Shown: piece by piece, positions 1 through 64,000 of the stretch | Layout of the letters: each line of letters starts with the position of its first letter | Numbering within the stretch: position 1 is the first letter of the stretch | Assembly (NCBI RefSeq): GCF_025370875.1 | Contig: NZ_JAMXFD010000017.1 | Span: 62,001-126,000, forward strand | DNA: 64,000 bases | DNA from: Laspinema palackyanum D2c | GTDB lineage: Bacteria; Cyanobacteriota; Cyanobacteriia; Cyanobacteriales; Laspinemataceae | Direction: 5' to 3' | Made by a program: the position numbers and the translations under genes | Notes under the pieces: model-generated | Seen by the model: only the letters and a program-made list of their open reading frames with translations | What the model was told of the DNA's origin: nothing | Database searches by the model: none

Positions 1-410
1 TGCTGTACGGGAGAAAAAGAAGTCAAATCGGTATTTTAGGCAAAATGGAGATACTGCCAACGTAACTATTGACAAAAGAGGAGATTTCGAGTAATATAAC
101 TTTGGGGGACACCTCTACCGCATAGACTACGGTCCCCAGCCTGATACTCTAGTAGTAAAGGCATTCCCCCCGCCGAAGGGTTACGGCAAAATCTGTTATC
201 GTGACCTAGACTTGGGTCATTAAAACAAAGTTCTTTAGTCGAAGTCTTAGATTAATGCGGAACCGAAAAGACTTCGGCTCCCCCTCGACTTCGTAGATAA
301 GAACTTGAAAGAATTAGGAGTTCGGTAGCGACAAAAGGTCTAAGTCTTCACCTTTTAGAAAACTCCAAAGACACTTTTTTAAAACTCAAACTTATACAAC
401 AGGCTTACTT
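1..410. other. Gene-free left edge
   Basis: I see no convincing coding region here. A perfect 8-bp inverted repeat (CGAAGTCT at 240-247, AGACTTCG at 269-276) could form a hairpin. The stretch lies directly upstream of the first CRISPR-type repeat, so it could be old array or leader sequence, but no further repeat copy is recognisable. Confidence 0.5.
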
Positions 411-552
411 TCCCCACTCGCTGGGGATATTAATTGATTGGAAACTTTTCAATGATGGTGGTCGCCTCAAAAATTCTGGCTAAATCCAGATGACTCTCGC
501 CACTCGCTGGAGGAATTAGTTGATTGGAAACAACAGCAGTTTTTAGAAATTT

Positions 553-578
553 AATGCATCCTCCGGATGCATTATGAT
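553..578 (+). promoter_or_regulatory. Palindrome overlapping a -10-like box
   Basis: A perfect 9-bp inverted repeat (AATGCATCC at 553-561, GGATGCATT at 565-573) runs into TATGAT (573-578), a -10-like hexamer 27 bases before the ATG of the next small gene. The arrangement suits an operator at a promoter. No clear -35 box is visible. Confidence 0.35.
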
Positions 579-604
579 AGAAATATATGGGCAGGTATAA
601 ACTC

Positions 605-742
605 ATGACTTGGAAAACAAAGGTCTTAGCAGGAATTTTACTGCTACTACTGGCAGGGGTATTTGGCAACATTTACGAAACTGCCACCATTGGCAAAGGC
701 AGTGATTTGGAGCGTTTAGCGGACGAGTTAAATAACAAATGA
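605..742 (+). CDS. 45-aa single-pass membrane peptide
   Basis: The reading frame encodes 45 residues: a short basic start (MTWKTK), one strong hydrophobic segment at residues 7-22 (VLAGILLLLLAGVF and flank), then a polar tail ending in ELNNK. This fits a small inner-membrane peptide or an uncleaved signal anchor. It lies between the second and third CRISPR-type repeats and is preceded by a palindrome and a -10-like box. I recognise no family. It could be a type I toxin-like peptide, but nothing beyond size and hydrophobicity supports that. Confidence 0.45.
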   Translation: MTWKTKVLAGILLLLLAGVFGNIYETATIGKGSDLERLADELNNK

Positions 743-895
743 GTAACCCGTCCGTCCCTAGCTGGGGAAATTAATTGATTGGAAACTTCAACGATTATGT
801 TAGTTAGTAGAACCCGCTTATTATGGCTGCTCTCTACTCGTTTCGGAAAGTAGCCAATTCCACTACTGCTTGTACTGTTAATAAGGTATCGTTCC

Positions 896-1171
896 GTGAA
901 ATATAAAGCCGTCAAGTACCTATTTTCGTTAGGATTAACAATCGCCCTTCTAATAGTAGGCTTGTATCCTCTAGCTGTCGCGTGGGTTAGCTTTGAAGTT
1001 CAAATTCCCTTAATTGATTATTATCATCAAGAGGGTAAAAAAAGAGCTTACTTCGTGATGATATTAGGTTCTATACTAGCTATCCTGTGTTACATGATGG
1101 GGTGGAAATTAGCGCTAATTATATGGTGTCTTAGTGTAATTGGAACTGGAATGTTTCTTTTTTCCTTCTAA
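896..1171 (+). CDS. Small multi-pass membrane protein (91 aa)
   Basis: This begins with GTG. The sequence has hydrophobic segments at about residues 8-30, 53-68 and 71-90, giving two or three membrane spans, with a short charged loop (HQEGKKR) between the first two. No catalytic motif or known family is apparent. It follows the CRISPR-type repeats and stands alone, with no close partner gene. The composition is AT-rich compared with later genes, which may point to separate acquisition. Confidence 0.5.
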   Translation: MKYKAVKYLFSLGLTIALLIVGLYPLAVAWVSFEVQIPLIDYYHQEGKKRAYFVMILGSILAILCYMMGWKLALIIWCLSVIGTGMFLFSF

Positions 1172-1506
1172 AATTAGTTTTTTCTCACTTTCTTTTCTCT
1201 ATTATGTACCAGTGGCGAGAGAGGAAAAGCTGTCTGTGCGATCGCCCACGGTTGACGAAATTGGCCGCATTGCGATCGCACCTGAAGAAAGATGCGGTGC
1301 GACGGATGCTGCTGCCCTCGTTATTCGGCTTCAACCCAAGGGGGCTGATCCAGGATGGAAGCCACGGCCAACCTACGGCAAAACCAACTAGGTCTTTGCC
1401 ACCAAGCGCATCCAACATGAGCCGATCTAGTGCTTGAACCTTGCCCCTATTTCATCGGTGGAATGTAGCGATGGTAAAATTAAGCTCAAGCGATGGAGGA
1501 GATTTT

Positions 1507-2019
1507 ATGGCGAGAAAATCTAAAGGCTTTGGTAAAATTTCCCAACCACAAAGGGCAGACAAGATTCAGCAAAAAAGACTGAAGAAGTTGCACAGGAAAA
1601 TCCAGACAGGTCTTTTTAGTGACAAATTCGCAGGCATCGCAATGAATAAAGGCGAAGTCAAAATGTCCGAGGTGTTGGAGGCATTTGTTGAACCTTACCT
1701 AGACCTTGTCCCGAGTATGAGTCAGCGGCAGCAATTGTTAGACCTTGCAGTGATTGCCTGGAACTTAGCCTTTATGCCAGAGAATGAGTTGCCATCTACG
1801 CTGGACTATTTGCTCCAAGATATCTCGAAAGACGATGACCCGTTTTTTTACAAAGAGATTCGGAGTGTTATTAATGATTTAATTACGCGGAAAAAGGAAG
1901 TATTTGCCGAGCATAAACGGTATATTGTTGCTTGTGAACTGCAAGATGCAGGTAAGGAATTTCACCTTTCTGTTATATCAACCTTATTAAATCCTTTCGT
2001 TGCAAATTTGGCTGACTGA
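1507..2019 (+). CDS. Unknown basic N-terminal protein (170 aa)
   Basis: I place the start at ATG 1507 because GGAGGA lies six bases upstream; an in-frame ATG at 1441 has no such site. The first 40 residues are rich in Lys and Arg (MARKSKGFGK, KRLKKLHRK). The rest is predicted helical with an acidic centre (QDISKDDDPFF). No motif identifies a function. A basic N-terminal segment would be compatible with nucleic-acid or ribosome association, but that is inference. Confidence 0.6.
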   Translation: MARKSKGFGKISQPQRADKIQQKRLKKLHRKIQTGLFSDKFAGIAMNKGEVKMSEVLEAFVEPYLDLVPSMSQRQQLLDLAVIAWNLAFMPENELPSTLDYLLQDISKDDDPFFYKEIRSVINDLITRKKEVFAEHKRYIVACELQDAGKEFHLSVISTLLNPFVANLAD

Positions 2020-2447
2020 CCGAATTAGTTCCACGGGTAGACATATTCCAAGGGTTCTCACGAGTGAATCGTCTCGCTCCGTCTATAGTCATGCCTCATC
2101 CGCTTCAACTCGCTCTATCCCTGACCATCTAGTTTCGGTTCAGTCTTGGAGCCATTCTGCCGCCGATAGTCCATGTTTGAGTCCGGGCAACTTCGTAAAT
2201 CCCAGCTTGAGGTAGAATCCATTTCCTCAGAGAAGTGTTTCCCCCAACTGCCCCAGAACTCCAAAGTGGTCCGATTGGCGATGAAAAGAATGGCTCATTC
2301 CGTTAAGGCGATCGCTTAACTCCCACGACCGATCGCTTAATAAGAAGGACCCACCTAGCTGCTGTTGCATTGTCTGGCAATTCCCCCAAAACTGAGACAG
2401 TTGACTCAGCAAAATCGCTGAAGTTACTACGGGTCAAGAGTTTTGCA
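2020..2447. other. Gene-free stretch
   Basis: I find no supported gene. The frames that stay open have unnatural composition and no ribosome-binding sites. The stretch ends at the 61-bp palindromic repeat. Confidence 0.5.
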
Positions 2448-2508
2448 GGGTGAACACAAGTCCCGGTGAAAACGTTGCTCTTATAAATATGCCGACTTGT
2501 GTTCACCC
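2448..2508 (-). repeat. 61-bp palindromic element, copy 1
   Basis: The arms GGGTGAACACAAGTC (2448-2462) and GACTTGTGTTCACCC (2494-2508) are perfect 15-bp inverted repeats around a 31-base centre containing CTTATAAATA. Two more 61-bp copies lie at 57918 and 58304. The centre matches theirs only when this copy is reversed, so it is in the opposite orientation. It sits ten bases past the stop of the SDR gene and might act as a terminator-like hairpin, or be a small mobile palindrome. Confidence 0.8.
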
Positions 2509-2517
2509 CCGTTGCCC

Positions 2518-3267
2518 CTAGTTCACCTGTCCAGTCGGTCGCAGTAAAATCTCGTTCACATTGACCCGCTGCGGCTGAGACAACGCAAACCCAATCGCCC
2601 CCGCCACATCCTCCGGCAGCAGTGGCTCCCCAATACTTTCTTGCCAGCGCGCAATCCGCTCCTGCATCGCCCCACTCGCAATCTCGTCATAGAGTGGCGT
2701 CTCGACCCATCCAGGCTCCACCACCGTGACGCGCACCCCGCTCTGGCACAGTTCCTGCCGCAACGCTTCCGAGAACGCGCCCACGCCCCACTTGCTGGCA
2801 TTGTACGCGGCCACCCCAGCCGAAGCCGTCCGACCCGCCACCGAGGAAATGTTCACGATATGGCCCTGCTGTTGTTTTTGCATCACCGGAGCAACGGCAT
2901 GGCAGCAGTACATCGTCCCGAGCAAGTTCACCTGAATCAGTTCTTGCCAGCGCTCCACACTCGCTTCGACAGTCGGAGCCAGGTCAATCAGTCCCGCAGA
3001 GTTCACGAGGATATCGATGCGTCCAAACTTGTCCAGGACCGTTTGCACCATTGCTTGGACTTGTTGGCAATCGGTAATGTCCGTGGGAACTGTGATAGTT
3101 GTGCCGCCGCTGCTTCCAATTTGGTCACCAAGTTGTTGCAGTGAATCGCTATTTCTCGAAACCAAAGCGACCTGAACGCCAGATTCAGCCAGCAGCAGAG
3201 CAGTGGCCCGTCCGATGCCAGAAGAAGCGCCAGTGATGATAGCAGTTTTTTGGTCAAGGTTGGTCAT
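2518..3267 (-). CDS. SDR-family NAD(P)-dependent oxidoreductase
   Basis: This 249-aa protein is a classical short-chain dehydrogenase of normal length. It has the cofactor motif TGASSGIG (residues 12-19), an acidic residue after beta-3 (D63), NSAG at 89-92 where NNAG is usual, and the catalytic set N114, S142, Y155 and K159 (YNASK). SRN after the second strand would suit NADP binding. The substrate cannot be inferred. It lies two bases downstream of an unknown gene on the same strand and is probably the last gene of a three-gene operon led by the HTH protein. A 61-bp palindrome follows its stop. Confidence 0.92.
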   Translation of the reverse strand: MTNLDQKTAIITGASSGIGRATALLLAESGVQVALVSRNSDSLQQLGDQIGSSGGTTITVPTDITDCQQVQAMVQTVLDKFGRIDILVNSAGLIDLAPTVEASVERWQELIQVNLLGTMYCCHAVAPVMQKQQQGHIVNISSVAGRTASAGVAAYNASKWGVGAFSEALRQELCQSGVRVTVVEPGWVETPLYDEIASGAMQERIARWQESIGEPLLPEDVAGAIGFALSQPQRVNVNEILLRPTGQVN

Positions 3268-3269
3268 AG

Positions 3270-4151
3270 TTAGGCAGCCGAGCGAGTTGGGTTCGGTTCA
3301 GGCAGCAGTTCCCAGTTATCGGGACGAGACACCACAATCCGCATAGGAATTCCCAGATGGTCTTCCACGAAATAGAAGTCAGCCCAGACGCCCGCGAACG
3401 AGCCATCCACGCGCCGGATTTTGTGGTAGAACTCGCCAATGAACTTGTCCCGGTGGAGCAGGCTATAAAGTTGTTCGTGATAGTCCCAAGAATCTCGCCA
3501 CAGCGCCCGATTATCGAACGAACGCGGGTCAGTCATTTGGTGCGCTGGGACAATCACCCGAGCGCTCGAATACAAATCGTTGGTGTAGATTACCCGGTCA
3601 TCGACCATGCTGGCTGCCATTACCGCATAACCATCGGCCCGTTTGGTCCGCATGAAGTCGATAACGCGCAGGTAGTTGGCATTAGCTAGGACTGAGTTAT
3701 TTGGATTATCTTGTCGCATAAAATACCATCCTTGAGTTTTCAAAATTTCGAGCAAATGAGTCGCAGCGGGTTCAAACTCGTTCGGCGAGAAACAGCGGTT
3801 AAACGTCAGCAATTTGAGGGGGTCGAAAATCGGCGCGACGGGCTGGAGTTTGTGGCGGATGCAAACATGAGGAATCGGACGCAGCGATAAACAATTGGAC
3901 ACCATCACCACACAGACGCACAACTGTTCTACATTCGCCAGCAACCTATCCGCAACCGCTACTGAAGCACAATCGATGGATAACCCGCAACGAGCGCGAA
4001 TCACCACATCCGCTTGATGTTCGACCAAACCCGAGCGCACCAGCAACTCAGAAAAAACTAGCTCCACCAACCGGCTGCGGAATTCGCGAGTCAGCCGCCA
4101 GGTGCTGCTGGCCGTGGTCCGTAACGCCTCAATCCAACGACTTGATTCCAT
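3270..4151 (-). CDS. Unknown protein with PAS-like C-terminus (293 aa)
   Basis: The N-terminal half is hydrophobic and cysteine-containing with no recognisable motif. The C-terminal 110 residues (WRDSWDYHEQLYSLL, then FYHKIRRVDGSFAGVWADF and FYFVEDHLGIPMRI) read like a PAS or PAC fold with the typical RRxDGSxxxV pattern. A role in sensing or protein interaction is therefore possible. Its start overlaps the end of the HTH gene by 23 bases, which argues for translational coupling. The PAS assignment is by eye and uncertain. Confidence 0.65.
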   Translation of the reverse strand: MESSRWIEALRTTASSTWRLTREFRSRLVELVFSELLVRSGLVEHQADVVIRARCGLSIDCASVAVADRLLANVEQLCVCVVMVSNCLSLRPIPHVCIRHKLQPVAPIFDPLKLLTFNRCFSPNEFEPAATHLLEILKTQGWYFMRQDNPNNSVLANANYLRVIDFMRTKRADGYAVMAASMVDDRVIYTNDLYSSARVIVPAHQMTDPRSFDNRALWRDSWDYHEQLYSLLHRDKFIGEFYHKIRRVDGSFAGVWADFYFVEDHLGIPMRIVVSRPDNWELLPEPNPTRSAA

Positions 4152-5130
4152 TGTCCCCCTTGGCTTCCAAATCCCGATCGCATTCTAAAGCTGGCTCGTC
4201 TGGTTCCTCCTGTGAGCGATTGCCACTGAAGAAATCGACATTGCCCGCTCGAAGTGCCAACAACTCATCGTGGCTGTAAAACTCGCCTCGGTCATTCTTG
4301 AGCAAACAGCCCACCCACAAGACCTCGCCATTATCGGGCAGCAGCTTCCCCGCCGCAATTGCCGCCGCCGTCTGTTTATCGAAGCGCCCGCCAGACTTGA
4401 GGTAGAGTTGTTCGCTCAGTTGCTCCCGGGATAACCCCGCCTCCAGCCGGTATTCTTCGAGCTTGCGAAACAGTGGATTATGCTCAAACGGACGCGATTC
4501 GAGCAACCCCAACTCTTGCATTCGTCGGTCTAAAGCGCTGATGCGATCGCCTAACATCGTTTTCACCCGTTCAGTCATTTGCATCAACGAGTCGATGTCG
4601 AGCAACGATGCCAGAGCCTCGACCACCTCCACGATAGGCCGAGGTCCATGCAGACTCATTTCGGTCTGGAGTGTGGTCAGGCGCTTGACAATCGCCTGCA
4701 ATGCTTCGACAGCTTCGAGCCAAGTCAGTTGGTCAATCCGTTTAAAAAAGCTTTCCTTCGAGGCGGCAGGTTCTTCCTGGTTCAACTCGTGAATTGACTC
4801 CGAGGAGCAGGTCGCCTCAAACTCATCCCAGGATAGCGCCCCACTCAAGAACTCCTCCAACGACGCTTGTGGACATCCTAGCAACGAGACGATGCGGGCT
4901 TTGGTTTCTTCCTTGAGCGTGTTCGTCTTGCCCTTGGTCCACTTGCTAATGGCAGCCGGAGTCAAGCCCAAAACCCGAGCTAGAGCCACATTAGACTGCT
5001 CTGGCAATAACTGCCTCATCTGGAAGACCAAGATTTTAATTTGTTGGGGATTGACTTGCGACAACGGACTACCTGCACAAACGCGCCAGTTAAATCTTAA
5101 CTTTCCTCTACTCCTTAACTTGCTTGACAC
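4129..5130 (-). CDS. HTH DNA-binding protein, probable operon regulator (333 aa)
   Basis: The best reading uses GTG at 5130; ATG starts further in are possible. Residues about 45-90 (SNVALARVLGLTPAAISKWTKG) form a helix-turn-helix of Xre type. A second HTH-like segment (AGLSREQLSEQLYLKSGG) lies near residue 230. The middle contains helical, probably dimerising sequence. The gene is read away from a 32-bp near-perfect palindrome at 5142-5173, which also covers the -10 box of the divergent gene. I infer that this protein binds there and controls one or both directions. Confidence 0.75.
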   Translation of the reverse strand: MSSKLRSRGKLRFNWRVCAGSPLSQVNPQQIKILVFQMRQLLPEQSNVALARVLGLTPAAISKWTKGKTNTLKEETKARIVSLLGCPQASLEEFLSGALSWDEFEATCSSESIHELNQEEPAASKESFFKRIDQLTWLEAVEALQAIVKRLTTLQTEMSLHGPRPIVEVVEALASLLDIDSLMQMTERVKTMLGDRISALDRRMQELGLLESRPFEHNPLFRKLEEYRLEAGLSREQLSEQLYLKSGGRFDKQTAAAIAAGKLLPDNGEVLWVGCLLKNDRGEFYSHDELLALRAGNVDFFSGNRSQEEPDEPALECDRDLEAKGDNGIKSLD

Positions 5131-5173
5131 TTGGATTTATTAGTTGATATAGTTAATATCAACTATATCAACT
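5124..5173 (+). promoter_or_regulatory. Divergent promoter with 32-bp operator palindrome
   Basis: TTGACA (5124-5129) and TATAGT (5148-5153) are 18 bases apart and form a good plus-strand promoter. The -10 box is embedded in a 32-bp palindrome (5142-5173) with one mismatched pair, built from 9-base units AGTTGATAT, AGTTAATAT and two ATATCAACT. Such nested direct and inverted repeats suit cooperative binding by two dimers. The HTH gene on the minus strand is the obvious candidate binder. Confidence 0.65.
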
Positions 5174-5187
5174 ATAGGGGAGCCAGC

Positions 5188-5247
5188 ATGATTTCGCAAC
5201 CTCGGGCATCAGTCCGACTCAGGAAGCACGGCGATGGCTCCCGATAG
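5188..5247 (+). CDS. 19-aa leader peptide overlapping the next gene
   Basis: ATG 5188 follows GGGGAG by five bases, a good ribosome-binding site, and encodes MISQPRASVRLRKHGDGSR. Its stop at 5245-5247 overlaps the proposed start of the long gene at 5234 in another frame. If translated, it would couple translation of the downstream gene. No evidence beyond the ribosome-binding site and the overlap supports it. Confidence 0.35.
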   Translation: MISQPRASVRLRKHGDGSR

Positions 5248-7171
5248 GTGCTTGCCTCGGGTCACCAGCCCAGACACAAAAAAAGCGGGTACCACCCCGC
5301 TCGAACAAATAAAAAACTACCTTCAACTTATCATGAGCGCCCAACAACTTGCCACGGCTAATGCGTTTAGCCAACTCTCGTTAGACCTGCGGTTCGATTA
5401 CGATTACACCGCATTCGGCTCCGAAGCCCTGCAACGTCAAGCCAAAGCAACCCTCTCCCAGTTCTTCGGATTCGTCCAGCACACTTTCACCAGTGGTCTA
5501 GAAATCGGTCGCAGCTTCCGCCGACTGATGCATGAACTCTGCCTCGAACATGGACTCAGCGAAGGAGAGCAGCGATTTGAAGACTGGCTGCGTTCGTCTG
5601 ACTTTGGGGCTTCCACTTGGATGGCCCGGTCCCTGATTCAAGTTTCGGAATGGTTCGATTCGCAACGCAACCGCATCCAGAAGCTCATTCTCAAGTCGGT
5701 CCAGTCCTGGAGCATCAGCGCCCTCAAGGAACTCACGAAAGTCAGCGATGAGCATTTACTGGTGAAACTGCTCAAAGCGGGCAAACAGACCGTCAGCAGC
5801 ATCCGCCAAGCTCGTCACAGCAGTATTACGCTAGGGCAACCCGTCACCTCTGCCGATTGGGAACTGGTTGCGGATAGATTCGGAGCCGATGATGATGCGA
5901 TCGCCACGTTGCAAGCTGAAGCCCAGCGGTTGGCGCATACGCAAAAATCGGAGGTGTTCACGGACCATCTGATTGAAGCGATTGAGACTTTGACCGAGTG
6001 GGACGTTGCTAAGTTGCTGGCTCCTCGCAAGACCAAAGCCACCCCCGCCATCGCCTCGTTCATCGCCAATGCTGGGGAACCAGATGAAGTCATCGAGGAG
6101 GCGCAACTGACTTGGATAGAACGCGGTCTAGGGCTGGATGAAGCAGCTTTAGACCAATTTCGCTCCTGTGTTCGTAACCTAGCCCGAGAAGACTCAGGGG
6201 AAGATGGCGTAATCGTTACTCGTCACGGCCATGTCCAACAAGCACTGCAACTGCAAAAACTCGCGCCGGTGGTTCCGCAACCGCAGCAGTCGGAACGGAT
6301 GAGCGAACTGGAACGGCAAGTCCGGGACCTCTCCGCCCAACTAAAGGAAGCCGACAAAGCAGCGGCCCTCATCCACGGACTGCAAGCTCAACGCGATCGC
6401 CTCGAACAAGAAAACCTGCAACTCCAGGCGCTCGTCCAAGAAAACGCCCAGAAAGACTTAGAGATTCACTTACTCGAACAACAACTGGCTGAATTTGAAA
6501 CCAGCCGGTCGGATGCGGTCTTGGAGCAACTCGTCGAGCAGAACCAACAACTGGTGATTCAGCTTGAGGAGATGCAGCAACGGTACGAAGCCCTCGCCTC
6601 GGAAATGGCGGCATCCAAGCGCACGATGAAGTACAGCGACAATTCGACCCTGACGGCCAAGGTGATGGCGCTGGAGACTCAACTCGCCGAGGAAAAAGCA
6701 CGGTTAGAGCAAGAAAAGCAGAAGCCGCAGCCTCCCGCCTCCAATCCCCAGGTGGAAACCTACAAGGTGCTTCTAGCGCAAATGGCCGCAGCCATTCCAG
6801 TAAGTCCCATCCAACAAGGCGATCGCGTGTTGGTCGCTAAACCTTACCATCCAGCCACCGGCGAATTCGTGACGGTGGTGAGTGAGCGAGATTCGTCCAA
6901 TTTCGTCAACATCCAGACCGACGCGGGTGCGACCTGGCATATTTGCGCGGAAGACTTGCGATTGGAGTCGATGTTAGGAGACCAGGGACTTGATTTGATT
7001 TCCGCCACCTTTGCTGCCGCCGCCTCGAAACAACAGCTTTCGGGCTGGACTGAAAAGGGATACCGCAGTCCCTATGGCTTGTTCTATCAAGGTTGGGATG
7101 CGATCGCTCAGTTTGCTAAATGGTCCTTGCAAGATTCGGAGCTAGAAAAGACTAACTCGTTTATCCAGTAA
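5234..7171 (+). CDS. Large coiled-coil protein (645 aa)
   Basis: The N-terminal third contains FGFVQHTFTSGLEIGRSFRRLMHELCLEHG followed by EDWLRSSDFGASTWMARSLIQVSEWF, reminiscent of DUF3102-type plasmid proteins. About residues 355-510 form a long Gln/Glu-rich coiled coil. The last 110 residues (QGDRVLVAKPYHPATGEFVTVV and on) form a compact, possibly SH3-like domain. The shape suits a structural or DNA-organising plasmid protein. The translation start may instead be ATG 5333, since the first 33 residues look unstructured. It is driven by the operator-covered promoter at 5124-5173. Confidence 0.7.
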   Translation: MAPDRCLPRVTSPDTKKAGTTPLEQIKNYLQLIMSAQQLATANAFSQLSLDLRFDYDYTAFGSEALQRQAKATLSQFFGFVQHTFTSGLEIGRSFRRLMHELCLEHGLSEGEQRFEDWLRSSDFGASTWMARSLIQVSEWFDSQRNRIQKLILKSVQSWSISALKELTKVSDEHLLVKLLKAGKQTVSSIRQARHSSITLGQPVTSADWELVADRFGADDDAIATLQAEAQRLAHTQKSEVFTDHLIEAIETLTEWDVAKLLAPRKTKATPAIASFIANAGEPDEVIEEAQLTWIERGLGLDEAALDQFRSCVRNLAREDSGEDGVIVTRHGHVQQALQLQKLAPVVPQPQQSERMSELERQVRDLSAQLKEADKAAALIHGLQAQRDRLEQENLQLQALVQENAQKDLEIHLLEQQLAEFETSRSDAVLEQLVEQNQQLVIQLEEMQQRYEALASEMAASKRTMKYSDNSTLTAKVMALETQLAEEKARLEQEKQKPQPPASNPQVETYKVLLAQMAAAIPVSPIQQGDRVLVAKPYHPATGEFVTVVSERDSSNFVNIQTDAGATWHICAEDLRLESMLGDQGLDLISATFAAAASKQQLSGWTEKGYRSPYGLFYQGWDAIAQFAKWSLQDSELEKTNSFIQ

Positions 7172-7226
7172 GGCTTTGGAAGAAAAGAAAGTAAGAAAAA
7201 ATTAGAAAGTGAGAAACAAATAGAAG

Positions 7227-7246
7227 GCTATCGCATTGGGTGAAAT
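7227..7246 (+). promoter_or_regulatory. Leader element L1
   Basis: GCTATCGCATTGGGTGAAAT, 19 bases before the ATG at 7266. It follows an A-rich tract, and GAGG lies between it and the start. One of about sixteen copies of the same leader in this window. UCGC and GUGA could pair around a five-base loop. Confidence 0.7.
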
Positions 7247-7265
7247 TAATCGTGAGGAACAACTC

Positions 7266-7628
7266 ATGACAACAATCACCCAAGCAGACCTAGCTCGTTT
7301 TCGCGGGACTGACCACTACTACAAACATGGGTTCGGAGGTTTCAACTACACCGATGGGGTCAAGTATTTGGCTGATGCAGCCCAGGCTTACTGGCTGATT
7401 GATGCGATCGCTTCGTATCAACCAGATAAGCGAGTTCGGGGTGACGAGATGTTGCGGCACTTCCAAATCTGGCAATTGGCAGTGCAGGACCATTCGGCAG
7501 TTCTCACACTGTTGCGCGATACTGACCAGCCGGTTCTGACCCAAGAAATCGAACACACCGACTTTCCGTTGCCCGAAGTCAAGCTCTTTCTGAACGAGAA
7601 GGTGCTGATGTTGCCCAGCGAATACTAA
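7266..7628 (+). CDS. DUF6876-family protein (120 aa)
   Basis: The pattern LARFRGTDHYYKHGFGGFNYTDGVKYLADAAQAYWLIDAIASYQ is characteristic of DUF6876, a small family of unknown function frequent on plasmids and phages. I chose ATG 7266, preceded by GAGG; the frame is open further upstream, but that part is the leader element. The length matches the family. It lies downstream of the coiled-coil gene and carries leader element L1, suggesting shared regulation with other leader-bearing genes. Confidence 0.85.
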   Translation: MTTITQADLARFRGTDHYYKHGFGGFNYTDGVKYLADAAQAYWLIDAIASYQPDKRVRGDEMLRHFQIWQLAVQDHSAVLTLLRDTDQPVLTQEIEHTDFPLPEVKLFLNEKVLMLPSEY

Positions 7629-7694
7629 GCGTTCCCTAGTTTCTAAGCGGTTGCCATTCGCGGCAATCGCTGCATCTATCACAAGAATCTTGCC

Positions 7695-8417
7695 ATGAAC
7701 CAACAACAAATCGAATGCAAAATGGGCTGTTGGGAACATCATCCCGCACCTACTCCTAAAATCGAAATTCCAAGCGTTTACCTGCTTCCTGTGGGCATTC
7801 CCCCGAAACTGTTGAGTGTGTTGCAAGTCGAGAATGAACCCGTCAAACGCTACATTGTCCTGACTTACCAAGCTACGAACTGCTACGTCGAAGACACTCA
7901 CGGCGGACACACGGATTCCTACCGGGTGTATTCCGCATTCGTGAACCATTTCGCAGTTGCTATCCATCTGATTGGCTGCGACTTGGGTTCCGATGATACT
8001 CACCCGGTCTACGGACTACTACTTGACCAACAGGATAATCAAATTTGGTTAGGACAGTATCGCCACCTCAAAAAGTTCTTAAAAACTTGGCAAGATTACG
8101 CCTATCCTCAGCCCATCTTGACCCCAGAGCAACGGGAACAAATCGAGCAAAATGTGCATAAACTCTGGCAAGAACTTGTCCAGGATAATGTTCAATTTCC
8201 TGAACTTTCACCGCAAGAATTAGGCCAGACAATCCAGGTGCAAATGAAGCTAGAACAGGAAGCGATTTGCGCGATTACCGAGTACCTAGACCAACATCTC
8301 CCCGACGCGCTCAGTTTGGCAGAACGTCGGCTGAACGCGGCCAAAAATAATCAAGACCATCAAATCAGGCGGTACTTGAATGCGTTGATTTACCGGCTCA
8401 AACACCGACAAAACTAG
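7695..8417 (+). CDS. Unknown soluble protein (240 aa)
   Basis: No family recognised. The first half (VKRYIVLTYQATNCYVEDTHGGHTDSYRVYSAFVNHFAVAIHL) is strand-rich; the second half, from about residue 110, is helical and acidic, with Gln-rich segments. There is no signal peptide or membrane segment. It lies 66 bases after the DUF6876 gene on the same strand, so co-transcription is possible. Confidence 0.65.
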   Translation: MNQQQIECKMGCWEHHPAPTPKIEIPSVYLLPVGIPPKLLSVLQVENEPVKRYIVLTYQATNCYVEDTHGGHTDSYRVYSAFVNHFAVAIHLIGCDLGSDDTHPVYGLLLDQQDNQIWLGQYRHLKKFLKTWQDYAYPQPILTPEQREQIEQNVHKLWQELVQDNVQFPELSPQELGQTIQVQMKLEQEAICAITEYLDQHLPDALSLAERRLNAAKNNQDHQIRRYLNALIYRLKHRQN

Positions 8418-8556
8418 GCTTTATCTATGTTCACTCTGGCCCTGATTGGCGGGTTGACTGGCGCTCCGATGATGCCACCACCCGAACTCAATCCGCCCAT
8501 CATTCTTGTTCATACGAAAACACGCTCAAACATTCACCGAGGAGGAACCAGACGCG

Positions 8557-8856
8557 ATGAGAATTACCAAGGAAAGATACTCGAAACCCAGTTTGCGGCG
8601 ATGGACCACGTTCGTGGTGCGTGATGGCGAGACGGGCTGCATTTATTTGCGGGAACTGGTTGATTGCCAGATGGGAGCAATTTTTTTGAAAATCTCTGGG
8701 TTTCATTCGATTCACAAAGCCCATCGCTATGCCCGCACACTTAGAGCCGAATATGGCAAGAAAAATGCAAACGAAGTGCTGGATATATTGACCAGCAAAA
8801 TTGGTAATTCCAGCAAAAACTCTCGCAAAAACTCTCGCAAAAAAGTCAGCAAATGA
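8557..8856 (+). CDS. Small basic protein with Lys/Ser-rich tail (99 aa)
   Basis: ATG 8557 is preceded by GAGGAGG and is favoured over an ATG at 8506 that lacks a site. The body (SLRRWTTFVVRDGETGCIYLRELVDCQMGAIFLKISGFHS) is compact, and the tail (SSKNSRKNSRKKVSK) is strongly basic and derives from a short tandem DNA repeat. It overlaps the methyltransferase start by four bases (ATGA), so the two were presumably translated together. Confidence 0.65.
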   Translation: MRITKERYSKPSLRRWTTFVVRDGETGCIYLRELVDCQMGAIFLKISGFHSIHKAHRYARTLRAEYGKKNANEVLDILTSKIGNSSKNSRKNSRKKVSK

Positions 8857-9707
8857 TACCAAACTTTCATCTTGAGTTGGACTCAAATTTAGTCATACCC
8901 ACTCCAAATTTTGTCCCATCTCCGTCGGGCTTGCTCTTACCGCGACAGTCTGCTACTCCCAAAGCCTATCCGCTTGCCATCGATTTGTTCTGTGGTGCAG
9001 GAGGATTTAGTTTGGGCTTTATGCAAGCTGGATTCCAGGTAGTTGCTGCGGCGGATAGTAACGTCCATGCCGCGCTCACTTATATGCACAACCTCGGAGC
9101 CTATCCCTGTGAGTTCCACTATGGCAACGACACAGAAGAAACCAAACTGGAAAAAGCATTAATCAGCCAATGTCACGAAATTCAATCGGATAGTGCAGTG
9201 CAAATCCCATTCGTCAGTGGTGGCGGATGACGCAAGGCTCACCCCAATGTTCCCGGTTGTCCCCATTTTTATCTAGGTGATATTTGCCAACTCAACGGTG
9301 AAGAATTGCTCGGCTGGCTGGGGCTAGAACGCGGTCAAATTGATGTAATTATAGGTGGGCCACCCTGCCAAGGATTCAGCCGGATGAACCGCAACCGCAA
9401 CCCGAACGATCCGCGCAACAGCTTGATTTTCGAGTTTGCTCGGCTTGTTGGCGAAATCAACCCCAAGTTTTTCGTACTCGAAAACGTGCCGGAGTTGGCA
9501 AAGATGACTACCCCCGAAGGAATTCCGGTGTTAGATGCGTTTTGCCAGTGTTTAGACGAGCACGGTTATAGCAGTTACAACGCGCTCAAATCCTCACTAA
9601 TAACTCAGCACAATTGGATGTCCGCTCAATCCATTCCCAAAGCCAAATCTGCATCCAAATCCCGCAATAACGCCAGTTCAGAATACGAACAACTCGACTT
9701 ATTCTAA
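8853..9707 (+). pseudogene. Cytosine-C5 DNA methyltransferase, interrupted by TGA and truncated
   Basis: One continuous frame carries motif I (DLFCGAGG, codons 44-51), the catalytic PCQ loop (GPPCQGFS, Cys near codon 172) and motif VI (ENV near codon 212), but TGA at 9228-9230 (codon 126) splits it. The surrounding residues (SGGG, stop, RKAHPNVPGC) continue the family pattern, so a single nonsense change, perhaps from TGG, is likely. After motif VI the protein diverges. The QRR motif VIII, target recognition domain and motif X are absent, and it ends in QLDLF, a beta-clamp-binding consensus. It is probably inactive as a methyltransferase unless read through and complemented. Confidence 0.85.
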
Positions 9708-9790
9708 CGCTGAGAATCGGTTGCAAGTCCAAATGGAGGATAGTTCTCAGCATTCAATCCACGAAATCCCCACGAATAGGAGTCACGTTT

Positions 9791-10147
9791 ATGTACGCAT
9801 TACAACCGAATTCAAGCCAACGCAATCGCCACCATTCACCGCGCCAAACTACCCACCATTCATGCGAGGCAGTCGCCCTGACTCCCGAACAATTCTGTGA
9901 CAAATTCTTGTCATTGCGATACCCCGGAGAAAAGCTCGATTACAAATCTGGCAGACGAGCGCGGTGCATCCGGTTTCTAAGAGCCGTCCTGGAACAGTAC
10001 ACGACTCAACAGATTCAAGAGTCGAGAGTCAAGCAATGGGGAAGTGGTCTATCTTTCGAGAAAATGCCAAGTCCATTTCCCGAGTTTTTGTCCTTACTAG
10101 CCGCACAGTACCCCGACGCTCTCCATGCCCTCGGTCGGCGATTCTAG
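9791..10147 (+). CDS. Unknown small protein (118 aa)
   Basis: The start at 9791 follows AGGAG by ten bases. The first 25 residues are His/Ser/Gln-rich and low in structure. The rest (LTPEQFCDKFLSLRYPGEKLDYKSGRRARCIRFLRAVLEQ) is helical and basic. No family recognised. A strong terminator lies just after it, so it closes the preceding transcription unit. Confidence 0.5.
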   Translation: MYALQPNSSQRNRHHSPRQTTHHSCEAVALTPEQFCDKFLSLRYPGEKLDYKSGRRARCIRFLRAVLEQYTTQQIQESRVKQWGSGLSFEKMPSPFPEFLSLLAAQYPDALHALGRRF

Positions 10148-10180
10148 CGATTCTTGCTGCTTAACATTTCATCGCCATCT

Positions 10181-10206
10181 AGCCCTCGCAATCCGAGGGC
10201 TTTTTG
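10181..10206 (+). terminator. Rho-independent terminator
   Basis: AGCCCTCG (10181-10188), loop CAATC, CGAGGGCT (10194-10201), followed directly by four further T. A perfect 8-bp stem plus U-run, separating the methyltransferase region from the 10.3-18.2 kb operon. Confidence 0.9.
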
Positions 10207-10319
10207 CTGGCTTTTTAGAAACAATCGAAAAGTGGTGGTCTAATATTTCGCCTATCTATTGCCTCCCTTCAACGGAGTGGTTAGCTTGGGATTATCACTT
10301 AAAAGAGATTAGAAATTCA

Positions 10320-10415
10320 ATGGAATCAAGATTAGATGGATTTTCAGTTAAGTTGAGCCGAAGCTGGAATCTTTCAGAAACCGAAAGGATGTTAGATGCA
10401 GGCAGAACAAGATGA
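10320..10415 (+). CDS. Possible 31-aa peptide before the operon
   Basis: ATG 10320 opens a 31-residue frame (MESRLDGFSVKLSRSWNLSE and on) whose TGA overlaps the ATG of the next gene as ATGA. The overlap and helical, polar composition suggest a real coupled peptide, but the ribosome-binding site is weak and I know no homologue. Confidence 0.3.
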   Translation: MESRLDGFSVKLSRSWNLSETERMLDAGRTR

Positions 10416-10900
10416 TGGCAAAAGCAATGAAGTCGGTTCTGATTTTGGGCGAGTTTTCTCCGTACACCAAAGGCAATCTTATCCGGCTCTATGGCATCAG
10501 CTACCCGACCTTGACGAACTATGCCGTCAAGACCGGCTTAGTCAAAGCGGGGTTGCAGGTTCCGGTTGGTCCGAACGAAGATTTTGATTTTGACCATGTT
10601 CTCATGCTGCATTTTGCTTGGTTGGCAATCAACAAGCTGGGTTACACCTACAGGTCTTATCAGACCAAAGTGGTGCAGCGTGGCAAAGCGAAACGGTTCT
10701 GGGAGGTGTACCGGAAAAGGAGTGGGGGAGGCTCGTTAGTGGACTGTTTGGAAACCACACTCCTTCCCGAAACTGAGCATGAAGGACAGCGACAAGTTCT
10801 CGAATTTTTGATTGATTACATCCGCAATAAAGAGGAACCAAAACATGGCGAACATTCTCGAACTAGCAACTCAACTGGAACTCGAACCCGAGCAAATTGA
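10412..10900 (+). CDS. Unknown protein, possibly HTH-containing (162 aa)
   Basis: The N-terminal region (FSPYTKGNLIRLYGISYPTLTNYAVKTGLVKAG) resembles a helix-turn-helix in which YGISYPTLTNY would be the turn and recognition helix. The centre is aromatic and basic. The last 20 residues are low-complexity where the frame overlaps the next gene by 56 bases. First sizeable gene of the membrane and ATPase operon, so it could regulate it. No firm family. Confidence 0.55.
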   Translation: MMAKAMKSVLILGEFSPYTKGNLIRLYGISYPTLTNYAVKTGLVKAGLQVPVGPNEDFDFDHVLMLHFAWLAINKLGYTYRSYQTKVVQRGKAKRFWEVYRKRSGGGSLVDCLETTLLPETEHEGQRQVLEFLIDYIRNKEEPKHGEHSRTSNSTGTRTRAN

Positions 10901-11480
10901 AGTCTGCTGCGCTATCTTCGGATTGGCGGTGGATGGCGAAGGAACTATCAACCCGCATTCGAGCCAACTCAACCAGTCCTTGCAGGTTGAATCGTTTTTA
11001 GAGCGGTTAGTTCAGCAGTCTCAAATGAGCAACATTCCCCTGGAAGTATTGGCTCAAAACGTGCTAGACGAGATGGTGTTAGCCGCCTCGAATCAAGCTC
11101 AAAAACGGCAACAAAAAACGCCTGAAAAATTTGATTTAGATGCGTATTTCCAAGCGCGTTATGGTGTTGCTCCGCAGCAATTAGCCAAGGGTAGCATCCC
11201 GCATTTTATCTACGAAATGCTACGGACCACCTACCAGCCAATGAGCGACCAAATCACGGCGATGGGTTACGAGTTCCTAACGCTGCAAATCCAGGCCAAT
11301 CTGACCCAAGGCTGGCAGAGCGACGAACTGGGGAAGTGCGACGAAGCGATCGCCAGCGCGTTGGACTCGTTCCAAACTGGGATGGTCAACTTGCTGGACT
11401 GGCAGAAACCCACCAACGTACCAGCCCTGGGTTCGTCACCGTCCCGCAAGCAAATCACGCCTTCCTCGTCGAACGAGTAA
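10845..11480 (+). CDS. Unknown protein of the transfer-like operon (211 aa)
   Basis: ATG 10845 is preceded by AGAGGA. The protein is helical, acidic and Gln-rich (LATQLELEPEQIEVCCAIFGLAVDGEGTINP), without signal or membrane segment. The last 25 residues look unnatural for coding sequence, while another frame becomes convincing from about 11430. This suggests either a true overlap or a frameshift joining it to the next membrane protein. Confidence 0.6.
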   Translation: MANILELATQLELEPEQIEVCCAIFGLAVDGEGTINPHSSQLNQSLQVESFLERLVQQSQMSNIPLEVLAQNVLDEMVLAASNQAQKRQQKTPEKFDLDAYFQARYGVAPQQLAKGSIPHFIYEMLRTTYQPMSDQITAMGYEFLTLQIQANLTQGWQSDELGKCDEAIASALDSFQTGMVNLLDWQKPTNVPALGSSPSRKQITPSSSNE

Positions 11481-11767
11481 CCGAACGCGCCCAGGCAGAT
11501 ACTTTAGATGCGATCGCTACTTACGAGCGCCAACTCCAAACGCAATCCCAAGAACGGTTAGAGGTAGCCCGGTGGTGTGCCGTCGCCTCGGTGGGAATCA
11601 ATGCGATCGCCACGGTTACCACGACCACGATAGCCGTAGCAGCCCAGCCAGCCAAACCGTTGCATGAGCGGGTACTGGCTGGCGGAATCACCGGGGTTTG
11701 CTTGGGTGCGATCGCCTCGGTTGCGTTCATCCAGTACAGCTTCAACCAAATTCGGAAACACACATGA
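11336..11767 (+). CDS. Two-span membrane protein, start uncertain
   Basis: From about 11430 the frame is clearly coding: a helical, acidic region (RAQADTLDAIATYERQLQTQ), then two membrane segments (ASVGINAIATVTTTTIAVAA and VLAGGITGVCLGAIASVAFI). The only ATG is at 11336, deep inside the preceding gene, and the first 35 residues look like shadow sequence. Either translation starts at a weak internal codon or a -1 frame change fuses it to the gene before. Its TGA overlaps the next ATG (ATGA). Confidence 0.6.
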   Translation: MRRSDRQRVGLVPNWDGQLAGLAETHQRTSPGFVTVPQANHAFLVERVTERAQADTLDAIATYERQLQTQSQERLEVARWCAVASVGINAIATVTTTTIAVAAQPAKPLHERVLAGGITGVCLGAIASVAFIQYSFNQIRKHT

Positions 11768-12024
11768 AAAATCTAATCAACACTCTTGCAACGCGCGCTC
11801 GACATTTGGCAATCGGGGTCACTTGGTCGAGCCTAGTTGGCGCAGCAGTCGGCTGTGTGACCCAGGGAAGTATAGCGCTGGCCTTCACCCCGGCAATGCT
11901 GGCAGGGGGATTGCTCGTTGGTGCGTTTGCCGTGCCCGTTATCGAATACTTGTTGTTTCTGCAAGAGCAAAGTGCGTTGAATCCACACTGTATCGACAGC
12001 ACTGGCAACATCGTCCACTACTAA
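11764..12024 (+). CDS. Small two-span membrane protein (86 aa)
   Basis: The sequence has hydrophobic stretches at about residues 17-37 (IGVTWSSLVGAAVGCVTQGS and flank) and 41-65 (FTPAMLAGGLLVGAFAVPVIEYLLF), then a short polar tail. It overlaps the preceding gene by four bases. Size and position resemble the small pilin-like or VirB3-like components of conjugation operons, but the sequence itself does not prove that. Confidence 0.6.
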   Translation: MKNLINTLATRARHLAIGVTWSSLVGAAVGCVTQGSIALAFTPAMLAGGLLVGAFAVPVIEYLLFLQEQSALNPHCIDSTGNIVHY

Positions 12025-12047
12025 TTTTTTCTAAGGAGAGCAAACCC

Positions 12048-13013
12048 ATGACCCTTGCGAATCCAGGATTTGATACACCCTATCTTGACGAGTTAGCAGA
12101 TGATTCAGCTAACTCAAACTCACGGTTGCCTCAGTTTGGCCAAATCAAAGCCAATCTACTTCAACTCTTGCTCAATCGTTGGTTAGCCGCAGGACTTGCC
12201 GCAGCGCTTGCCACCTTGATGCTTTCGGTGATTGCGATTGTTCACAGCGAAGGGACCATCAGCCAGAGTGCAACGACTATCGCCCAAGTCGATCCGGCCA
12301 ACTGTAATGCGACTGAAGTTAGCTGCTTGGAGGCGATTCGAGCATCTAGCCAAAACCAACTGCAAAACCGGCGCATCAGCGAAACTGCCAAAATCACCCA
12401 GTTCGACCTCAACCCGAACAATCCCGAGGCGATGGGCTATCTCCAAATGGCAATTACCAACGAGGCCAACGCATTCAATAACCGGGTCCAAGAATCCAGG
12501 GGCGATCGCAACAACCCGAACTTTGGCAAACACCCTGCTGCCATCAAATATGCCAGTGCCATTGAAGCGATGAAAAAGGTCAACCTCGGTGCGGGTGGCG
12601 AAGGGTCTACGTTAGTTTGGCCTGACCCGGCTGGGGTGAAAACTGATTCTACGGGCAAGCCTGTCCTCGATGAAAATGGCAAACCTCAGCGCAAAGTTAT
12701 CTACGAAAAGCTGTCACCGCACCTGACTCAAGCGCTCGGTATGGTGCAATTGCTGGCGAACATCATCAGCGAAAACCCCACCCTGCCGCAGTCGGACGCG
12801 GTAGCGATCGCCCTCGACATGATGAACGGGCAAGAAGACCTCAAAACTGCACTGGTCCCTTTATTGCGCTTGCAAGGACTAGACGCGGTGGCCGAAGAAC
12901 TCGAACGGCGGGATATGTACGGGCGCTCGGTGGTGCCAAACGTTCCCGAGGACGCCGCCCCGGGGCAAGTCAACCCAGTGGACTACTACAACCCTTTCCC
13001 TGGAGGATTCTGA
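12048..13013 (+). CDS. Membrane-anchored periplasmic protein of the operon (321 aa)
   Basis: ATG 12048 follows AAGGAGAG. A cytoplasmic head of about 45 residues precedes one membrane span (WLAAGLAAALATLMLSVIAI, near 45-64), then a large exported domain with two cysteines (NCNATEVSCLEAI). No enzyme motif is visible. Its TGA overlaps the ATPase start (TGATG), so the two products are likely made together and may form a complex at the membrane. Confidence 0.65.
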   Translation: MTLANPGFDTPYLDELADDSANSNSRLPQFGQIKANLLQLLLNRWLAAGLAAALATLMLSVIAIVHSEGTISQSATTIAQVDPANCNATEVSCLEAIRASSQNQLQNRRISETAKITQFDLNPNNPEAMGYLQMAITNEANAFNNRVQESRGDRNNPNFGKHPAAIKYASAIEAMKKVNLGAGGEGSTLVWPDPAGVKTDSTGKPVLDENGKPQRKVIYEKLSPHLTQALGMVQLLANIISENPTLPQSDAVAIALDMMNGQEDLKTALVPLLRLQGLDAVAEELERRDMYGRSVVPNVPEDAAPGQVNPVDYYNPFPGGF

Positions 13014-14521
13014 TGCCAACAAACTTAAGATGGCTGGCACTGGCTCCTGTTTCCTGGCTGATTGGGGGGACGATGTTCGCCTCATCCTTCGAGCGAGTGG
13101 AACGGGTGCCAGTGCTGACCAACGCTTACAACAACCAGACCCAGGAAGTCTCATTTGGCGTGCCCACTACAGCCAGAATGATTCTGCAATTCGGTGGTGG
13201 TGCGATCGCTATTGGGGGAACTGCCGCCGCTGCTTTTTTGGCGGTGGGTTCTGGTTCGGACTCAAAGCGCGATTCTCGTTCCCCGAACCCGATACCGGGA
13301 AGCAATCGGGAACGGACAGAGGAACATCGAGAACTCATTGCCCGAACGAGCGGTAAGCGGAGCTATCCCGTAGGGAATCGCAAACACTTGACACCACCAA
13401 CCGCACCAAAGCCCGCAACAACCACGCACCGAACGCAGCCGATTGATGACGAGGTGTTTGAATCGGATTTATGGCAATCGCACCCAGAATCGGGCAATAA
13501 TTCCGCACCTGTCCCAACACCCGAGCCAATCGTGCTATCGGGATACGGCAACAAAACCCAGGCTCAAGGCGAACAACCGGAAATCAATCTCGTGCAGCAA
13601 GCGGCAGTGTTTGGCTGTGGTCAAAACTCCGACAACATCAAAGTTCACTTGCTCATTCCCGCCATCACTCAGTCCGGCAAAACCAGCACATTGTGCGGGA
13701 TGATTCGGGAAGTGTCGCAAATTTGTCCCGATGTCATCTGGCATGGCGTGGACCCGAAAGGCTCTGTTTTCCTCGGACTCGAACGGCTTTGTCATAGCGA
13801 TGGATTCCCGGTGATTGTGGGTATCGACCTGGACAAACCGAACGTTGGTGTGTCGATGACCGTTGAGTTGCTGCGTCGTGCCCTGAGTGAGCAAACCCAA
13901 CGCAAAAAAGCACGGCAAAGGGCGATGCAGACTGGGCAAGTATATGACCCATCGCCCTACATCGTCATCCTGGACGAATGGCCCGCCATACTTAAAGCTG
14001 CGAAAGATTGTGACCTAACCAGCGGGACGAAGCATCGCTCCACGATTGTCCAACTAGCAGAAACCCTGGCGTTCGTTGGGTTGGAAGACAAGATTTTCCT
14101 CTGGATTGTCTCCCAATCTCCCTACGTCTCTCAGCTTGGCTTTGATGGTTCGGTTAGCGCCCAATTCTGCACTTTTGCGATTGGTCGGGGCTACAACATG
14201 AAATCGATTGAAGTGTGCAAGAAAGCCATCGAAAGGTCAACGTCTGACGAAGCCCAAAAAGCTCAACTTTTTGCCAAGCTCAAGAAACTCAGCGAGGCTC
14301 GTCCCTCTCACCCCGTCTGCTTTTCTAGCGCTGGCGGGTTGATTGCCTACGCCCCAGACCTCAAAGATATTCAACGGCAACAACTGTTTCGGGCTGCTGA
14401 CTCGACCGATGACGAGGATATCGCTCACTTACGTTCGTTGTCGCCTCACGCGATTGCGTTGGAATTTAACCAGTTTCTTGAACAGAATCGCCCAGACGAA
14501 ACCGAGGATGAGGAATTGTAA
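13013..14521 (+). CDS. FtsK/VirD4-type DNA-pumping ATPase (coupling-protein-like)
   Basis: Two N-terminal hydrophobic segments (about 6-24 and 56-77) anchor it. After a Pro-rich linker comes a RecA-like domain with a Walker A variant (PAITQSGKTST, about 216-226; the usual first Gly is Pro), DPKGS near 247, Walker B (YIVILDEWP, about 316-324) and a SQSP motif near 368. The order, spacing and membrane anchor match type IV coupling proteins and FtsK/HerA ATPases that move DNA. At 502 aa it has the usual size for VirD4/TcpA. Neighbouring peptidoglycan hydrolases support a role in DNA transfer. Confidence 0.82.
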   Translation: MPTNLRWLALAPVSWLIGGTMFASSFERVERVPVLTNAYNNQTQEVSFGVPTTARMILQFGGGAIAIGGTAAAAFLAVGSGSDSKRDSRSPNPIPGSNRERTEEHRELIARTSGKRSYPVGNRKHLTPPTAPKPATTTHRTQPIDDEVFESDLWQSHPESGNNSAPVPTPEPIVLSGYGNKTQAQGEQPEINLVQQAAVFGCGQNSDNIKVHLLIPAITQSGKTSTLCGMIREVSQICPDVIWHGVDPKGSVFLGLERLCHSDGFPVIVGIDLDKPNVGVSMTVELLRRALSEQTQRKKARQRAMQTGQVYDPSPYIVILDEWPAILKAAKDCDLTSGTKHRSTIVQLAETLAFVGLEDKIFLWIVSQSPYVSQLGFDGSVSAQFCTFAIGRGYNMKSIEVCKKAIERSTSDEAQKAQLFAKLKKLSEARPSHPVCFSSAGGLIAYAPDLKDIQRQQLFRAADSTDDEDIAHLRSLSPHAIALEFNQFLEQNRPDETEDEEL

Positions 14522-14593
14522 TTTGCTGGGCAGACCTCCACCAAAACACGAAATGAACTAGATTTTTTAGCTTTCATTTACTGAGGTAAAAAC

Positions 14594-15172
14594 ATGAATT
14601 CTTATCCAACGGAACCGGACCCGCAAACTCAAATTCAGCAAGCTCAAACCCAACTTCAACACGCTCAACGGATTACCCAAGATGCCCTCAACGCCATCCA
14701 ACGGGCTTCGGCTAGTGCGAACAATCGGCTGGCGGGTGCGCCGGATGCGATGAAGTCAGGGGCGGGGACTGCGATTGACACCATCGGCAACGCGGTGGGC
14801 AACACGCTCAAACACTCGAATCCTCGCCATCCTTGGCGCTCTGTTGCTTATTGGTCGATGGGCATTGGCTTGTTTGTCATTGTCAGTAGCCTGTTCAGTG
14901 CTTGCCAAGGTGCAATTTCGGGGGTCGCGAGTAACGAACCACTGCCATACAATGCCCCTGCTGCTGCCCGGACCGGAAACGCCACGGTGCGCGGACTCAA
15001 GCTAGTGACCAACATGGGTACTCCGTTGCTAGAAGAGAGCGATCGCATCTACCGGACCCAACTCGTCCGTCAGCAAGGCGGGCCAGTTCCCAGCAACGCA
15101 CCCATTCCATCGGACCGCAGTCGAATCCTGAACGTGCGGACCAACGTGGAACGGTATCAACACTCTCGATAA
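14594..15172 (+). CDS. Membrane protein with helical head (192 aa)
   Basis: A GAGG sequence precedes ATG 14594. Residues 8-45 are Gln-rich and helical. One membrane segment (SVAYWSMGIGLFVIVSSLFS, near 78-97) ends in SACQG, which could be mistaken for a lipobox but is internal. The exported part is Pro/Asn-rich. Member of the transfer-like operon; no family recognised. Confidence 0.6.
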   Translation: MNSYPTEPDPQTQIQQAQTQLQHAQRITQDALNAIQRASASANNRLAGAPDAMKSGAGTAIDTIGNAVGNTLKHSNPRHPWRSVAYWSMGIGLFVIVSSLFSACQGAISGVASNEPLPYNAPAAARTGNATVRGLKLVTNMGTPLLEESDRIYRTQLVRQQGGPVPSNAPIPSDRSRILNVRTNVERYQHSR

Positions 15173-15177
15173 AAACA

Positions 15178-15216
15178 CAGCAGGCGACAGTAATTTCAAC
15201 ACTGTTCGCTTGCTGC
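15178..15216 (+). terminator. Hairpin in the operon (attenuator or weak terminator)
   Basis: CAGCAGGCGACAGT pairs imperfectly with ACTGTTCGCTTGCTG. The run after it (CCCTTTCTTC) is only partly T-rich, so termination would be partial. It may tune expression between the two halves of the operon. Confidence 0.4.
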
Positions 15217-15242
15217 CCTTTCTTCAGTTTTAGAGCAAATTA

Positions 15243-15533
15243 ATGAAACGCTGGATAATCATTCCTCGGGTCCCAGGCTTGCTCGTTCTGCTCATGTTGG
15301 TACTTTTCGCCCTCGACATGGCAAAACCTGGAATCGGACAATTTGCCATCATTCCCAATTTAAGAAAATCAGCACAACAATCCATTCAATCGATTCCCAA
15401 ACCTGGAATTATCCCGCACTTACCCGTCACTGAAACGCCACAACCTGAACCCCCTCAGCCACCTCAACCGCCGCCACAACGAGCCGACTGTACGGCAATT
15501 GAATCTTACGCGAACCAATGCACCCAGCTATGA
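15243..15533 (+). CDS. Exported proline-rich protein (96 aa)
   Basis: Residues 1-28 form a signal anchor (basic start, then VPGLLVLLMLVLFALDM). From residue 61 the sequence is Pro/Gln-rich (PQPEPPQPPQPPPQ) with two C-terminal cysteines (ADC and NQC). Such Pro-rich stems often span the periplasm or cell wall. The stop overlaps the next start as ATGA, coupling it to the M23 peptidase, whose action it might position. Confidence 0.6.
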   Translation: MKRWIIIPRVPGLLVLLMLVLFALDMAKPGIGQFAIIPNLRKSAQQSIQSIPKPGIIPHLPVTETPQPEPPQPPQPPPQRADCTAIESYANQCTQL

Positions 15534-16435
15534 ACCAAACCTCACTTGATGTACTCCAACGACTACCCGACGATTTCCAATACCGGGAACTCAAAGGACG
15601 CGAACTGCGAACCGAGCGCCAACTCCAAGAACAACGCGATCGCACCGAAGCCGAAAACCAAGAATTCCTTGCTCGTCTCGAATCCCAAGCATTAGACAAA
15701 GAACGAGCGAGGGCCGCCTACAATGCAGCGGTGAGTCGGGGTCAGGCTTTGTGTGCGATCACCTCGGTGACTTTGCTCTCGTTCATGCTGATTCCAGACC
15801 TGAACCGATTTGCTGAGTCACGCCTCAAACTTTACGAATGGACTACCACCGCAGCAACGACGACTGGGACCACAACAAGCACTGCTTCCAACGTGACTCA
15901 GCAAGAACCCGCCAAGACCACAAACGCCGCTGCTCAGACCAAAGTGGTCCCGTTTCGTCCGCTTGTTCAACATCGCGGTCCTCACTTTATCGACAATTCG
16001 CCACCGGGCAGCTACGACCCAGTTTATGTTTTCCAGGACGCACCAAAAAACACCGCTACCCCACTGCCTTCTCCTTGTCATGCCAAGGTTCTCGTGAGCG
16101 AATTTCAAGGCAAAAATGGCGGACTCCAAACCGGCAACGGCTATGGCAACGTGGTGATTCTCCAGTGCCTCGACCGCACAATCCAGGACAAACCCTTGGT
16201 CTGGCTGACGGGACACTTGGCGAATCGCAGTGTCAAGGTTGGCGATGTTATCCAAAAAGGTCAAACCTTTGGCGACCAAGGCACGACCGGACGCTCCTCT
16301 GGTGTTCACGCGCACCACGGAATTATGGCGGGTTTTGGTCCAGGATTGTGGCGAAACTATCAAATCACTGACCGAACCATCACTCTTCCTTTGATGGACG
16401 AATATCGCGATTTTGTAGCCAGTGGAGGTCAATGA
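15530..16435 (+). CDS. M23-type peptidase, membrane anchored (301 aa)
   Basis: The order is a coiled-coil head (residues 20-65, Glu/Arg/Gln-rich), one membrane span (about 74-92), a Thr/Ala-rich linker and a C-terminal M23 (LytM-like) domain from about 175. The strand pattern GNVVILQC, the TGHL motif, SVKVGDVIQKGQTFGDQGTTGRSSG and GVHAHHG match the family: HL and HxH supply metal ligands. The first His/Asp motif is less clear (PCHAKV). Enzymes of this family cut peptidoglycan cross-links. Within this operon it probably opens the wall for the transfer apparatus. Confidence 0.82.
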   Translation: MNQTSLDVLQRLPDDFQYRELKGRELRTERQLQEQRDRTEAENQEFLARLESQALDKERARAAYNAAVSRGQALCAITSVTLLSFMLIPDLNRFAESRLKLYEWTTTAATTTGTTTSTASNVTQQEPAKTTNAAAQTKVVPFRPLVQHRGPHFIDNSPPGSYDPVYVFQDAPKNTATPLPSPCHAKVLVSEFQGKNGGLQTGNGYGNVVILQCLDRTIQDKPLVWLTGHLANRSVKVGDVIQKGQTFGDQGTTGRSSGVHAHHGIMAGFGPGLWRNYQITDRTITLPLMDEYRDFVASGGQ

Positions 16436-17565
16436 AACTTAAACTTTTTCATAAGATTTTGATAGGAGCCAGTTTAGGTGCGATCGCCATTGGTGGAATC
16501 AACCATAAAATCAACACAATGCCCTGTATTCTTTTGTCCCCCGGCGCAAAACAGATGTGCGAGTTAGGGGCGATTCCTGACACTTTGGCAGCAGCGTGGA
16601 GTGGATTCACAATATTTGGTACTATCACCGCTCTATTCTTGGGACTGACAGCATTTCTGAAGCCCAAACCGCCACTCACTCGCAATCCTCACCTGAACAC
16701 AGACTTGAACACAGATTCGTTCGGCAGTGCAGGCGAACTCTACGGCAACCAACTGATACAACGACTCGCCCAACCGTTACCCCAGACTGCTGAATTTAAT
16801 TGGAACTGGTTGCTGTATGCCGCTCTGGGTTTGGTACTGGCGATCGCTTTGAACAGTCCTGTACAAACCATGAACGATAATCCACTGGTTCGTCCTGTTG
16901 CTCAAGCCATCAATCAAGTCACCTACCAGACTCCTCCAGCCATTCGTGATGTTGCCAAGGATATGGACTCGATTGCGGTGTATGCGATCGGTCACGCTGA
17001 GGGAAACATGACAGTCTCAGGACAAGAAACCCCTCTAATTCACGGTCATGTTGACCCGAGCTTGATTGGTGGTCGAAAAGTCATCAACCGAGGCTGGTGC
17101 AGCAATTACGGCAAAGGTGGAACGCTTGAACAAGCCAATAAAGGATGTTTGGAGCGCACACAATCACGCATTCCATTAATTTCTTCCCGAATGGAAAAAC
17201 ACGGTCTACCACCTGACCAAAACTTTGAACTATTCCTAAACATTCTGGACCTGTGGAATCAGGCATCACCCAGAGTCAGCGATGTTGCTCCTAAAGTAGC
17301 TGGAGATTTACACAAAAAAGGATTACGGGGAGAAGACTTGATTTTGACTACCCGGGTTGAATCTTTTCGTGATGAAGCAACCGGCCAACTCAGCGCTGGC
17401 GGCTTGTTCAACATTTGCGCTAATCCCGCAAACCAAGCACATGATTTCGTCAAGTCTCACGCTTATAAATCTGAACAATGGCGGGCCGCTTGCATTAGAT
17501 GGGACCAAAGACGACGCGCAACAGCCATTAGAAACGTACTCAAATATCGAGGTTATCTGCAATGA
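16432..17565 (+). CDS. Membrane protein with possible muramidase domain (377 aa)
   Basis: There are three hydrophobic segments (about 8-25, 57-77 and 127-144). The exported domain begins near residue 175 with IAVYAIGHAEGNMTVSGQ, HVDPSLIGG and NRGWCSNYGKGG. The AEG and DP arrangement recalls lysozyme-like domains in which the Glu is catalytic, but the match is partial. It overlaps the M23 gene by four bases. Paired wall-degrading proteins next to a coupling ATPase are usual in conjugation loci. The enzymatic assignment is tentative; the membrane topology is clearer. Confidence 0.6.
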   Translation: MKLKLFHKILIGASLGAIAIGGINHKINTMPCILLSPGAKQMCELGAIPDTLAAAWSGFTIFGTITALFLGLTAFLKPKPPLTRNPHLNTDLNTDSFGSAGELYGNQLIQRLAQPLPQTAEFNWNWLLYAALGLVLAIALNSPVQTMNDNPLVRPVAQAINQVTYQTPPAIRDVAKDMDSIAVYAIGHAEGNMTVSGQETPLIHGHVDPSLIGGRKVINRGWCSNYGKGGTLEQANKGCLERTQSRIPLISSRMEKHGLPPDQNFELFLNILDLWNQASPRVSDVAPKVAGDLHKKGLRGEDLILTTRVESFRDEATGQLSAGGLFNICANPANQAHDFVKSHAYKSEQWRAACIRWDQRRRATAIRNVLKYRGYLQ

Positions 17566-17828
17566 AAGACTTTATCTTAGGCACAATCTTCGGCAGTGGC
17601 ATGGTCTGCGGCATCTATTTCGGTTGGGTTCAGTTTGAGTTTGAACTGTTCGGGGTTAGCATCAATAGCAGCCAACTCGAAAATGCCAGTGCCACCCGGT
17701 GTCGAGCCGAAATCAAACGCGCCAATCAACGAGCTTTTGCCGCCGATAGAATGGCTCAGTCCATGCGGAATCGGGCGTTAGTGGCGGAACAAAAACTCAA
17801 TCAGCAAGAAAATAGCCGTCGTCGATAG
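17562..17828 (+). CDS. Small single-span protein (88 aa)
   Basis: A short hydrophobic N-terminus (FILGTIFGSGMVCGIYFGWV, residues 3-22) is followed by a charged helical region rich in Ala, Arg and Gln ending in QQENSRRR, probably coiled coil. Overlaps the preceding gene by four bases. Resembles small entry-exclusion or spanin-like proteins only in general shape. Confidence 0.55.
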   Translation: MKDFILGTIFGSGMVCGIYFGWVQFEFELFGVSINSSQLENASATRCRAEIKRANQRAFAADRMAQSMRNRALVAEQKLNQQENSRRR

Positions 17829-17863
17829 GTCTTATAATTGTTGAAAAAATTAGAGAAACACAA

Positions 17864-18214
17864 ATGAAAATTCTAACGGGCTGGGCTATCTTTGGGACGT
17901 TCTTAGGTTTATATTTGTTGGCAATCCGGTTTATTTTAGGTTGGCTGGCTCAATTTTCCGGCTATCCTATCTTGCTCAACTTAACCCTGGTGAGCCTGGT
18001 TGTGGTGATTCTAGCGGGTGGCTTGTTCTGTTGGACAGATGACCTGGACGAACGCAGGGGGGTGGCTGATATTGCGGTAGTCTTTGCTCGTCCGTTCGTT
18101 TTCTACCTGGGTGCGGTGGGTTGTTGCTTGTATGCGATCGCCTTCGTGGTGGGGGCTATCCTGCTGCTGCCTTTTTCGTTGTTTTGGCCCCAGAAACGGG
18201 CTGGACTCAATTAA
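17864..18214 (+). CDS. Multi-pass membrane protein (116 aa)
   Basis: Hydrophobic segments lie at about residues 4-24, 27-55 and 73-108, with a short acidic loop (DDLDERRGV) after the second, giving three or four spans. Last gene of the membrane operon. HIP1-like GCGATCGC lies inside the third segment. No family recognised. Confidence 0.55.
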   Translation: MKILTGWAIFGTFLGLYLLAIRFILGWLAQFSGYPILLNLTLVSLVVVILAGGLFCWTDDLDERRGVADIAVVFARPFVFYLGAVGCCLYAIAFVVGAILLLPFSLFWPQKRAGLN

Positions 18215-18270
18215 AAATAAACTAGAAAAATAATGGATAGTCAAGAAAAACTAAAACTGATTAAAGGAAA

Positions 18271-18290
18271 GCTATCGCGGAGTGCGAAAT
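18271..18290 (+). promoter_or_regulatory. Leader element L2
   Basis: GCTATCGCGGAGTGCGAAAT, 17 bases before ATG 18308. Here the proposed stem reads UCGC/GCGA, a G-C pair where most copies have G-U, which is the pattern expected of a conserved stem. Confidence 0.65.
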
Positions 18291-18307
18291 GAATCAGGAA
18301 AAAGAAA

Positions 18308-19198
18308 ATGAAAGTTTTCGAGTATCAGAAAAAGGACCATAAAGAATTTACCTCATTCTTTAGTTATGTGAGCGTATTCAACGAAACCCGTTGCATAGAA
18401 AACCATTACCATGCTGCAAAGGTCTTTAAATCGCCTAATGGAGAGGTAATATTTCCCGAAAACTGGAAAGAATCCAGGAAATGGGCTAAAGCCGGAATCC
18501 GACAAATAGGCTGGAAAATAGGCAATTTTATCTTGCCGGTGAGGATGAATAACCAAGGATATCAACTAGAGGATTTCGGGATACAGTGGTATATCCTACT
18601 CTGGTACAAACACTTGTATCAAAATCCCTGGAAAGTAGAATACCTTCAGCAGTTTGACAAATTCAATGACCAATATAAAAGCAAAAATTTTCCGTTCGGG
18701 CAATCCGATGTCTTGCTAAAAGTCAAGCAAGATGGGCTGGATGGGTTACGCTCAATGGCAATAGAACTGTGGAATTTGCTAAGTTATAAGTCACTAATGA
18801 TTGACTATAATTTGCTAAAGATTAAGTATGGATTTATCTGCCATGAGGTTAATCTTAATGGAGAAATGACGGAGCTATCCCAACAAATATACGAGTGTTA
18901 TCCTGGGGTGTACGAGTCTTATCGAGATAGTTTGCTATCCTGTTGTTTAGGAGATATTCGTGTCATTCCTGTTTCTAATAGCCTATCGGTGGTCAACTTA
19001 TTCACCCAGATTAATGCGCGAACTGATGTAGCCTCCTTGAGGAAATGCGTAATCAAATCGGCTAGTTTGCAAGAAACTTCTCATTCTGCGCCAATTTATT
19101 TGCCTGAAACTATCTTCGATGGAATTGCTGATGACGACGCTTCTCAAGTTTTATCGTTGATTGAGAACCACTTAATGCCCGTAGCAATTTGTCGCTAA
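18308..19198 (+). CDS. NADAR-like plus macro-like protein, paralogue A (296 aa)
   Basis: The N-terminal half (FTSFFSYVSVF, IENHYHAAKVF, IRQIGWKIG) resembles the NADAR fold, which acts on ADP-ribosylated guanosine and riboflavin intermediates. The C-terminal half (EVNLNGEMTELSQQIYECYPGVYESYRD, GDIRVIPV, VVNLFTQ, IYLPETIFDG) follows the macro-domain pattern, with NxxGxM but without the usual GAG loop. A second gene at 38320 has the same layout. ADP-ribose recognition is a reasonable inference; activity is uncertain given the missing residues. It is preceded by leader element L2. Confidence 0.55.
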   Translation: MKVFEYQKKDHKEFTSFFSYVSVFNETRCIENHYHAAKVFKSPNGEVIFPENWKESRKWAKAGIRQIGWKIGNFILPVRMNNQGYQLEDFGIQWYILLWYKHLYQNPWKVEYLQQFDKFNDQYKSKNFPFGQSDVLLKVKQDGLDGLRSMAIELWNLLSYKSLMIDYNLLKIKYGFICHEVNLNGEMTELSQQIYECYPGVYESYRDSLLSCCLGDIRVIPVSNSLSVVNLFTQINARTDVASLRKCVIKSASLQETSHSAPIYLPETIFDGIADDDASQVLSLIENHLMPVAICR

Positions 19199-19204
19199 CC
19201 TTTA

Positions 19205-19247
19205 GGGAGGATGACGCTAAATTTTAGTATCTTCCCCGATTTTTTTA
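19205..19247 (+). terminator. Terminator between convergent genes
   Basis: GGGAGGAT and ATCTTCCC form an imperfect stem around an AT-rich loop, followed by CGATTTTTTT. Located after the NADAR/macro-like gene and just before the convergent WD40 gene end. Confidence 0.65.
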
Positions 19248-19253
19248 CCCATT

Positions 19254-20774
19254 CTAACGATCCAAACTCGTTAAACGCCAGACCCGGGCGGTGTTATCCA
19301 AGGAGGCGGTGACGAGGCTTTCCCCATCCGGGCTGAAACTCGCACTGATGAGGCTATCTTGATGGCCCGTTAATTCGCCGATAAGTTGACCACTGATATT
19401 CCAAACCCGGGCGGTGTTGTCCGTGGAGGCCGTGACGATGCTCTCCCCATCTGGGCTGAAACTGGCTGTGTAGACCCGACCCTGATGGCCGGTGAGTTCG
19501 GCAAGCAATTCGCCACGGATGTTCCAGACCCGGGCGGTATTGTCCCCGGAGGCGGTGAGTATGCTGTCCCCATCTGGACTGAAACTAGCGCTGCTGACCC
19601 CACCCCGATGACCAGTGAGTTCGGTAAGCAGTTGACCACGCAAGTCCCAAACCCGAGCGGTTTTGTCTATGGAAGCGGTGAGGATATGTTCTCCGTCTGG
19701 GCTGAAACTGGCACTGATGACCCAACCCTGATGGCCGGTGAGTTCAGCAACAAGTTGACCACGCCGGTCCCAGACTCGGGCGGTTTTGTCCAACGAGGCG
19801 GTGAGGATATATTCTCCGTCTGGGCTGAAACTAGCGCTGATGACTGAATGCTGGTGGCCGCTGAGTTCGGTGACGGGCTGACCCCGCCGGTTCCAGACTC
19901 GGGCTGTGTCCCCGGAGGCCGTGACGATACTCTCCCCGTCTGGGCTGAAACTGGCACTAACGACCCCATCTTGATGGCCGGTTAGTTCAGCGACAAGTTC
20001 ACCACTGCGGTCCCAGATTCGGGCGGTGTTGTCCGTGGAGGCGGTGACGATGCTCTCTCCGTCCGGACTGAAACTGGCGCTGATGACGCTATCTTGATGG
20101 CCGGTGAGTTCAGCGATAAGCTGACCCCGGATGTTCCAGACCCGGGCGGTGTTCCCAGAAGCCGTGAGGATGTGTTCCCCGTCCGGGCTGAAACTGGCAC
20201 TAACAACCGCCTCTTGATGCTGAAGTTGATTGTGTTCTAAGAGCGTGGTGATGGTGGGGTGTAAGGCCAGCATCAGGGTTCCTTTGGGATAATCCGCTAA
20301 GTTTTGCCCAACGCTCATGGTTAAGACTAATCCATCCATTGGGTGCATTTCAAATGGTGGTAAAGCATTTAAGTCTGGGCGTTCAAATCTGGTTTTTTCT
20401 GGGGCTTTCTCCCAGGCTTGAGTGGCTTTGATAGTGAATCCTCCGGTGACTGCGGAGGCGATTAAGGAGGCGGCAAACATTCCAGTCCCCCAGACAATTC
20501 GCTGTTTTGTTTTCGGATTCACCTGCGCTAATATGTGATGATAATTTTTTCCCAGGGGTTTTAACGGGTTACCTTTCTCCCAAAATTTCGTTGCCTGTTG
20601 ATTAGGTACTACCGCCGCATCAGTTTGACGCAGGATGAATCTAATTTGACCCCTTAGAGTATCTAAAGTGGCTGTGAGTTTTGCATCTAATCCAGCTTGA
20701 TTCTCAATTAAATCTTTTGGCACAGCTTGTAATTCTCCTGACGATTTTAAAGCGGATATGCGACTGAGTTGCAA
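19254..20774 (-). CDS. WD40 beta-propeller protein with membrane segment (506 aa)
   Basis: A 90-residue cytoplasmic head precedes one membrane span (VWGTGMFAASLIASAVTGGF, near 94-113), then about 60 linking residues. Eight WD40 repeats of 40-41 residues follow, each with SASFSPDGE, TASxDNTARVWN and ELTGHQ. Eight blades would close a propeller. Repeats are nearly identical in protein and DNA, a sign of recent amplification or gene conversion. Such propellers in filamentous cyanobacteria serve as interaction platforms, often with NACHT or kinase domains, none of which is fused here. Confidence 0.9.
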   Translation of the reverse strand: MQLSRISALKSSGELQAVPKDLIENQAGLDAKLTATLDTLRGQIRFILRQTDAAVVPNQQATKFWEKGNPLKPLGKNYHHILAQVNPKTKQRIVWGTGMFAASLIASAVTGGFTIKATQAWEKAPEKTRFERPDLNALPPFEMHPMDGLVLTMSVGQNLADYPKGTLMLALHPTITTLLEHNQLQHQEAVVSASFSPDGEHILTASGNTARVWNIRGQLIAELTGHQDSVISASFSPDGESIVTASTDNTARIWDRSGELVAELTGHQDGVVSASFSPDGESIVTASGDTARVWNRRGQPVTELSGHQHSVISASFSPDGEYILTASLDKTARVWDRRGQLVAELTGHQGWVISASFSPDGEHILTASIDKTARVWDLRGQLLTELTGHRGGVSSASFSPDGDSILTASGDNTARVWNIRGELLAELTGHQGRVYTASFSPDGESIVTASTDNTARVWNISGQLIGELTGHQDSLISASFSPDGESLVTASLDNTARVWRLTSLDR

Positions 20775-20835
20775 GGGTCCCGTGGCTAGTCAGTGGTATC
20801 TTGTCAATGCTGCACAGCAGCAGCTATGCCTACTT

Positions 20836-20873
20836 GCGATCGCCTTCTCAACCAGTCTACAGCCCGATGCTGC
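20836..20873 (+). repeat. 38-bp direct repeat, left copy
   Basis: This 38-base sequence begins GCGATCGCCTTCTCAA and ends CCCGATGCTGC. It recurs with one difference at 21363-21400. The two copies flank the small HTH gene, so that gene may have been inserted or duplicated with its flanks. Confidence 0.7.
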
Positions 20874-20909
20874 CTTGTTCCGTGTTTTGGCCGCGTAAAC
20901 GAGCTTGAT

Positions 20910-21239
20910 TCAATTTAAAGTTTTCTTAGCCAGACGTCGCATTCTTCCGCCTTTTTTACTCGGAGGCGCATAAGCCGTATTCGTTCCCAGTTCAATATAA
21001 AAAGATTCACTCAGTGCGTTTAGTTTTTGGCTGACAGTATTGGGATGAAGCTGAATAATGGCGGCGAGTTCGGCATAGGTTCGAGGTTGGTCACTAATCG
21101 CCTCTAGCAATTCGATAGTGGATTGCACGCTTTTATTTAGCAACGGCCAGAGCTTCGTTTGCTCATCTGGATGCAAACTTTGGAAGTAGGCAATCGACTT
21201 AGCCAGTTCTTTCAGTTTTTCAACGGTTTCTTGGTTCAT
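20910..21239 (-). CDS. Small winged-helix regulator (109 aa)
   Basis: Residues 53-78 (TYAELAAIIQLHPNTVSQKLNALSES) form a helix-turn-helix of ArsR/MarR-like type, preceded by a helical dimer segment and followed by a wing and a basic tail (KKGGRMRRLAKK). There are no metal-binding cysteines. It lies apart from other genes between 38-bp direct repeats; its target is unknown. Confidence 0.7.
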   Translation of the reverse strand: MNQETVEKLKELAKSIAYFQSLHPDEQTKLWPLLNKSVQSTIELLEAISDQPRTYAELAAIIQLHPNTVSQKLNALSESFYIELGTNTAYAPPSKKGGRMRRLAKKTLN

Positions 21240-21362
21240 AGTAGTTTCTCAAGTTTCCCCCTTTTAGGGATTGTAACTCAAAAGGTGCTATCAGGACAAG
21301 TTGTGAGCATGACTGGCGAAGGGCGAAAGGGTCCAGTGTACAGCCGGTGGTATCTTGTTAAA

Positions 21363-21400
21363 GCGATCGCCTTCTCAAGCAGTCTACAGCCCGATGCTGC
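21363..21400 (+). repeat. 38-bp direct repeat, right copy
   Basis: Second copy of the repeat at 20836-20873, with one base changed (AAGC for AACC). Followed at 21437-21500 by sequence that is itself repeated near 22388-22455, so this region is built from duplicated blocks. Confidence 0.7.
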
Positions 21401-21574
21401 TAAATCGGTCCGGCTGAATCTGGCTCAGGGCAAGAGTTGGCAAGGGTATGGTTTTAAATCGTCCCCTTTGGAAGCGATCGCCAAGTAGCCAGATTCAATC
21501 GTTGAGGACACTACCTTAGTCACACCCAAACGCAATCCGTGGCGATCGCTCACGAGCCGATCGCCTCTGGTTGT

Positions 21575-21818
21575 TCAGGGATATGAACCACACTGATTCC
21601 AATCTGCCACATAGGGTTGGACGCGGGGCATTTAGGGACGGGAGTAACCTAATTCGCGGCCTAGGATTGCCAGCCGCGCCCATTCTTGAGGGATTCCACC
21701 TGTGGCCTGGAATTTGCGGAAAAGTTGTTATCTGCTGATAGTAAGTCCGATTCTTAGAACTGCCTCGGTCGCGTGAGGTTGAGTGGTACGATCGCCCAAG
21801 ACTGGATCGGTTACAAGA
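21575..21818 (-). pseudogene. Decayed copy of the 3' end of the 22598 gene
   Basis: Read on the minus strand the frame gives QLFRKFQATGGIPQEWA, then RLAILGRELGYSRP and MPRVQPYVADWNQCG. This closely matches the C-terminus of the intact gene at 22598-23176 (QLFRKLQAKGGTPQEWA and MPRVPPYLAAWNQCG). Two TAA codons interrupt it. The duplicated block extends downstream (about 21437 and 22388), so it arose from a segmental duplication of about 400 bp. Confidence 0.75.
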
Positions 21819-21846
21819 GAAACCATTATATGGTTTCTTCATTCCG

Positions 21847-22236
21847 CTACTGTTCCACTTTGTAGTCTAAGTTTAACTCATCTCCTGCCACACCCCGGAT
21901 TCCCCAATTATGTTTTGGAGTCTCTGTGATCGTAATTTCTAAATCCACAGGTCTAATTCCGACTTGCACTGACAACCGGGAAAATAGCAAATAAATGAGC
22001 TTCTTCTTTGTCTCAACTGTGCGTCCCTCGAACATACTGACCTCGATAATTACATATTTCTCTGAGCGGTCAGACGGATAAATGAAATCTCCCTTCTCAA
22101 GGGGTAAGAAGCGATGAAACCGTTTGTCTTGAGGAAGAGCAAGCGCGTCCACAACGCAAGAATGTATTACGTCAGAAATTAAGTTCCGAGATTCAGCGAA
22201 AAATGCTGCGTTTCCGTAAATTTTGAGCTGTGCCAT
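21847..22236 (-). CDS. Tautomerase-superfamily protein lacking the usual Pro-1 (129 aa)
   Basis: The core YVIIEVSMFEGRTVETKKKLIYLLFSRL, then GIRPVDLEITITETPKHNWGIRGVAGDELNL, matches the Tautomerase_2 branch of the 4-oxalocrotonate tautomerase superfamily. Family members use an N-terminal Pro as catalytic base; here the likely start gives Met-Ala-Gln. Either the true start differs or the enzyme is altered. The GTGAAA before the start is a weak match to the leader element. Confidence 0.75.
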   Translation of the reverse strand: MAQLKIYGNAAFFAESRNLISDVIHSCVVDALALPQDKRFHRFLPLEKGDFIYPSDRSEKYVIIEVSMFEGRTVETKKKLIYLLFSRLSVQVGIRPVDLEITITETPKHNWGIRGVAGDELNLDYKVEQ

Positions 22237-22597
22237 TTGAGATTTTTTCACTCTAAACAAGTTCGACTAGCTTACCAACCCACGTTCCGCAGATAAAATA
22301 GGACAGTCAGAATATTTTTTTAACTCTGACAGGGATAGCATCTGACGTTAGCGTACAAGACCTTGACCACTTGGGTATAGTGCGGCGAGAGTTAGCAAGG
22401 GTGCGGTTTCAAATCGTCCCCCTTGATAGTGATCGCCAAGTAAGTAGCCGAAACCAACCGGACACCATCGCCTCACTCGCACCTGACCGCAATCCGTGGC
22501 ACATTGCCTTGATGAGTCGTGCATCCGTGGCGATCGGCAAGAACCAACCGCCGAATCCGCAATGGCGATCGCTCACTAGCCGAACGCTTCCAGTTGT

Positions 22598-23176
22598 TCA
22601 GGAACTTGCACCACACTGATTCCAAGCAGCGAGATAAGGTGGGACCCGAGGCATTTGGGGGCGAGTGCAGCCCGATTCGCGGTCTAGGATTGCCAGTCTC
22701 GCCCATTCTTGCGGCGTTCCACCTTTGGCTTGGAGTTTGCGAAAAAGTTGCTCACGGCTGGCAGTAAGACTATTTCCCAAGACTGCATCGGTCGATTTAG
22801 GTTGAGTTCCCCTACCGCCTAAGACTGCATCGGTGGGTCTGGGCTGGTCCTTGGCCCTGAGCTTGGGTTTGGGTTTGGGCCGGTGGGTTCCTGTAGGTTT
22901 AGCACAGAATGCTTGATGTTCCTTGGCAAAATCTTGAGCTTGTTCTTGACTCAGAAAGATAGCCGGACTGCCATCGGGTTGGCTGAGGATTGACCGGGCA
23001 TATCCGAGCAACCCATCCGTTTCAGGGCAGGACACCTCGACCGATTCGTACAGCACATAATAACCTTGTTTCTGGTAGTTTTGAATCTCGCTATCGTCGA
23101 ACACACCATCCCGAGTATATTCCTCTCGCCACGCATTCGAGACTTGCCTCGCCCATTCACCAAACCCTAGAGACAT
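22598..23176 (-). CDS. Unknown protein with repeated TDAVLG motif (192 aa)
   Basis: The N-terminal domain (GYYVLYESVEVSCPETDGLLGYARSI, then PAIFLSQEQAQDFAKEH) is compact. A basic Lys/Pro linker contains two copies of (P/S)TDAVLG. The C-terminus (REQLFRKLQAKGGTPQEWARLAILDRE) is helical, with an aromatic tail. A broken copy of the C-terminal part lies at 21575-21818. No family recognised. Confidence 0.6.
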   Translation of the reverse strand: MSLGFGEWARQVSNAWREEYTRDGVFDDSEIQNYQKQGYYVLYESVEVSCPETDGLLGYARSILSQPDGSPAIFLSQEQAQDFAKEHQAFCAKPTGTHRPKPKPKLRAKDQPRPTDAVLGGRGTQPKSTDAVLGNSLTASREQLFRKLQAKGGTPQEWARLAILDRESGCTRPQMPRVPPYLAAWNQCGASS

Positions 23177-23187
23177 AAGATGCTCCT

Positions 23188-23400
23188 TTACTTGCTTTCT
23201 TCATCAATAAATTCGCAATTAGCGACTACCCCCAATTCCTCATCAACTTGAAATGATTTGATAAGGTAACTAGATTCACCATCAGTAATGATGTCATTGA
23301 CATCAAATATGTCGTTGGCGTCATACCCTAACTTATCCGAATATTCTCGTAACGAATCTCCCACGAAAAGCAGGATTCCTTTGTATTGGCTGATGAGCAT
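23188..23400 (-). CDS. Small acidic protein (70 aa)
   Basis: The product is acidic and strand-rich (YLIKSFQVDEELGVVANCEF), with no export signal. It sits 11 bases downstream of the 23176 start region on the same strand. A degenerate leader-element match (TTTGGTGAAAGT, ending 17 bases before the start) is present. Function unknown. Confidence 0.5.
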   Translation of the reverse strand: MLISQYKGILLFVGDSLREYSDKLGYDANDIFDVNDIITDGESSYLIKSFQVDEELGVVANCEFIDEESK

Positions 23401-23447
23401 TGTTAATCTCCAACTAGACTTTCACCAAATGGACTCTCTGGTAATCA

Positions 23448-23888
23448 TTATAAACTAGATTTTGTTTGAGTTACAACCCGCACTTGCATCAAGTATTCTG
23501 CTAGATATAATTCTTTATTAGCTAAGTTGTGACATACTTTTTTGGTCAAAGTTTGCACGAACTCGTCCTCACCCATTTCAATACAAGATTCTAGCGAAAT
23601 CGATTCAACTCTTTCTGGAATATTACCATAAAAATACCCGGGTTTTCTTTGCAGTCCGACGCTATTTGACATGAATCCAGCCGCTTGCACTACTCCTCTA
23701 ATACAATTGATTTTCCAGGACAATTTAGGGTCTTTGGGAGGTAATCCTTTTCGAGTAAAATTCCACGCTGATTTTTCCTGAAGATACTGGGTTGAGGCAG
23801 TCCAGTCTTCGTACCAAGGGCAAGGAATTTTCGAGGTTTTGATTGACAAGACTTTGCTTTGTTTTTGCATTTTAGTGGGTTTTTTCAA
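23448..23888 (-). CDS. Unknown protein (146 aa)
   Basis: A basic, Trp-containing N-terminal part (CPWYEDWTASTQYLQEKSAWNFTRKGLPPKDPKLSWKIN) is followed by a helical C-terminus. ATG further in (MQKQSK) could be the real start. AT-rich relative to neighbours. No family recognised. Confidence 0.5.
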   Translation of the reverse strand: MKKPTKMQKQSKVLSIKTSKIPCPWYEDWTASTQYLQEKSAWNFTRKGLPPKDPKLSWKINCIRGVVQAAGFMSNSVGLQRKPGYFYGNIPERVESISLESCIEMGEDEFVQTLTKKVCHNLANKELYLAEYLMQVRVVTQTKSSL

Positions 23889-23945
23889 GGTTGTATTTTG
23901 GCTCGTCTGACAAGGCTTTATCTAGTATCGCCTACGCTTCGTAGA

Positions 23946-24497
23946 TTATCCAGTTACTTTCTCAAAAGATTCAACCAACATACTAAGATAAAATCGAGCA
24001 ACCTGATTATGGAGACGTTGCTCAAAAACTGGAATCAGTTGTTGATAGAACTCAATCACCGATTTATCGACCAGTTCCGGCTGACGAGCATAACCATTCA
24101 CCCAATTGTGAAATTTGTCTGCGAATGAGACGTAAACCACCTCAAGGGGACTATCTTTGACTTGTTGGATATAGGCTAGTTTCCGTTCTGGTTTGGGTAA
24201 CTCTTTTTGCTCAGTCACGCCCAAGACGATTTCTAGGACATACTTCCCAAATTTTTCTTGAATGAGACTAATCGTTTCTGTGGGATTTTCTAGGTCTTCA
24301 ATAGCATCATGAAAGAGCGCCGCAATTGCTGTTTCTTCAGTACAGCTCATTTCCATGACCAAAGCAGAAACAGAAAGCAAATGTCCCAGGTATGGCGTGG
24401 CATCTTTCCTTATCTGATATTGGTGCATCGTTGCTACCAGAGACAGAGCCAGTTGATACTGTACTGAAACGACTGGGAATTGACTAAAACTAGCCAT
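23946..24497 (-). CDS. HD-domain hydrolase, SpoT/MESH1-like (183 aa)
   Basis: The pattern H25, RKDATPYLGH (H39), LFHDAIED (H63, D64) and FADKFHNW (near 127) matches the HD fold of (p)ppGpp hydrolases such as the SpoT N-terminal half and small alarmone hydrolases, which remove the 3'-pyrophosphate from ppGpp. There is no synthetase domain. At 183 aa it is the size of MESH1-type enzymes. The change from ADRLHN to ADKFHN is mild. A plasmid copy could modulate the host stringent response or act on another nucleotide. Confidence 0.78.
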   Translation of the reverse strand: MASFSQFPVVSVQYQLALSLVATMHQYQIRKDATPYLGHLLSVSALVMEMSCTEETAIAALFHDAIEDLENPTETISLIQEKFGKYVLEIVLGVTEQKELPKPERKLAYIQQVKDSPLEVVYVSFADKFHNWVNGYARQPELVDKSVIEFYQQLIPVFEQRLHNQVARFYLSMLVESFEKVTG

Positions 24498-24596
24498 GTT
24501 TAGTTTACCTCGTTAATTGTTGAAACTGAGAAACATCAAATTAAGGGCTTGCATTTGCTATTTTGTCCCTTTTTTTGAATGATTAGTAACCCCTAT

Positions 24597-24980
24597 CTAA
24601 TTTTCACTAAATAATTGCAATTGTTCGTAGGGCAAAAATTCCTGACGAGCTTGGGCCGCACGTTCTAGGAGCCATTGGGCTAGGTTAATCCAGTGAGTCG
24701 AGGAAAGCTGAATTTCTAGCAGCGGATTCCAGTTGGACTCGTAAAACCACCAAAAATCTAGCTCATCAAGTTGAGATTGAGCCGCATCTTGGAAATGACA
24801 AAAGTCTTCCTGTTGCAGTGAGTAATCTGCATGACTGACAACTTTCGGGTCGCACCCTTCATCATCGCTGCTTGCCAAAAACGCAGCATGATTTGCCACT
24901 TTAGCCAAGGCTAGGTAATCCCTCAACGATAAATGTTCGCTCTGGCTGTCCAAAAACATTTTGATTTGCTCAAGATTCAT
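24597..24980 (-). CDS. Unknown protein ending in a clamp-type motif (127 aa)
   Basis: ATG 24980 is preceded by GAGGAAA and preferred to an ATG at 25016. The body is helical and acidic with aromatic residues (LDELDFWWFYESNWNPLLEI). The end reads YEQLQLFSEN, close to the QLxLF beta-clamp-binding pentapeptide. This would fit a DNA-replication-associated protein, but it is the only hint. Confidence 0.55.
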   Translation of the reverse strand: MNLEQIKMFLDSQSEHLSLRDYLALAKVANHAAFLASSDDEGCDPKVVSHADYSLQQEDFCHFQDAAQSQLDELDFWWFYESNWNPLLEIQLSSTHWINLAQWLLERAAQARQEFLPYEQLQLFSEN

Positions 24981-25073
24981 CCGATTTTCCTCCGTTTGAT
25001 TAGGAACAATTGTCAAGACTACAATTTGATTTTGGCAGGCGATCGCCTTTTGGGGAAGCGATTACCTACTTTC

Positions 25074-25532
25074 TCACTGACCCCGCTGGACTGCGCGCCA
25101 AATCATCCGGGCAGCCCGAGCGAGTTGGTCTTGAGTATGCTGCAATCTGTTGGCTTCGACCCGCTCCTCCCAGTCCCAGTCTCTCATCTTAGGATGAGGG
25201 CTGAAACGGCAAACCCTCGCATAAATCTGGCCCGGTTCTTGTTCACAGAGCGAGGGCCAAGCGGCGTGCCAGTTGCCGTCAGGGGCAGGAAATACTCGCA
25301 GGTCCATCGCTGGTGTTTGTTGTTGCGCTAACACCGTAGTGAGAAAGGTGGCCTCGTCTAGTTCGGTGAGCCAGTCTTCCAGCGCAGGGACGGTCCAGCC
25401 GTGATAGCGATCGCTCACCGGATAAGGTGGTCTGACATGGGGCGCAATTATCAGGCAATCCCCCACGATTTCCCTGTGATGCTGGAATTGACAGAGCCAA
25501 CCGTTGCGGCTCCAGAAGTCGGTAAATTCCAT
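25074..25532 (-). CDS. Unknown protein (152 aa)
   Basis: The sequence is Trp-rich with the pattern DFWSRNGWLCQFQHHREIVGDCLIIAP, then LPALEDWL-like and DWDWEERVEANRLQHTQDQLARAARMIW. It looks like a folded soluble domain. No family recognised. Same strand and spacing as neighbours, so probably part of the minus-strand run. Confidence 0.55.
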   Translation of the reverse strand: MEFTDFWSRNGWLCQFQHHREIVGDCLIIAPHVRPPYPVSDRYHGWTVPALEDWLTELDEATFLTTVLAQQQTPAMDLRVFPAPDGNWHAAWPSLCEQEPGQIYARVCRFSPHPKMRDWDWEERVEANRLQHTQDQLARAARMIWRAVQRGQ

Positions 25533-25556
25533 AGTAGATACTCCTCAATTTAATGT

Positions 25557-25925
25557 TTACGAAAGCGATTCCCCAATCAGTTGCTCAATCTCTTGTTTGC
25601 TCCGAGGTTTCCAGTCTGGTTCTGCTAATTGGTCTCCCTCTCTTTGCAACAAAACTTCGCTAAAACTTTCTCCCAGAGAGGAGTCTGAGGGATAATGTTC
25701 AATCCAAATGGTGCGATAAAGGTCAAGGTTGTAACTCTTAGCGACCAAGGGCACCAAGAACTCCACGCAGTTAGTGATACTCGTTCCAGCGGCGGAGCCA
25801 CAGTCGGTGGCGATCGCAATTATCGTTTGGTCTTTTTCATAAATTTGGAGGCGACACCAACTCTCCCAATCCCCGAATCCGTTACCAAATCCCTGCCATT
25901 TGAAAATTTCGTCAATGCGTTTCAT
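25557..25925 (-). CDS. Unknown protein (122 aa)
   Basis: The N-terminal half reads GFGNGFGDWESWCRLQIYEKDQTIIAIATDCGSAAGTSITN, a glycine-rich, strand-forming region; the C-terminal half is acidic. AGGAGG lies 7 bases before the ATG. A hairpin and a 16-bp palindrome lie just upstream and may regulate it. Confidence 0.55.
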   Translation of the reverse strand: MKRIDEIFKWQGFGNGFGDWESWCRLQIYEKDQTIIAIATDCGSAAGTSITNCVEFLVPLVAKSYNLDLYRTIWIEHYPSDSSLGESFSEVLLQREGDQLAEPDWKPRSKQEIEQLIGESLS

Positions 25926-25942
25926 AGTTTTGCCTCCTAAAA

Positions 25943-26034
25943 GCGTGATTCCTCACCTCCTCACGCTGCTAGTTGATGCCGGGTGAGCGGCTGTTAATAT
26001 TAACAGTTAACAAAAAAGACTAAATAAGTCTTTT
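25943..26034 (-). promoter_or_regulatory. Palindrome and hairpins upstream of the 25557 gene
   Basis: CTGTTAATATTAACAG (25991-26006) is a perfect 16-bp palindrome suitable as an operator. AAAAGACT and AGTCTTTT (26014-26034) form another hairpin. Closer to the gene, AGCGTGA and TCACGCT enclose GGAGGTGAGG and are followed by TTTT on the minus strand, an attenuator-like layout just before the AGGAGG site. Confidence 0.45.
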
Positions 26035-26044
26035 GAAGGGAAAT

Positions 26045-26066
26045 GGGGGCTAGAAAACCCCCAGTT
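26045..26066. terminator. Hairpin after the 26069 gene
   Basis: TGGGGG and CCCCCA enclose CTAGAAAA, with T-runs on the plus strand and a pyrimidine-rich run on the minus strand. Placed directly after the stop of the minus-strand gene. Confidence 0.55.
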
Positions 26067-26068
26067 TT

Positions 26069-26287
26069 TCACTTGATTTTTTGGAGTTGATGACGAGGAC
26101 AACTGATGAGTTTATTTCCGGGCAACCGAATCAAATAGTCGAACCAGTCATAACCTGCCCAATAGCGAGGAACACTGACTCGTCCTGTTCTCCCGGCGTA
26201 TTGGCCGCTCAAAATCAAAACTCTATCATCGCTCTCTAACCGGAGTCCTCGAACGTTGATGTCCAGAACAAGTTGATAGCCTTCCAT
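26069..26287 (-). CDS. Small SH3/KOW-like protein (72 aa)
   Basis: RVLILSGQYAGRTGRVSVPRYW resembles a KOW-type beta-barrel turn (GxxxGRxG), as in NusG or ribosomal proteins, and the rest (WFDYLIRLPGNKLISCPRHQLQKI) would complete a small barrel. A nucleic-acid or protein-binding role is plausible, not proven. It lies 13 bases after the preceding gene. Confidence 0.55.
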   Translation of the reverse strand: MEGYQLVLDINVRGLRLESDDRVLILSGQYAGRTGRVSVPRYWAGYDWFDYLIRLPGNKLISCPRHQLQKIK

Positions 26288-26300
26288 GAGAATTTTTGAG

Positions 26301-26966
26301 TTAGCTACCGACCAAAAGTTTTACGTTGGGTTCGCTAGGTTGGCTCGAATCGGTGAGGTGAGCCGCCATCAAGTTAGCAATCTCATTCGGCGGCAAGTTG
26401 TCCAGGCAAATCATCTCACGAGTACCGTCCAAGTCAATCATTCGCGATAAATTGTATGGATCAGCTAACACCGCAGCAGCCTTCTCAATCATATCCCAGT
26501 TCGAGCGTTCAATCCAGTCCCATTTTAGGCTGTAATAGTTAATCGGTTTCATCACGCCAATCTCGTCTGGTTTTTGCCCTGAATGCTTGACAAAGCTGGG
26601 AACGAACAGACCTTCAGCCGGTTCAATCCCTCGCGCTTGGACGGTGGCAACCAAACGATTGAAGTCGCTCAGGCTGCGGCCTTTGATGTAGGTGACCATC
26701 ACGACATCGTGAGGTAATTCACCCGCTTCAGGGATGAACCAAATTTGCCCCCAAAGGGTATGCTTCGTTTGACCTAGGCTGCCGAAGAATTTGCTAAATT
26801 TCAAGATGGTCATGGCTAGTTTCGAGCCATAGTCTTCATCGCCTAGCACCCACTGTCCACTTTGGCAATTGTTCCGTGCGCGAATCGGTAATTCTGGCAC
26901 AACCAGCGCATCTTCTTCCTTGAATCCAAATACCGAAATAGTTGGTTTTGGGTCTGTCTGAGTCAT
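26301..26966 (-). CDS. Unknown protein (221 aa)
   Basis: This is a folded soluble protein with no signal. Notable parts are GFKEEDALVVPELPIRARNN, KLAMTILKFSKFFGSLGQTKHTLWGQIWFIPEAGELPHDVV and YIKGRSLSDFNRLVATVQARG. The opening resembles plasmid-borne single-strand-binding-like proteins only loosely. It carries leader element L3. Confidence 0.55.
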   Translation of the reverse strand: MTQTDPKPTISVFGFKEEDALVVPELPIRARNNCQSGQWVLGDEDYGSKLAMTILKFSKFFGSLGQTKHTLWGQIWFIPEAGELPHDVVMVTYIKGRSLSDFNRLVATVQARGIEPAEGLFVPSFVKHSGQKPDEIGVMKPINYYSLKWDWIERSNWDMIEKAAAVLADPYNLSRMIDLDGTREMICLDNLPPNEIANLMAAHLTDSSQPSEPNVKLLVGS

Positions 26967-26981
26967 AACAAATTTTCAATT

Positions 26982-27002
26982 ATTTCACCCTATCCGAAAG
27001 GC
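26982..27002 (-). promoter_or_regulatory. Leader element L3
   Basis: On the minus strand this variant reads GCCTTTCGG, three variable bases, then GGGTGAAAT, ending 15 bases before ATG 26966. It is one base longer than most copies and lacks the final C of TCGC. Confidence 0.5.
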
Positions 27003-27079
27003 TTTTATTTGAATCTTATTTTTTCCTTTTTCTATCTATCTGACCTCCATCTGATAGCAAACAGAGGCCAAATGGGATA

Positions 27080-28552
27080 TTAAGCTAAGACCAAAGCCCG
27101 TTGTGCCGAACTAACAGGAACCCATTTCTGGTTTTTGTAGACGTACCATTTGCCCTTAGTTTGGTCAAATGTTTCAACAAGACATCCAAGCAAAATAAAC
27201 TGTTGAGCACGGTAATTTACTAGGTCTTTCGGGTAGCTATCACCACAGAATTGGTTCGTGTTCATATCGCGGAACCAGTAGAGTCCCGTGTCTTCGTTCT
27301 TCTCGACCCGAATCGTCCGAGTCTGCGGCTGTTTTGGCGAGGACTTCATAGGTTGTTTCGCCGGTGTCTGTTGCGTGGGTGTTAGTTGCGGAGTTGTCGG
27401 TTGAGTGGGTGCAGGTTGTTTCGCCGGTGTCGATCGCCCCGGTGTCGGTTGCAGGGTTGCAGGTTGCGTGAATGTCGATCGCCCCGATGTCAATTGCCCC
27501 GGTACAGCTTGCGTGGATGTCGGTTGTTTCGCCGCCGGTGTCAGTTGCTCCGGTGTCGGTCGTGTGGTGGCCGAGTTAGCGATCGGTTTGATGCGGCTCC
27601 AGTTGATGCTTGCACTCGCTAGTTCCTGAAGGTCCACTTCGTCGTCACCCGATTTTGCTGGTGCAGGTTGGGGTGCAGGCTGCGGGGTTGCCCGGTTAGG
27701 ACTGAGTTTGATGTGCGTCCAGTTGATAGCTGCACTCGCCAATTCGTTGAGGTCCACTTGGTCCTCGTCTTTGGCGTTCGAGTTAAATACTTGCCAATCG
27801 CTATACATCGAACGCTGATGCAACTCTTGGCACATCACCCGCAAGTTGGTGGCCGTGGCAGTCACTCGTTTTCCAAAAGTACCACGCGGATTCGAGTAAC
27901 GGAGCCACTCGCCCTGCTGCTCCACGGTCCCCAGGATTTTGGCTTGCTCCCGTCCCATGCGATCGCGCAAATCTGCCACCACACGATATCCGTCGGCAGT
28001 GCGGACCAACCGGAACCCAGGCGCTAGGATTAAACCGGGTTGGAGTTGGACTGTTTCGGGGGGTGCGGATTCCGGCTGCTCTTGTCGTTGCTGGAAAGGA
28101 TAGACATAGAGCGGTTTTTCCAGCCAAGGCGACTGGTTGAGTTCGGGGGCAGCCATTCGTAAATGCTTGCACTTGCCCTCGACTAAGCCAGACTGGAACT
28201 GGAACGAACGGCAGGTGCAACTGGCTTCGGCAAGCTCATACCCACGCAACTCCCGACCATCCCAACTGTGGACTCGCACCTGATTGTCCTCGCGGGTAAT
28301 GCCATAGACGCTCCAGCCTTGAGACGAACAGCGGCGCGTCTGAATCTTGCCATCCACGGTCTGGTAGGTCACCAGAGCTTTGAATTTGAGTTCGTGGTGG
28401 ACGATATGGCCCCGGTGCCATATCGGTTTACGATACGGCTCGAAGCGCACACTAATCGCACGGGACACATTCTGGTAATGCTTGATATGGTCCCAAATCG
28501 CCTCGTCTAGCAATTCGGGCGATTTGTAGTAGGCAATGACTACGGTTGTCAT
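27080..28552 (-). CDS. SWIM zinc-finger protein with repetitive Pro/Thr linker (490 aa)
   Basis: A SWIM motif, CxC followed by CxH (CTCRSFQFQSGLVEGKCKH, near 130-148), binds zinc and commonly contacts DNA or protein. A duplicated segment (VDLNELASAAINWTHIK and VDLQELASASINWSRIK) follows, then a long Thr/Pro/Gln linker of repeats such as TPAKQP. A C-terminal domain (YWFRDMNTNQFCGDSYPKDL) closes it. The linker DNA is a degenerate tandem repeat and may vary in length. It is preceded at distance by leader element L4 and a hairpin. Role unknown; plasmid maintenance or recombination is possible. Confidence 0.75.
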   Translation of the reverse strand: MTTVVIAYYKSPELLDEAIWDHIKHYQNVSRAISVRFEPYRKPIWHRGHIVHHELKFKALVTYQTVDGKIQTRRCSSQGWSVYGITREDNQVRVHSWDGRELRGYELAEASCTCRSFQFQSGLVEGKCKHLRMAAPELNQSPWLEKPLYVYPFQQRQEQPESAPPETVQLQPGLILAPGFRLVRTADGYRVVADLRDRMGREQAKILGTVEQQGEWLRYSNPRGTFGKRVTATATNLRVMCQELHQRSMYSDWQVFNSNAKDEDQVDLNELASAAINWTHIKLSPNRATPQPAPQPAPAKSGDDEVDLQELASASINWSRIKPIANSATTRPTPEQLTPAAKQPTSTQAVPGQLTSGRSTFTQPATLQPTPGRSTPAKQPAPTQPTTPQLTPTQQTPAKQPMKSSPKQPQTRTIRVEKNEDTGLYWFRDMNTNQFCGDSYPKDLVNYRAQQFILLGCLVETFDQTKGKWYVYKNQKWVPVSSAQRALVLA

Positions 28553-28576
28553 CTAAAATCTCCTTAGATATATGTT

Positions 28577-28611
28577 GGTTCGGAACGGTTGCCTCCGTTC
28601 CTTTTTTTTTG
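28577..28611 (+). terminator. Plus-strand terminator upstream of the SWIM gene
   Basis: GGAACGG, loop TTGCCT, CCGTTCC, followed by ten T on the plus strand. No plus-strand gene ends nearby, so it may stop antisense transcription, or serve as a 5' hairpin in the SWIM mRNA. Confidence 0.6.
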
Positions 28612-28631
28612 GGTCAGACTCTATCTCGTCT

Positions 28632-28651
28632 GTCTCACCCACTGCGAAAGC
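28632..28651 (-). promoter_or_regulatory. Leader element L4 (distant copy)
   Basis: GCTTTCGCAGTGGGTGAGAC on the minus strand, 79 bases before the SWIM start, the one copy far from its gene. A six-pair UUUCGC/GUGAGA stem is possible. The intervening sequence contains the terminator-like hairpin. Confidence 0.6.
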
Positions 28652-28895
28652 TTTGTGTTGACTTTTTCATCATTATATCTTATAATACCCGGTTTACTCT
28701 GGGTTTTATGCATTAGAATTGCTGATGAATTTGGCATATTTGTGGGGGCTAACTTGAGGGGTGTTGAGAGCAAGACTGTCGGCGAATGGGTGAGTCAGCG
28801 GATGGCCGAAGTGCTCCAGTCTTACGAGCTAGATTCGGCCTCCAAAAGTTGAGCTGCATAACCCGCCTGTTGCTGGTGATTTATGCATTCAGGGG

Positions 28896-29219
28896 TCAAT
28901 TGTTTCTTAAAATTCTGGCTTTATGTTCAGCGATTTCCGGGCAAATTTCCCATTCGCTTTTCCAAACATATTTTAGTTCGACCTTGGGATTGTTATTGAT
29001 GGCTCGGATTTCGGTTCTAATCTGTTCACAAACCTGCTCTAATGTTTCCGTGGTCAGGTACTGATATACCCCGTAGAGCGGATTGAGTAGGATAATCCAA
29101 AGTATCACTGCGTAAGTAATCCACTCTAGGCCAGTAGCTATCTTATCCCAGCAAGTTTCTTTCTCAGTGGGCGGAAAGATTGCAATAAATTCGGCTTCAC
29201 TCATTCCTAATTTTTTCAT
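28896..29219 (-). CDS. Small single-span protein (107 aa)
   Basis: One membrane segment (WITYAVILWIILLNPLYGVYQYL, near 33-55) lies between an acidic head and a charged tail. The topology would place the tail in the cytoplasm or periplasm depending on flanking charge. It carries leader element L5 and GGAG before the ATG. No family recognised. Confidence 0.6.
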   Translation of the reverse strand: MKKLGMSEAEFIAIFPPTEKETCWDKIATGLEWITYAVILWIILLNPLYGVYQYLTTETLEQVCEQIRTEIRAINNNPKVELKYVWKSEWEICPEIAEHKARILRNN

Positions 29220-29234
29220 GATTTTTTCTCCTTT

Positions 29235-29254
29235 ATTTCACCCCCTGCGATAGC
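29235..29254 (-). promoter_or_regulatory. Leader element L5
   Basis: GCTATCGCAGGGGGTGAAAT on the minus strand, 15 bases before ATG 29219, preceded by an A-rich tract and followed by AAAGGAG. Confidence 0.75.
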
Positions 29255-29414
29255 TTTTTTATTTACTTTTGGTTTTTTTTATTCCTGAAATTGTCCTGAG
29301 TTTCTGCTAAGTCCATCCATTTGGGCGTTGTGGTCCCGTCGCGAATCAACCCACCTCATCATGAAGACTGCCAACGCGATGAGTCAGGCTCGAACCAACT
29401 GGACATTACCCTGG

Positions 29415-29655
29415 GCGATCGCAACACTTGAAGCAACCGACCCAATGACAATGAGTGCCGATGCGATCGCAATACTGAAGTAATCACCGAGATTGCCGAG
29501 GCGATCGCTCATGCGTGAACCAGCCTACCCAATCACGCAGGCTGCTAAGGCGATCGCATGAATGCAACACTAGCCCAATCATTCAGTCTGCCCTTGGCGA
29601 TTGCTTGTGCGCGAATCAACCGGCCCATTCGCAGAGACTGCCCTTGGCGATCGCA
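29415..29655 (+). repeat. HIP1-phased degenerate tandem repeat
   Basis: GCGATCGC or GCGATTGC recurs at 29415, 29463, 29501, 29550, 29597 and 29647, i.e. every 38-50 bases. The intervening sequence is similar only in part (CCTTGGCGATCGCATGA, CCAATCA, CAGCCT). No gene fits here. It runs into the 75-bp repeat array. Confidence 0.6.
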
Positions 29656-29679
29656 TGATGCACCAGCTATACAGCCTGC

Positions 29680-29950
29680 CCGGGGCGCGACACGAATGCG
29701 GTACAACTGGCTGACTCGAAAACGGACAGGCACCAACTCAGGTGACATTCCTGACAAGCGCGGGACACGAACGCGGGACAACTGGCTGAAGCGAGGACCT
29801 GCCACGATGATGGACTCAGTAACGTACCCAGCCGGAGCGCGACACGAACGGGGGACAATTGGCTGAGGCGAGAACTGACAGGCACCAACTCAGGTAACGT
29901 ACCCAGCCGGAGCGCGACACGAACGGCGAGAAACTGGCTCGGGTTTTCCC
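29680..29950 (+). repeat. Tandem repeat of about 75 bp, four copies
   Basis: GACACGAA occurs at 29689, 29764, 29841 and 29916 within longer units containing CGGAGCGCGACACGAACG, ACAACTGGCTGA and GACAGGCACCAACTCAGGT. The spacing is 75, 77 and 75 bases. A related 50-bp pair lies at 30751-30850. Confidence 0.75.
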
Positions 29951-29967
29951 AAGCCAGCGCATGAACT

Positions 29968-30132
29968 CTAGCGGTAAATCGTCAGGTCAGTGGGGGCGAA
30001 CGCTATCGGTTGACCGAGTTGGGAGGTCCATGTGCCGATGAGTTGGGCTTGGTTGGTGGTGACCTTGACCCAGCGACCGCCGCCGTAGCGGAAGGTGCTG
30101 CCGATAGTTAGTTGTTGGAATCGGATGAGCAT
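29968..30132 (-). CDS. Very small protein (54 aa)
   Basis: The best start is ATG 30132 (MLIRFQQLTIGSTFRYGGGRWVKV). A GTG nine codons upstream lies inside the leader element and would add KLLREFA. The pattern IGSTFxxxxxRWVKVTxxQA occurs in small plasmid and phage proteins of unknown role. The hairpin covering its upstream region may control translation. Confidence 0.55.
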   Translation of the reverse strand: MLIRFQQLTIGSTFRYGGGRWVKVTTNQAQLIGTWTSQLGQPIAFAPTDLTIYR

Positions 30133-30138
30133 AGCAAA

Positions 30139-30169
30139 CTCTCGCAATAACTTCACTCATTGCGAGAGC
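30139..30169 (-). promoter_or_regulatory. Leader element L6 within a 10-bp hairpin
   Basis: GCTCTCGCAATGAGTGAAGT (30150-30169, minus strand) ends 17 bases before ATG 30132. Its CTCTCGCAAT pairs perfectly with ATTGCGAGAG (30139-30148), forming a 10-bp hairpin with a ten-base loop just before the start codon. Confidence 0.65.
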
Positions 30170-30181
30170 TTTGCTATCATT

Positions 30182-30676
30182 TTATCGACTACAATTTTGT
30201 CCTTTGGCTTTACGTTGAGCGCCAAGTAAAGTGGACAAATAGGTGCAAGAGCGGTGGTTTCCCGACATGAGCGTAATCCGTCCTAATCGTCCGTTTGTTA
30301 CTCCTAAATGGTTGAACTGGACACGGTAGATGTTGTTACGATGATAAAAGGTGGTATTTTCTGCATCAATCTGGACCTGGGCTACACCGAGACTCTGCCA
30401 GTCCGCATTTGTGCAGGTTCCACCCCATCGACGATGATGCACGGAATATTCGATGTTGCCTTGATGTTCGCGGAAACAGGCTTCGTGGGTTTCTTTAGTT
30501 TGCCGCGCTGTGGATTTGGCATTGAGTAGGACTTGATAGGCATTATCTCGTGCTGAACGAGTGCGATAGTCCTGCAAAAATGAGAGCCAAGAAGGAATGG
30601 CAATTGCTGCGATAATGGCGATAATCAAGGCGGTGATGAGCAGTTCAACGAGCGTAATTCCTTTCTGAGTTTGCAT
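30182..30676 (-). CDS. Type IV pilin-like protein (164 aa)
   Basis: A prepilin N-terminus is clear: short basic leader MQTQKG, cleavage after Gly6, Glu at +5 and a hydrophobic helix (ITLVELLITALIIAIIAAIAIPSW). Residue +1 is Ile where Phe is usual. The globular part has four or more cysteines. Length and lack of pilin assembly genes nearby suggest a minor pilin (FimT/GspH-like) using host machinery, perhaps for DNA uptake or surface contact. It carries leader element L7. Confidence 0.85.
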   Translation of the reverse strand: MQTQKGITLVELLITALIIAIIAAIAIPSWLSFLQDYRTRSARDNAYQVLLNAKSTARQTKETHEACFREHQGNIEYSVHHRRWGGTCTNADWQSLGVAQVQIDAENTTFYHRNNIYRVQFNHLGVTNGRLGRITLMSGNHRSCTYLSTLLGAQRKAKGQNCSR

Positions 30677-30691
30677 CGTTTGATACCGATA

Positions 30692-30711
30692 ACTTCACCC
30701 CCGGCGATAGC
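30692..30711 (-). promoter_or_regulatory. Leader element L7
   Basis: GCTATCGCCGGGGGTGAAGT on the minus strand, 15 bases before the pilin ATG at 30676. Confidence 0.7.
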
Positions 30712-30750
30712 TTGCTCGTTGTTGTTAGTTTTTACTCGGTGTTCTAGTTT

Positions 30751-30850
30751 ATCCATCCGCCCCGGAGCGCGACACGAACAAGCGAGGACAGACCCCGCTC
30801 ATCCATCCGCCCCGGAGCGCGACACGAACGAGCGAGGAAAGGCCCCGCTC
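30751..30850 (+). repeat. Two 50-bp tandem repeats
   Basis: The units 30751-30800 and 30801-30850 both run from ATCCATCCGCCCCGGAGCGC to GCCCCGCTC-like ends. They share the CGGAGCGCGACACGAAC core with the array at 29680-29950. Confidence 0.8.
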
Positions 30851-30859
30851 ATCCAGGCG

Positions 30860-31372
30860 CTATCGGCTACGGACCGGGTGGAGGCGTTTGTAGGAGGCAC
30901 TTACCGGATCGAAGTTCACGACGGTAATCCCTTGGTCGAGCGCATATTCCACGGCATGACAGGTTCCGCCACTGCGTCCATCCCACACGGACAGAACCAA
31001 GCTGCATCGGTCTACCATCCATTTGTTGCGGTCGTTCATGCAGCCTGGAAAATAAGTGCGATGGGAAAGGTAATGGACACTATCGGCTTTTTCTAGCAAG
31101 TGGAAATAGTAGCGTTGACTAGATTTAGGCCATTTCTTATATTGTTCTTTACAGGGAATTGCCGCAATTAACCGTAAGTCCGGGTCATCAGCCACCATAC
31201 CTGCTGCCCACTGGTCCACGCCGATTGCCATGCCCGAGATGAAACTGTCAAACCCTCGTTCTTTGGCTCGGTCAATCATCCGTTGTAATGCAATTTGGAC
31301 GGGAAATATATCGGTTGCTGCAAATTGACGATGGCCGGTGAATGCTGCGGTTTTTTCTCGAATGAGTTCCAT
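30860..31372 (-). CDS. SLOG-superfamily protein, DUF1273/YspA-like (170 aa)
   Basis: The motifs FTGHR (11-15), FISGMAIGVDQWAA (about 44-57), IPCKEQYKKWP, FPGCMNDRNKWMVDRCSLVLSVWDGRSGGTCHAVEYA and a final DP are those of the DUF1273/YspA branch of SLOG, a Rossmann-like fold that binds or processes nucleotide-derived ligands. The length is normal. The family is linked to ADP-ribose or NAD derivatives in conflict systems. It lies just downstream of the DUF4326 gene. Confidence 0.85.
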   Translation of the reverse strand: MELIREKTAAFTGHRQFAATDIFPVQIALQRMIDRAKERGFDSFISGMAIGVDQWAAGMVADDPDLRLIAAIPCKEQYKKWPKSSQRYYFHLLEKADSVHYLSHRTYFPGCMNDRNKWMVDRCSLVLSVWDGRSGGTCHAVEYALDQGITVVNFDPVSASYKRLHPVRSR

Positions 31373-31393
31373 GATGTTCCTCCAAAACAGGGC

Positions 31394-31426
31394 TAATAAA
31401 AGAGAGTGACGTTGCCGCCACCCTCT
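31394..31426 (-). terminator. Terminator between DUF4326 and SLOG genes
   Basis: On the minus strand AGAGGGTG and CACTCTCT pair around a short loop and are followed by TTTTATT. Located just after the stop of the DUF4326 gene. Confidence 0.65.
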
Positions 31427-31437
31427 CGAAAGACTAC

Positions 31438-32733
31438 CTACATTTCAATCGGTTCTGTCGCAGCTTTCTCCAGCTTTTCTGCATTGACTGCACTGACTCC
31501 CAGACTCGCATCCACGTTATCGGCAAACTCTGGATTTTGAGCCAACCACGCCTGGGCCTCCGCTTGCTGGCGCTTGCGAATCGCGACAATCTCTAGCTTG
31601 TTCGATTTTGCCGGTTGATTGCGTTTCGGCTGCGACTTCTGCACAGGTTTTTCGACTGCTTCAACTGGCTGACTATCTGAAACTTGGCTCCGCAATTGTT
31701 GAGGTTGCTTTTGATAGGACTTGCGCTTTTCTAGCTGGGCTTTGTTAATCTCTAGCAATGCGGCCTTGATTTGGTCTAGCTCTGGCACCTCGCTGTTTGC
31801 ATTGATGAGCTGATCGCCAAAATAAGCCTTGGCCGTAGACAACAACATGGAAGTCCGGTGATTGAGGGATTTGACCGTATTTGCCTTGGCAATCTCGCTC
31901 AAGAAGAACTCCGCCTCGAACTCTTCATAGAACTGGTTGCGATAAGTAGCCCATAAGCCATCTTTCCAATCGTTAATCCGGTCCCAGTCATATTCGGCTT
32001 GACTGTAGCTACCGTCTGGATTACGCCGCCCTGGAGCTATCAAGTAAACATCGAGTTGACCCATTTCATACGCATTCCGCCAAATCTCTTTCTTGCTAAT
32101 CGACTGCCACCAGAAGTGCCGCAATCCATAATAAAGCTGCTTGAAAATGTACTGCAAATGCTTGATTTCGTACTCAGCTTCACGATTCAGTTTCGCTTGC
32201 TCGATATGCGCTGGATTGAAGATGTTCGAGATTGAATTAAGTTGCATAGCTGACTCCAAAACTAGATTTTCTTTCACTTCCAGCGATAGCCCTTTATTTT
32301 TTACTCGCTTCTTTTTGCTTACTTCTTGCTCTTTCTTCTCTTTCTTCACTTGCTTTTTCCCTTCGACTAGATTTTCCTGAATCAACCAATGAATGGCCTT
32401 GACAATCACATCGCCATGACAAGCCAACGGAGCGCAATAACAAGCCAACTCCAGAGCTTCGCCCCGCATCGTCCGTTTTGCTAACATAATCAACTCAGCA
32501 AAAGCCGCATTGGACTCGCCCCGCAGACCCGCTTTAATTTGCGCCCAGAGCCAATGACGATACTTCTCAACGACCATTTCGCGATTGCCATCTTTGCCAA
32601 TATGGAACGGATTCGCCAATGCAGATTGTGCCAACTTGTAACGTGCATTGAAACGCCCAATGTAGTGCCGGTTTACTCCCCGGAATTGGACTGCTGTGCC
32701 GTTGACCACCGAGAGATTGATGTGTGTATTCAT
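31438..32733 (-). CDS. DUF4326-domain protein with long C-terminal extension (431 aa)
   Basis: Residues about 22-115 (YIGRFNARYKLAQSALANPF, IGKDGNREMVVEKYRHWLW, LACYCAPLACHGDVIVKAI) are the DUF4326 signature, a small domain of unknown function common in phages and plasmids. A Lys-rich linker (KKQVKKEKKEQEVSKKKRVK) leads to a helical domain with several Trp and a charged tail. GGAGG precedes the ATG. It is the first gene of the minus run beside the gene-free region at 32.8-34.1 kb. Confidence 0.8.
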   Translation of the reverse strand: MNTHINLSVVNGTAVQFRGVNRHYIGRFNARYKLAQSALANPFHIGKDGNREMVVEKYRHWLWAQIKAGLRGESNAAFAELIMLAKRTMRGEALELACYCAPLACHGDVIVKAIHWLIQENLVEGKKQVKKEKKEQEVSKKKRVKNKGLSLEVKENLVLESAMQLNSISNIFNPAHIEQAKLNREAEYEIKHLQYIFKQLYYGLRHFWWQSISKKEIWRNAYEMGQLDVYLIAPGRRNPDGSYSQAEYDWDRINDWKDGLWATYRNQFYEEFEAEFFLSEIAKANTVKSLNHRTSMLLSTAKAYFGDQLINANSEVPELDQIKAALLEINKAQLEKRKSYQKQPQQLRSQVSDSQPVEAVEKPVQKSQPKRNQPAKSNKLEIVAIRKRQQAEAQAWLAQNPEFADNVDASLGVSAVNAEKLEKAATEPIEM

Positions 32734-32914
32734 GATGTTGTCCTCCTAAGTTAACTGTGCGAGGCTCTTCTTCCCCCGCCCCCTTGAGGGTTATAGGGGT
32801 GCGAGGAAAGCTTAGAAGTCGTTAGGCGGGGGTTGCCGCAGACGGTGTACGCAATGAACAGTCAACTGCCACCGCCTTACGAATTCTTAGCTAGGTCAAG
32901 GCTTACGGAGACTT

Positions 32915-32985
32915 AGCGATCCCCGTCGGGCTTGCAAGAACTTAGGGATTCTACCCAATACTTTGGTAGCCCGACGGGGATCGCT
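32915..32985. repeat. Perfect 18-bp inverted repeat
   Basis: AGCGATCCCCGTCGGGCT (32915-32932) and AGCCCGACGGGGATCGCT (32968-32985) enclose 35 bases. Confidence 0.9.
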
Positions 32986-33002
32986 TACGTCGGAGTTACT
33001 TG

Positions 33003-33121
33003 CTCGGAGTCGCTTAGAATCTCTTGCCAAATACGCTACCTGGTAGGATTTCTTAGCGACGCCAGGAGCTTAGAAATCCTTCAGGTAGCCTATTTGGTTA
33101 GAGATTGTTTGCGAGTCTGAG
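33003..33121. repeat. 119-bp imperfect hairpin
   Basis: Arms 33003-33042 and 33082-33121 (40 bases each) match as inverted repeats with short mismatches at regular intervals. An inner pair, AGGATTTCT (33045-33053) and AGAAATCCT (33072-33080), continues the stem. The mismatches fall about every ten bases, giving a bulged cruciform or long hairpin. Confidence 0.85.
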
Positions 33122-33191
33122 GCCTTTACCGATTCCGACCACCCCTATAGACTAGAATTGCTGGGGGGGGCTGGCCCAGCGGCCATGAGCG

Positions 33192-33438
33192 CTCCCTTGG
33201 GGGCGGGGGGGGCGCGAATGAGGGAGCGGGGAGGGGATGATGGGCGATGTCTCAACTTGTTGAGGCCAGAACATCACCCCTCCCCCGACCGAATGAGCAC
33301 TCAATGTTTGTGCGATCGCCAAGATTTGACTGAACCTCCCCTGGGGGTCGGGGGGCGCGAGTGAGGGAGTGGGGAGGGGCTGACGGGCAATGCCTCGTAG
33401 GCCAGCGCGTCACCCCTCCCCCGACCGAATGAGCACTC
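33192..33438 (+). repeat. Two G-rich direct repeats with internal hairpins
   Basis: The units 33192-33302 and 33336-33438 share CTCCC, a G-run, GCGCGA, GAGGGAG, GGGGAGGGG and the end CACCCCTCCCCCGACCGAAT followed by GAGCACTC. In each, GGGGAGGGG can pair with CCCCTCCCC. The period is 144 bases. Confidence 0.8.
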
Positions 33439-33455
33439 TAGTTTTGGATGCGATC

Positions 33456-33529
33456 GCGAAGCGTCTCCTGAAGGAGAATCGCGAAGCGTCTCCTGAAGGA
33501 GAATCGGCAAACGTCTCTTGAAGAATCGC
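33456..33529 (+). repeat. 25-bp tandem repeat (two perfect, one partial)
   Basis: The unit GCGAAGCGTCTCCTGAAGGA plus GAATC is present at 33456-33480 and 33481-33505, and a degenerate copy follows. The same small repeat recurs once near 63639 and in altered form near 61210 and 57650. It is a common cyanobacterial dispersed repeat type. Confidence 0.8.
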
Positions 33530-34124
33530 CAAGTCTGGATGAACGGTTAGCACTTCATTGGGTTGCACTCGGACTCACTCGGTTCAGTTTGAAGAATCCT
33601 CATTGAATCAAGATTAGACTGATGTCCCGCAACTCACTTGCAAGTTCTTTGAGTTTAGGCGCGGTGTTTCCAAACATTAACCTGCAACATTATCAAGAGT
33701 TTGAACTTAACAAGATTTATCGAAATTGAGCCGGATAGAACAACATCAACGAGCTACAGGCCCAGTTTTAATGTGCTAAATGCTGAAGTATGTCCGCTAT
33801 TTTAGCATAGCGAAACCCTACTAACCAAAAACTATTTCATCGAATTTGGCTGCATCGACTTTCGACGAGCTTCGATGACTATTCGTGATTATTATCACCA
33901 TTTAGTCCGTTCCGAATTGCCAGAATTATGACGCACCTTATCCGGTAAACTTGAAACTAACCCATTCACTTTCAGCTTTTTTCTTGAGCCGATGACCTGC
34001 CTAAAATTATCGCTAACACCAGCCCCGAACAGCACCAACCTAGCCAACCCGACCGCCAACCAACTAGACAAAGCTGCATCTGATATGCTACCAGTCGAAC
34101 CGTTCCGAGTCTAAAAGGGAGTAT

Positions 34125-34144
34125 TAATTTCCCCGGGGAAATTA
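34125..34144 (+). promoter_or_regulatory. Perfect 20-bp palindrome before the DUF4417 gene
   Basis: TAATTTCCCCGGGGAAATTA ends 16 bases before ATG 34161, just before GAGAGGAGG. It could be an operator or a start-proximal mRNA hairpin controlling the downstream genes. Confidence 0.7.
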
Positions 34145-34160
34145 GAGAGAGAGGAGGCGG

Positions 34161-34787
34161 ATGAGAGTGTATGGCGGTGGTGCATTGCCCACAGACAATG
34201 AGTGGGACATTCCGGTGCTAGATGAGCAGCGGTGTGCGGGGATGATGGCGATGCCGGTAACGCCGTGGGGGACCACGAACGTGCAGGTGGTCCGGGGTGG
34301 AACCTGGCATTTTTACATTTGGGATGACAAGTTTGAGGGACTCTGGAAGAAGCCGGACAGAGTGCCCGAGGGTGAGCCGTTCGGTTGCGTGGAGGTCAAT
34401 TTCAGCATTGACCCAGACGGACCGGCTGCGGTGGCGTTGTACCAGATTTATCGGAAACGCTGGCTAAGTCGGTATTGGCAAAGTCGGGGGCTTAACATTG
34501 TCGTGGACTTGAACGTGCCGATGCGATTTGAGCGGTTGAATTTGTTAGGTGTGCCCCGGGGCTGGAGTGCGTATGCGACCCGAGGCAGTTGGGACCTAGA
34601 GAAGTTGCTCCATCAGTATGCGTTGGCGCAGGAGCATTCGGGGCGGTCTAATCCGTTGTTCTGGGTGTACGCTGGGGGCGAGCAAGTCCGAGCTTTGGCC
34701 CAGGCGAATCGGTGGCTGTACTGTGACACTTACCGAGGACCGTTGGTTTACAAGGGGCGATATCAAGCAGATGGTAGCAAAGGGTAA
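34161..34787 (+). CDS. DUF4417-domain protein (208 aa)
   Basis: The pattern TWHFYIWDDKFEGLWKKPDR, VEVNFSIDPDGPAAVALYQI, YRKRWLSRYWQSRGLNIVVDL and FERLNLLGVPRGWSAYATRG matches DUF4417, a family of plasmid and phage proteins of unknown function. The D, W and R/W positions are conserved. GGAGG precedes the ATG, and a 20-bp palindrome lies just upstream. The end overlaps the next gene by 17 bases, so the pair is translated together. Confidence 0.8.
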   Translation: MRVYGGGALPTDNEWDIPVLDEQRCAGMMAMPVTPWGTTNVQVVRGGTWHFYIWDDKFEGLWKKPDRVPEGEPFGCVEVNFSIDPDGPAAVALYQIYRKRWLSRYWQSRGLNIVVDLNVPMRFERLNLLGVPRGWSAYATRGSWDLEKLLHQYALAQEHSGRSNPLFWVYAGGEQVRALAQANRWLYCDTYRGPLVYKGRYQADGSKG

Positions 34788-35799
34788 ATCGTCTGGGTGT
34801 TTAGTCGGGTTCATGAATTCGCTGGCAACGAGCGCGGTCACGGGCATAGTCGTTAGTGGGGGCATCGACCCGAGTGGGGCGCTCTCGCAAGCTGTTGAAT
34901 CGTTCGTCGAGTGCAAAGCGGAAGGGGCCGCCAAAATCGGCGTGGAATCCACCCTGCAAAAGACGGGCAATCAGCGATTTGGCAAAGTACCCACCGGCGT
35001 GACCAAAGCGGGGGAGACCGTGGTAGGCCGTTACGGAGAGCGCACGAACCGTCGAGAAGTCAAGTATGTCACCATCAATGGCACCCGCGAAAATTTGCGT
35101 GCAGCTTCCCGAGAGCGCAACAGCGAGTTGTTCACTAAGATGCCTGGGGATTCTCAGCAACGTCAGCAATACCTAGACAATGCCTGGATACAGCAAGAAC
35201 GAGCGATCCAAGACCTGCGGACCCAGTATGACCTGTATGGACACAATTCCCGGGAAGGCCGGTTGATTGAGCAAGAACTGACCAGCCGCACCTGGGAGAT
35301 GAGCCAGATTGAACGGGCCGCAGGGGTGCGCGACGGCTGGGCAGGGAACGCGACCAAACAAAGTGGGAACACGCGAGATTTTGGTTACGTTCCGGACTCC
35401 TATGCAGGACAAGGGGGCTTTGGGGAGCGCGTCCGACGCGGGGAGATGGGCGAGGGTTTACGAACGCAACTCCAGCACTTTTCAAATTTGAACCAAGACT
35501 GGCGCAGTGACTTTTGGGATAACGAGTTTTTGGCATTGGGAAACAACAACACCGAGGGGTTGCAAGCCAACCGGAGCAACTACATCAATCGGTTGCAAAA
35601 TAAAGTTGAATATACGGTTTACCAACTCGACCTGTATCGGGGGACAGCGCAGGAGCGTTATTTGCAAACAGAAATCTTGCGCGATATGCGGCTGATGCGC
35701 GATATTTCTATCAGGGACACCAGCTACCAAAGTAACTTTAATTCGACTTATGAACGTTTTGGTTCGGTCCTACCCAATTCGATGCGAAATCAGCTTTAA
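34771..35799 (+). CDS. Partner protein of the DUF4417 gene (342 aa)
   Basis: The chosen ATG (34771) overlaps the DUF4417 gene; ATG 34813 is an alternative. A short hydrophobic stretch (SGCLVGFMNSLATSAVTGIVV) near the start could enter the membrane. The long polar remainder is helical, Arg/Gln/Asn-rich, with several Glu-Arg-rich segments (LRTQYDLYGHNSREGRLIEQ), and contains no enzyme motif. No family recognised. Confidence 0.55.
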   Translation: MVAKGKSSGCLVGFMNSLATSAVTGIVVSGGIDPSGALSQAVESFVECKAEGAAKIGVESTLQKTGNQRFGKVPTGVTKAGETVVGRYGERTNRREVKYVTINGTRENLRAASRERNSELFTKMPGDSQQRQQYLDNAWIQQERAIQDLRTQYDLYGHNSREGRLIEQELTSRTWEMSQIERAAGVRDGWAGNATKQSGNTRDFGYVPDSYAGQGGFGERVRRGEMGEGLRTQLQHFSNLNQDWRSDFWDNEFLALGNNNTEGLQANRSNYINRLQNKVEYTVYQLDLYRGTAQERYLQTEILRDMRLMRDISIRDTSYQSNFNSTYERFGSVLPNSMRNQL

Positions 35800-35810
35800 C
35801 CACCAAAACC

Positions 35811-36452
35811 GTGCAAATCAACCGACATCTGGCTGCCCGGGCCAAGAACAAACTAGCTCCACTCTTCCGCCAAGCCATTGCCCAAGGAATTCTTACTCGT
35901 GATGATTACCTACTTGATATTGGCTGCGGAGTGGGTGCCGACTTCAATCAGTTGCGGCAGATGGGCTATCGGGCTTCGGGCTGGGATTTGTACTACTATC
36001 CGCTCTGTTGTGGTTGTTGCCATCGTCCCGATATTGTTAGCCTTAATTATGTCTTAAATGTCATCGAGAATCCCCAAGAACGACGCGAGTTATTGACGAA
36101 TTCTTGGCAGCTTTGCACGAAATCGTTGCTCATCGCATTACCTCGTTGTATCAAGCAGACCGGGACAGCTTACGCGGACGGACGACTCAACTCTTATCGC
36201 TGCTTCAATCGCGCCTTTGGGACGGACGAATTCTACGAACTCCTCGAAAGCGTTACGGGCCGACTCCCTCGACGGTTGGGCGACGATTTGGCCTGCTGTT
36301 TCAAGGATGACCCAGCCATCGAACTGGATAATTACTATCAACTCATCAGTTTGCTGCATAACGAAAAGCAGCGGTTATCGCTCGTACAAAAACGACGATT
36401 ACGAGCGCTCATCCGTCAATCTTCCGGCTGCAAGACCATCGGCGGCAAGTGA
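35811..36452 (+). CDS. Phosphorothioation-associated methyltransferase-like protein, paralogue 1 (213 aa)
   Basis: This starts with GTG. The SAM-binding motif LDIGCGVGADFNQL lies near 40-53, followed by GWDLYYYP and ADIV-like DIVSLNYVLNVIENPQERRELL. That NxxYVLNVIExPxER signature is typical of the putative methyltransferases found beside Dnd phosphorothioation genes (TIGR04096 type). No dnd genes are present. The gene faces a second member of the family at 36644, tail to tail. Its target is unknown; the family may act on DNA or RNA. Confidence 0.72.
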   Translation: MQINRHLAARAKNKLAPLFRQAIAQGILTRDDYLLDIGCGVGADFNQLRQMGYRASGWDLYYYPLCCGCCHRPDIVSLNYVLNVIENPQERRELLTNSWQLCTKSLLIALPRCIKQTGTAYADGRLNSYRCFNRAFGTDEFYELLESVTGRLPRRLGDDLACCFKDDPAIELDNYYQLISLLHNEKQRLSLVQKRRLRALIRQSSGCKTIGGK

Positions 36453-36616
36453 GCCAGGGCTGCATCCAATTTAGCCAAGACAAGCTGGCTCTGCTGCAAG
36501 GCAATCCGAGTGTGGCCGCGCTCCAAGGCGGTGCAAACGGTCTGCACTTCTCGGCGAGTTAATAGCAGCAATTGACGGGCTTTTTCAGCAGTTTCTAAGG
36601 CGGTTGGGTCGGTCAT
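36416..36616 (-). CDS. Small helical protein between the methyltransferases (66 aa)
   Basis: A two-helix polypeptide (ALETAEKARQLLLLTRREVQ, ALQQSQLVLAKLDAALAHL), probably coiled coil. Its 3' end overlaps that of the plus-strand methyltransferase by 37 bases. Probably co-transcribed after the gap from the 36644 gene's neighbourhood only if a separate promoter exists; function unknown. Confidence 0.45.
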   Translation of the reverse strand: MTDPTALETAEKARQLLLLTRREVQTVCTALERGHTRIALQQSQLVLAKLDAALAHLPPMVLQPED

Positions 36617-36643
36617 TGCACTAAAATAAAATCTAGTTTGCGG

Positions 36644-37561
36644 TTATTGTATCGCACTCAGGTACTCGATTCGTGCCGCTATAATCCGCATCTGGTCACG
36701 ACGGGCCAGAGCCGCTTCAATCCATTGCCGTCGCGGTGAACCGACTGCCCCTGCGTGTAAACTTTTGTTGAGCTTGCCCGTGCTGGGATTGGGGATGTCA
36801 GGCAAGGGCGATCGCAGTCTAGGATAACGATAGCCTTTAGCGAGGATGCTATCCCAGCGGACTTGTTCGGACGGAACCCAGCCAGAAGCAAGGAGGTGAG
36901 TCCGCTCGTCTTGATAGCGCTTGAGGAGTTGACGGCGTTGGGTGCGAGTTAGGGCGTGAGGTTGCAGGGTATCAACGCGGTCATCTTTGGCGAACAAATA
37001 CGCACCGGTCGCGCCCAATAACGGTGTCGGAAACAGCCCCAGAATCGCACATAAAAACGTCTGGATTTCCGCTGCATCATAGAATTTGCAGAAGGTGTTC
37101 CATTGGGTGCGGTAACCATCGCCATCCACTCGCCAATGGGAATGCGGCTCACCCCAGCTAATCGCCACGACTAGCTGCTCTTGCGCTAGATGGTACGCTT
37201 CCACTAGGACCGCCTCTCGTTCTATCGGGTCACGAATCACATTCAGCACGAACAACAACGTCACAACATCCGCTGATTGTTTGCGCTGTGGTCGGTGGTA
37301 CGGGTCATAGCCAGTCGAGCGGATTCCTTGTTCTTGCAGGTAATCCACATCGAAGCCGTAACCGCAGCCATAGTCAAAATGAGTGCGGTCTGGGGTGAGG
37401 ATGCCTGTTTCCAGGCACTGGCGGATTGGGACACTAGGAGCGCGGCGGATGGGGGCGCTGCGTCTTGGGGTAGGCGCGAAAATGGCGGTAGACCTCCAAT
37501 ACGACGCTGTTATGATACCCCAAGACTGAGCCAGATTAGCCTTGGTAGTAGTCGCGCTCAT
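36644..37561 (-). CDS. Phosphorothioation-associated methyltransferase-like protein, paralogue 2 (305 aa)
   Basis: Recognised by FDYGCGYGFDVDYLQEQGIRSTGYDPYHRP, ADVVTLLFVLNVIRDPIEREAVL, LVVAISWGE and DGYRTQWNTFCKFYDAAEIQTFL. These correspond in order to motifs of the Dnd-associated putative methyltransferases. The C-terminal 100 residues are basic and unique. The first 40 residues may not be translated. Two family members in 1.8 kb without dnd genes is unusual. Confidence 0.8.
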   Translation of the reverse strand: MSATTTKANLAQSWGIITASYWRSTAIFAPTPRRSAPIRRAPSVPIRQCLETGILTPDRTHFDYGCGYGFDVDYLQEQGIRSTGYDPYHRPQRKQSADVVTLLFVLNVIRDPIEREAVLVEAYHLAQEQLVVAISWGEPHSHWRVDGDGYRTQWNTFCKFYDAAEIQTFLCAILGLFPTPLLGATGAYLFAKDDRVDTLQPHALTRTQRRQLLKRYQDERTHLLASGWVPSEQVRWDSILAKGYRYPRLRSPLPDIPNPSTGKLNKSLHAGAVGSPRRQWIEAALARRDQMRIIAARIEYLSAIQ

Positions 37562-37736
37562 CTAGCCAGCGTTGTTCGGCTGCGGTTGTGGCTTCATCCA
37601 CGGGCATGGACTCGTCGTATTCTTCAAGCCAGTCGGGCAGGTCAAATTCGGACGATGTTTCAGCTACGTTCAGTTTAGGGATGAACAGGTCAGAAATAGC
37701 CATGATTTGGTAAGATTGATTCGGTTGGTTTTCCAT
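37536..37736 (-). CDS. Small acidic protein (66 aa)
   Basis: Acidic C-terminal half (SSEFDLPDWLEEYDESMPVDEATTAAEQRWLDERDYYQ). The end overlaps the start of the methyltransferase by 26 bases. AACGAGG precedes the ATG, and leader element L8 lies 33 bases upstream. Function unknown. Confidence 0.55.
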   Translation of the reverse strand: MENQPNQSYQIMAISDLFIPKLNVAETSSEFDLPDWLEEYDESMPVDEATTAAEQRWLDERDYYQG

Positions 37737-37769
37737 GAGAATGACCTCGTTAATTGATAGATTGCATGA

Positions 37770-37789
37770 GTTTCAAACCAGGCGAGAGC
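37770..37789 (-). promoter_or_regulatory. Leader element L8 (divergent copy)
   Basis: GCTCTCGCCTGGTTTGAAAC on the minus strand, 33 bases before ATG 37736; the GGGTGA part is replaced by GTTTGA. Confidence 0.5.
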
Positions 37790-37818
37790 TTGTGATACTC
37801 CCACCTGGTTCAAGCGGT

Positions 37819-38205
37819 TTAGTGAGGAATTTCGTCTAGTTCTTCTTCATCTTGGTGGAAACGGTTTTGATAATCTTGATAACGTTGGCACGATTTGCGG
37901 TTGGTTTCGAGGAGTTGTTCTAGGTTTTTGCCGAGTTTAACTTGGGCATATTCTAGGAGTTGCTTGAGGGTGTACTTGCGGTTCTCAGGCGTTCCAAACG
38001 TTTTGGCGAAGTTTTGCTTGTACTGTTTCCAGTCAAATTTCTCTTTGCTTCCAACTTTGGCAATAAATCCGACTTCTTCACGAAGTGCGTAATAAACTTG
38101 GCGATACAACCGTTCCGAATAATCGGAGACTTGATAACCTAGTGCAGAATCGTCAATGATGTTGTTTTTCACGGTTTTGTTGTTGGTTTCAGTTGCTTGA
38201 GTCAT
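37819..38205 (-). CDS. Unknown helical protein (128 aa)
   Basis: Highly helical and charged, with aromatic residues (YSERLYRQVYYALREEVGFIAKVGSKEKFDWKQYKQNF) and an acidic tail (HQDEEELDEIPH). No motif identifies a function. Carries leader element L9. Confidence 0.55.
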   Translation of the reverse strand: MTQATETNNKTVKNNIIDDSALGYQVSDYSERLYRQVYYALREEVGFIAKVGSKEKFDWKQYKQNFAKTFGTPENRKYTLKQLLEYAQVKLGKNLEQLLETNRKSCQRYQDYQNRFHQDEEELDEIPH

Positions 38206-38222
38206 GATTCAATTCCTCGTTA

Positions 38223-38242
38223 ATTCCACCCTACGCGAGAGC
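38223..38242 (-). promoter_or_regulatory. Leader element L9
   Basis: GCTCTCGCGTAGGGTGGAAT on the minus strand, 17 bases before ATG 38205, followed by AACGAGG and preceded by AACAAAAAG. Confidence 0.7.
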
Positions 38243-38319
38243 CTTTTTGTTAGTTTTTGTTGGTTTCTGTTCATGAATAATTCTTTCTCGTTCACTTAAT
38301 TTTGCTCTGAATTATTCAT

Positions 38320-39255
38320 TTAGTTATGCTGTCTTTTCATCGTTTTCATTGTCTTTCCTAGACTTTCGCTCCCACGGACTCCGGTGTTTTCGGGCCAGTC
38401 GCACAGAATCGCACCGGGGCAGTTTGTGGCGATCGCATCGGTAGGCAGCGGTGGCAGGTAAACGCTCAGATGCCGTTGGGTGGCGAACTGATGGAGTTTG
38501 GTCAAGCAGTCCTGCAAGGCGATCGCTGCGCCTACCGCATCATCGGCCAGAGCCAGATGAGCCAGGAACAACGGCGGATTGTCTAGGATGCGAATCAGTT
38601 GGAGTTTGCCCGGGGTGAACGAGTCACGGTGCTGACAGTATTTGGCGTAGGCAGTGGGGAAAGCCTGGGCAATGGCTTGAGGATAGTGGCGATCGATGAT
38701 TACTGCGATGATGCCGGTGTAGATGTCACAATCTAGCCTTGCTCGAATCTCCAGCATCGGCAGGGGTTTAGTTAGTTGAACCATTGGCTGACACCGATGG
38801 CGCAAAAACAACGGACCGTCACTGACTAAAATTTGCCAGATGTGAGCGGTGGAAAACTGGATGGATTCGTCTTCGTCTTGGAATTGGTCGAACTGGGCCG
38901 CGTACTCAATCAGTGCTTGGTGGTCTCGCACATACTTGAGCCACAGGGCAATATGGTACTGTTCTCCCCAGTCGAGAGAGTCCGGTTCGTGACAAATCGG
39001 CAGCGTCCAATCGCCCAAACGCCAACCAATATGCGCCAACCCTAGATTCGCCCAATCCTTTGACTCTAGGGCATTCTGCGGTGTCTTGCCATTCCCGAAT
39101 AGTTTGGCCCGATGATAATGGTTGGCAATCGTGTCCACTCGACCGAACGAGCGCACCCGACAATGATGGCTCGAAAAACGCCGGTCTCCTCGATGATGAC
39201 ATTGCAAAACCCGTTTCCCTTGCTGTTCAACCCAGGGTGCTTGAATCAGTTGCAT
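38320..39255 (-). CDS. NADAR-like plus macro-like protein, paralogue B (311 aa)
   Basis: Same layout as the 18308 gene: IANHYHRAKLFG, WANLGLAHIGWRLGDWTLPI, QYHIALWLKYVRD and FDQFQDE in the NADAR-like half, then YPQAIAQAFPTAYAKYCQH and LQLIRI in the macro-like half. The macro half has lost the NxxGxM motif and the glycine loop. This suggests a binding protein that has lost catalysis, or one acting on a different ligand. ADP-ribose relations are inferred from these similarities only. Carries leader element L10. Confidence 0.55.
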   Translation of the reverse strand: MQLIQAPWVEQQGKRVLQCHHRGDRRFSSHHCRVRSFGRVDTIANHYHRAKLFGNGKTPQNALESKDWANLGLAHIGWRLGDWTLPICHEPDSLDWGEQYHIALWLKYVRDHQALIEYAAQFDQFQDEDESIQFSTAHIWQILVSDGPLFLRHRCQPMVQLTKPLPMLEIRARLDCDIYTGIIAVIIDRHYPQAIAQAFPTAYAKYCQHRDSFTPGKLQLIRILDNPPLFLAHLALADDAVGAAIALQDCLTKLHQFATQRHLSVYLPPLPTDAIATNCPGAILCDWPENTGVRGSESLGKTMKTMKRQHN

Positions 39256-39270
39256 CTTTTTTCCTCGATG

Positions 39271-39290
39271 ACTTCACCCTGGGCGAACGC
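39271..39290 (-). promoter_or_regulatory. Leader element L10
   Basis: GCGTTCGCCCAGGGTGAAGT on the minus strand, 15 bases before ATG 39255, with CGAGGAAAAAA between. Confidence 0.75.
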
Positions 39291-39321
39291 TTATCTCATT
39301 AAATTGCTGATTATTGATTTG

Positions 39322-39792
39322 CTATTCCAATCGAACTAAGAAGCTGGGTTTTTTGCAAGTCAGGGCAGCTTCACGAGCGGCATATTCCGCTTGGAGTTGG
39401 CGGCCTGCGTCGGTTTGCGAGAGTTGGTCGCGTTTGGCTTGCAAGGTGGCGATCGCCGCGTCGATGGACTGGAGCGCGTCGGCATTGTGGTACTCGGCTT
39501 TGCGCTGTTCGAGTGCGATGGCTTCGGCGAGACTTTCGAGGTCTTGGTCGTCGCTAGGCTTGGGCTTGACCGTGCGAAATTGCAGGGTGATACTGCAAGG
39601 ATAGTCGTTGTGGCTTTCGTAAACTTTGCGTTTACCGTTGATAGTTTCGCCCTGGCAGAGGACCTCAAAGGCTTGTTGAATGGCCTGGGGTTCGAGTTCT
39701 TTGATTTGTTGTTCAAGGATATACTTTTGCCAGCGGAGTTTGCCGTAAGTTTCGAGCAAGGATTCGGTCTGTTGGATGCGTTCAGTGGTCAT
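39322..39792 (-). CDS. Coiled-coil protein (156 aa)
   Basis: Two helical segments with heptad-like patterns (ESLLETYGKLRWQKYILEQQ, LQSIDAAIATLQAKRDQLSQ) flank a strand-rich centre (KRKVYESHNDYPCSITLQFRTV). It may be a structural or anti-restriction type protein. No family. Carries leader element L11. Confidence 0.6.
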   Translation of the reverse strand: MTTERIQQTESLLETYGKLRWQKYILEQQIKELEPQAIQQAFEVLCQGETINGKRKVYESHNDYPCSITLQFRTVKPKPSDDQDLESLAEAIALEQRKAEYHNADALQSIDAAIATLQAKRDQLSQTDAGRQLQAEYAAREAALTCKKPSFLVRLE

Positions 39793-39818
39793 GATATTTG
39801 CCTTACGTTAATTGGATT

Positions 39819-39838
39819 GATTCAGTTTGAGCGAGAGC
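39819..39838 (-). promoter_or_regulatory. Leader element L11 (divergent copy)
   Basis: GCTCTCGCTCAAACTGAATC on the minus strand, 26 bases before ATG 39792; the 3' half deviates from the consensus. Confidence 0.45.
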
Positions 39839-39878
39839 TTGCTCAATTAATCTGGGGATTGTTCATCCCCAATTGGTC

Positions 39879-40403
39879 CTAGAACGTTAGGTAATCGTCT
39901 GGTTCTGGCGGAGTTCGGTCGAGGCGAGTTGGGTCAACCTGGGGCTGGATAGACTTGATTCGTTGATAGTTTTGTTCGTTCCACAAGCCATCGGATAAGC
40001 CCGAATGAAACAGGTAGCTGAGTCCTTCTAGCAGAGTCGGCTCCCACTGCATTCGCTCCCATTCTTCCTCCGTCCATTCGGTGGTAATGTCGTAGTCTAT
40101 GTTCGGTTCGTCCAAAACTTTTTTCTGGTAGGAATAGCCTTCCACGAATCCATCGGCTCCATCGTAGAGTTCTTTCGAGATGAGGATGTCTCCTGACAAA
40201 TTCACCTCGATATGGTCCTCTATCGGCAACTGACATTGTTGAGCCATTTTTGCCCAAGCTAGGACACACTCGACCATCGTCCAGTTCTGAGCTTGCCGTC
40301 CTAGTTCGTTCAGTTTCCGGTTCGGTTTGATGCTGCCAATGAGTATGCGATAGCGGGGTTGGCGCGTTGTAGCAGATTCGGTTATTTTAGCTTGTGGCTT
40401 CAT
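39879..40403 (-). CDS. Unknown acidic protein (174 aa)
   Basis: I place the start at ATG 40403 because the upstream in-frame GTG belongs to leader element L12. Acidic and strand/helix mixed (VNLSGDILISKELYDGADGFVEGYS; TTEWTEEEWERMQWEPTLLE) with a Pro/Asp-rich end. No family recognised. Confidence 0.6.
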   Translation of the reverse strand: MKPQAKITESATTRQPRYRILIGSIKPNRKLNELGRQAQNWTMVECVLAWAKMAQQCQLPIEDHIEVNLSGDILISKELYDGADGFVEGYSYQKKVLDEPNIDYDITTEWTEEEWERMQWEPTLLEGLSYLFHSGLSDGLWNEQNYQRIKSIQPQVDPTRLDRTPPEPDDYLTF

Positions 40404-40417
40404 CGTTTTTTCCGATA

Positions 40418-40437
40418 ATTTCACCCCCTGCGATAGC
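40418..40437 (-). promoter_or_regulatory. Leader element L12
   Basis: GCTATCGCAGGGGGTGAAAT on the minus strand, identical to L5, 14 bases before ATG 40403. The GTG within it is in frame with the gene. Confidence 0.75.
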
Positions 40438-40533
40438 TTGCTTTTTTTACTTTTTGTTACTCTTTTTATTTAGCTCAAACTCGGAGGAAAGCCAGCTAAT
40501 ACTGACTACCTCCGAAACAGCCCAGACTTGCGC

Positions 40534-40878
40534 TTACTCAGCGATTAAGGCTTCCAAGTCGAGGATGCGTTCTAATGCTCGATAATTCGCTTGAAGCATT
40601 TTCAGTTGCGGAATGTCGCATAACTCTTGCGCCACCAGCCAGCGTTCATGCAGGGAGTCGGGCGCTTTGACGCAGTAGTACCATTGAGGCGGATAACGTA
40701 GCGTATCCAGGGGCAAAGGCCAGCGGGCATAGTCGAGTTTGACGCCGGTCACTTCCACGACATCCCATTCGGTCGGCGGCGTATTGTTGCGGATGGCGAC
40801 GGACTGAGCAAGTTGAAATTGTAAGCTAGGAAATTCGTATTCGTCGTCAATGTTAGTCGCAAAACCAAATTTGTTCAT
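40534..40878 (-). CDS. Unknown protein (114 aa)
   Basis: Compact, Trp/Pro-rich (TPPTEWDVVEVTGVKLDYARWPLPLDTLRYPPQWYYC) with a helical end. Its ATG overlaps the TGA of the preceding gene. The leader element L13 therefore lies inside the coding end of that gene. Function unknown. Confidence 0.6.
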   Translation of the reverse strand: MNKFGFATNIDDEYEFPSLQFQLAQSVAIRNNTPPTEWDVVEVTGVKLDYARWPLPLDTLRYPPQWYYCVKAPDSLHERWLVAQELCDIPQLKMLQANYRALERILDLEALIAE

Positions 40879-41525
40879 TGCTGTTCCTCCCTTGTTTCAA
40901 CCAACGCGAATGCTTGCTCAATTTTTGCTTGTTCTTGTGCTTGGAGATTCCATACTTTCAACTCCCAAGGACAAACTGTGCGCTGCCCACGGCGTAATTG
41001 GGCGTAACTGGCGAGTTGATTTTCTAGTAATTGAGCTTGATAATTTTGTGCCGTTTCCCGACAATCAAAACCCAAGTTGGTGGTCCAAACTGACTCAAGA
41101 TTGTCCCCATCTAAGCGATAATTGCACCGGACTAACCTTGGCGAAATCACCCGCTCATAAAACTGGCAATACCGACGAGAAGGAGCCGCCAAAGCACACA
41201 GGTCAGCTTTAGCGAGAAACACTGGAGCCAGCCGCAAATCATCAGCGAACATCACCCGCAGACTGTGGCGCAGGGGCTGGATATGCTGGATATCGCCATA
41301 TTGCGGGTAACGTTTTAGTTGGCGGGCAAAATGGGGCGCGGCGATGGCACGTTCGGGGGCGACATAATTGAGGTAGTTTTCTAGGGAAGTCACACCAATC
41401 CCTTGCCGAAAACAATCTCGCCAGAGCCAACGCTTAATTTGTCGGGCTAATAACTGGACAGAAAACCAGTGGATTTCGTTGTCACAAAAGCCAGATATCA
41501 GACTAGAAGAAACTCGTTTTAGCAT
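40875..41525 (-). CDS. Unknown protein (216 aa)
   Basis: Folded and cysteine-containing (SRRYCQFYERVISPRLVRCNYRLDGDNLESVWTTNLGFDC), basic at the N-terminus. It ends IEQAFALVETREEQQ, where the codons overlap a leader element for the next gene. No family recognised. Carries leader element L14. Confidence 0.6.
   Translation of the reverse strand: MLKRVSSSLISGFCDNEIHWFSVQLLARQIKRWLWRDCFRQGIGVTSLENYLNYVAPERAIAAPHFARQLKRYPQYGDIQHIQPLRHSLRVMFADDLRLAPVFLAKADLCALAAPSRRYCQFYERVISPRLVRCNYRLDGDNLESVWTTNLGFDCRETAQNYQAQLLENQLASYAQLRRGQRTVCPWELKVWNLQAQEQAKIEQAFALVETREEQQ
40894..40913 (-). promoter_or_regulatory. Leader element L13 (inside a coding end)
   Basis: GCATTCGCGTTGGTTGAAAC on the minus strand, 15 bases before ATG 40878, followed by GGGAGGAA. 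It is also read as codons of the preceding gene. Confidence 0.6.
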
Positions 41526-41540
41526 AGTATTCTATCGATT

Positions 41541-41561
41541 ATTTCACCCTAATGCGATAGC
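41541..41561 (-). promoter_or_regulatory. Leader element L14
   Basis: On the minus strand GCTATCGC, ATTA, then GGGTGAAAT, one base longer than most copies, ending 15 bases before ATG 41525. Confidence 0.7.
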
Positions 41562-41656
41562 CTAAACGATTGCCTTTATTATCAAAATTGCCACACTTCC
41601 AATTAACCATTGACCGAACAAAATGGTCAGCAACCACCGGGATTGTGCAGTGTTCA

Positions 41657-42004
41657 TCAAGTTTTTCCTACGACTTCACCTCGCGCTGGTGGCCGTTTTT
41701 TCGACTGTGGTTTGTCCCAGTGTTGCAGTTGAGGATTGCAAATTGGACAGAGTTGCGGATGGTTGTGACGCCGTTTGAGTTGACGTTCGAGACTGCGGGT
41801 CCCACCTTTCCAGATTCGGACACACTCGAACGGAATTCCTTGCTCGGCAAAGGCGGCGGTTAACTTGGCTCCCTTCCCCTGGGCATGGTCTTGTAGTCGC
41901 TGGCTTAAGTTGCGCGTGTAGCCGAGATAATGCTGGGCGAGTCCGTGAGCTTGATGCGGGTTGCCGATCGCTTGCTCGTAATGCAGCAGATAAACAAAAG
42001 ACAT
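41657..42004 (-). CDS. GIY-YIG nuclease-family protein (115 aa)
   Basis: The motif pair YLLHY (5-9) and YLGYTRNLSQRLQDHAQGKG (27-46), with Arg and a later Glu (ECVRIWKGGTRSLERQLKRR), is the GIY-YIG fold of small DNA or RNA nucleases. Length is normal for the stand-alone UPF0213/Hyp type. The tail is basic. Such proteins are widespread; the substrate is unknown. A weak leader element copy (L16) precedes it. Confidence 0.85.
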   Translation of the reverse strand: MSFVYLLHYEQAIGNPHQAHGLAQHYLGYTRNLSQRLQDHAQGKGAKLTAAFAEQGIPFECVRIWKGGTRSLERQLKRRHNHPQLCPICNPQLQHWDKPQSKKRPPARGEVVGKT

Positions 42005-42020
42005 GGGACAGACCTCGAAT

Positions 42021-42041
42021 GAATCTGCCCCATGCGCAAGC
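42021..42041 (-). promoter_or_regulatory. Leader element L16 (weak copy)
   Basis: On the minus strand GCTTGCGCATGG followed by GGCAGATTC, 16 bases before ATG 42004, with TTCGAGG between. It matches in length, spacing and layout, but TCGC and GTGA are changed. Confidence 0.4.
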
Positions 42042-42118
42042 TAGTGAGATTGTTGTTGCCAATGTGCGATGGCAGGGATGAGCCAGAACGCAACGAGGAC
42101 GAACGAGAATTCGAGCAT
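42041..42118 (-). CDS. 25-aa membrane peptide with its own leader element
   Basis: ATG 42118 encodes 25 residues, starting MLEFSFVLVAFWLIPAIAHW and ending QQQSH, one membrane span. It sits between the GIY-YIG and 42186 genes, with leader element L15 16 bases upstream and GGAG between. The presence of the leader at the usual distance is the main evidence that it is a real gene. Confidence 0.5.
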   Translation of the reverse strand: MLEFSFVLVAFWLIPAIAHWQQQSH

Positions 42119-42134
42119 GATGGTTACTCCAATT

Positions 42135-42154
42135 ATTTCGCCCGTTGCGAACGC
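42135..42154 (-). promoter_or_regulatory. Leader element L15
   Basis: GCGTTCGCAACGGGCGAAAT on the minus strand, 16 bases before the 25-aa peptide. UUCGC and GCGAA would pair perfectly here. Confidence 0.7.
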
Positions 42155-42185
42155 TTCTTTTATTTTTCTTTACTTTTCTTTTCTT

Positions 42186-42602
42186 CTACAGCTTGCGGCG
42201 TTCTCGTTCGAGTTGGTCAATCCAGTCGCACAAGGATTCTAGCTGCCTCGGGTCGTCCAAACGCTCAAACCGTTGCACCTCGTTCGTCAGGGGGTCATGT
42301 AGCAGGAACTCATCCTGACGGCACTCAATCGCCCAGTCGCGGTAGAGCTTGTCTCGCTCCGGGTCAATCAGCGCAAAACTAGCCAGCAACCAAGGCGGGC
42401 AACTTTCCCAGGTGCGGTAAGCGGAGCTATGCCCTAGGCTATCGCCACAGTCTCGTTCGAGGTCACGGCCATACTCGGTGGCTTCAGCTTCGGAGTCAAA
42501 ACTCAAACAGCACCAGCCCAATCGGTCGAGGCTATCCCACAGGAGCAAACGATAGCGTCCGTCCACTAGAGCCTTGACCTCGTAACGCCAAGATTGAGCC
42601 AT
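42186..42602 (-). CDS. Unknown protein (138 aa)
   Basis: ATG 42602 (MAQSWRYEVKALVDGRYRLLLWDS) is preferred to one six codons upstream. Mixed strand and helix, acidic, with an aspartate-rich centre and a coiled tail (LCDWIDQLERERRKL). First gene of the leader-bearing minus run, though without a leader element itself. Confidence 0.55.
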   Translation of the reverse strand: MAQSWRYEVKALVDGRYRLLLWDSLDRLGWCCLSFDSEAEATEYGRDLERDCGDSLGHSSAYRTWESCPPWLLASFALIDPERDKLYRDWAIECRQDEFLLHDPLTNEVQRFERLDDPRQLESLCDWIDQLERERRKL

Positions 42603-42772
42603 TTGATTCGTTCCTTGCATCTGCTTCTCCTTGCGGTAGGCTGTAGCGGTCCAATTCTATTTTAGCCTAGTAACCCAATACGGTCACGCCATCAACCTGC
42701 ATTTTGACAAGATAAAGGGAACAATTGAGCAACTCTTCAGCAGAACAAAACCATCTCGACAATGTTGAACTC

Positions 42773-42849
42773 AAACTGAAAACATTACAGTTTATGGCGA
42801 GTCAAACTTAAGATTTCAGACGAGATGAAACTGAAAACCTTTACAGTTT
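42773..42849 (+). repeat. AAACTG/CAGTTT inverted motif, tandem copies
   Basis: Two copies, 42773-42793 and 42828-42849, each AAACTGAAAAC, a few bases, then TTACAGTTT, with a degenerate copy between. Related motifs recur at 57687, 57812 and 58191. Otherwise the 42.6-42.9 kb gap holds nothing recognisable. Confidence 0.6.
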
Positions 42850-42922
42850 AATAACCGTCTAATCCCCAGCAAAGCACAAGCAATTCGGTTGAGGGGGTTG
42901 TGCTTTACCGGCGAGTTTTGAA

Positions 42923-43237
42923 CTATTTGTCGGGCATGATGCACATTGCAACGGCCTGGAGCAACTTCTGCCAAACTATCTTGGGCAAGCCTTGAAGTTG
43001 GCAGCTAATTTCGTCAACACTCTTGTTGACGTGGATAATAAAGCTACCGTTTCTCATGTCCGACGCATTTTTGCTAATGAGCTGCCGCGTAAGTTCTAAT
43101 CGTTGCTCCACCGAAAGCCCTTGAATTTGATTGACTATCTCTTCAACCTGAATTTGTTTAACCCCATAATGGTGGTTTTGGTCCATGACACCTGCGTTGT
43201 AAATCGACCCTCTAATTATGCCTACAATCAGGCTCAA
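42923..43237 (-). CDS. Small protein coupled to the Xre regulator (104 aa)
   Basis: The ATG overlaps the stop of the Xre gene by four bases. An internal ATG at 43186 (MDQNHHYG) is another possible start. Helical segments (IVNQIQGLSVEQRLELTRQL and CQLQGLPKIVWQKLLQAVA) may mediate interaction. The pair could be a repressor with co-factor or an antitoxin with a small toxin, but no toxin motif is visible. Confidence 0.55.
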   Translation of the reverse strand: MSLIVGIIRGSIYNAGVMDQNHHYGVKQIQVEEIVNQIQGLSVEQRLELTRQLISKNASDMRNGSFIIHVNKSVDEISCQLQGLPKIVWQKLLQAVAMCIMPDK

Positions 43238-43584
43238 AATCTCTTGTTTTTCGCAGGAGTTGCATCTTTCGCGTCTAAGTTGACAGCCAGCGACATGAGC
43301 AGCATCGACTTTTGCTCTTGAGAGAGCTCGGAAATAATCTGGTCTAGCGAGTCACTGCTAAAAAGAACATTCCCGCTTACTTCTTGACAAAATCGGTTCA
43401 CAAACCCAGGACGCGCCTGCTCGGCTACCTCTAGCAACTCACCAAAGGTGTGAATGCTTGTGTTCGTTTTTCCTAGCCGAATCTCACTAATGTTATTTTT
43501 CGAGCGTTTTGAAAGTCGAGCCAGTTCCGCCACCCCCAACTCCATTACATCCATCGTTTCTTGAAACTTTTTAGACAAATCCAT
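43234..43584 (-). CDS. Xre-family HTH repressor (116 aa)
   Basis: MDVMELGVAELARLSKRSKNNISEIRLGKTNTS is a typical Xre helix-turn-helix (residues 11-43). The remainder is helical, probably for dimerisation. It is divergent from the replication gene, with two 17-21 bp palindromes between them that are its probable operators. The arrangement is like plasmid or phage control of replication-gene expression. Confidence 0.8.
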   Translation of the reverse strand: MDLSKKFQETMDVMELGVAELARLSKRSKNNISEIRLGKTNTSIHTFGELLEVAEQARPGFVNRFCQEVSGNVLFSSDSLDQIISELSQEQKSMLLMSLAVNLDAKDATPAKNKRF

Positions 43585-43608
43585 AACTTAATAAAGTTTA
43601 ACATATTG

Positions 43609-43659
43609 TACATCTGGCAGATGTATAATATGGACTAACGTACATCTGCCAGATGTACG
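43609..43659. promoter_or_regulatory. Twin operators in the divergent promoter region
   Basis: TACATCTGGCAGATGTA (43609-43625) and TACATCTGCCAGATGTA (43641-43657, extended by CG on both sides) are near-perfect palindromes with centres 32 bases apart, three helical turns. TATAAT (43624-43629) overlaps the first. This fits cooperative binding by the Xre protein. Confidence 0.8.
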
Positions 43660-43686
43660 AGGCAAGTTTTTCACTAGAAATAGATT

Positions 43687-43773
43687 ATGGCACGGAAATC
43701 AAGTTTTAACCAGGCCAAAGAGGTGGTCAGAGCTTGCAACGAGTGGGCAGATTCACCGGAGGCGGTGCGATGA
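43687..43773 (+). CDS. 28-aa leader peptide of the initiator gene
   Basis: ATG 43687 encodes MARKSSFNQAKEVVRACNEW and on to DSPEAVR. Its TGA overlaps the ATG of the initiator gene (ATGA), and GGAGG for that gene lies within it. It may couple translation to copy-number control, as leader peptides of plasmid rep genes do. Confidence 0.45.
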   Translation: MARKSSFNQAKEVVRACNEWADSPEAVR

Positions 43774-44810
43774 GTAGCGCGCAACCTCACCCAAACCAGC
43801 ATTATCGGCTATCTATCGAAATGACCCGGCGAGATTATGCGGATGGACTCATCACCGCAGCAGGCTTGCTCTACTACTGCGTCGGCGTCTTGCGAAAACG
43901 GGGCCAGCGTGTGGCGATGCCGGTCCGAGACTGGCTGGACCTCACGGGTCTAAAGGAAAGAACCTTCTACAAGGCCAAGGCCAAGCTGATTGCCACCGGC
44001 AGGCTGGAGGAGCGCATCACCGGCAGCGTTGAGCTTTGGATGTCCAGTGCGATCGCCGGAATTATCGAGCCCCAATCTAGCCCCACGGTCCAAGACTGCC
44101 CAAGCCTGCCCGAAGACTCAATGGACCCCGACTGCCCAACTGTTCAGGAGGACTGCCCAATCGTTCCGGTCCCCACCCAGTCAACTGTTCAAGCTGACTG
44201 CCCCATCGTTCTGGCTCCTAACTGCCCGACTGTTCAGCAGGACTGCCCAATCGTTCAGTCAGACTGCCCAAATGGGCAGGTGGTCAGCCCAAATGGGCAT
44301 CTTCCCGGCCCAATCGTTCGGAACCAACAAGCAAAAGCCAGCACTAACAAACGTTTCAGCGATTCCCCAGATAAATCAAATAGAACAAATAAACCAACCC
44401 TCCAGAAGAAGATGGCGGGTGTGAAATCTGTTATCCGAAAACTAGAACGGCCCCCAGAAATTCCCAGGGACCTCAGATGCCAATTAGAGCAGTTAGAAAT
44501 CTTGGATGGCAGTGCTAGAGATGCGGGGGTATTGCGGGCGATCGCATCGGAGGACATCTCCAAGGCTTACGGAGCAGCGCGGCAGGTCGAAGGCTCGTTG
44601 GAGTCTTGCACCAATCCTCCCGGTCTGTTCTTGTTCAAACTCGCAAACCAGCCTGTTGAGAGACTCGGACCCATTCAGCCGGTGCGGACGGCTGCCGAAT
44701 TCAAGTTGCCCATTGCCGCGCTCAAGCAGCGGTATCCACCGGGAGTCTGGCAGGATGCGGCTCTGGCCTATGGATATAGCGAGGAGGAAATCAACGATGC
44801 CGATGGATAG
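43770..44810 (+). CDS. Replication-initiator-like protein with Cys-Pro repeat linker (346 aa)
   Basis: Residues about 15-95 (SIEMTRRDYADGLITAAGLLYYCVGVLRKRG, LTGLKERTFYKAKAKLIATGRLEERI) form a winged helix. A linker of DCPxVQ repeats (about 105-185) follows, then a C-terminal region (SKAYGAARQVEGSLESCTNP, PGLFLFKLANQPVERLG) shared with the 62598 gene. Architecture and the divergent repressor suggest a plasmid replication initiator or phage replisome organiser. The linker DNA repeats look like iterons. Confidence 0.68.
   Translation: MSSAQPHPNQHYRLSIEMTRRDYADGLITAAGLLYYCVGVLRKRGQRVAMPVRDWLDLTGLKERTFYKAKAKLIATGRLEERITGSVELWMSSAIAGIIEPQSSPTVQDCPSLPEDSMDPDCPTVQEDCPIVPVPTQSTVQADCPIVLAPNCPTVQQDCPIVQSDCPNGQVVSPNGHLPGPIVRNQQAKASTNKRFSDSPDKSNRTNKPTLQKKMAGVKSVIRKLERPPEIPRDLRCQLEQLEILDGSARDAGVLRAIASEDISKAYGAARQVEGSLESCTNPPGLFLFKLANQPVERLGPIQPVRTAAEFKLPIAALKQRYPPGVWQDAALAYGYSEEEINDADG
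44090..44330 (+). repeat. Iteron-like repeats inside the initiator gene
   Basis: ACTGCCCAA or ACTGCCC followed by (C/T)(C/T)GTTC recurs about seven times, with two copies of the palindrome GCCCAAATGGGC type (near 44270 and 44290). The repeats are in frame and encode the Cys-Pro linker, but their regularity is greater than the protein sequence requires. Confidence 0.55.
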
Positions 44811-45225
44811 AAGACTGTACCCCAAGAATTGGGACGACATTGCCCGGACCCTCAAAGACGAAGCGGACTGGACCTGTCAACGCTGTGGCAAACCTTGCCG
44901 CAGACCCGGGGTGAGTTGGCCGGAATTTGTCCTCGAACTCCTCACAGCCGATAGTCCGTGGTACGAGCTAACTTTCGAGGAAATCCCGGACGCTTCAGGT
45001 GCATCCACCCCTATCGAGAAGCAGCAGCGGTTTACTTTGACCGTGGCGCACCTCAACCACGACCCATCCGATTGTAGACCTGAAAATTTGCAAGCGTTAT
45101 GTGCGGTCTGTCATCTGCAACATGATGTGATTTCCCATGTCCAGACTCGCAAGCGTAACCGCTATCAACAACTAGAAAAACAAGGACAACTTAATCTATT
45201 TGGAGGAGAAAATGCAGGAGATTGA
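44797..45225 (+). CDS. HNH endonuclease-family protein with clamp-type tail (142 aa)
   Basis: GAGGAGG precedes ATG 44797, which overlaps the initiator gene by 14 bases. CQRCGKPC (first zinc knuckle, near 24-31), LTVAHLNHDPSDCRPENLQALCAVCH and HD give the HNH core with zinc cysteines. The tail carries QLNLFGG, similar to a beta-clamp site. Such small HNH proteins are found in phages and plasmids; the target is not deducible. Confidence 0.82.
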   Translation: MPMDRRLYPKNWDDIARTLKDEADWTCQRCGKPCRRPGVSWPEFVLELLTADSPWYELTFEEIPDASGASTPIEKQQRFTLTVAHLNHDPSDCRPENLQALCAVCHLQHDVISHVQTRKRNRYQQLEKQGQLNLFGGENAGD

Positions 45226-45550
45226 CAATACCTTCACCTTAGTTTTCAAGCGGATAGAACCGCAAGATTGCTTTCATAATCCTAGCGCTAGTTCAATGTT
45301 AAATCGTTACCCCGGCTGGGCGATTGCAGTGGTGGATTTGCCAAGCAGCCAGACCGAAAAGATTTATCTGGTTCGCAATCGCTTGGGAGAAACGTGCTGG
45401 GTTGATAGCCGTTGCGTGTGGTTTCGTGGGAATTGTCCAGAGTTTGACTCGTTTATCGGACGTAACTTTGACTGGAGTCAAATCGAACAACTGAAAGAGT
45501 TGCCGATTGATTACAAATTAGCCAGCGTTTGTTTACCGGAGGAATTTTAA
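45212..45550 (+). CDS. Unknown protein (112 aa)
   Basis: GGAGGAG precedes ATG 45212, inside the HNH end. Soluble, with RIEPQDCFHNPSAS, GWAIAVVDLPSSQTEKIYLV and CWVDSRCVWFRGNCP. Looks like a small barrel; no family recognised. Two bases separate it from the next gene. Confidence 0.55.
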   Translation: MQEIDNTFTLVFKRIEPQDCFHNPSASSMLNRYPGWAIAVVDLPSSQTEKIYLVRNRLGETCWVDSRCVWFRGNCPEFDSFIGRNFDWSQIEQLKELPIDYKLASVCLPEEF

Positions 45551-45551
45551 A

Positions 45552-48152
45552 ATGGTGCCATTCAAAGCAGGAGATTGGGTTAGGTGTCCCTGGGGCATTG
45601 CTCTAGTGTCGGAAGTCAAAGGCGAAATGGTCGAAGTGCTGACAGGTGATGGACTTTTGACGGTCAAATCGAGCATTGTCCAAATCGCGCCACCCCGTAA
45701 AGTCGAGACGAGTTGGGGACAATTTGAGTTTAGTTATGACTGCCAGGTGTGGGCAATTCCTGACAAAGACCGCATTTATGTTGAAGGTCAAGAATATTTA
45801 GTGCTGCTCCAAAATGCTGGAGAATCCTTAGTGATTCCCTACGGCAAGCTGCCCAACAATGCCGATGGTTCCGCTCCAATTCCGGGTGAATCTTCCTACA
45901 AACCGTTTTGGATATCCACTCAATCAAAAGACAAATCAATGGGAACTTTCAAGTTTGCTAAAGGTGATAAAGTCGTCTATAATACTGCAAAAGTAACGGG
46001 AGTTATCGTCAAATTATCCCAGAAAAAATGCTGGATTCAACCGACCAACACCGTTGGACCGGAAGACATTATCAAAGGAGTTCCGTTAGACGAGATTGAA
46101 CTCTATTCGAGCCAACCGGGACCGATTGAAATTGCCCTCGCCCAGCTAGAAAAATCTAAACCCTTGCCCGGTGAGCCAACACCGAAACAGGCAGACAAGG
46201 GCCACGAATCTATCGGAGTCAGGCGCAGTGAATCAGCCGATCGCCGCAAGCCAGCCGAACCCACTAAAGTAGGCAAACATGGTGAACAAGGCGATCGTCA
46301 CCAGCCAACCAAACCCGCTAAAGTAGGCGATTGCACTGAACCCACCAAGCACACCCACCAACTCGATCGCCGCGACCGAACCAAACCCGCTCAACAAGGC
46401 AAGCAGGCTGAACAAGGCGATCGTCACCAGTCACCCAAACCCGCTCAACAAGGCAAACAGGCTGAACAAGGCGATCGTCACGAACCAGCCAAGTCTGCTC
46501 ACCCAACCGATCGCACTGAACAAGGTGATCGTCACGAACTAGCCAAGCCTGCTAAAGTAGGCGATCGCATCGAACAAGGCGATCGTCACCAGTCAGTCAA
46601 ACTCGCCCACGAAGCCGATCGCCATGAACAAGCCGATCGCACTGAGCAGGTCCAACGCCCTGAACCAGCCACGGGTAACGAACAAACGGCAACCTTCTGG
46701 TTGCCGTTGGATGCGATTATGGAGCGTCCCGAGTTCCAGCCGCGAGGACAACAGCAGCAGCTAGAAAAAGGCATCGATGCCGAGGCGGTCGCGCAGTATT
46801 ACGATTTACTGGAATATACGGAACCCCCACCGCTTGAAGTCTGGTTTGGTCAAGCGCCAGGGGACGATGAGGAAAAATACTACCTCATCTCTGGACATCA
46901 CCGGATTCGGGCGCTCAGGAGAGCCGAACGAGAGCGGGTGGAATGCTTCCAAGAAGCGCGGTCTTATCATGAGGCCGTGTTTCACTCATCTATCAGCAAC
47001 GCGGGAAATGGTCCCCAACGCCAACTGCTAAGGATGAGTACGGAAGAATGGGCGCAAGCCTGCAAGAATTTCTTGCGGGTGGCCGACCAACTAGCCCCGG
47101 ATGTAATTGCCCAGTTTCTGGAGCGTGCCAAGCTCATCACCGGAACGAATACCTGGCCCACACTGAACAATTCGGCTATTGGGGCGGTGTTCGGGGTCAC
47201 CCGGGTTTCCGTTGGCAACTACCGCAAAGAAATCGAGATAGAGCGGGAAGTTGAACGGTTTGCCCCAGGAACGCGGGTGCTGCTCGTTGAGTTCGAGAAG
47301 GAACGGTTTTTGCTAGAACAACGCGAACATCGCCTCGGCATCGTGGAAAAGTGCGACAAACGGCGGGGGCTGTACGTCCGGTTTGATTCTTGCCGCTGCG
47401 AGGATGGCTTCCATCTGCCCAAGGATTTGCTGGTGGTCGAGGATGCGCCAGCCGAAACGAAACTGTCCCAACTAGGCGATCGCTTATGGTCAATTCAAGG
47501 CGAGGGCGTGGTGGTCGCGGTCGAACCCGATGGTTTTGTCTGGTCTAGTTTGTATAATATTTCGCATCACACGCCTCTGGTCTGCTTGGATTCCGGGGAG
47601 CATCAAGTGTTGAGGAACTTCGACAACGATGGACCGGGTGAGCCACTTTCCGTTGAGCAACGACTGACCAAATTGCGACAGTTTGCCACGGATAATCCAC
47701 TGACTCAACAAATCGTCCGCCAACAGATTGCTCACCTAGAATCTAGCCTAAACTGTAATCCGTTACAGGTTGATAGCTCGACAGTCCAAGACGAACGAGA
47801 GCAGCGCAAAGCGTTGATGGGCCGCGTCACCCCCGCCGGTGGCAATGATGCGGAGTTGCCCGACGCAACCGGCATCAACGGCAAACAGCCCGAAAATCCT
47901 GCCACCACTGCGGTGGGAGTGTTCGAGCGTCCGGTTCCAGCGCGGAATCTAGAGCAAGCGCAACTGCAAGCGCGACGGTCCGGGGCATTGACTGCGATCG
48001 CCAGCCTCAAGCTTGATTTGCCAGTGCTGGAGGATGACGAAATCAAGGACCTGCTCAAAGCTGGGGAAGCTGAGTTAACCCAACGTCACCGGCCTAGTCA
48101 AGAAGGCGACGCGCAGAGGCGACAGGACAATCTTCAGTCCGTTGCCAGTTAA
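45552..48152 (+). CDS. ParB-like protein with HIP1-encoded repeat linker (866 aa)
   Basis: An N-terminal pair of small barrel-like domains (GDWVRCPWGIALVSEVKG, GDKVVYNTAKVTGVIVKL) is followed by a linker of about 150 residues made of EQGDRHxxxKPA-type repeats. A ParB/Srx domain follows (WLPLDAIMERPEFQPRGQ, YLISGHHRIRALRRA) with HTH-like sequence (SAIGAVFGVTRVSVGNYRKE). Then come further KOW-like domains and a charged tail. The ParB core suggests DNA segregation or a nuclease-like role. No ParA is seen in the window. Very long for a ParB. Confidence 0.75.
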   Translation: MVPFKAGDWVRCPWGIALVSEVKGEMVEVLTGDGLLTVKSSIVQIAPPRKVETSWGQFEFSYDCQVWAIPDKDRIYVEGQEYLVLLQNAGESLVIPYGKLPNNADGSAPIPGESSYKPFWISTQSKDKSMGTFKFAKGDKVVYNTAKVTGVIVKLSQKKCWIQPTNTVGPEDIIKGVPLDEIELYSSQPGPIEIALAQLEKSKPLPGEPTPKQADKGHESIGVRRSESADRRKPAEPTKVGKHGEQGDRHQPTKPAKVGDCTEPTKHTHQLDRRDRTKPAQQGKQAEQGDRHQSPKPAQQGKQAEQGDRHEPAKSAHPTDRTEQGDRHELAKPAKVGDRIEQGDRHQSVKLAHEADRHEQADRTEQVQRPEPATGNEQTATFWLPLDAIMERPEFQPRGQQQQLEKGIDAEAVAQYYDLLEYTEPPPLEVWFGQAPGDDEEKYYLISGHHRIRALRRAERERVECFQEARSYHEAVFHSSISNAGNGPQRQLLRMSTEEWAQACKNFLRVADQLAPDVIAQFLERAKLITGTNTWPTLNNSAIGAVFGVTRVSVGNYRKEIEIEREVERFAPGTRVLLVEFEKERFLLEQREHRLGIVEKCDKRRGLYVRFDSCRCEDGFHLPKDLLVVEDAPAETKLSQLGDRLWSIQGEGVVVAVEPDGFVWSSLYNISHHTPLVCLDSGEHQVLRNFDNDGPGEPLSVEQRLTKLRQFATDNPLTQQIVRQQIAHLESSLNCNPLQVDSSTVQDEREQRKALMGRVTPAGGNDAELPDATGINGKQPENPATTAVGVFERPVPARNLEQAQLQARRSGALTAIASLKLDLPVLEDDEIKDLLKAGEAELTQRHRPSQEGDAQRRQDNLQSVAS
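46230..46650 (+). repeat. HIP1-related tandem repeats inside the ParB-like gene
   Basis: The core GGCGATCGTCAC or GCCGATCGC recurs every 30-60 bases in frame, giving GDRH or ADRx in the protein. At least ten copies can be counted, some separated by near-identical spacers (CAAGGCAAACAGGCTGAA), indicating recent duplication. Confidence 0.75.
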
Positions 48153-48158
48153 AGTTTG

Positions 48159-48182
48159 TGGGGGCATCTTGTCCCCTTTTTC
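48159..48182 (+). terminator. Rho-independent terminator
   Basis: GGGG, loop, CCCC followed by TTTTT, after the ParB-like gene. Confidence 0.65.
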
Positions 48183-48210
48183 GTGTAGTTTCAGGAGCGT
48201 ATGACAGCGT

Positions 48211-48762
48211 ATGACAGGTATCGTGATTTTTGACAAAGATAATACGTTAGTGGAGCCGTTGAGTGGCAGCCAATTCGTGCAACATCCCCGGGACCAGAAG
48301 ATTCTAGCGGGGGCGGATAAAGCGGTGCAAAGTCTGCATGAACGAGGCTATCAGTTGGCGATGGCTTACAATCAAGAAACGATTGAGGCAGGCCACAAGA
48401 CGATTGAGGATGCACTGGCCGAATGCCGCTATGCCCTGGAGTTGTTTCCCGAGATTGAGTTAGGGATGTTCTGCCCGTCTTACCAAGGATTCACTTGTTG
48501 CATGGTTTGGCGCGACAAAGCCGCTGAGATTCGTCCCGAGGATGATTTCGAGGAATCCTTCCGTAAACCTGACCCGGGAATGCTCGTCTTGATTCATCGC
48601 TATTTCGGGAAACCGCGACTGAGTGACTGCTGGATGGTTGGCGATGCCCTCGAAGATGAACAGGCCAGTGAGGCGTTTGGTTGCAACTTTATGGCGAGTG
48701 ACATCTTTCGCGACAGATATCTGCCCAGATTCAGCGAACTGCAAGTCAATGGAACAACTTGA
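48211..48762 (+). CDS. HAD-superfamily phosphatase (183 aa)
   Basis: Motif I is FDKDNT (D8, D10) and the later GDALEDEQA supplies the acidic motif IV; a conserved Lys is near 117 (RKPDPGM). The layout matches the HisB-N/PNKP type of HAD phosphatases, which remove phosphate from small molecules or DNA 3' ends. 183 aa is normal. It precedes an exonuclease gene, so a nucleic-acid-end role is possible. Confidence 0.85.
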   Translation: MTGIVIFDKDNTLVEPLSGSQFVQHPRDQKILAGADKAVQSLHERGYQLAMAYNQETIEAGHKTIEDALAECRYALELFPEIELGMFCPSYQGFTCCMVWRDKAAEIRPEDDFEESFRKPDPGMLVLIHRYFGKPRLSDCWMVGDALEDEQASEAFGCNFMASDIFRDRYLPRFSELQVNGTT

Positions 48763-48795
48763 GTTTTTAGAGCCTAGTTTAAAGGGGGTTTATAT

Positions 48796-49650
48796 ATGGG
48801 AGTAAAAGAATATTCTTGGTGGGGTGGAGATAATTCGCCCCCGGAAAACTTGAAAACTAAAAAGCAATTGAGTGAATTGGGATTAAGTCCCAAGAATCCA
48901 GTCGGGTTCATTTCAACTAGCAAATATAATTTGCATTTATATGACCCAGACAATCCTGAATCTGCTCGGCCAAAACGTCAGGTTTTTCAGAAGCGACTAG
49001 AGGTTTTAAAGAAAGGGCAAAGAAAGGCACAATATCAAAAATGGTATCGAGACGGTGGTTTCATGGAGTTCGACCGACTTGATGCTATCAAGTGGGCAGA
49101 GTCAATAATCGCTGAAGGAAATTTTTGCATTCTCGATACTGAAACAACTAGCTTAGAGGGGGAAGTTGTCGAGATTGCAATTATTGATTCTAAGGGTAAT
49201 CCCGAGATTGACACGCTGATTAAACCTAGGGAAGCAATTTCCCCAGAAGCCCAAGCAGTCCACGGAATCACCCATGAAATGGTAGCTACAGCGCCTCGCC
49301 TGGATGACATTTGGGAAGAAGTTTCCCGGGTTATTAGTTCCCACAATAATTTGATAGTTTACAATTCTAGCTTTGACCTCAGAAGAATCAAACAATCGTT
49401 AAAGGTAAAAACAGGATTAAGAAAGTTAGAAGCTCATTGCTTGATAACTTGGTACGCCCAATTTTGTGGAGAATGGTCCGTCAAGTACGATGACTATAAA
49501 CTACAGCCATTAAATGGCGGTCATAGGGCTTTAGGAGACTGTCTCGCAGCGTTGGATATTTTAAAGGAAATGGCCGAAGCTGATAAAGATTTCTGGTGTC
49601 CAGTGCCGGAATATCTGCCAAAATTGGAGGATGAAAATGGAGAAATTTAG
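48796..49650 (+). CDS. DnaQ-like 3'-5' exonuclease (284 aa)
   Basis: The DEDDh core is present: FCILDTETTSLEG (D114, E116), QAVHGITHEMV, YNSSFDLRRI and HRALGDCLAALDIL. An N-terminal extension of 90 residues (basic, with Trp) is unique. Family members degrade single strands or proofread. It is followed by a small gene overlapping by 14 bases, and preceded by the HAD phosphatase gene. Confidence 0.88.
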   Translation: MGVKEYSWWGGDNSPPENLKTKKQLSELGLSPKNPVGFISTSKYNLHLYDPDNPESARPKRQVFQKRLEVLKKGQRKAQYQKWYRDGGFMEFDRLDAIKWAESIIAEGNFCILDTETTSLEGEVVEIAIIDSKGNPEIDTLIKPREAISPEAQAVHGITHEMVATAPRLDDIWEEVSRVISSHNNLIVYNSSFDLRRIKQSLKVKTGLRKLEAHCLITWYAQFCGEWSVKYDDYKLQPLNGGHRALGDCLAALDILKEMAEADKDFWCPVPEYLPKLEDENGEI

Positions 49651-49966
49651 TTACCGCAACTCAGCTATCGGATTTTGTGAAGTGGGTATCACCAAGGTCG
49701 AAGGCAAAATGCGAGTGACTGTCAAGGAATTGCCTGACAACCCAGGGATGTCGATTGGCAACGCTGAAGATGTGTTTATGCAAGTCTGCAACTTATTTGA
49801 GTTACCACCCGATGAGGTGGAATGGGTTGAACACTGGCCCGCCTGGACCGCATCCCAGAAAAGATGCGATCGCCCCGAAGAAGACTGGCACAGAGTGGAG
49901 TTTGATTTGGTGGATGGCCGAGCCACTAACCCTCGCTGGACTCCCCTAAATCGTGACAAGGATTGA
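49637..49966 (+). CDS. Unknown protein overlapping the exonuclease (109 aa)
   Basis: GAGG lies before ATG 49637. Acidic and strand-rich (VGITKVEGKMRVTVKELPDNPGMSI; VEWVEHWPAW), with a conserved-looking DEVEWVEHWP. Likely translated together with the exonuclease. No family recognised. Confidence 0.55.
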   Translation: MEKFSYRNSAIGFCEVGITKVEGKMRVTVKELPDNPGMSIGNAEDVFMQVCNLFELPPDEVEWVEHWPAWTASQKRCDRPEEDWHRVEFDLVDGRATNPRWTPLNRDKD

Positions 49967-49980
49967 TAGGCGAATGCAAA

Positions 49981-50001
49981 ACCCCGCCGATAAAGCGGGG
50001 T
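49981..50001. terminator. Terminator hairpin between convergent genes
   Basis: ACCCCGC, loop CGATAAA, GCGGGGT. The AT-rich flanks allow it to serve both directions, for the exonuclease operon and the BRO gene. Confidence 0.7.
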
Positions 50002-50020
50002 CAGTGTTTAAAAAATTAGT

Positions 50021-50779
50021 TTAATCACCCATCAAATCCAAAACCTGAATTTGCCAGTGAATCTGAGCGCCGCTCCATTGGTCTTTGGTCGCCAGATAAA
50101 CCTGACCATATTCGTGACCAGCTTCGGTGAGTTGCCAAATGGGTTTTTTCCCAGAGCGATCGCGATATTGGAGTCCGAGGTCTTCGAGCTTGGCGTTGAC
50201 TTGTCGAGCCGATAGGGGAGGGTCGAGTTTTGCTCCCAGTTGCGTGGGAGTCAGCCCAACCGACTCCAGCGGGTTTTCTGCGCCGAGTAGCTTTTTCCCC
50301 AGTTCCGCCATGTCTTTGAGTTCGGGATTATACTTTGCTACCGTGTCGAGCTTGACTTGCCGTAGTAACACCGGATTGATGCCCATGTCTGAGAGCATCT
50401 GTTCCAGCGCATTCAGTTTTTCCGCCAGTGGCAGGGGTTGCGGTTTTTCGGGAATGGAATAGGAACCTGTTTTGCGGATAGCCGGGATGACTTCGTGGGT
50501 GAGCCAGCGCTTGAACCGTTTGGCGACGGCTTTGCGGGAGGAAAGTACCAGCGAGTAGAGTCCGGACTCGTTCACCGCAAGCACTTCTTGTTCTCCACCA
50601 AGGGTATCGATTAAAACTATACCCTTCTCATCATCATCCAATCGGCGTAATGTATCGCTGACATTCTTAATCTCCAACACCTCGCAGACATCCTGAGCAA
50701 TCCACTCAGGGTTCTCCGGTGTCCCGATACAGCGCACCTGATGGCCCTCAAAGCCAAAAACTGCTAGATTGTTATTCAT
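50021..50779 (-). CDS. BRO-N family protein, phage antirepressor-like (252 aa)
   Basis: NLAVFGFEGHQVRCIGTPENPEWIAQDVCEVLEIKNVSDTL and VNESGLYSLVLSSRKAVAKRFKRWLTHEVIPAIRKTGSY are the BRO-N signature (residues 4-105). The C-terminal domain (PTQLGAKLDPPLSARQVNAKLEDLGLQYRDRSGKKPIWQLTEAG) has an HTH and a winged turn as in antirepressor C-termini. These proteins counter repressors or bind DNA. A 14-bp motif shared with the next small gene lies upstream. Confidence 0.88.
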   Translation of the reverse strand: MNNNLAVFGFEGHQVRCIGTPENPEWIAQDVCEVLEIKNVSDTLRRLDDDEKGIVLIDTLGGEQEVLAVNESGLYSLVLSSRKAVAKRFKRWLTHEVIPAIRKTGSYSIPEKPQPLPLAEKLNALEQMLSDMGINPVLLRQVKLDTVAKYNPELKDMAELGKKLLGAENPLESVGLTPTQLGAKLDPPLSARQVNAKLEDLGLQYRDRSGKKPIWQLTEAGHEYGQVYLATKDQWSGAQIHWQIQVLDLMGD

Positions 50780-50851
50780 GTTAACTGCTCAATAAAGTTG
50801 ACAAGCTCCTGGGGTGTTCGCAGCATCCCCGGAGCATTATCTTTAGTTTAA

Positions 50852-50865
50852 CTGCCATACTATCT
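50852..50865 (-). promoter_or_regulatory. 14-bp motif shared by BRO and its neighbour, copy 1
   Basis: AGATAGTATGGCAG on the minus strand, 72 bases before the BRO start. The identical sequence at 51059-51072 lies 18 bases before the 56-aa gene. Confidence 0.6.
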
Positions 50866-50869
50866 AGCG

Positions 50870-51040
50870 TCAACCCTCTTGAGAAAATTTGAGGGCAAGG
50901 GCTTCTAGTAGGGTTTCGACGATGGGGATAGCTTCATCGGGTAGTTCGCCAATTAGTTCTGCTGCTCTGACTTTCGAGTGTTTGATGTACAGCCGCTTAC
51001 CCCGACCGCTCGGGGGTCTTCCTCCTGGATGTTTGCTCAT
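50870..51040 (-). CDS. Small basic DNA-binding-like protein (56 aa)
   Basis: ATG 51040 opens MSKHPGGRPPSGRGKRLYIK; GGRPPSGRG resembles an AT-hook. A helical C-terminus (VRAAELIGELPDEAIPIVETLLEALA) may dimerise. Located upstream of BRO on the same strand and sharing a 14-bp motif. Proteins of this look are frequent on cyanobacterial plasmids. Confidence 0.6.
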   Translation of the reverse strand: MSKHPGGRPPSGRGKRLYIKHSKVRAAELIGELPDEAIPIVETLLEALALKFSQEG

Positions 51041-51058
51041 GATTTCTCGTTGGTTACT

Positions 51059-51072
51059 CTGCCATACTATCT
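51059..51072 (-). promoter_or_regulatory. 14-bp motif, copy 2
   Basis: AGATAGTATGGCAG on the minus strand, 18 bases before ATG 51040. Confidence 0.6.
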
Positions 51073-51227
51073 TGACATATTTCGAGGCATTATGACAGTG
51101 GCGGGGGTGGCGCTGGCCTGGGAAAATAACCGAAAAAAAATCAACTTTTATCAACCCAGCCCCACCCGAACGAAAACCTATCAACGAGTTTTACACTCTT
51201 ACCTATAACCTGTTTACGAGTCGAGTC

Positions 51228-52313
51228 ATGGTCAAACCGAAAGGAGGCAGAGGCAAGAAAGCGCCATACCCAACCAAGCAGATGCGGGTCCCGGTGCCGT
51301 TGGAATCGCAGGTGATGGAACTGTGCGATCGCTACCGTGAATTTATCGAAGCTGGGGGCAATCCCGACGAACCGCCATCGATGCTGGAGTCTCGTTTGTT
51401 CTCGGGGGACACGGGTCGATCGCAATTAATAGAAAAGTTCGCTCCCCTGGCGTTCGAGGCGATCGGGATAACGGGGGAAGACTGGGCGATTCGGCTGGAT
51501 GAGTTTTTGGCGGAATTGGCTCTTGCGATCGCAACCATCAAGCAGCAGAACGAACCCGAACCGGAGCCTGAACCTGAGCCTGAACCTGAACCTGAGCCTG
51601 AACCTGAACCTGAGCCAGCCCAACCGCGCTCGAAACACGAAAAAATCTGGGACGAGTTGAACGAACGGCAACGGACGTATCTCAAGCAAATTTTCGAGAT
51701 TGACCAGAAACGGGAGGAGTCCGAACGGGGTGCATGGAATAGCGGCGGTCGTCCCAGACCCGCTGATGAGTGGCGCTGGATAGAGTATTTGGAGCTATTT
51801 GGGAATTCCTCCGAACTCAGGCAGAAACTCAAAACAGCCAAGGTGGTTGACCCGGGAACTGGCAGCACCTTCAAGGCACTTGCCACCCGCAAACTCATCG
51901 AAATTGACTATTGTTATGAGGTTTCAGACTGGTTCAAGTGCAAGCTGACTCGGTTGGGTCGTGCCGTCGTGCGGGCGGGTTTGGGTGTTCAGTCGGTGAA
52001 AAAGCTACCCCCAAGGACGCTCCGGGAGTATCAGTGGAAAGCGTTGGTGAGCGCGTGGAATGCTGGGGATGACGGATTGATGGCAGACGGGGAACGTACA
52101 GCAGACTATGGCGGCCACAGTTGGCAGTATTGTTGGCTACGGCTGCGGGATTGGAATGGGAGATATGGCAAGAATGGGCTAGTTCAGGAATTCCGCAAAG
52201 ACTGGAAATACTCCTGTCTAGGAATCACGGAAGAAGGACGCAACTTTTATCGCGAAAACTGGCAGAAATATCGCAAACTCTATCCGGAAGTGGAAGCGCC
52301 AGAACCCGAGTGA
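51228..52313 (+). CDS. Unknown protein with Glu-Pro repeat (361 aa)
   Basis: The basic N-terminus (MVKPKGGRGKKAPYPTKQMRVPVPLESQVMELCDRYREFIEAGG) resembles a ribbon-helix-helix-like DNA-binding start. A linker of about twelve EP dipeptides (110-132) follows. The C-terminal 220 residues are basic, helical and Trp/Arg-rich (WKALVSAWNAGDDGLMADGE). The overall form suits a plasmid DNA-binding protein. Family unknown. The EP repeat DNA is a hexamer-type tandem repeat. Confidence 0.65.
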   Translation: MVKPKGGRGKKAPYPTKQMRVPVPLESQVMELCDRYREFIEAGGNPDEPPSMLESRLFSGDTGRSQLIEKFAPLAFEAIGITGEDWAIRLDEFLAELALAIATIKQQNEPEPEPEPEPEPEPEPEPEPEPAQPRSKHEKIWDELNERQRTYLKQIFEIDQKREESERGAWNSGGRPRPADEWRWIEYLELFGNSSELRQKLKTAKVVDPGTGSTFKALATRKLIEIDYCYEVSDWFKCKLTRLGRAVVRAGLGVQSVKKLPPRTLREYQWKALVSAWNAGDDGLMADGERTADYGGHSWQYCWLRLRDWNGRYGKNGLVQEFRKDWKYSCLGITEEGRNFYRENWQKYRKLYPEVEAPEPE

Positions 52314-52343
52314 ATCGGATGCTTTTGAGTTAGAATTCGTCTT

Positions 52344-53258
52344 CTAATCTTGACCGTTTGGTTTTCGATTTGTTGGAAGTTCGTTAGCTTGATTGAGTTC
52401 CGACAACATCCGAGGAGGTCCTATATCTTCAAGTTGATAGCCATGCGGATAACTTCTGAGTTGACTGTCCGCAAAAAAGTCAGGGTAGCGTCTGGGTGGC
52501 AGCCACTGGGAAATCCAACTGCGCCACTTCAGGCCATTTTCGACGAAGTTGCGGCTCACTTGCGGCGGACTAGACCAACCGAACGCTCTGAGCATTGACT
52601 CATCAAATAAACCTAAAACGTAAGGTTTCAAGAGCGCACGAGTTGGAGGCGGAAACCAACTTAAAAATAAATTGACCGTTGCTTCTCCCACTCGCCGGTT
52701 ACTATCGGAGTAGGCAAAATATTCTTGTTCATAATTGTGGTTAAATTGAGCAAATTCCTCGTAGGTGGCAGGAATGTTCTGGATATCCATTTTTTGACCC
52801 ACCGCTTGCCAAAAATAGAAGATAGCTAACTTTTCAGTTTCACTAAACAACCGCCAACCAAAACGCTCATTCCACCGAATCGGTTCGTAGATAAAGCTCG
52901 AAAGAACGTAGAGAAAATCTTCGTTGCTGATAGGAAAATGTCCATGAATCGCATTCATCCGCCGAATTGAAGCTTGACCCTGTTCGCTGTCGTGACCCCA
53001 TTTGAACAGGAGAGCCACTAGCAAACCCGTATCATCGTAGCGTTTTTGGGTATGCTGATAGAACTCGCCGGTGCGGTCGAGGAGTCGAGAAATGCTTGGG
53101 ACGCAGTAGGTTTTGAGCAAGGCTAGTTCTAGCGCACGGGTAACATCCCAGGGAAATTCATACCCTATCAACAGGTGACAAATCTGGCAATGCTCGGTTA
53201 CCGGGTCGAGTTGTTGAATCTGACGAAGGCGCTCATCACGAAAGTCAAGCCAGGACAT
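52344..53258 (-). CDS. MpaB-like oxygenase-family protein, DUF2236 (304 aa)
   Basis: The pattern FPWDVTRALELALLKTYCVPSISRLLDRTGEFYQHTQKRYDDTGLL, HGHFPISNEDFLYVLSSFIYEPIRWNERFGWR and YEEFAQFNHNYEQEYFAY matches the MpaB/DUF2236 (rubber oxygenase-related) family, heme-containing in studied members. Conserved His and Arg positions are present. A stand-alone copy between repeats; substrate unknown. Confidence 0.78.
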   Translation of the reverse strand: MSWLDFRDERLRQIQQLDPVTEHCQICHLLIGYEFPWDVTRALELALLKTYCVPSISRLLDRTGEFYQHTQKRYDDTGLLVALLFKWGHDSEQGQASIRRMNAIHGHFPISNEDFLYVLSSFIYEPIRWNERFGWRLFSETEKLAIFYFWQAVGQKMDIQNIPATYEEFAQFNHNYEQEYFAYSDSNRRVGEATVNLFLSWFPPPTRALLKPYVLGLFDESMLRAFGWSSPPQVSRNFVENGLKWRSWISQWLPPRRYPDFFADSQLRSYPHGYQLEDIGPPRMLSELNQANELPTNRKPNGQD

Positions 53259-53369
53259 AAGACAATGGTCGGTCCAACAATAAAGTTTATCTATCTTATA
53301 TCCGTTTCCTGAAGATGAGCTACAGATGCGGCTGTGGCTCTCAGCTTAATCAGGGTAGTTCGAGGGTGC

Positions 53370-53430
53370 GGGTTGCACTTGGATAGCGTATGGAAGCGCC
53401 TCGACCGGAATGAATCGGATGCCTTCCACA
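53370..53430 (+). other. Remnant resembling the end of the 51228 gene
   Basis: TATGGAAGCGCC and GAATGAATCGGATGCC repeat the 3' end of the EP-repeat gene (GTGGAAGCGCC and GAGTGAATCGGATGC near 52292-52322). The MpaB-like gene lies between the copies, which suggests insertion or duplication of this end. Confidence 0.5.
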
Positions 53431-53458
53431 ATGCGATCGCTCTCAATCACCCGTCAAT

Positions 53459-53492
53459 CAAAAGCCCCGGCTGTTTGTTACCAGGGCTTTTT
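53459..53492 (+). terminator. Terminator
   Basis: AAAGCCC (53461-53467) and GGGCTTT (53484-53490), then TT. Between the remnant and the 53551 gene; it does not clearly belong to a gene. Confidence 0.65.
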
Positions 53493-53550
53493 AAGGAGAT
53501 TGAGATAATGAGCATTGCGATCTAAGAAATGGCAGAACATTCACCGAGGA

Positions 53551-53961
53551 TTATTCCTCAATTGAGTTCGTAAAAGAAAAGCTGATTTCGGCATGGTCGC
53601 CGCCGCCTGTTTCTGTATTACGCAGATTGACACCATGATGGGCTGGAACACCTCCCTTGGGTACGGTAAAGGTGACGACTTTCTCATCTTCTAAATCGTC
53701 AGTATTCTCCGTAGTCCCCTCGAACAGTTTGGCATTCCCTTCGATCTGGACTTCTCCAGTACCAACGACTCGGGCCGTCAATGTGACCTCAACACGACAC
53801 TCACCGCCCCAGCGCACGTGAGGGATCTCTAACGCGACTGCGGGCTGATTTTCGCTGAGGGCCATCGTCACGGTGTGCGAACGGTGAACCTTTTCATCTG
53901 AACCCCAGGTTTCATCGTCGGTTCCGTTGATAATAACCGTCCCGGATAATCTTCGAGCCAT
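53551..53961 (-). CDS. Unknown beta-rich protein (136 aa)
   Basis: The protein is almost entirely strand-forming (GTVIINGTDDETWGSDEKVHRSHTVTMALSE, CRVEVTLTARVVGTGEVQIEGNAKLFEG) with acidic loops and no signal peptide. It looks like a small beta sandwich, possibly a structural or carbohydrate-binding module. No family recognised. Confidence 0.6.
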   Translation of the reverse strand: MARRLSGTVIINGTDDETWGSDEKVHRSHTVTMALSENQPAVALEIPHVRWGGECRVEVTLTARVVGTGEVQIEGNAKLFEGTTENTDDLEDEKVVTFTVPKGGVPAHHGVNLRNTETGGGDHAEISFSFTNSIEE

Positions 53962-54136
53962 AAAACTTTCTCCTGTATCTTACTGCCAGCATCATTCTGT
54001 TGGTCTCAAAGTTATCCGGGAAAATACGCAAGGAAACCATCCAGGGTGAGTTAGTTCCGTTAGGCGATCGCATCCGACGGAGAGAACGACAAACCCGACC
54101 CTTCGATATCCCAAGAACAGCACAAGAGCATTCACG

Positions 54137-55144
54137 TTACGCGTCCGATTCTTGTTGGGCTTTAACCGGACGGGGTTTGGGCTTTGGCTTGCTTGGTTTG
54201 GCCTGCTTTTCCTTGGCCTTGGAGGGAGTGGCGTTTGACTTAGAGGGGTTGGCCTTCTTTTTTTTCTGCTTTTGGACGGTGGCTTTATCGTCGTTAGATG
54301 CCTTGAAAAACTTAGGCGCTTTCTCTAACGGTGGCGCGAGTAATGCCACAAACTCAAACCCGTCTTTTGCCGGGATAAACTTGGCTTTGAGTTGTAGAAA
54401 CAGCGGACGACCTTGCTCCTCTTTTTCAAGTTTAGGATTGAATCGGAATGGCTTAAAGGGCGCGTCTTTCCATATCACCGGAATATGGGCCGCCTTCATG
54501 AAATTGACCTTTTTTTTAGCCGCAACTGTTTCATCTAATTTTTTCAAATTCTGGTGAATGGTTTCGTCAAAATTGCGGAACACCGAAATGACCGGAACGC
54601 GACAAACCGGAATAAATTGCCATAACCCCGACAACTTAAATTCAAAATCTTCTAGCTGCATGGAGATGGCGGACGAGGCTGGGTCTTTCTCGAACCCAAC
54701 CAACTGAAAAGCAAGCTGATGGGGTTGGTCCGGCTTGGGGAAGTGCATCACCTTCGGATAGACAATCAGCCGTTGCGTGGCGATTCCCGACTGTTTTATC
54801 TCTAGTTTTAAGGCGACCATCGCCGACATTAACCGGGGCTTAAACAAGAGTCGATATTCCTTACCCCCCACCGTCACTGTGGACATAATACTATCATCCT
54901 CAAAGCTAACCTCACAGGGGAGGATGCCGACGGCTTGAAAAAAGGCGCTAGGGGTTTCCGGTTCCTGTTCCGTTGTTTCAGCCGCTTCTAACTCGGCTGG
55001 CGGTGGAGTTGGAGTTGGTTCAGTAATTTCTAAATTGGTTGGCGGTTGAGTTGTTTCAGCCGCTTCTAACTCGGCTGGCGGTGGAGTTGATTCAGCCGTT
55101 TCTAACTCGGCTGGAGTAGGTTCTAGTTTGGCTTTATCGGTCAT
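54137..55144 (-). CDS. Unknown protein with Pro-repeat head and Lys-rich tail (335 aa)
   Basis: An N-terminal repeat (PPPAELEAAETTQ-like, three copies, residues 8-60) precedes a folded centre (FEDDSIMSTVTVGGKEYRLLFKP, KVMHFPKPDQPHQLAFQLVGF) and a Lys/Pro/Ser tail (KKKKANPSKSNATPSKAKEK) of nucleic-acid-binding character. No signal peptide. Function unknown. Confidence 0.6.
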   Translation of the reverse strand: MTDKAKLEPTPAELETAESTPPPAELEAAETTQPPTNLEITEPTPTPPPAELEAAETTEQEPETPSAFFQAVGILPCEVSFEDDSIMSTVTVGGKEYRLLFKPRLMSAMVALKLEIKQSGIATQRLIVYPKVMHFPKPDQPHQLAFQLVGFEKDPASSAISMQLEDFEFKLSGLWQFIPVCRVPVISVFRNFDETIHQNLKKLDETVAAKKKVNFMKAAHIPVIWKDAPFKPFRFNPKLEKEEQGRPLFLQLKAKFIPAKDGFEFVALLAPPLEKAPKFFKASNDDKATVQKQKKKKANPSKSNATPSKAKEKQAKPSKPKPKPRPVKAQQESDA

Positions 55145-55325
55145 TGTTCCGGCTGGTTTTTATCTGCTAATATGATAACTAAATTTGCCAGATTCAGTTA
55201 GGAATTACGGAAGTTTTTTAGTTGGTGTTTGTGTGGCTATGGTGCTGAGTCAGTAACCAGTCGCCTCTGTTGTCAAGCGTCTTATGTTGTCCTTTAATGT
55301 AGTCCTTTACCAGAGGAGTATGGAA

Positions 55326-55874
55326 ATGTCTAAGTTTTGGCCCGCAATCTTGTCCGTGGCGATCGCCTTACCTGCTCAGGCCGATGTTCCCATTTCTCGG
55401 ATTGTAAGCGAAGGGTTGGGGACCCACGGAATCAACCTGGGCAGCTTCAGTATGATTGTCCCCGGCGACCCCCAGACCCCGGCTTACGGGTCCGGTAGCC
55501 GACTCAGGCAATATCATATTCATGCGGCGAAAATGGTCGAGATTACGGCTTATTACTGTAACCAAAGTGATAAGCCACCTGAACAATTTGCCCGGTGGGA
55601 CTACAGAACGGAAGTTACAGAGGAGACCATCGAACTCGATATCTCTTGTCCCCTAGCGCTTTCGATTGCCGAAACTTACGGTACTGGCAGAACCGAAAGC
55701 ACCAACCTCACCCTAGAAATCCACCCCGGACCCGACGACCCCAGGGTCATCGAAAGCTATATACATAGGGTACAGTGGGTGGAGACCGTCGTTGAGGTCC
55801 CCACATTGCAAATCGTTGGCCCCAAAATCGACCAATGGCTGAACTATGTCGATAACGAACTGCTGCCGAATTAG
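55326..55874 (+). CDS. Exported protein with signal peptide (182 aa)
   Basis: ATG 55326 opens MSKFWPAILSVAIALPAQA, a signal peptide with cleavage after AQA, before DVPISR. The mature part is strand-rich with two cysteines (YYCNQ, ISCPL). GAGGAG lies before the ATG. Likely periplasmic or secreted; no family recognised. Confidence 0.7.
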   Translation: MSKFWPAILSVAIALPAQADVPISRIVSEGLGTHGINLGSFSMIVPGDPQTPAYGSGSRLRQYHIHAAKMVEITAYYCNQSDKPPEQFARWDYRTEVTEETIELDISCPLALSIAETYGTGRTESTNLTLEIHPGPDDPRVIESYIHRVQWVETVVEVPTLQIVGPKIDQWLNYVDNELLPN

Positions 55875-55957
55875 CGTTAATTTGTGAGGTGACCGCTCCG
55901 CTTCGATTGGGGGTCAGTTCCAGCATAAAATGATGGCTTTTTTGAGCGATCGCCTAT

Positions 55958-56923
55958 TCAACCCAACCCAAAACCCAACTTCTGCACCGCTGCCCGTTTC
56001 GTCTCTTCACCTCTGCGGTCATAGCGGGCCGTGGTTCCGATATTGCTATGTCCGACCAACTGCTGCACCGTCACGATATCCACTCCTTTATCTAGCAGAT
56101 TACTGATAAACGTCCGCCGAAAGTCATGGGCCGAGAACGTTTCGAGTCCAGCCACCTTCCCCCATTCTTGCAACCGCAATGCGATCGCCTCGCTGGTAAT
56201 CCTCCGGTCTGGGACAATCTCGCCCCACCATTGACAGGGGTAAAAAAGTGGCCCCGACCGTCGTCCCCGGAGCGCCACCCAGTTTTCCAGCAACTCCAAT
56301 CCACCCGGAATCAGATAAGTTTGGCGGTATTTTTTCCCTTTGCCCTGGCGAACAAAAAGCCCGCCGGTGGTGAAATCGCAATCGCCGTAATCCAGCGCGG
56401 CAACTTCAGCCCGTCGTAGTCCCGCACAGAAACAGGCGATCGCCGCTGCATCCCGAGTCCCGATCGCCGTCTCTGATTCTTGGCACACTTTCAGCAGGGC
56501 TTTGATTTCCTCAGTCTTTAGCAGGCGGCCCCGTAACGGAGCATCCCCGGGAATCCGGTCAATGGATACCGCATCCTCATAGTCATCGGCATCTATCAGC
56601 CTCAACTTGCGGGCTGTTTTCAAAACTTGCCTGACTGCCGAGAGTTTCAAATTGGCGGTTGACGGCGGGTGAGTTTCGAGAAGAATTGCCCGGAGTGCTG
56701 CGGTGTGTTCGTAACGCAACTTGGACCAATCCAACGTCAGGCGATCGCACTGACCGGCACTCAAAACCCGAGCGCACCAATTCAAGTTATGACCCATCGT
56801 GCGGCGGCTACTTTCAGCAAGCTGACTGAGATAGACCGCAGCCGGGTGACGAGTTAAGGGCAACGGCTTCACCAGTGCCAACGGGTGCGGATGTTCGGCG
56901 GATTCTAGGCGTAATAAATTCAT
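55958..56923 (-). CDS. Tyrosine recombinase/integrase (321 aa)
   Basis: All catalytic residues are visible: R170 (GLRRAE), a Lys in GKGKKYR near 195-200, H266 and R269 (HDFRR), H292 (GHSNIGTT) and Y301. The N-terminal core-binding domain is normal. 321 aa is typical of XerC/D-type or plasmid resolvase-like recombinases. It could resolve dimers or integrate the element. I found no clear att site beside it. Confidence 0.93.
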   Translation of the reverse strand: MNLLRLESAEHPHPLALVKPLPLTRHPAAVYLSQLAESSRRTMGHNLNWCARVLSAGQCDRLTLDWSKLRYEHTAALRAILLETHPPSTANLKLSAVRQVLKTARKLRLIDADDYEDAVSIDRIPGDAPLRGRLLKTEEIKALLKVCQESETAIGTRDAAAIACFCAGLRRAEVAALDYGDCDFTTGGLFVRQGKGKKYRQTYLIPGGLELLENWVALRGRRSGPLFYPCQWWGEIVPDRRITSEAIALRLQEWGKVAGLETFSAHDFRRTFISNLLDKGVDIVTVQQLVGHSNIGTTARYDRRGEETKRAAVQKLGFGLG

Positions 56924-57165
56924 GGAGCCGCTCTCCCGAACGACTGGGGATATTCAAATCGTCGCATAGCCGGGAGGATTTTAGAGAAACTGCCATGCTC
57001 AGGTAAACGCTTATTTCCATAAGTCTGACCGACGCAAACCAGTCAACTAGACCATTCCAACGAATTGATGGTCGTGCTGTAAATGGGTTGGAAATGGCAT
57101 GGAATTCGATGCCAAATCAGCGGCTATGATGAAGGAGTCAGGCACAACTACAGCACGGAGTCAGC

Positions 57166-57621
57166 ATGACACCGCCAACTAGACGGATTGTGGGCTATTT
57201 GCCGGTGGAATACCACAACCGGCTTAGGCAGTACATGGAAGAACAGAACCTAGGCGAGAGTGCGGCCCTGGTCCAGATTTTGCGCGAGTTTTTTGATGGC
57301 AGACAGAAGAATCCCGAACTCGACGCACTCAAGTCCGAACTGGTCCAGTTAAAGCAACGGATGGCAGTGGTGGAAGCTGTGCTGAGTTCCGGTGGCAGAG
57401 GTGGCAGAGGACGGAGCCTTCCCCCGATGATGAGCGAACCGATTAAACCGAAAGCATTGACCACAGCAGAACTCGCCGAACGATTGAAGGTCACACCCCA
57501 GGAAGTTGACGAAGCGGTGATCCAGGGTGTCGAGCAATTCAAGAAGTGGAGCCGCAGTCGCGATCCAGCTTTGATTCGCTGGGAGAAACGGGGGGAATTA
57601 TTTCACCAAGTGGAGCGGTGA
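57166..57621 (+). CDS. RHH/coiled-coil DNA-binding-like protein (151 aa)
   Basis: The start (MTPPTRRIVGYLPVEYHNRLRQYMEEQNLGESAALVQILREFFDG) has the strand-helix-helix pattern of ribbon-helix-helix proteins. A coiled-coil (LDALKSELVQLKQRMAVVEAVL) and a C-terminal HTH-like segment (TTAELAERLKVTPQEVDEAVIQG) follow. TGGCAT/ATGCCA at 57095-57114 upstream is operator-like. It resembles small plasmid partition or addiction regulators. Confidence 0.65.
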   Translation: MTPPTRRIVGYLPVEYHNRLRQYMEEQNLGESAALVQILREFFDGRQKNPELDALKSELVQLKQRMAVVEAVLSSGGRGGRGRSLPPMMSEPIKPKALTTAELAERLKVTPQEVDEAVIQGVEQFKKWSRSRDPALIRWEKRGELFHQVER

Positions 57622-57917
57622 GGCGGGGGGAAAAGGCGACTGCATAGCATTTCCTTGAGGAGAATCGCATCTGGACTCATCGTGCCAAACTGAAAAGATT
57701 TACAGATTACAAGTCAGTGTTGAGTCAGGCTTTTTGCGATCGCCTCCGGCATAGCTGGTGCTTACCGCCAAACATCTGCTTGAGGAGAATCACCTGTGAA
57801 CGAACCCAGCCAAAGTGAAATGGTTTACAGTTTCTGAGGCTAGTGTTGCGAGGGGGGCGAGGTTCACAACAGCATTCTTTTCTTAGACTTAGTGGAGCCA
57901 TTGTCAATCCTAGGACC

Positions 57918-57978
57918 GGGTGAACACAAGTCGGCTTATTTATAAGAGATGACTTTGACACAGGACTTGTGTTCACCC
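57918..57978 (+). repeat. 61-bp palindromic element, copy 2
   Basis: GGGTGAACACAAGTC (57918-57932) and GACTTGTGTTCACCC (57964-57978) around a 31-base centre (GGCTTATTTATAAGAG and on). Same size and arms as copies 1 and 3. Confidence 0.85.
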
Positions 57979-58303
57979 CACAAAAGCATTGTCCTGTCTG
58001 GATTGTAGCGATTTCATCTCGGTTGATAGCAACGCCTTGAGTTTATGCTCGAATCCGACAACCGCGACTAGATTGGTGCTTTTCTTGGAGCGATCGCTTT
58101 GGTGGTTGGTTGACCAGTCGCCTCGAAGGAAGGACTCACAAATAGGGGCTTTCTGTTTTGGGTCGGGGTCAGTTCGGTGCGGATGCCGTGAAAGTGCAAA
58201 GGATTTCAGGTTGTGGCAACGGGTGCGGATGAAGTCGGGAAGCAGCGGGGGGATGGCGAAATCTTGCCGCATCCACAAAGGGGCTAGTTTTTCCATTGAG
58301 TCA

Positions 58304-58364
58304 GGGTGAACACAAGTGGCTATTTTTATAGCAAAGGCAGATTTGACCTGACTTGTGTTCACCC
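58304..58364 (+). repeat. 61-bp palindromic element, copy 3
   Basis: GGGTGAACACAAGT and the mirrored arm, with a centre (GGCTATTTTTATAGCAAAGG and on) aligned to copy 2 in the same orientation. 386 bases from copy 2. Confidence 0.85.
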
Positions 58365-58684
58365 TAGCAAAGTCTTACCCAGTCTCGATTAGAGCGATTT
58401 TGGTAGAGCAGGACGAGCGGAATGGGCGATCGGGTGCAACAGGCATCAAGGTTGTCCTTTTTAGGCGATCGGTCTCGGGCTAACTGGCCGATCGCAAGAA
58501 AGCATGAGCACGATTCCACTCAATCCCAAATAAGCCCCATGCTGAAACTGGAGGGGTCTTGTTGTGGTGGCGATCGGCACTGAGAATCTGGACGGATTGG
58601 CAAGTGGTTTATCGAAATAAGACTGAAATTGGGGGTCTAGCTTTGGTGGCGATTGCCTACGGCATAGCTCCGCTTACCGGCACT

Positions 58685-58933
58685 TCAAGCAGACTGTTGT
58701 TCGACCTTGAGCGCCTCAAGCAAGTTTTCGTCCGAATAGGATTTTTCCCAGTCGCCCTCTAGCTGAATCCGGACCGACTGAGCACCTCCATCCGGAGTGC
58801 AGACGACCCAATAAGCATCGCTGGCTCCTTTAACTTGAGCCGCTTCCCGGTTTTCTGGATTATCCGAAAGACCTGCATAAGCCTGAACACAACTCCAGGT
58901 GATTCCATCAGCATCCGTCACTTCTCTTGGCAT
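58685..58933 (-). CDS. Small acidic protein (82 aa)
   Basis: MPREVTDADGITWSCVQAYAGLSDNPENREAAQ and WVVCTPDGGAQSVRIQLEGDWEKSYSDENLLEAL. The DGITWSCVQAYAGL pattern with GDWE recurs in cyanobacterial small proteins of unknown function as far as I recall. Two cysteines; no signal. Confidence 0.6.
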   Translation of the reverse strand: MPREVTDADGITWSCVQAYAGLSDNPENREAAQVKGASDAYWVVCTPDGGAQSVRIQLEGDWEKSYSDENLLEALKVEQQSA

Positions 58934-59014
58934 TGTTTGATACTCCTCTTATTACTCCTAATCTAAGCCCCTTCGGTTTTTCATGCCTCTATCCCAATGT
59001 GGAAAAGCGATCGC

Positions 59015-59290
59015 CTATTCCACCCGCCGCAGTTCCCCCTCGACAAACTGCCAGCCGACCGGGGACCAGTTTTCCTCGGGTGCATCAGTGTAGAGATTAT
59101 TGATGGGAGCCTCAATGTCCACGGGTGCGCCCAGTCCGAGGAAATCCTGAAACTGTCGGTTTTTTAGGTTAGGGTCTGGGTGGTAATCATGGCAAATCTC
59201 GCCCGTTGGTCCTGATGGATGGACCGTGCAAAAAAGGACATAGTGGTGAGCGTTGTATCGGCAGGAGTGGCATTCGGGGAGTTGGGGCAT
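59015..59290 (-). CDS. Small Cys/His-rich protein (91 aa)
   Basis: CHSCRYNAHHYVLFCTVHPSGPTGEICHDYHP supplies four Cys and several His in a probable zinc-binding arrangement (CxxC, C, C). The C-terminal half is acidic. Similar short cysteine-containing proteins are typical of cyanobacteria; role unknown. Confidence 0.65.
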   Translation of the reverse strand: MPQLPECHSCRYNAHHYVLFCTVHPSGPTGEICHDYHPDPNLKNRQFQDFLGLGAPVDIEAPINNLYTDAPEENWSPVGWQFVEGELRRVE

Positions 59291-59767
59291 GGTTGCGATC
59301 GCCTGTTTAGTCGGGATTGATTAGGGGTTGATTCAATTTTGCCATTATCAATAACTGTCGGAAGTGACAGTTATTTCCCCCGACAGTCCCCTGGGGCCGT
59401 TGCAGGTTGTCTCCGGTGAGGGCGATCGGCTCAAGGGTAAAAGTCATCTGTCCCGCATCTAATTCTTATTTTTCTCTGAGAATGAGTAATTCATCGGATT
59501 GACAAAAATCTCCAGCCTCAACTAAAAAATTCGTTATTTTTAAACTTAACTATTTTCCTGGCAAGTTATCCGCAAACTACACACATACGAATAACTCATG
59601 TGTTCTAATTTAATTGGATCGAGAAAATCTTTTGCGTACTATCTTGCATAACAGGGTAACCCCTACAGTTATCGAGCTTAAAGGCCCACCAGCTTGGTTA
59701 AAATAGCTAATTTCATTTCGTACTAGCTATTTTGGAACCTATCCAAATAACCGGAGGACTAAAAATT
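59291..59767. other. Intergenic stretch
   Basis: No gene is supported. AACTGTC, GGAAGT, GACAGTT (near 59354-59373) is a perfect 7-bp hairpin. The last 150 bases are AT-rich and probably contain the promoter of the CHAP-RTX gene; no confident -35/-10 pair is visible. Confidence 0.5.
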
Positions 59768-60775
59768 ATGTCAGACCCATCACAGTTTGGAATCGATTTG
59801 AATTCTATTCATTATCAAGCCGCAGGAAATAAAATTGTTTTGTCCAATAATGATGCTACATTCCAGTGTACAGAATTTGCTTATGGCCGTGCCATTGAAA
59901 AAGGGCTATTTCAAAACGAGCAAGGTTTTGGAGCGAACTGGTTTGGTCATGCTGGTCAATGGGACGATAATTTAGGAGAGTGGACCCGTCAACCACAAGT
60001 TAATAGTTTCGTTGTTTGGGACCCTTGGCAAGGGGGTTCTCAGGAGTGGGGTCATGTAGGGTTTGTAGAAGAAGTTCATCCAGATGGTTCATTTACCATT
60101 TCTGAAGCAAACTGGGATGGTAATTATTTCCACTCTCGCACCATTTCTCAAGGAAGCAATGCTTTTACTAACGCCAAGTTTGTACCTATTGTGACCTCCA
60201 ACCAGCCAATAAGTGGTACTCCTACCTCCGGTAATGACAACATCACCGGAACAGCAGGTAACGATAACATTAACAGTTTAGCCGGGAATGACACGGTAAC
60301 AGGAGGAGCGGGTAACGACACTCTCAACGGGGATAGTGGCAATGACATTCTCTATGGCAATGATGGAAATGATTTATTGTTGGGCGGGACCGAAAATGAC
60401 ACACTCATTGGTGGTGCAGGAAATGATATCCTAGATAGTTTTTACTATAATGACGTGAATGGAAACGGGGAAGTTGACTATCTGCGTGGTGATGAAGGTG
60501 CAGATACTTTTGTTATAGGCGATTACTACGGAAAGGGCTACATCGGTTCTAGTTGGGCTGTCATTGAAGACTTTACAAGCGAGCAAGGCGATAAAATCAA
60601 AGTCCAAGGAAGTACCAATCAATATGTCCTCCACTCTGGCAGTTCTTATGGTTATTCTGATAATGATACAGCCATTGTCTTAAGCAGCAATACTAATGAA
60701 GTTTTAGCTATTGCTTTAGGCGTATCGGCTTCTAGTGGTGCTATCCAGATTTCCAGAGATTTTATCGAAACTTGA
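59768..60775 (+). CDS. CHAP amidase with RTX calcium-binding repeats (335 aa)
   Basis: GGAGG precedes ATG 59768. The CHAP domain has C34 ([11 protein letters not shown]), H96 (EWGHVGF) and E113 (ISEANW), the usual Cys-His-Glu set that cuts peptidoglycan or amides. From residue 157 at least seven nonapeptide RTX repeats (GGxGNDxLx pattern, e.g. [10 protein letters not shown]) follow; they bind calcium after secretion. No N-terminal signal is present, as usual for type I secreted RTX proteins. It could be a bacteriocin-like or wall-remodelling enzyme. AT-rich compared with neighbours. Confidence 0.9.
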
Positions 60776-60802
60776 TGAACTTAAAGTGAAATCTACTTAA
60801 TT

Positions 60803-60842
60803 AAAATGGGCTTTTGATGAATCAACCAAAGGCCCATTTTTA
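60803..60842 (+). terminator. Terminator after the CHAP-RTX gene
   Basis: AAAATGGGCTTTTG and CAAAGGCCCATTTT form a 14-bp stem with one G-U pair, followed by TTA. Flanked by AT-rich sequence. Confidence 0.75.
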
Positions 60843-61416
60843 GTGGAGGTTCTAGCTTCGACAGTTATCGGATTCCTCTTAATGCGATCGCCACTACAAC
60901 AGCATCAAAATTCATCAACTCCAATCCCGGCTTTCCTGGTGCAGCTTCCCCAGAATCAACCGAAACTCGACGGGACCGGCTAGGCCCATCCGAGGCAAAA
61001 ACTCCCTAACTGCAAGGGTTTTGACTGGTGAGCAACTAAGGCAATCCGGTCAGAATCATCAAGGTCTAACTCGCGCCGTTGTGATCGCCCGCCACCGATT
61101 CCCCTAAAATCCTAAACTGCCAACTCTGGCACTTTGCCGCCACCGATTCCCCAAACTGTCAGCACCGGCAGTTTGTCCCCAGGAGGCAAAACTCAGGAGT
61201 TAACCGTTCGCGTAGCGTCTCGGAACGAGAATCGCCCGCCGCCGATTCCCCCAACTCCCAAACTGTCGGTTCCGGCACTTTGGACAAAGTTGCGGTAAGC
61301 GGAGCCATGCCGTAGGCTTATCGCCTCAACCGTTAACCGTCGCCGGTGGATTTTTCCAAACTGTCGGTTCCGACACTTTGGACAAAGTTGCGATCGCCCG
61401 AGGGTCTGCAACCAAC
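60843..61416. repeat. Degenerate repeat region
   Basis: AAACTGTCGGTTCC followed by GGCACTTTGGACAAAGTTGCG occurs near 61260 and again near 61357 with one change; shorter variants (CCGCCACCGATTCCCC, AAACTGTCAGCACCGGCAGT) recur before. HIP1 and the GTAGCGTCTCGGAACGAGAA repeat are present. No gene is supported. Confidence 0.65.
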
Positions 61417-62406
61417 TCACCCATTCACTAACACCGGCTGAATCCATCGCCATTCGCGCTGCTGCCGTCCCTCGCCAATCGCAACCCGTCGCCAGTGACC
61501 TCTCCGCCAGTGGGTCCGGGGTGTGGCATGAGTGGAGTGCGGCTGATGTGAGATACGTTCAATTTGGGGCTGAAACTGTTGCCCAATGATAAGCGGATTG
61601 AGCCGGTCTTTATCAGATTTCTTGCCACCAAACCCTTGGCCTTTGTTAGAGATGCGTACCGCGTTGGTGGGAGCCAGCAAATCATCGGGGCGGATTTGGA
61701 GGTAGAGGAGTGTTTGTAGGACAATTTTTTCGAGAGTAAGCTGGAACTGCTGTTCGAGGGTAAAGTCTGGGTTGCTGTCGGTGAAATGTTGAGTCCCCAT
61801 TGAAAAGTTGCCCCGAACGAGTTCATCGCCGTTGATTTCGACAAGGCTGGCATAAGATGTGCCATTCCTGAGTACCGTAACCCAGCGCAACTTTTCGCAT
61901 TCTACGGGCTGAAATTGAATGGTATGCAACCCAAAGCGCAACGTGGGCGGCACGCACCCTGGGGGCAGATGCTGGAAGAAAATCCAGTCACACGGTTCGC
62001 CATCGGGGTTGACGATTTTATCCCGGGGCAACATAATCATCCCAAACGGCGCACCTATCCGTAAATCAGCAATCCCTTTGGGTAGGTCAGACTCTTGAAA
62101 CGCTTCAAACAAATTCTTATGCAGCCACCAGACGGGAAACGGATTGTGTGCGAGGGTCCAGGCCGAAGAAATCACCGCACTCCAAGCGAAATCGTCTAAC
62201 ATTCGTTGCGGTTCGAGCAACCCTCCCACGAAACCGGACTCCGCTGCCACCAAATTGTAGGCGAGGTTTTTAGCGGCAGTGGAAAACGGCTCGTAGCCAT
62301 CCACCTTGCGATAGCGACGGTCTAGCTTTTGGAACCAATCCGAACGTTTGGCAATTTCTATGCCCTGGCGATGGATGGCTTTCGCTTCGGCTAATGTCTT
62401 GTTCAT
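61417..62406 (-). CDS. AcrVA2-like protein (329 aa)
   Basis: I start at ATG 62406 (MNKTLAEAKAIHRQG), giving 329 aa; an upstream extension would overlap the divergent gene. The C-terminus RTHWRRGHWRRVAIGEGRQQ, then WRWIQPVLVNG, closely follows what I recall of AcrVA2 from Moraxella (PHIRRGHWHGYWQGTGQA, then VRWQPAVFVN). Other shared places are the LLYLQIRPDDL and DWIFFQHLPPGC segments. AcrVA2 of 322 aa lowers Cas12a production by acting on its mRNA during translation; many relatives exist with unknown targets. The assignment rests on memory of one sequence. Confidence 0.65.
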   Translation of the reverse strand: MNKTLAEAKAIHRQGIEIAKRSDWFQKLDRRYRKVDGYEPFSTAAKNLAYNLVAAESGFVGGLLEPQRMLDDFAWSAVISSAWTLAHNPFPVWWLHKNLFEAFQESDLPKGIADLRIGAPFGMIMLPRDKIVNPDGEPCDWIFFQHLPPGCVPPTLRFGLHTIQFQPVECEKLRWVTVLRNGTSYASLVEINGDELVRGNFSMGTQHFTDSNPDFTLEQQFQLTLEKIVLQTLLYLQIRPDDLLAPTNAVRISNKGQGFGGKKSDKDRLNPLIIGQQFQPQIERISHQPHSTHATPRTHWRRGHWRRVAIGEGRQQREWRWIQPVLVNG

Positions 62407-62597
62407 GGCAGCCAATGAATGAAACCAACCCGATTCTATCGCTTGGGCTGCCCCGAGAGCGCTTATCTGTTGTATCAAGACGTTGCAAATCCCTACAAGA
62501 TTTTCAGGCAACTGTAGTACAATAAATGAAACGGGCGTGGGATGCGCGAACACCCCAAACCCTATGCCAACCCCTGATGAGACCAGGAGCCGACATC

Positions 62598-63611
62598 GTG
62601 AATAATACCGTTTTTTCGGACCTTTTTGGGTCTGCACGGCTAGTTTTATGCCCTGAACTTGCCGCGACATTAGCCAGCCTTGATGACTTCAAGTACAAAA
62701 CTTGGGCTGTGGACATGGCGCTAGTCCTGCAACAGCTAGATTTCTGGATGAAGGGCACCTCCGGCGAAACCGACAACGAAGGTCGCCGCTGGGTTCACAA
62801 TTCTTTACAAACCTGGCAACAACAATTCCCCTGGATGAGCATCTGGGGAGTCCGTCAGGCCCTGGAAAAACTCCGCGAGTTGGGCCTTGTTTTGTTCGAG
62901 AAACGCAAGAAACAGCAGTGGTGGCACCGGGGTTGGTATTCCCTGGACTACGAGGCCCTGCAACGGCTGAAACCCTTGCCAGACTCGATGTGTGAGTCTG
63001 CACATATCCATGAGAGTGCTAACCCGCATATCGATATGCGGGATAGTCACACATCGAAACAGAAGACATCATTACAAAAGAGTCATCCCACCAAAGAGGG
63101 TTGGCCCTCTCTCCCGGAAGAAGAAGAGACCCCCAGGAAATCTCTGGTAACCCCCAGCATTGAAACCAAATCCCTGGCTACGCAACACACTCCGGTTGAG
63201 GCAAATGTTCCGCCGGTTGCAAATCATAAACCTGAAACGAATTCTCCCGCATCGGTGCAGACGGTGGCGGTGAGTGTGGTAGCGCGACCTGCTTCAAACA
63301 ACCTCACCCAGGAAGTCAAGGACAGGCTGGCGGCCTGTCAGATTCCGCTGGATAAGAAAGTAGTGGGAGACATCGAGGAGCACCATCTCAGCCAGGTGCG
63401 TGGGGCGTTGGCTCATGTGGAAGCGACTTGGGAATCGATTGATAACCCGCGTGGTGTGTTCTTGTTCCAACTGCCGAAACAGCCAGTGGAGCCGTTAGGG
63501 ACGCGCCTGCCGGTTTATAGCGCCCAGGATGCACCGGGAACCGAGGTGGAAGCATCTGCACCACCGGCGGGGTTTTTCGACTCGCTGCGTTCGAGGTTTG
63601 GGCGGAGATAG
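62598..63611 (+). CDS. Replication-initiator-like protein, second copy type (337 aa)
   Basis: I prefer GTG 62598 (AGGAG eight bases before it) over ATGs at 62526 and 62577. N-terminal winged-helix part (WAVDMALVLQQLDFWMKG, WMSIWGVRQALEKLRELGLVLFEKRK) is like RepA/phage replisome organisers. A low-complexity linker contains origin-like palindromes in its DNA. The C-terminus (VRGALAHVEATWESIDNPRGVFLFQLPKQPVEPLG) matches the 43770 gene. Together they appear to be the two replication or phage-origin proteins of this element. It is divergent from the AcrVA2-like gene. Confidence 0.7.
   Translation: MNNTVFSDLFGSARLVLCPELAATLASLDDFKYKTWAVDMALVLQQLDFWMKGTSGETDNEGRRWVHNSLQTWQQQFPWMSIWGVRQALEKLRELGLVLFEKRKKQQWWHRGWYSLDYEALQRLKPLPDSMCESAHIHESANPHIDMRDSHTSKQKTSLQKSHPTKEGWPSLPEEEETPRKSLVTPSIETKSLATQHTPVEANVPPVANHKPETNSPASVQTVAVSVVARPASNNLTQEVKDRLAACQIPLDKKVVGDIEEHHLSQVRGALAHVEATWESIDNPRGVFLFQLPKQPVEPLGTRLPVYSAQDAPGTEVEASAPPAGFFDSLRSRFGRR
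62987..63056 (+). repeat. Nested palindromes inside the initiator-like gene
   Basis: CCCGCATATCGATATGCGGG (63023-63042) is a perfect 20-bp palindrome, flanked by TCGATGTGTGA (about 62987) and TCACACATCGA (about 63047). The region codes for the linker of the protein, yet the bases are strongly constrained. Such structures suit an origin or a binding site. Confidence 0.7.
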
Positions 63612-64000
63612 CCGTGCCGTTGACTTGATGCGATCGCGAAGCGTCTCCTTAAGGAGAATCGCCCACGGGAGGGAACGAATCAATCGAGTTTTTGGCAGGT
63701 GCTGGAGAATTTGACGATGAGATTTGCAGGAGGAACTGAGTTGGTTCCGCTAGAATCTGGCCCGGTCCGTCCTGCTTTGTCTTGGGATGGAACGGGTCAA
63801 ATCCAATCCGAATGACCTGAGCCACCGACCGAACCGGGTCCGTCTCCGCGTGGTACGGCAAGGGCCGCTATCCCGAATTGCGATCGCCACTTCTCTCTAA
63901 CTTCCGCTGCTTTGGTCCCACGGGCAAAAGTTCATTCGCAGCTTTGGATTACCCTGTTGCTACGGATGTCCTTTTTAGCCATTTGCATGAAAAGTCCAGA
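63612..64000. other. Right edge, no supported gene
   Basis: It contains GCGATCGCGAAGCGTCTCCT with TAAGGAGAATCGCC near 63633, the same dispersed repeat as at 33456, and HIP1 near 63881. Open frames here lack ribosome-binding sites, so I call no gene. Confidence 0.5.

What the first reader, a model, noticed from the sequence alone, without database searches (positions are those of the whole stretch)
18308..39255. Paralogous NADAR/macro-like proteins near SLOG and DUF4326 genes
The proteins at 18308 and 38320 share an N-terminal NADAR-like half and a C-terminal macro-like half with lost glycine loops. A SLOG (DUF1273) protein and a DUF4326 protein lie at 30860 and 31438. NADAR and macro domains reverse or bind ADP-ribosylation, and SLOG proteins handle nucleotide-derived ligands. 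All may belong to a NAD or ADP-ribose based defence or counter-defence set; both paralogues carry the leader element.
Basis: inference. Interest (0 to 1): 0.6.

Follow-up and report, generated by a model that had tools for sequence, protein, structure and literature searches.

The report
NADAR–macrodomain paralogues with dead macro halves
A cyanobacterial genome carries two related proteins that join two kinds of ADP-ribose-removing domain, next to two other ADP-ribose-linked genes; one domain has lost its catalytic loops in both proteins yet is still kept by selection, which suggests it now binds rather than cuts.

Summary
The proteins at 18308 and 38320 are paralogues (28% identity; the only two copies in this Laspinema genome). 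Each has an N-terminal NADAR domain of the DarT1-antitoxin type and a C-terminal macrodomain of the SCO6735/BT1257 (ALC1-like) type, by profiles and predicted structures. Relatives with the same fusion and intact macro loops exist, so the window copies lost theirs, probably independently: 18308 groups with an intact relative, 38320 does not. Both halves of both genes are under purifying selection, so this is not decay. The NADAR triad Glu-Lys-Asp is complete in 18308; its Glu is Ala in 38320. SLOG (30860) and DUF4326 (31438) are real. These four domains recombine as fusions and neighbours in phages, plasmids and cyanobacteria far above chance. The network was already predicted for viruses (Iyer, Burroughs, Aravind 2021, 2022), so the system is known in outline. 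Not found in the papers read: retained pseudo-macrodomains, and AlkB-DUF4326-SLOG fusions, one 8 kb from an intact NADAR-macro gene. Best reading: an ADP-ribose eraser and binder set protecting a mobile-element-like region from ADP-ribosylating toxins. Function is inferred, not shown.

The parts
18270..18289 (+). leader element copy of paralogue A (AGCTATCGCGGAGTGCGAAA), 38 nt before ATG
18308..19198 (+). paralogue A: NADAR-macrodomain fusion, 296 aa; NADAR Glu31/Lys38/Asp121 kept, macro loops changed
18308..18784 (+). NADAR (DarT1-type) half of paralogue A
18800..19195 (+). degenerate SCO6735/BT1257-type macrodomain half of paralogue A
30860..31372 (-). SLOG (YpsA/DUF1273) protein, 170 aa
   Evidence: PF06908 9.4e-16
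31438..32733 (-). DUF4326 protein, 431 aa; DUF4326 domain at residues 21-112 (32398-32673), C-terminal part unassigned
   Evidence: PF14216 6.7e-18
37819..38205 (-). small conserved gene just downstream of paralogue B; its homologue lies next to a NADAR remnant in another cyanobacterium (39% identity)
38320..39255 (-). paralogue B: NADAR-macrodomain fusion, 311 aa; NADAR Glu is Ala, macro loops absent
38761..39255 (-). NADAR half of paralogue B
   Evidence: 8bat Z 10.6, residues 1-165
38392..38745 (-). strongly degenerate macrodomain half of paralogue B
   Evidence: 2afc Z 12.3, residues 171-288
39272..39291 (-). leader element copy of paralogue B (AGCGTTCGCCCAGGGTGAAG), 36 nt before ATG

Best explanation
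The two proteins are paralogous NADAR-macrodomain fusions, part of the SLOG/macro/NADAR/DUF4326 ADP-ribose-processing network. Ancestrally such a fusion would be a two-headed eraser: the NADAR head hydrolyses guanine-linked ADP-ribose, and the SCO6735-like macro head hydrolyses thymine-linked (or other) ADP-ribose. In the window, paralogue A (18308) keeps a NADAR active site and uses its dead macro half as a binding or tethering module, for ADP-ribose, ADP-ribosylated DNA or the ART toxin itself. Paralogue B (38320) has lost both active sites and most likely works only by binding, as a sponge, toxin-binder or regulator. With SLOG (a predicted nucleotide-ligand sensor or N-glycosidase) and DUF4326 (a predicted phosphatase-like domain) they form a set that protects the region's DNA from ADP-ribosylating toxins or defence systems. 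Shown here: domain identity, loop loss, residue status, selection, synteny, association. Inferred: substrate, binding role, protective purpose.
For: NADAR identity: PF22397 and 8bat. The Glu and Lys seven residues apart and the FxxxxD motif align with G. lovleyi NADAR, which I map to E88, K95 and D171 of E. coli C7 NADAR by residue spacing (PMC11543638). Macro identity: BT1257/SCO6735 group. Intact relatives carry Asn and Gln at the SCO6735 Asn27 and Gln85 positions, and SCO6735 cleaves thymidine-ADPr and still inhibits DarT when catalytically dead (PMC9411070). Intact fusions hit the macro part of DarG models. Purifying selection on both halves: dN/dS 0.11-0.22. Independent macro loss: 18308 clade with intact C at 97/94 (NADAR half) and 97/96 (macro half), A+B clade AU p 0.036. 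Association: DUF4326 within 15 kb of 7 of 11 NADAR/macro sites and SLOG within 10 kb of 9 of 28 DUF4326 sites; compact SLOG-like/DUF4326/NADAR-macro gene run near a ParA-like gene in another cyanobacterium (L030); fusions DUF4326-macro-SLOG, SLOG-macro, DUF4326-NADAR. AlkB-DUF4326-SLOG fusions in three genomes fit cleaning of nucleobases.
Against: No activity is shown. No DarT is in the genome, so no partner toxin is known. Prior authors favour small-molecule ADPr derivatives as targets of phage NADAR and macro domains. Phage and YbiA NADARs hydrolysed guanosine-ADPr in vitro but did not protect cells from DarT1 (PMC11125620). SLOG and DUF4326 lack the strict leader, so co-regulation of all four is not shown. 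That the region is mobile rests only on gene content and patchy occurrence.
Confidence: 0.5

Rival explanations
1. The set degrades small diffusible ADP-ribose signals or toxic ADPr derivatives made by host immunity (TIR, SIR2, RES-type systems) rather than DNA adducts. This is the proposal of Iyer, Burroughs and Aravind for phages.
For: The same four domains co-occur in phage genomes and were proposed to split the work on different bonds of ADPr derivatives (PMC9503650; PMC7824862). No DarT in this genome.
Against: The closest characterised relatives of both halves act on nucleic-acid ADPr. AlkB fusions point to nucleobases.
Confidence: 0.3
2. The proteins are antitoxin-like erasers for a resident or neighbouring ART toxin not recognised here, i.e. 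a scattered toxin-antitoxin system.
For: NADARs and macrodomains are the antitoxins of DarTG1 and DarTG2.
Against: No DarT in the genome; gene order is conserved with the sister species without an ART identified among the genes scanned; the intact relatives examined are also without a recognised neighbour toxin.
Confidence: 0.1
3. NADAR half as a YbiA-like N-glycosidase for damaged metabolites, with the macro half a structural appendage.
For: E. coli YbiA acts on riboflavin intermediates, as cited in PMC11543638.
Against: The half belongs to the DarT1-type family with Asp, not the YbiA type, and sits among other ADPr-linked domains.
Confidence: 0.05
4. Both genes are decaying remnants of a once-active fusion.
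For: Loss of macro loops in both; NADAR Glu lost in 38320 and in the G143 orthologue of 18308.
Against: Open frames in two to three species, dN/dS 0.11-0.22 in each half at dS 0.5-1.0, conserved leader and synteny.
Confidence: 0.04

Closest known systems
DarT1-associated NADAR antitoxins (PF22397; G. lovleyi NADAR 8bat, E. coli C7 NADAR)
   Same: N half is of this family by profile, fold and catalytic Glu-Lys-Asp (in 18308)
   Different: shorter, fused to a macrodomain, no DarT partner; 38320 has lost the catalytic Glu
ALC1-like macrodomains SCO6735 and BT1257 (thymidine-ADPr hydrolase SCO6735)
   Same: C half is closest to this group; intact relatives keep Asn and Gln in place of the DarG/TARG1 lysine
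   Different: window copies lost the glycine loops; 38320 also lost Asn and Gln
SLOG-Macro-NADAR-DUF4326 ADPr-processing systems of DNA viruses (Iyer, Burroughs, Aravind 2021, 2022)
   Same: same four domains, same fusions and neighbour pairs, including tandem NADAR-Macro
   Different: here in a cyanobacterial genome region, with two diverged paralogues whose macro halves are predicted dead, lying either side of the SLOG and DUF4326 pair within 21 kb
DarTG2 antitoxin DarG
   Same: macrodomain eraser plus a second domain
   Different: second domain of DarG is not a NADAR and no toxin is present here

Membership tests
NADAR superfamily, DarT1/BC4488 type | sequence profile match | tested here: met
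   7 of 11 alignment members hit PF22397 up to 1.3e-12; profile to 8bat 3.8e-7. The window copies themselves match only through relatives.
NADAR superfamily, DarT1/BC4488 type | NADAR fold | tested here: met
   38320 residues 1-165 to 8bat Z 10.6, rmsd 5.3 over 153 residues; for 18308 macro rows filled the list, so its N half was not tested by fold
NADAR superfamily, DarT1/BC4488 type | catalytic Glu, Lys and Asp (E88, K95, D171 of E. coli C7 NADAR) | tested here: inconclusive
   18308 keeps E31, K38, D121 (met); 38320 has Ala for Glu but keeps Lys and Asp (not met)
NADAR superfamily, DarT1/BC4488 type | guanine-ADPr hydrolysis | not testable with these tools
   needs enzyme assay
ALC1-like macrodomains | macro fold and profile | tested here: met
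ALC1-like macrodomains | intact substrate and phosphate glycine loops | tested here: not met
   lost in both window copies, present in G170/G143 and in phage relatives; so member by fold, not as an active hydrolase
DarTG1 toxin-antitoxin | linked DarT toxin | tested here: not met
   no PF14487 match in the whole genome
SLOG-Macro-NADAR-DUF4326 ADPr network | fusion or gene neighbourhood of these domains | tested here: met
SLOG-Macro-NADAR-DUF4326 ADPr network | acts on ADPr derivatives in host conflict | not testable with these tools
   prediction only in the literature

The most novel reading that the evidence does not exclude
Two-headed DNA erasers (NADAR for guanine-ADPr, SCO6735-type macro for thymine-ADPr) belong to a broader nucleobase-cleaning island that also uses AlkB-DUF4326-SLOG proteins, and in Laspinema two paralogues have independently turned the thymine head into a non-catalytic binder that inhibits ART toxins by contact, with 38320 a pure decoy.
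Probability: 0.2. Interest if true: 0.7.

Novelty: new variant of a known kind. Interest (0 to 1): 0.45.

Why it matters
NADARs strip ADP-ribose from guanine and certain macrodomains strip it from thymine. A natural fusion of the two, with intact and half-dead versions in related genomes, gives a ready test of whether counter-toxin proteins work by cutting or by binding. The AlkB-DUF4326-SLOG fusions give a handle on what DUF4326 does, since they tie it to a known class of nucleobase repair enzyme.

Tried and rejected
Decay: disfavoured by dN/dS and synteny. DarTG1 membership: rejected for lack of DarT. Viral-contig search with the two window proteins alone found nothing, and with one plasmid NADAR nothing; the broader alignment worked. 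The 9-row macro alignment had no stretch conserved enough to search with; a 4-row one worked. Covariation test of the leader hairpin: 86% of cells pair, but no compensatory change and no excess over shuffles, so RNA structure is not shown. Similarity of the DUF4326 protein's C-terminal part to the 37819 protein: only 10 residues, E 0.08, not claimed. tblastn of the 13013 protein against plasmids: no match, so conjugative status is not shown. NADAR rows for 18308 did not appear in the fold search because macro rows filled the list.

Full report
What is there. The window lies in a 133 kb contig of a 7.0 Mb Laspinema genome; the sister genome G079 is Laspinema sp. D2d by its contig. 18308 and 38320 are paralogues, 28% identical over 286 aa, and the only two copies in the genome.

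Fold of the halves. The window proteins alone give no significant NADAR or Macro Pfam hit. Relatives settle the matter. G170 and G143 carry a fusion of similar length (308 aa) with intact macro loops. G048 carries the N half alone, and G050 and G062 the macro half alone. In an 11-member N-half alignment, seven members hit PF22397 NADAR-DarT1, best 1.3e-12, and the profile hits 8bat, G. lovleyi NADAR, at 3.8e-7. The macro-half profile hits BT1257 at 4e-24, SCO6735 at 2e-19, and DarG and TARG1. AlphaFold models (pLDDT 90 and 85) place the C halves at macro Z 18.8 and 12.3, best with BT1257 and SCO6735, and the N half of 38320 at 8bat Z 10.6. Caveat: macro and NADAR rows were part of the input alignments, so the models are not fully independent of the sequence evidence.

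Active sites. In E. coli C7 NADAR the needed residues are E88, K95 and D171 (PMC11543638). The alignment to 8bat, with the residue spacing given in that paper, maps these to E31, K38 and D121 of 18308, all kept. In 38320 and its D2d orthologue the Glu is Ala; the same change occurs in the G143 orthologue of 18308. The intact macro halves have Asn and Gln at the SCO6735 Asn27 and Gln85 positions and lack the DarG/TARG1 lysine. SCO6735 cleaves thymidine-ADPr and, when catalytically dead, still inhibits DarT by contact (PMC9411070). 18308 keeps the Asn and Gln but has lost the phosphate-loop glycines and a loop of about eight residues; its orthologues have Ser for the Asn, a change that nearly abolished SCO6735 activity. 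38320 has lost all of these. I therefore predict both macro halves to be inactive.

Selection and history. Pairwise dN/dS is 0.13-0.21 in each half of 18308 and its orthologues, and 0.11 (N) and 0.22 (C) for 38320. Trees of each half group 18308 with the intact fusion of G170 and G143 (97/94 and 97/96), leaving 38320 outside on a long branch. An 18308+38320 clade is rejected at AU p 0.036. So the macro loops were probably lost twice, and both products are kept by selection. The support against a single loss is moderate because the 38320 branch is long.

The set. In 291 genomes of the order, DUF4326 occurs in 26 and SLOG YpsA in 30. 9 of 28 DUF4326 sites lie within 10 kb of SLOG and 7 of 11 NADAR/macro sites within 15 kb of DUF4326; random placement gives tail probabilities below 1e-15, though related genomes are not independent. 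G028 has a tight run, SLOG-like, DUF4326, NADAR-macro, HTH, near a ParA-like ATPase gene (the SLOG-like protein was assigned by eye and has no Pfam hit). In phage and plasmid records I found DUF4326-NADAR next to SLOG, SLOG-macro followed by NADAR, DUF4326-macro-SLOG in one protein, and NADAR-macro fusions. In 72 viral NADAR loci, 11 have DUF4326 within 6 kb, 9 of these within 1 kb, and 7 have SLOG, 5 within 1 kb. G143 and G170 encode an AlkB-DUF4326-SLOG protein (872 aa, read in G143; the G170 copy inferred from its 879-codon frame and DUF4326 match) about 8 kb from the intact NADAR-macro gene, G219 a similar one, and G154 a separate AlkB between SLOG and DUF4326.

Leader. AGCNNTCGC-N5-GYGAA stands 35-38 nt before ATG of several genes here, including both paralogues; 8 strict copies against 0.04 expected. 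Seven of the 11 genome-wide matches to a longer form lie on this contig. It has a five-pair dyad, but without covariation. The SLOG and DUF4326 genes lack a strict copy.

Setting. The region is collinear, inverted, with most of the D2d contig at roughly 72-87% nucleotide identity. The NADAR-macro genes are found in four of the eight Laspinema genomes searched and the long form of the DUF4326 protein in two. The window encodes a tyrosine recombinase, BRO, GIY-YIG and HNH-like proteins, so a mobile origin is likely but not shown.

Verdict. The finding is real and the folds are as proposed. The system as a class is already predicted in the literature for viruses, including tandem NADAR-Macro proteins and DUF4326 fusions. 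New here, to my reading of those papers, are the selected pseudo-macrodomains, their probable twofold origin, and the AlkB-DUF4326-SLOG link. Function remains inference.

Noticed in passing
window 26970-42164 (- strand copies) and 18270 (+): Leader element AAGCTNTCGC-N5-GYGAAnT at fixed distance before the ATG of about ten genes of this region and of its D2d counterpart; dyad without covariation, function unknown.
   Followed up: partly
L028 17037-19655 (G143:C98), likely same in G170; L200 4444-7005 (G219): AlkB-type 2OG-Fe(II) oxygenase fused to DUF4326 and YAcAr SLOG in one protein; links DUF4326 to nucleobase repair.
   Followed up: partly
L028 7876-9357: RRXRR-HNH (IscB-like) gene next to the intact NADAR-macro gene of G143.
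   Followed up: no
L037 4791-6311 (Allocoleopsis pMIC7113.01): DUF4326-macro-SLOG triple fusion annotated only as SLOG family protein.
   Followed up: yes
window 37819-38205; L011 1006-1377: Small conserved protein beside NADAR-macro B whose homologue sits beside a truncated NADAR in G282; no Pfam family reaches significance.
   Followed up: partly
window 8853-9707: Cytosine-C5 methyltransferase-like gene appears split into two ORFs (read by eye).
   Followed up: no
window 19254-20774: WD40-repeat gene next to paralogue A lies in a stretch missing from the D2d counterpart region.
   Followed up: partly
window 32259-32300: Leader-like match inside the DUF4326 coding sequence, at the join of the DUF4326 domain and the unassigned C-terminal part; may be a relic of a gene fusion or chance.
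   Followed up: no

Follow-up and report, generated by a model that had tools for sequence, protein, structure and literature searches.

The window, a 64,000-nucleotide stretch of contig C17 of Laspinema palackyanum D2c (genome G000), holds 16 accepted copies of a short repeated element that combines an octamer (GCTNTCGC and variants) with a second block, GTGAAAT. On the forward strand, the copies at 7226..7245 and 18270..18289 precede a DUF6876 gene (ATG 7266, gap 20 nt) and the gene 18308-19198 (296 aa, a macro-like paralogue; gap 18 nt). All of the others lie on the reverse strand. A GCCTTTCGG variant at 26983..27002 stands 16 nt ahead of gene 26301-26966, the copy at 28633..28652 is separated from gene 27080-28552 by 80 nt containing two hairpins, and the copy at 29236..29255 is followed by gene 28896-29219 (gap 16 nt). 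The copy at 30151..30170 lies within an inverted repeat, 18 nt before a gene with ATG 30132, and a pilin-like gene (30182-30676) follows the copy at 30693..30712 after 16 nt. The copies at 37771..37790, 38224..38243 and 39272..39291 precede genes 37536-37736 (gap 34 nt), 37819-38205 (gap 18 nt) and the macro-like 38320-39255 (gap 16 nt); a weak copy at 39820..39839 (PWM 16.4) precedes gene 39322-39792 (gap 27 nt), and the copy at 40419..40438 a gene with ATG 40403 (gap 15 nt). The copy at 40895..40914 falls in the 3' end of ORF 40875-41525, 16 nt from gene 40534-40878, and this ORF has in turn its own copy, lengthened to 21 nt by one extra base, at 41542..41562 (gap 16 nt). A 25-aa ORF (ATG 42118) follows the copy at 42136..42155 after 17 nt. 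Finally, the copy at 32272..32291 is located inside ORF 31438-32733 (431 aa, unbroken on both related contigs) and is followed after 24 nt by an in-frame ATG at 32247.

This internal copy was absent from an earlier note on this DNA, which had listed 16 positions. Fifteen of those were accepted (13 as matches to the pattern), with coordinates about one base off. The remaining one, 42022, was rejected (PWM 9.8); it belongs to a hairpin, with -21.6 kcal/mol on each of the two contigs, in which the start codon of a GIY-YIG gene is buried. The repeat itself is real, strand-specific and tied to start codons: with up to two mismatches, the pattern was found at 14 sites against 0.36 expected, a number reached in 0 of 100 shuffles. 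The spacing to the start codon, described before as 14-19 bases in thirteen copies, was 15-20 nt in 12 of the 16, and the other four lie at 80, 24, 34 and 27 nt. The A-rich tract 5' of the element was recovered (A 324, T 98 in 600 nt), compared with A 308 and T 287 in 1080 nt upstream of 27 other starts, and a Shine-Dalgarno-like stretch is frequent between the second block and the ATG. The downstream genes are unrelated, as the variety of their products had suggested. The copies sit in tight co-directional gene runs, one in the end of the upstream ORF and one within an ORF. Recent duplication of the copies together with their flanks was rejected: with the element masked, matches between copies consisted of two overlaps of the compared regions themselves and of 28- and 18-nt stretches in one pair. 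None of the papers found describes the element.

The orthologues on a contig of Laspinema sp. D2d keep 16 of 16 copies, all in the same place, with no gain or loss. Over the 15 ungapped pairs, core positions 3, 4, 6-9 and 18-20 are invariant, and differences amount to 7.8% in the non-N core, 31% at N10-12 and 24.8% (209/844) in the 60 nt upstream; judged by these sequences, the lower divergence of the core is a mark of selection. The objection that homologous genes may lack the element did apply to gene 26301-26966: on the family's other contigs, none of its homologues at the 14 loci where the start could be read carries the element, and their best PWM of -3.4 compares with 35.4 for the plasmid copy. 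The element therefore belongs to the plasmid and not to the gene family. A degenerate, expanded copy is present at the homologue of 18308-19198 on contig C41 of genome G002, a contig with no motif excess. A macro-like profile run over 388 genomes gave matches in 49, mostly partial.

A sequence model of the element (R1) was run over 388 genomes of the class and 388 of the order, and only G000 and G007 stood out; 14 single exact matches to the pattern in viral contigs were about at chance level. Owing to their different second block, the members of a wider family escape this model. On plasmid-like cyanobacterial contigs elsewhere, GCTNTCGC is followed after 9-11 nt by TGATGTTT, the second block of most relatives, and then by an ATG about 30 nt past the octamer. 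The window element is one form of this family. Among 41 distinct copies (contigs G040:C310, G002:C98, G004:C52 and G000:C45), 40 have the start of the second block 9-11 nt downstream of the octamer, and the mean match is 6.73/8 versus 4.76 (sd 0.13) when the spacer was shuffled. The distance from octamer to ATG was 30-36 nt on C310, 27-35 on C98 (two at 40) and 29-33 on C45, and an ORF start follows 15 of 20 octamers on a plasmid of Anabaena sp. WA102. The reverse complement GCGANAGC was found ahead of starts in 0/20 cases on C310, 0/26 on C98, 0/20 in Anabaena and 1/23 on C17. The octamer varies from plasmid to plasmid (GCTATCGC, GCTCTCGC, GTTTTCAC, GCTACCGC). The Planktothrix octamer GCTACCGC stands before a start in 4 of its 9 occurrences when the allowed distance range is narrow, and in 8 of the 9 when the range is widened and GTG starts are admitted; one control octamer in Anabaena, which overlaps the true site and is not an independent control, gave 6/9. 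The pattern GCTNTCGC-N8..10-TGATGTTT matched 23 of the 388 class genomes, with three matches in G040, two on C45 of G000, two on different contigs of G334 and single ones in the others.

The RNA hairpin proposed in the earlier note, TCGC paired with GTGA and maintained by compensatory change, was rejected, as no two-sided change was found and 9 of the 31 sequences cannot form the loop-closing pair. RNAalifold on 27 copies gave 2 pairs and -0.72 kcal/mol, the one variable stem pair of the wider family fits 18 of 41 copies versus 20.7 in shuffles, and Rfam returned 0 matches at the gathering score, with three weak, unrelated ones. A 2-bp mini-stem (GC-NNNN-GC) was likewise discarded, its single two-sided change, in one orthologous pair, being perhaps an alignment effect. 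By inspection, a leader peptide read as RGC NNT CGC NNN GGG TGA is broken by CGA/TGG variants, by the extra base at 41542 and by in-frame stops upstream. A trans-acting antisense RNA on C17 was also rejected (best non-copy site 23.7, null maxima mean 24.6, sd 1.9), as was kinship with the repeats of the type III-B CRISPR array of C17, which are dissimilar by eye.

Strong predicted terminators crowd the gene strand in five of six gene arrays of the wider family (8-13 versus 0-1 on the other strand, and means of 0.2-0.8 in shuffled arrays), in array stretches that were picked after the elements had been seen. The counts for gene and other strand were 10/0 in Anabaena, 13/0 in C. aponinum, 8/1 in Planktothrix, 9/1 on C310 and 11/1 at 133-148 kb of C98. 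The T-run ends 1, 3 and 4 nt before the octamer on C310, 3, 7 and 10 nt in Anabaena and 7 nt on C98, which leaves about 40 nt to the ATG. Terminators were not in excess on the array strand of the window's contig (0/4), the D2d contig (1/3) and one C98 array (1/1). Upstream -10-like boxes were not in excess either (4/15 with 5.2 expected, 8/20 with 10.5, 6/19 with 6.6). Gene-strand terminators close to the octamer, together with this lack of -10 excess, favour a promoter over a translation signal, and terminators 1-10 nt upstream of the relatives' elements weaken the earlier argument that a fixed distance implies translation.

We therefore give about an even chance to the reading that a family of cyanobacterial plasmids places a bipartite transcription signal, a start-proximal promoter core, before cargo genes, and that the element is the form which this signal takes in the window. 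Since several of these plasmids also carry an apparent single-chain RNA polymerase gene of their own, the signal may be a private promoter. What the element and the polymerase discussed below do is something that we infer throughout. Transcription would start in or just past the second block and produce a short leader. A dedicated factor, not the host sigma-70, would recognise the element. Several observations were counted against a promoter: the terminators of the window and D2d lie off the array strand, one C98 array has terminators in a ratio of 1/1, the copies on C17 and the D2d contig stand in tight co-directional runs, a promoter does not call for a near-constant distance to the ATG, the Shine-Dalgarno-like stretch often present between second block and ATG would demand an unusually close transcription start, three of the six named polymerase plasmids have no clear motif, and neither the polymerase nor a sigma factor was found on C17.

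Several plasmids of the wider family encode relatives of one protein with an invariant DxDGD motif (7/7 aligned sequences of the C98/C310 type). Among six of these proteins, the Pfam family PF05183 (RdRP, QDE-1/YonO-like) matched one above the cut-off, one below it and four not at all; a profile search against the PDB gave no match, and an AlphaFold2 model (mean pLDDT 30) was unusable for the double-psi beta-barrel fold. The 43 plasmid records that match the candidate are all cyanobacterial, with the match fragmented into three pieces in Synechocystis B12 and two in C. aponinum. Viral contigs hold relatives at two loci, both without the octamer family. When 50 kb of each of the six named plasmids carrying the candidate were scanned for start motifs, counts exceeded the shuffled maxima in Anabaena (7 vs 2-3), Planktothrix (6 vs 3-4) and C. 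aponinum (5 vs 3), and no clear motif was obtained in Synechocystis B12 (3 vs 2-3), Phormidium yuhuli (3 vs 2) and Pseudanabaena (2 vs 2-3). No DxDGD ORF was detected on C17, on the D2d contig or within the initial 20 kb of C45, and the C98 polymerase as query had no match in G000 or G007. Since its gene was not found on C17, a QDE-1/YonO-like polymerase was rejected as the protein that recognises the copies there. Sigma70_r2 matched 11 times in the genome and 0 times on C17; the T7-type RNA_pol profile, which as a control matched 0 of 14 genomes, gave nothing over the cut-off for C17.

A broader proposal, which we put forward tentatively, is a self-contained plasmid transcription system: a plasmid-encoded single-chain two-barrel RNA polymerase would use a bipartite promoter of its own, repeated close to the starts of dozens of cargo genes, and the octamer would drift between plasmids as expected for co-evolving polymerase-promoter pairs. 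In relatives that encode the QDE-1/YonO-like candidate, that protein could, at a guess, be the recognising factor. The window's contig, where its gene is absent, would keep the promoters and use another reader.

Rather unlikely, in our judgement, is a translation-level signal. The element would then be part of the mRNA, just 5' of the ribosome footprint, and would serve as an enhancer or operator on which an RNA-binding protein or a component of the ribosome acts. The nearly constant distance to the ATG, the strand-asymmetric A-rich tract in the window, the copies within operon-like runs (one in-frame inside an ORF ahead of an internal ATG) and the lack of terminators between the array genes of C17 and D2d all fit such a signal, and the authors who described the SAS repeats of actinophages read them likewise, in the text available (PMC3203893). 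Against it stand the absence of conserved structure, the terminators that end just upstream of some relatives' copies, and a minimum free energy of element leaders counted as not lower than in controls (-14.7 vs -11.9 mean). By inspection, transitions at positions 14-17 also break anti-Shine-Dalgarno pairing of GGTGA with the standard 16S 3' end; a search for 16S in the genome itself found none. The intercistronic position on C17 and the A-rich, single-stranded upstream tract would also suit nuclease cleavage between cistrons, at a site for RNA processing or for stability of the 5' end; we hold this to be improbable, given the relatives' terminators 1-10 nt upstream, the rigid spacing of the two blocks and the fact that a cut does not have to be made at a set distance from the ATG. 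An unusual promoter of the host sigma-70 family, for which the lack of a recognisable dedicated polymerase in G000 and G007 could speak, is quite improbable: the copies are concentrated on plasmid contigs (in G000, C17 has all 15 matches to the model), exact-pattern matches elsewhere carry a GCGATCGC repeat common in these genomes, and no -35/-10 hexamers with 16-18 nt spacing were found at the element. Element-gene-terminator units on C310 appear modular, as a recombination site marking gene cassettes or a repressor operator might predict, but such a DNA-level mark is highly improbable for an asymmetric site whose position is tied to start codons instead of gene ends and for which no gain or loss was seen between C17 and D2d.

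Start-linked repeats of unknown function were previously known from actinophages. An asymmetric 18-bp motif of Microbacterium Cluster EC phages occurs in 12 copies of one orientation, 21-30 bp upstream of the starts of many unrelated small genes and 5' of the ribosome-binding site, with its role unknown according to the text available (PMC7302621). It resembles the plasmid element in this asymmetric, same-orientation placement; its sequence (TAGaCTCTaGGTgTaAgC) is by eye unlike the element consensus, and it belongs to phages of another host. EC phages encode a sigma factor, whereas none was found on C17, and the available part of that report mentions neither terminators nor a single-chain polymerase gene in connection with the motif (PMC7302621). 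The SAS/ESAS of Cluster K mycobacteriophages and Cluster EF phages are similar in being asymmetric, gene-oriented repeats at a fixed place ahead of unrelated genes in one group of mobile elements, but as far as described a SAS is 13 bp long, contains AGGAG and occupies the ribosome-binding site, 3-7 bp before the start codon (PMC3203893, PMC7302621). The plasmid element covers 20-27 nt, lies mostly 15-20 nt from the start (range 15-80) and has no AGGAG/anti-SD core. About half of SAS sites have the extended inverted repeat of ESAS in these accounts (PMC3203893, PMC7302621), and the aligned flanks of the element share none. YonO, the single-chain RNA polymerase of phage SPbeta, transcribes late genes; its promoter, and the role of YonO-like proteins in cyanobacteria, were left open by its discoverers in the portion available (PMC5467207). 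Like the plasmid candidate, it is a single-chain DxDGD protein of a mobile element (PMC5467207), a putative relation resting on the motif and a weak Pfam match. YonO is described as starting one late operon (PMC5467207), whereas the plasmid element precedes many single genes and the polymerase gene is absent from C17.

Here, a start-linked repeat with a precise motif was traced over several cyanobacterial plasmid lineages, including named public ones. If the pairing is true, these plasmids would supply a defined gene set together with candidates for both promoter and polymerase, and possibly an orthogonal expression tool for cyanobacteria; should the element act in translation, it would represent a new initiation mode. 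Phage morons are single genes with their own promoter and terminator. The units on C310 appear to resemble them, and differ in sharing one unusual signal and in being carried on plasmids.

The earlier note's pattern was found at 14 sites of the window at up to two mismatches, against 0.36 expected, and the accepted copies were 16 after adding two weaker or longer ones. Fifteen of the 16 positions proposed previously were retained; the one at 42022 was a start-codon hairpin, and a copy at 32272 had escaped listing. The distance to the start, described as fixed, was 15–20 nt between element and ATG in 12 of the 16 copies, the other four lying outside this range. Conservation was analyzed on C24, a contig of another genome of the genus (G007; matched to Laspinema sp. 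D2d, NZ_JAMXFC010000025.1), which is mostly collinear with the window's own contig, C17, at about 80–85% identity; the window itself is G000:C17:62001-126000. The orthologous genes kept the element, each of the 16 copies having a counterpart on C24 (15 aligned and the 16th read separately). The 15 ungapped pairs showed zero differences at core positions 3, 4, 6–9 and 18–20, and differed at 7.8% of the non-N core, 31% of N10–12 and 24.8% of the upstream 60 nt. A copy inside ORF 31438–32733 also kept its letters, although the surrounding lysine-rich linker was poorly conserved. Since all 16 copies were kept and the core was less variable than N10–12 or the upstream 60 nt, the element is under selection. 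It is a genuine, selected element, linked to start codons and belonging to a family of plasmids.

Several features were observed around these copies. ORF 31438–32733 (-) joins in frame a DUF4326-like domain, free-standing on the related contig C310, to a second domain; the linker contains the element copy, which precedes an internal ATG. Before the SLOG gene 30860–31372, CTTTCGAGAGGGTGGCGG at 31373–31450 (-) looks like a decayed copy and is present on both C17 and the D2d contig. A near-perfect inverted repeat (30132–30175, -) spans the copy at 30151 and reaches the start codon; it is partly lost on the D2d contig. A good sigma-70-like promoter (11/12) lies at 28658–28686 (+), on the strand opposite to the adjoining copy at 28633.

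Homologues of gene 26301–26966 were found in 14/14 family genomes searched. Among 15 loci inspected, the element preceded none of the 14 with a readable start. When 388 genomes of the class and 388 of the order were scanned with a profile, many matches were obtained in the genomes of C17 and C24 only. Therefore, the element is a property of the plasmid. C17 (133,028 bp) appears plasmid-like: it carries genes for ParA/ParB-type, integrase and primase-like proteins, as well as a type III-B CRISPR-Cas system. The latter, whose array of 35-nt repeats is long, lies at G000:C17:47087-62448 and ends at window position 447; a Cmr system also occurs on the C. aponinum plasmid that bears the polymerase candidate described below (L211). 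A palindromic repeat of 32–36 nt (GCGGTAAGCG...CGC type), common to many contigs of the genus, lies at 13350–13550 and 64602–64637 (C17 coordinates minus 62000).

Contigs that carry remote homologues of the macro-like gene were scanned de novo for repeats in the segments upstream of starts, and each had start-linked repeats of its own. GGCTATCGCC was detected before 9 starts of C310 (G040; shuffled maxima 3), and TTGCTNTCGCT before 5 starts of C52 (G004) and 4 of C98 (G002), with shuffled maxima of 2–3 for these two contigs. The general form in 41 distinct copies from C310, C98, C52 and C45 (G000) was GCTNTCGC, 9–11 nt (40/41), TGATGTTT, then ATG. The second block, whose consensus was read from those same 41 copies, averaged 6.73/8 matches against 4.76 in shuffles given the identical search. 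The octamer ended 30–36 nt before the ATG on C310, 27–35 on C98 (two at 40), 29–33 on C45 and mostly 26–31 on C17 and C24. Within a 26–36 nt window it preceded an ATG-ORF in 15/20 cases on C310, 12/26 on C98, 15/43 on C52, 6/6 on C45, 9/23 on C17, 9/17 on C24 and 13/20 on the Anabaena plasmid, the reverse complement doing so once on C17 and never on the others. The contigs have homologous cargo, roughly 30% identical (macro-like, DUF4326, SLOG, pilin-like and coiled-coil proteins, with DUF6876 on C17 and C310). The element precedes the macro-like gene in A, B and C alike, and the DUF6876 gene on C17 and C310.

Whether the element is a promoter or, as first proposed, a translation signal was approached through predicted terminators. 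Between 40 and 50 kb of C310, 8 strong terminators lay on the gene strand and 0 on the opposite one; block shuffles gave 0.15. A slightly looser rule gave gene/other-strand counts of 10/0 for Anabaena, 13/0 for C. aponinum, 8/1 for Planktothrix, 9/1 for C310, 11/1 and 1/1 for C98 (133–148 and 35–48 kb), 0/4 for C17 and 1/3 for C24. Terminator-like sites lay at most 150 nt upstream of 7/15 copies on C310, 1/19 on C98, 1/22 on C52, 0/6 on C45, 2/12 on C17 and 0/11 on C24. Some terminators finish 1–10 nt upstream of the octamer, and in the roughly 40 nt that remain up to the ATG the element is the sole recurrent signal. If these predicted terminators are functional, transcription must start at the element; no excess of -10-like boxes was found upstream of copies. 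A promoter is thus somewhat more likely than a translation signal. The terminator argument is unavailable for C17, so the promoter case there is homology with its relatives, and the A-rich tract and the internal positions of copies agree equally well with an RNA-level signal.

As a candidate reader of the element, a QDE-1/YonO-like polymerase candidate was encoded by C98 ORF 124707–128255 (+; L113:4707-8255; 1182 aa), with a homologue in C310 ORF 51230–53851 (+; L118:11230-13851). The C98 ORF matched Pfam RdRP at 25.1 bits (cut-off 23.8, E 9e-6); a Pfam match was obtained for 2/6 candidates tested, one of these below cut-off. G-x-D-x-D-G-D was kept in 7/7 aligned relatives. By tblastn the C310 protein matched 43 plasmid records, every name cyanobacterial, 13 with at least 80% query coverage; weaker matches were 21–28% identical. 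A PDB profile search returned no matching entry, and the AlphaFold2 model was unusable (mean pLDDT 30). The octamer was absent upstream of both polymerase genes inspected, as might be the case if the host polymerase transcribes them. Against a pairing of element and polymerase, the C98 protein had no match in G000 or G007, though G000 has C17 as well as C45, a contig of the C98 type; a clear start motif was also missing in 3/6 polymerase-bearing plasmids. The polymerase link is a strong lead for relatives of C17; for C17 itself it is unsupported.

YonO transcribes the late genes of phage SPbeta; its promoter was still to be determined in that work (PMC5467207). The nearest described kinds of element are the SAS of Cluster K phages (PMC3203893) and the Cluster EC motif (PMC7302621), both without established function in the portions accessible. 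The earlier note knew of no described element of this form, and none was found in the literature covered, most subscription journals lying outside that coverage.

An RNA hairpin in the element, the TCGC/GTGA stem of the note, was rejected, with no two-sided change, the loop-closing pair broken in 9/31 sequences and an RNAalifold consensus of 2 pairs (-0.72 kcal/mol, 27 copies). Predicted folds differed greatly between individual copies, and no Rfam family matched the element. Separately, the GIY-YIG gene 41657–42004 has its start codon enclosed in a 14-pair hairpin at 42001–42035 (-), which is conserved with the same energy on the D2d contig. The arrangement resembles the buried start codons that have been reported in phage homing endonucleases.
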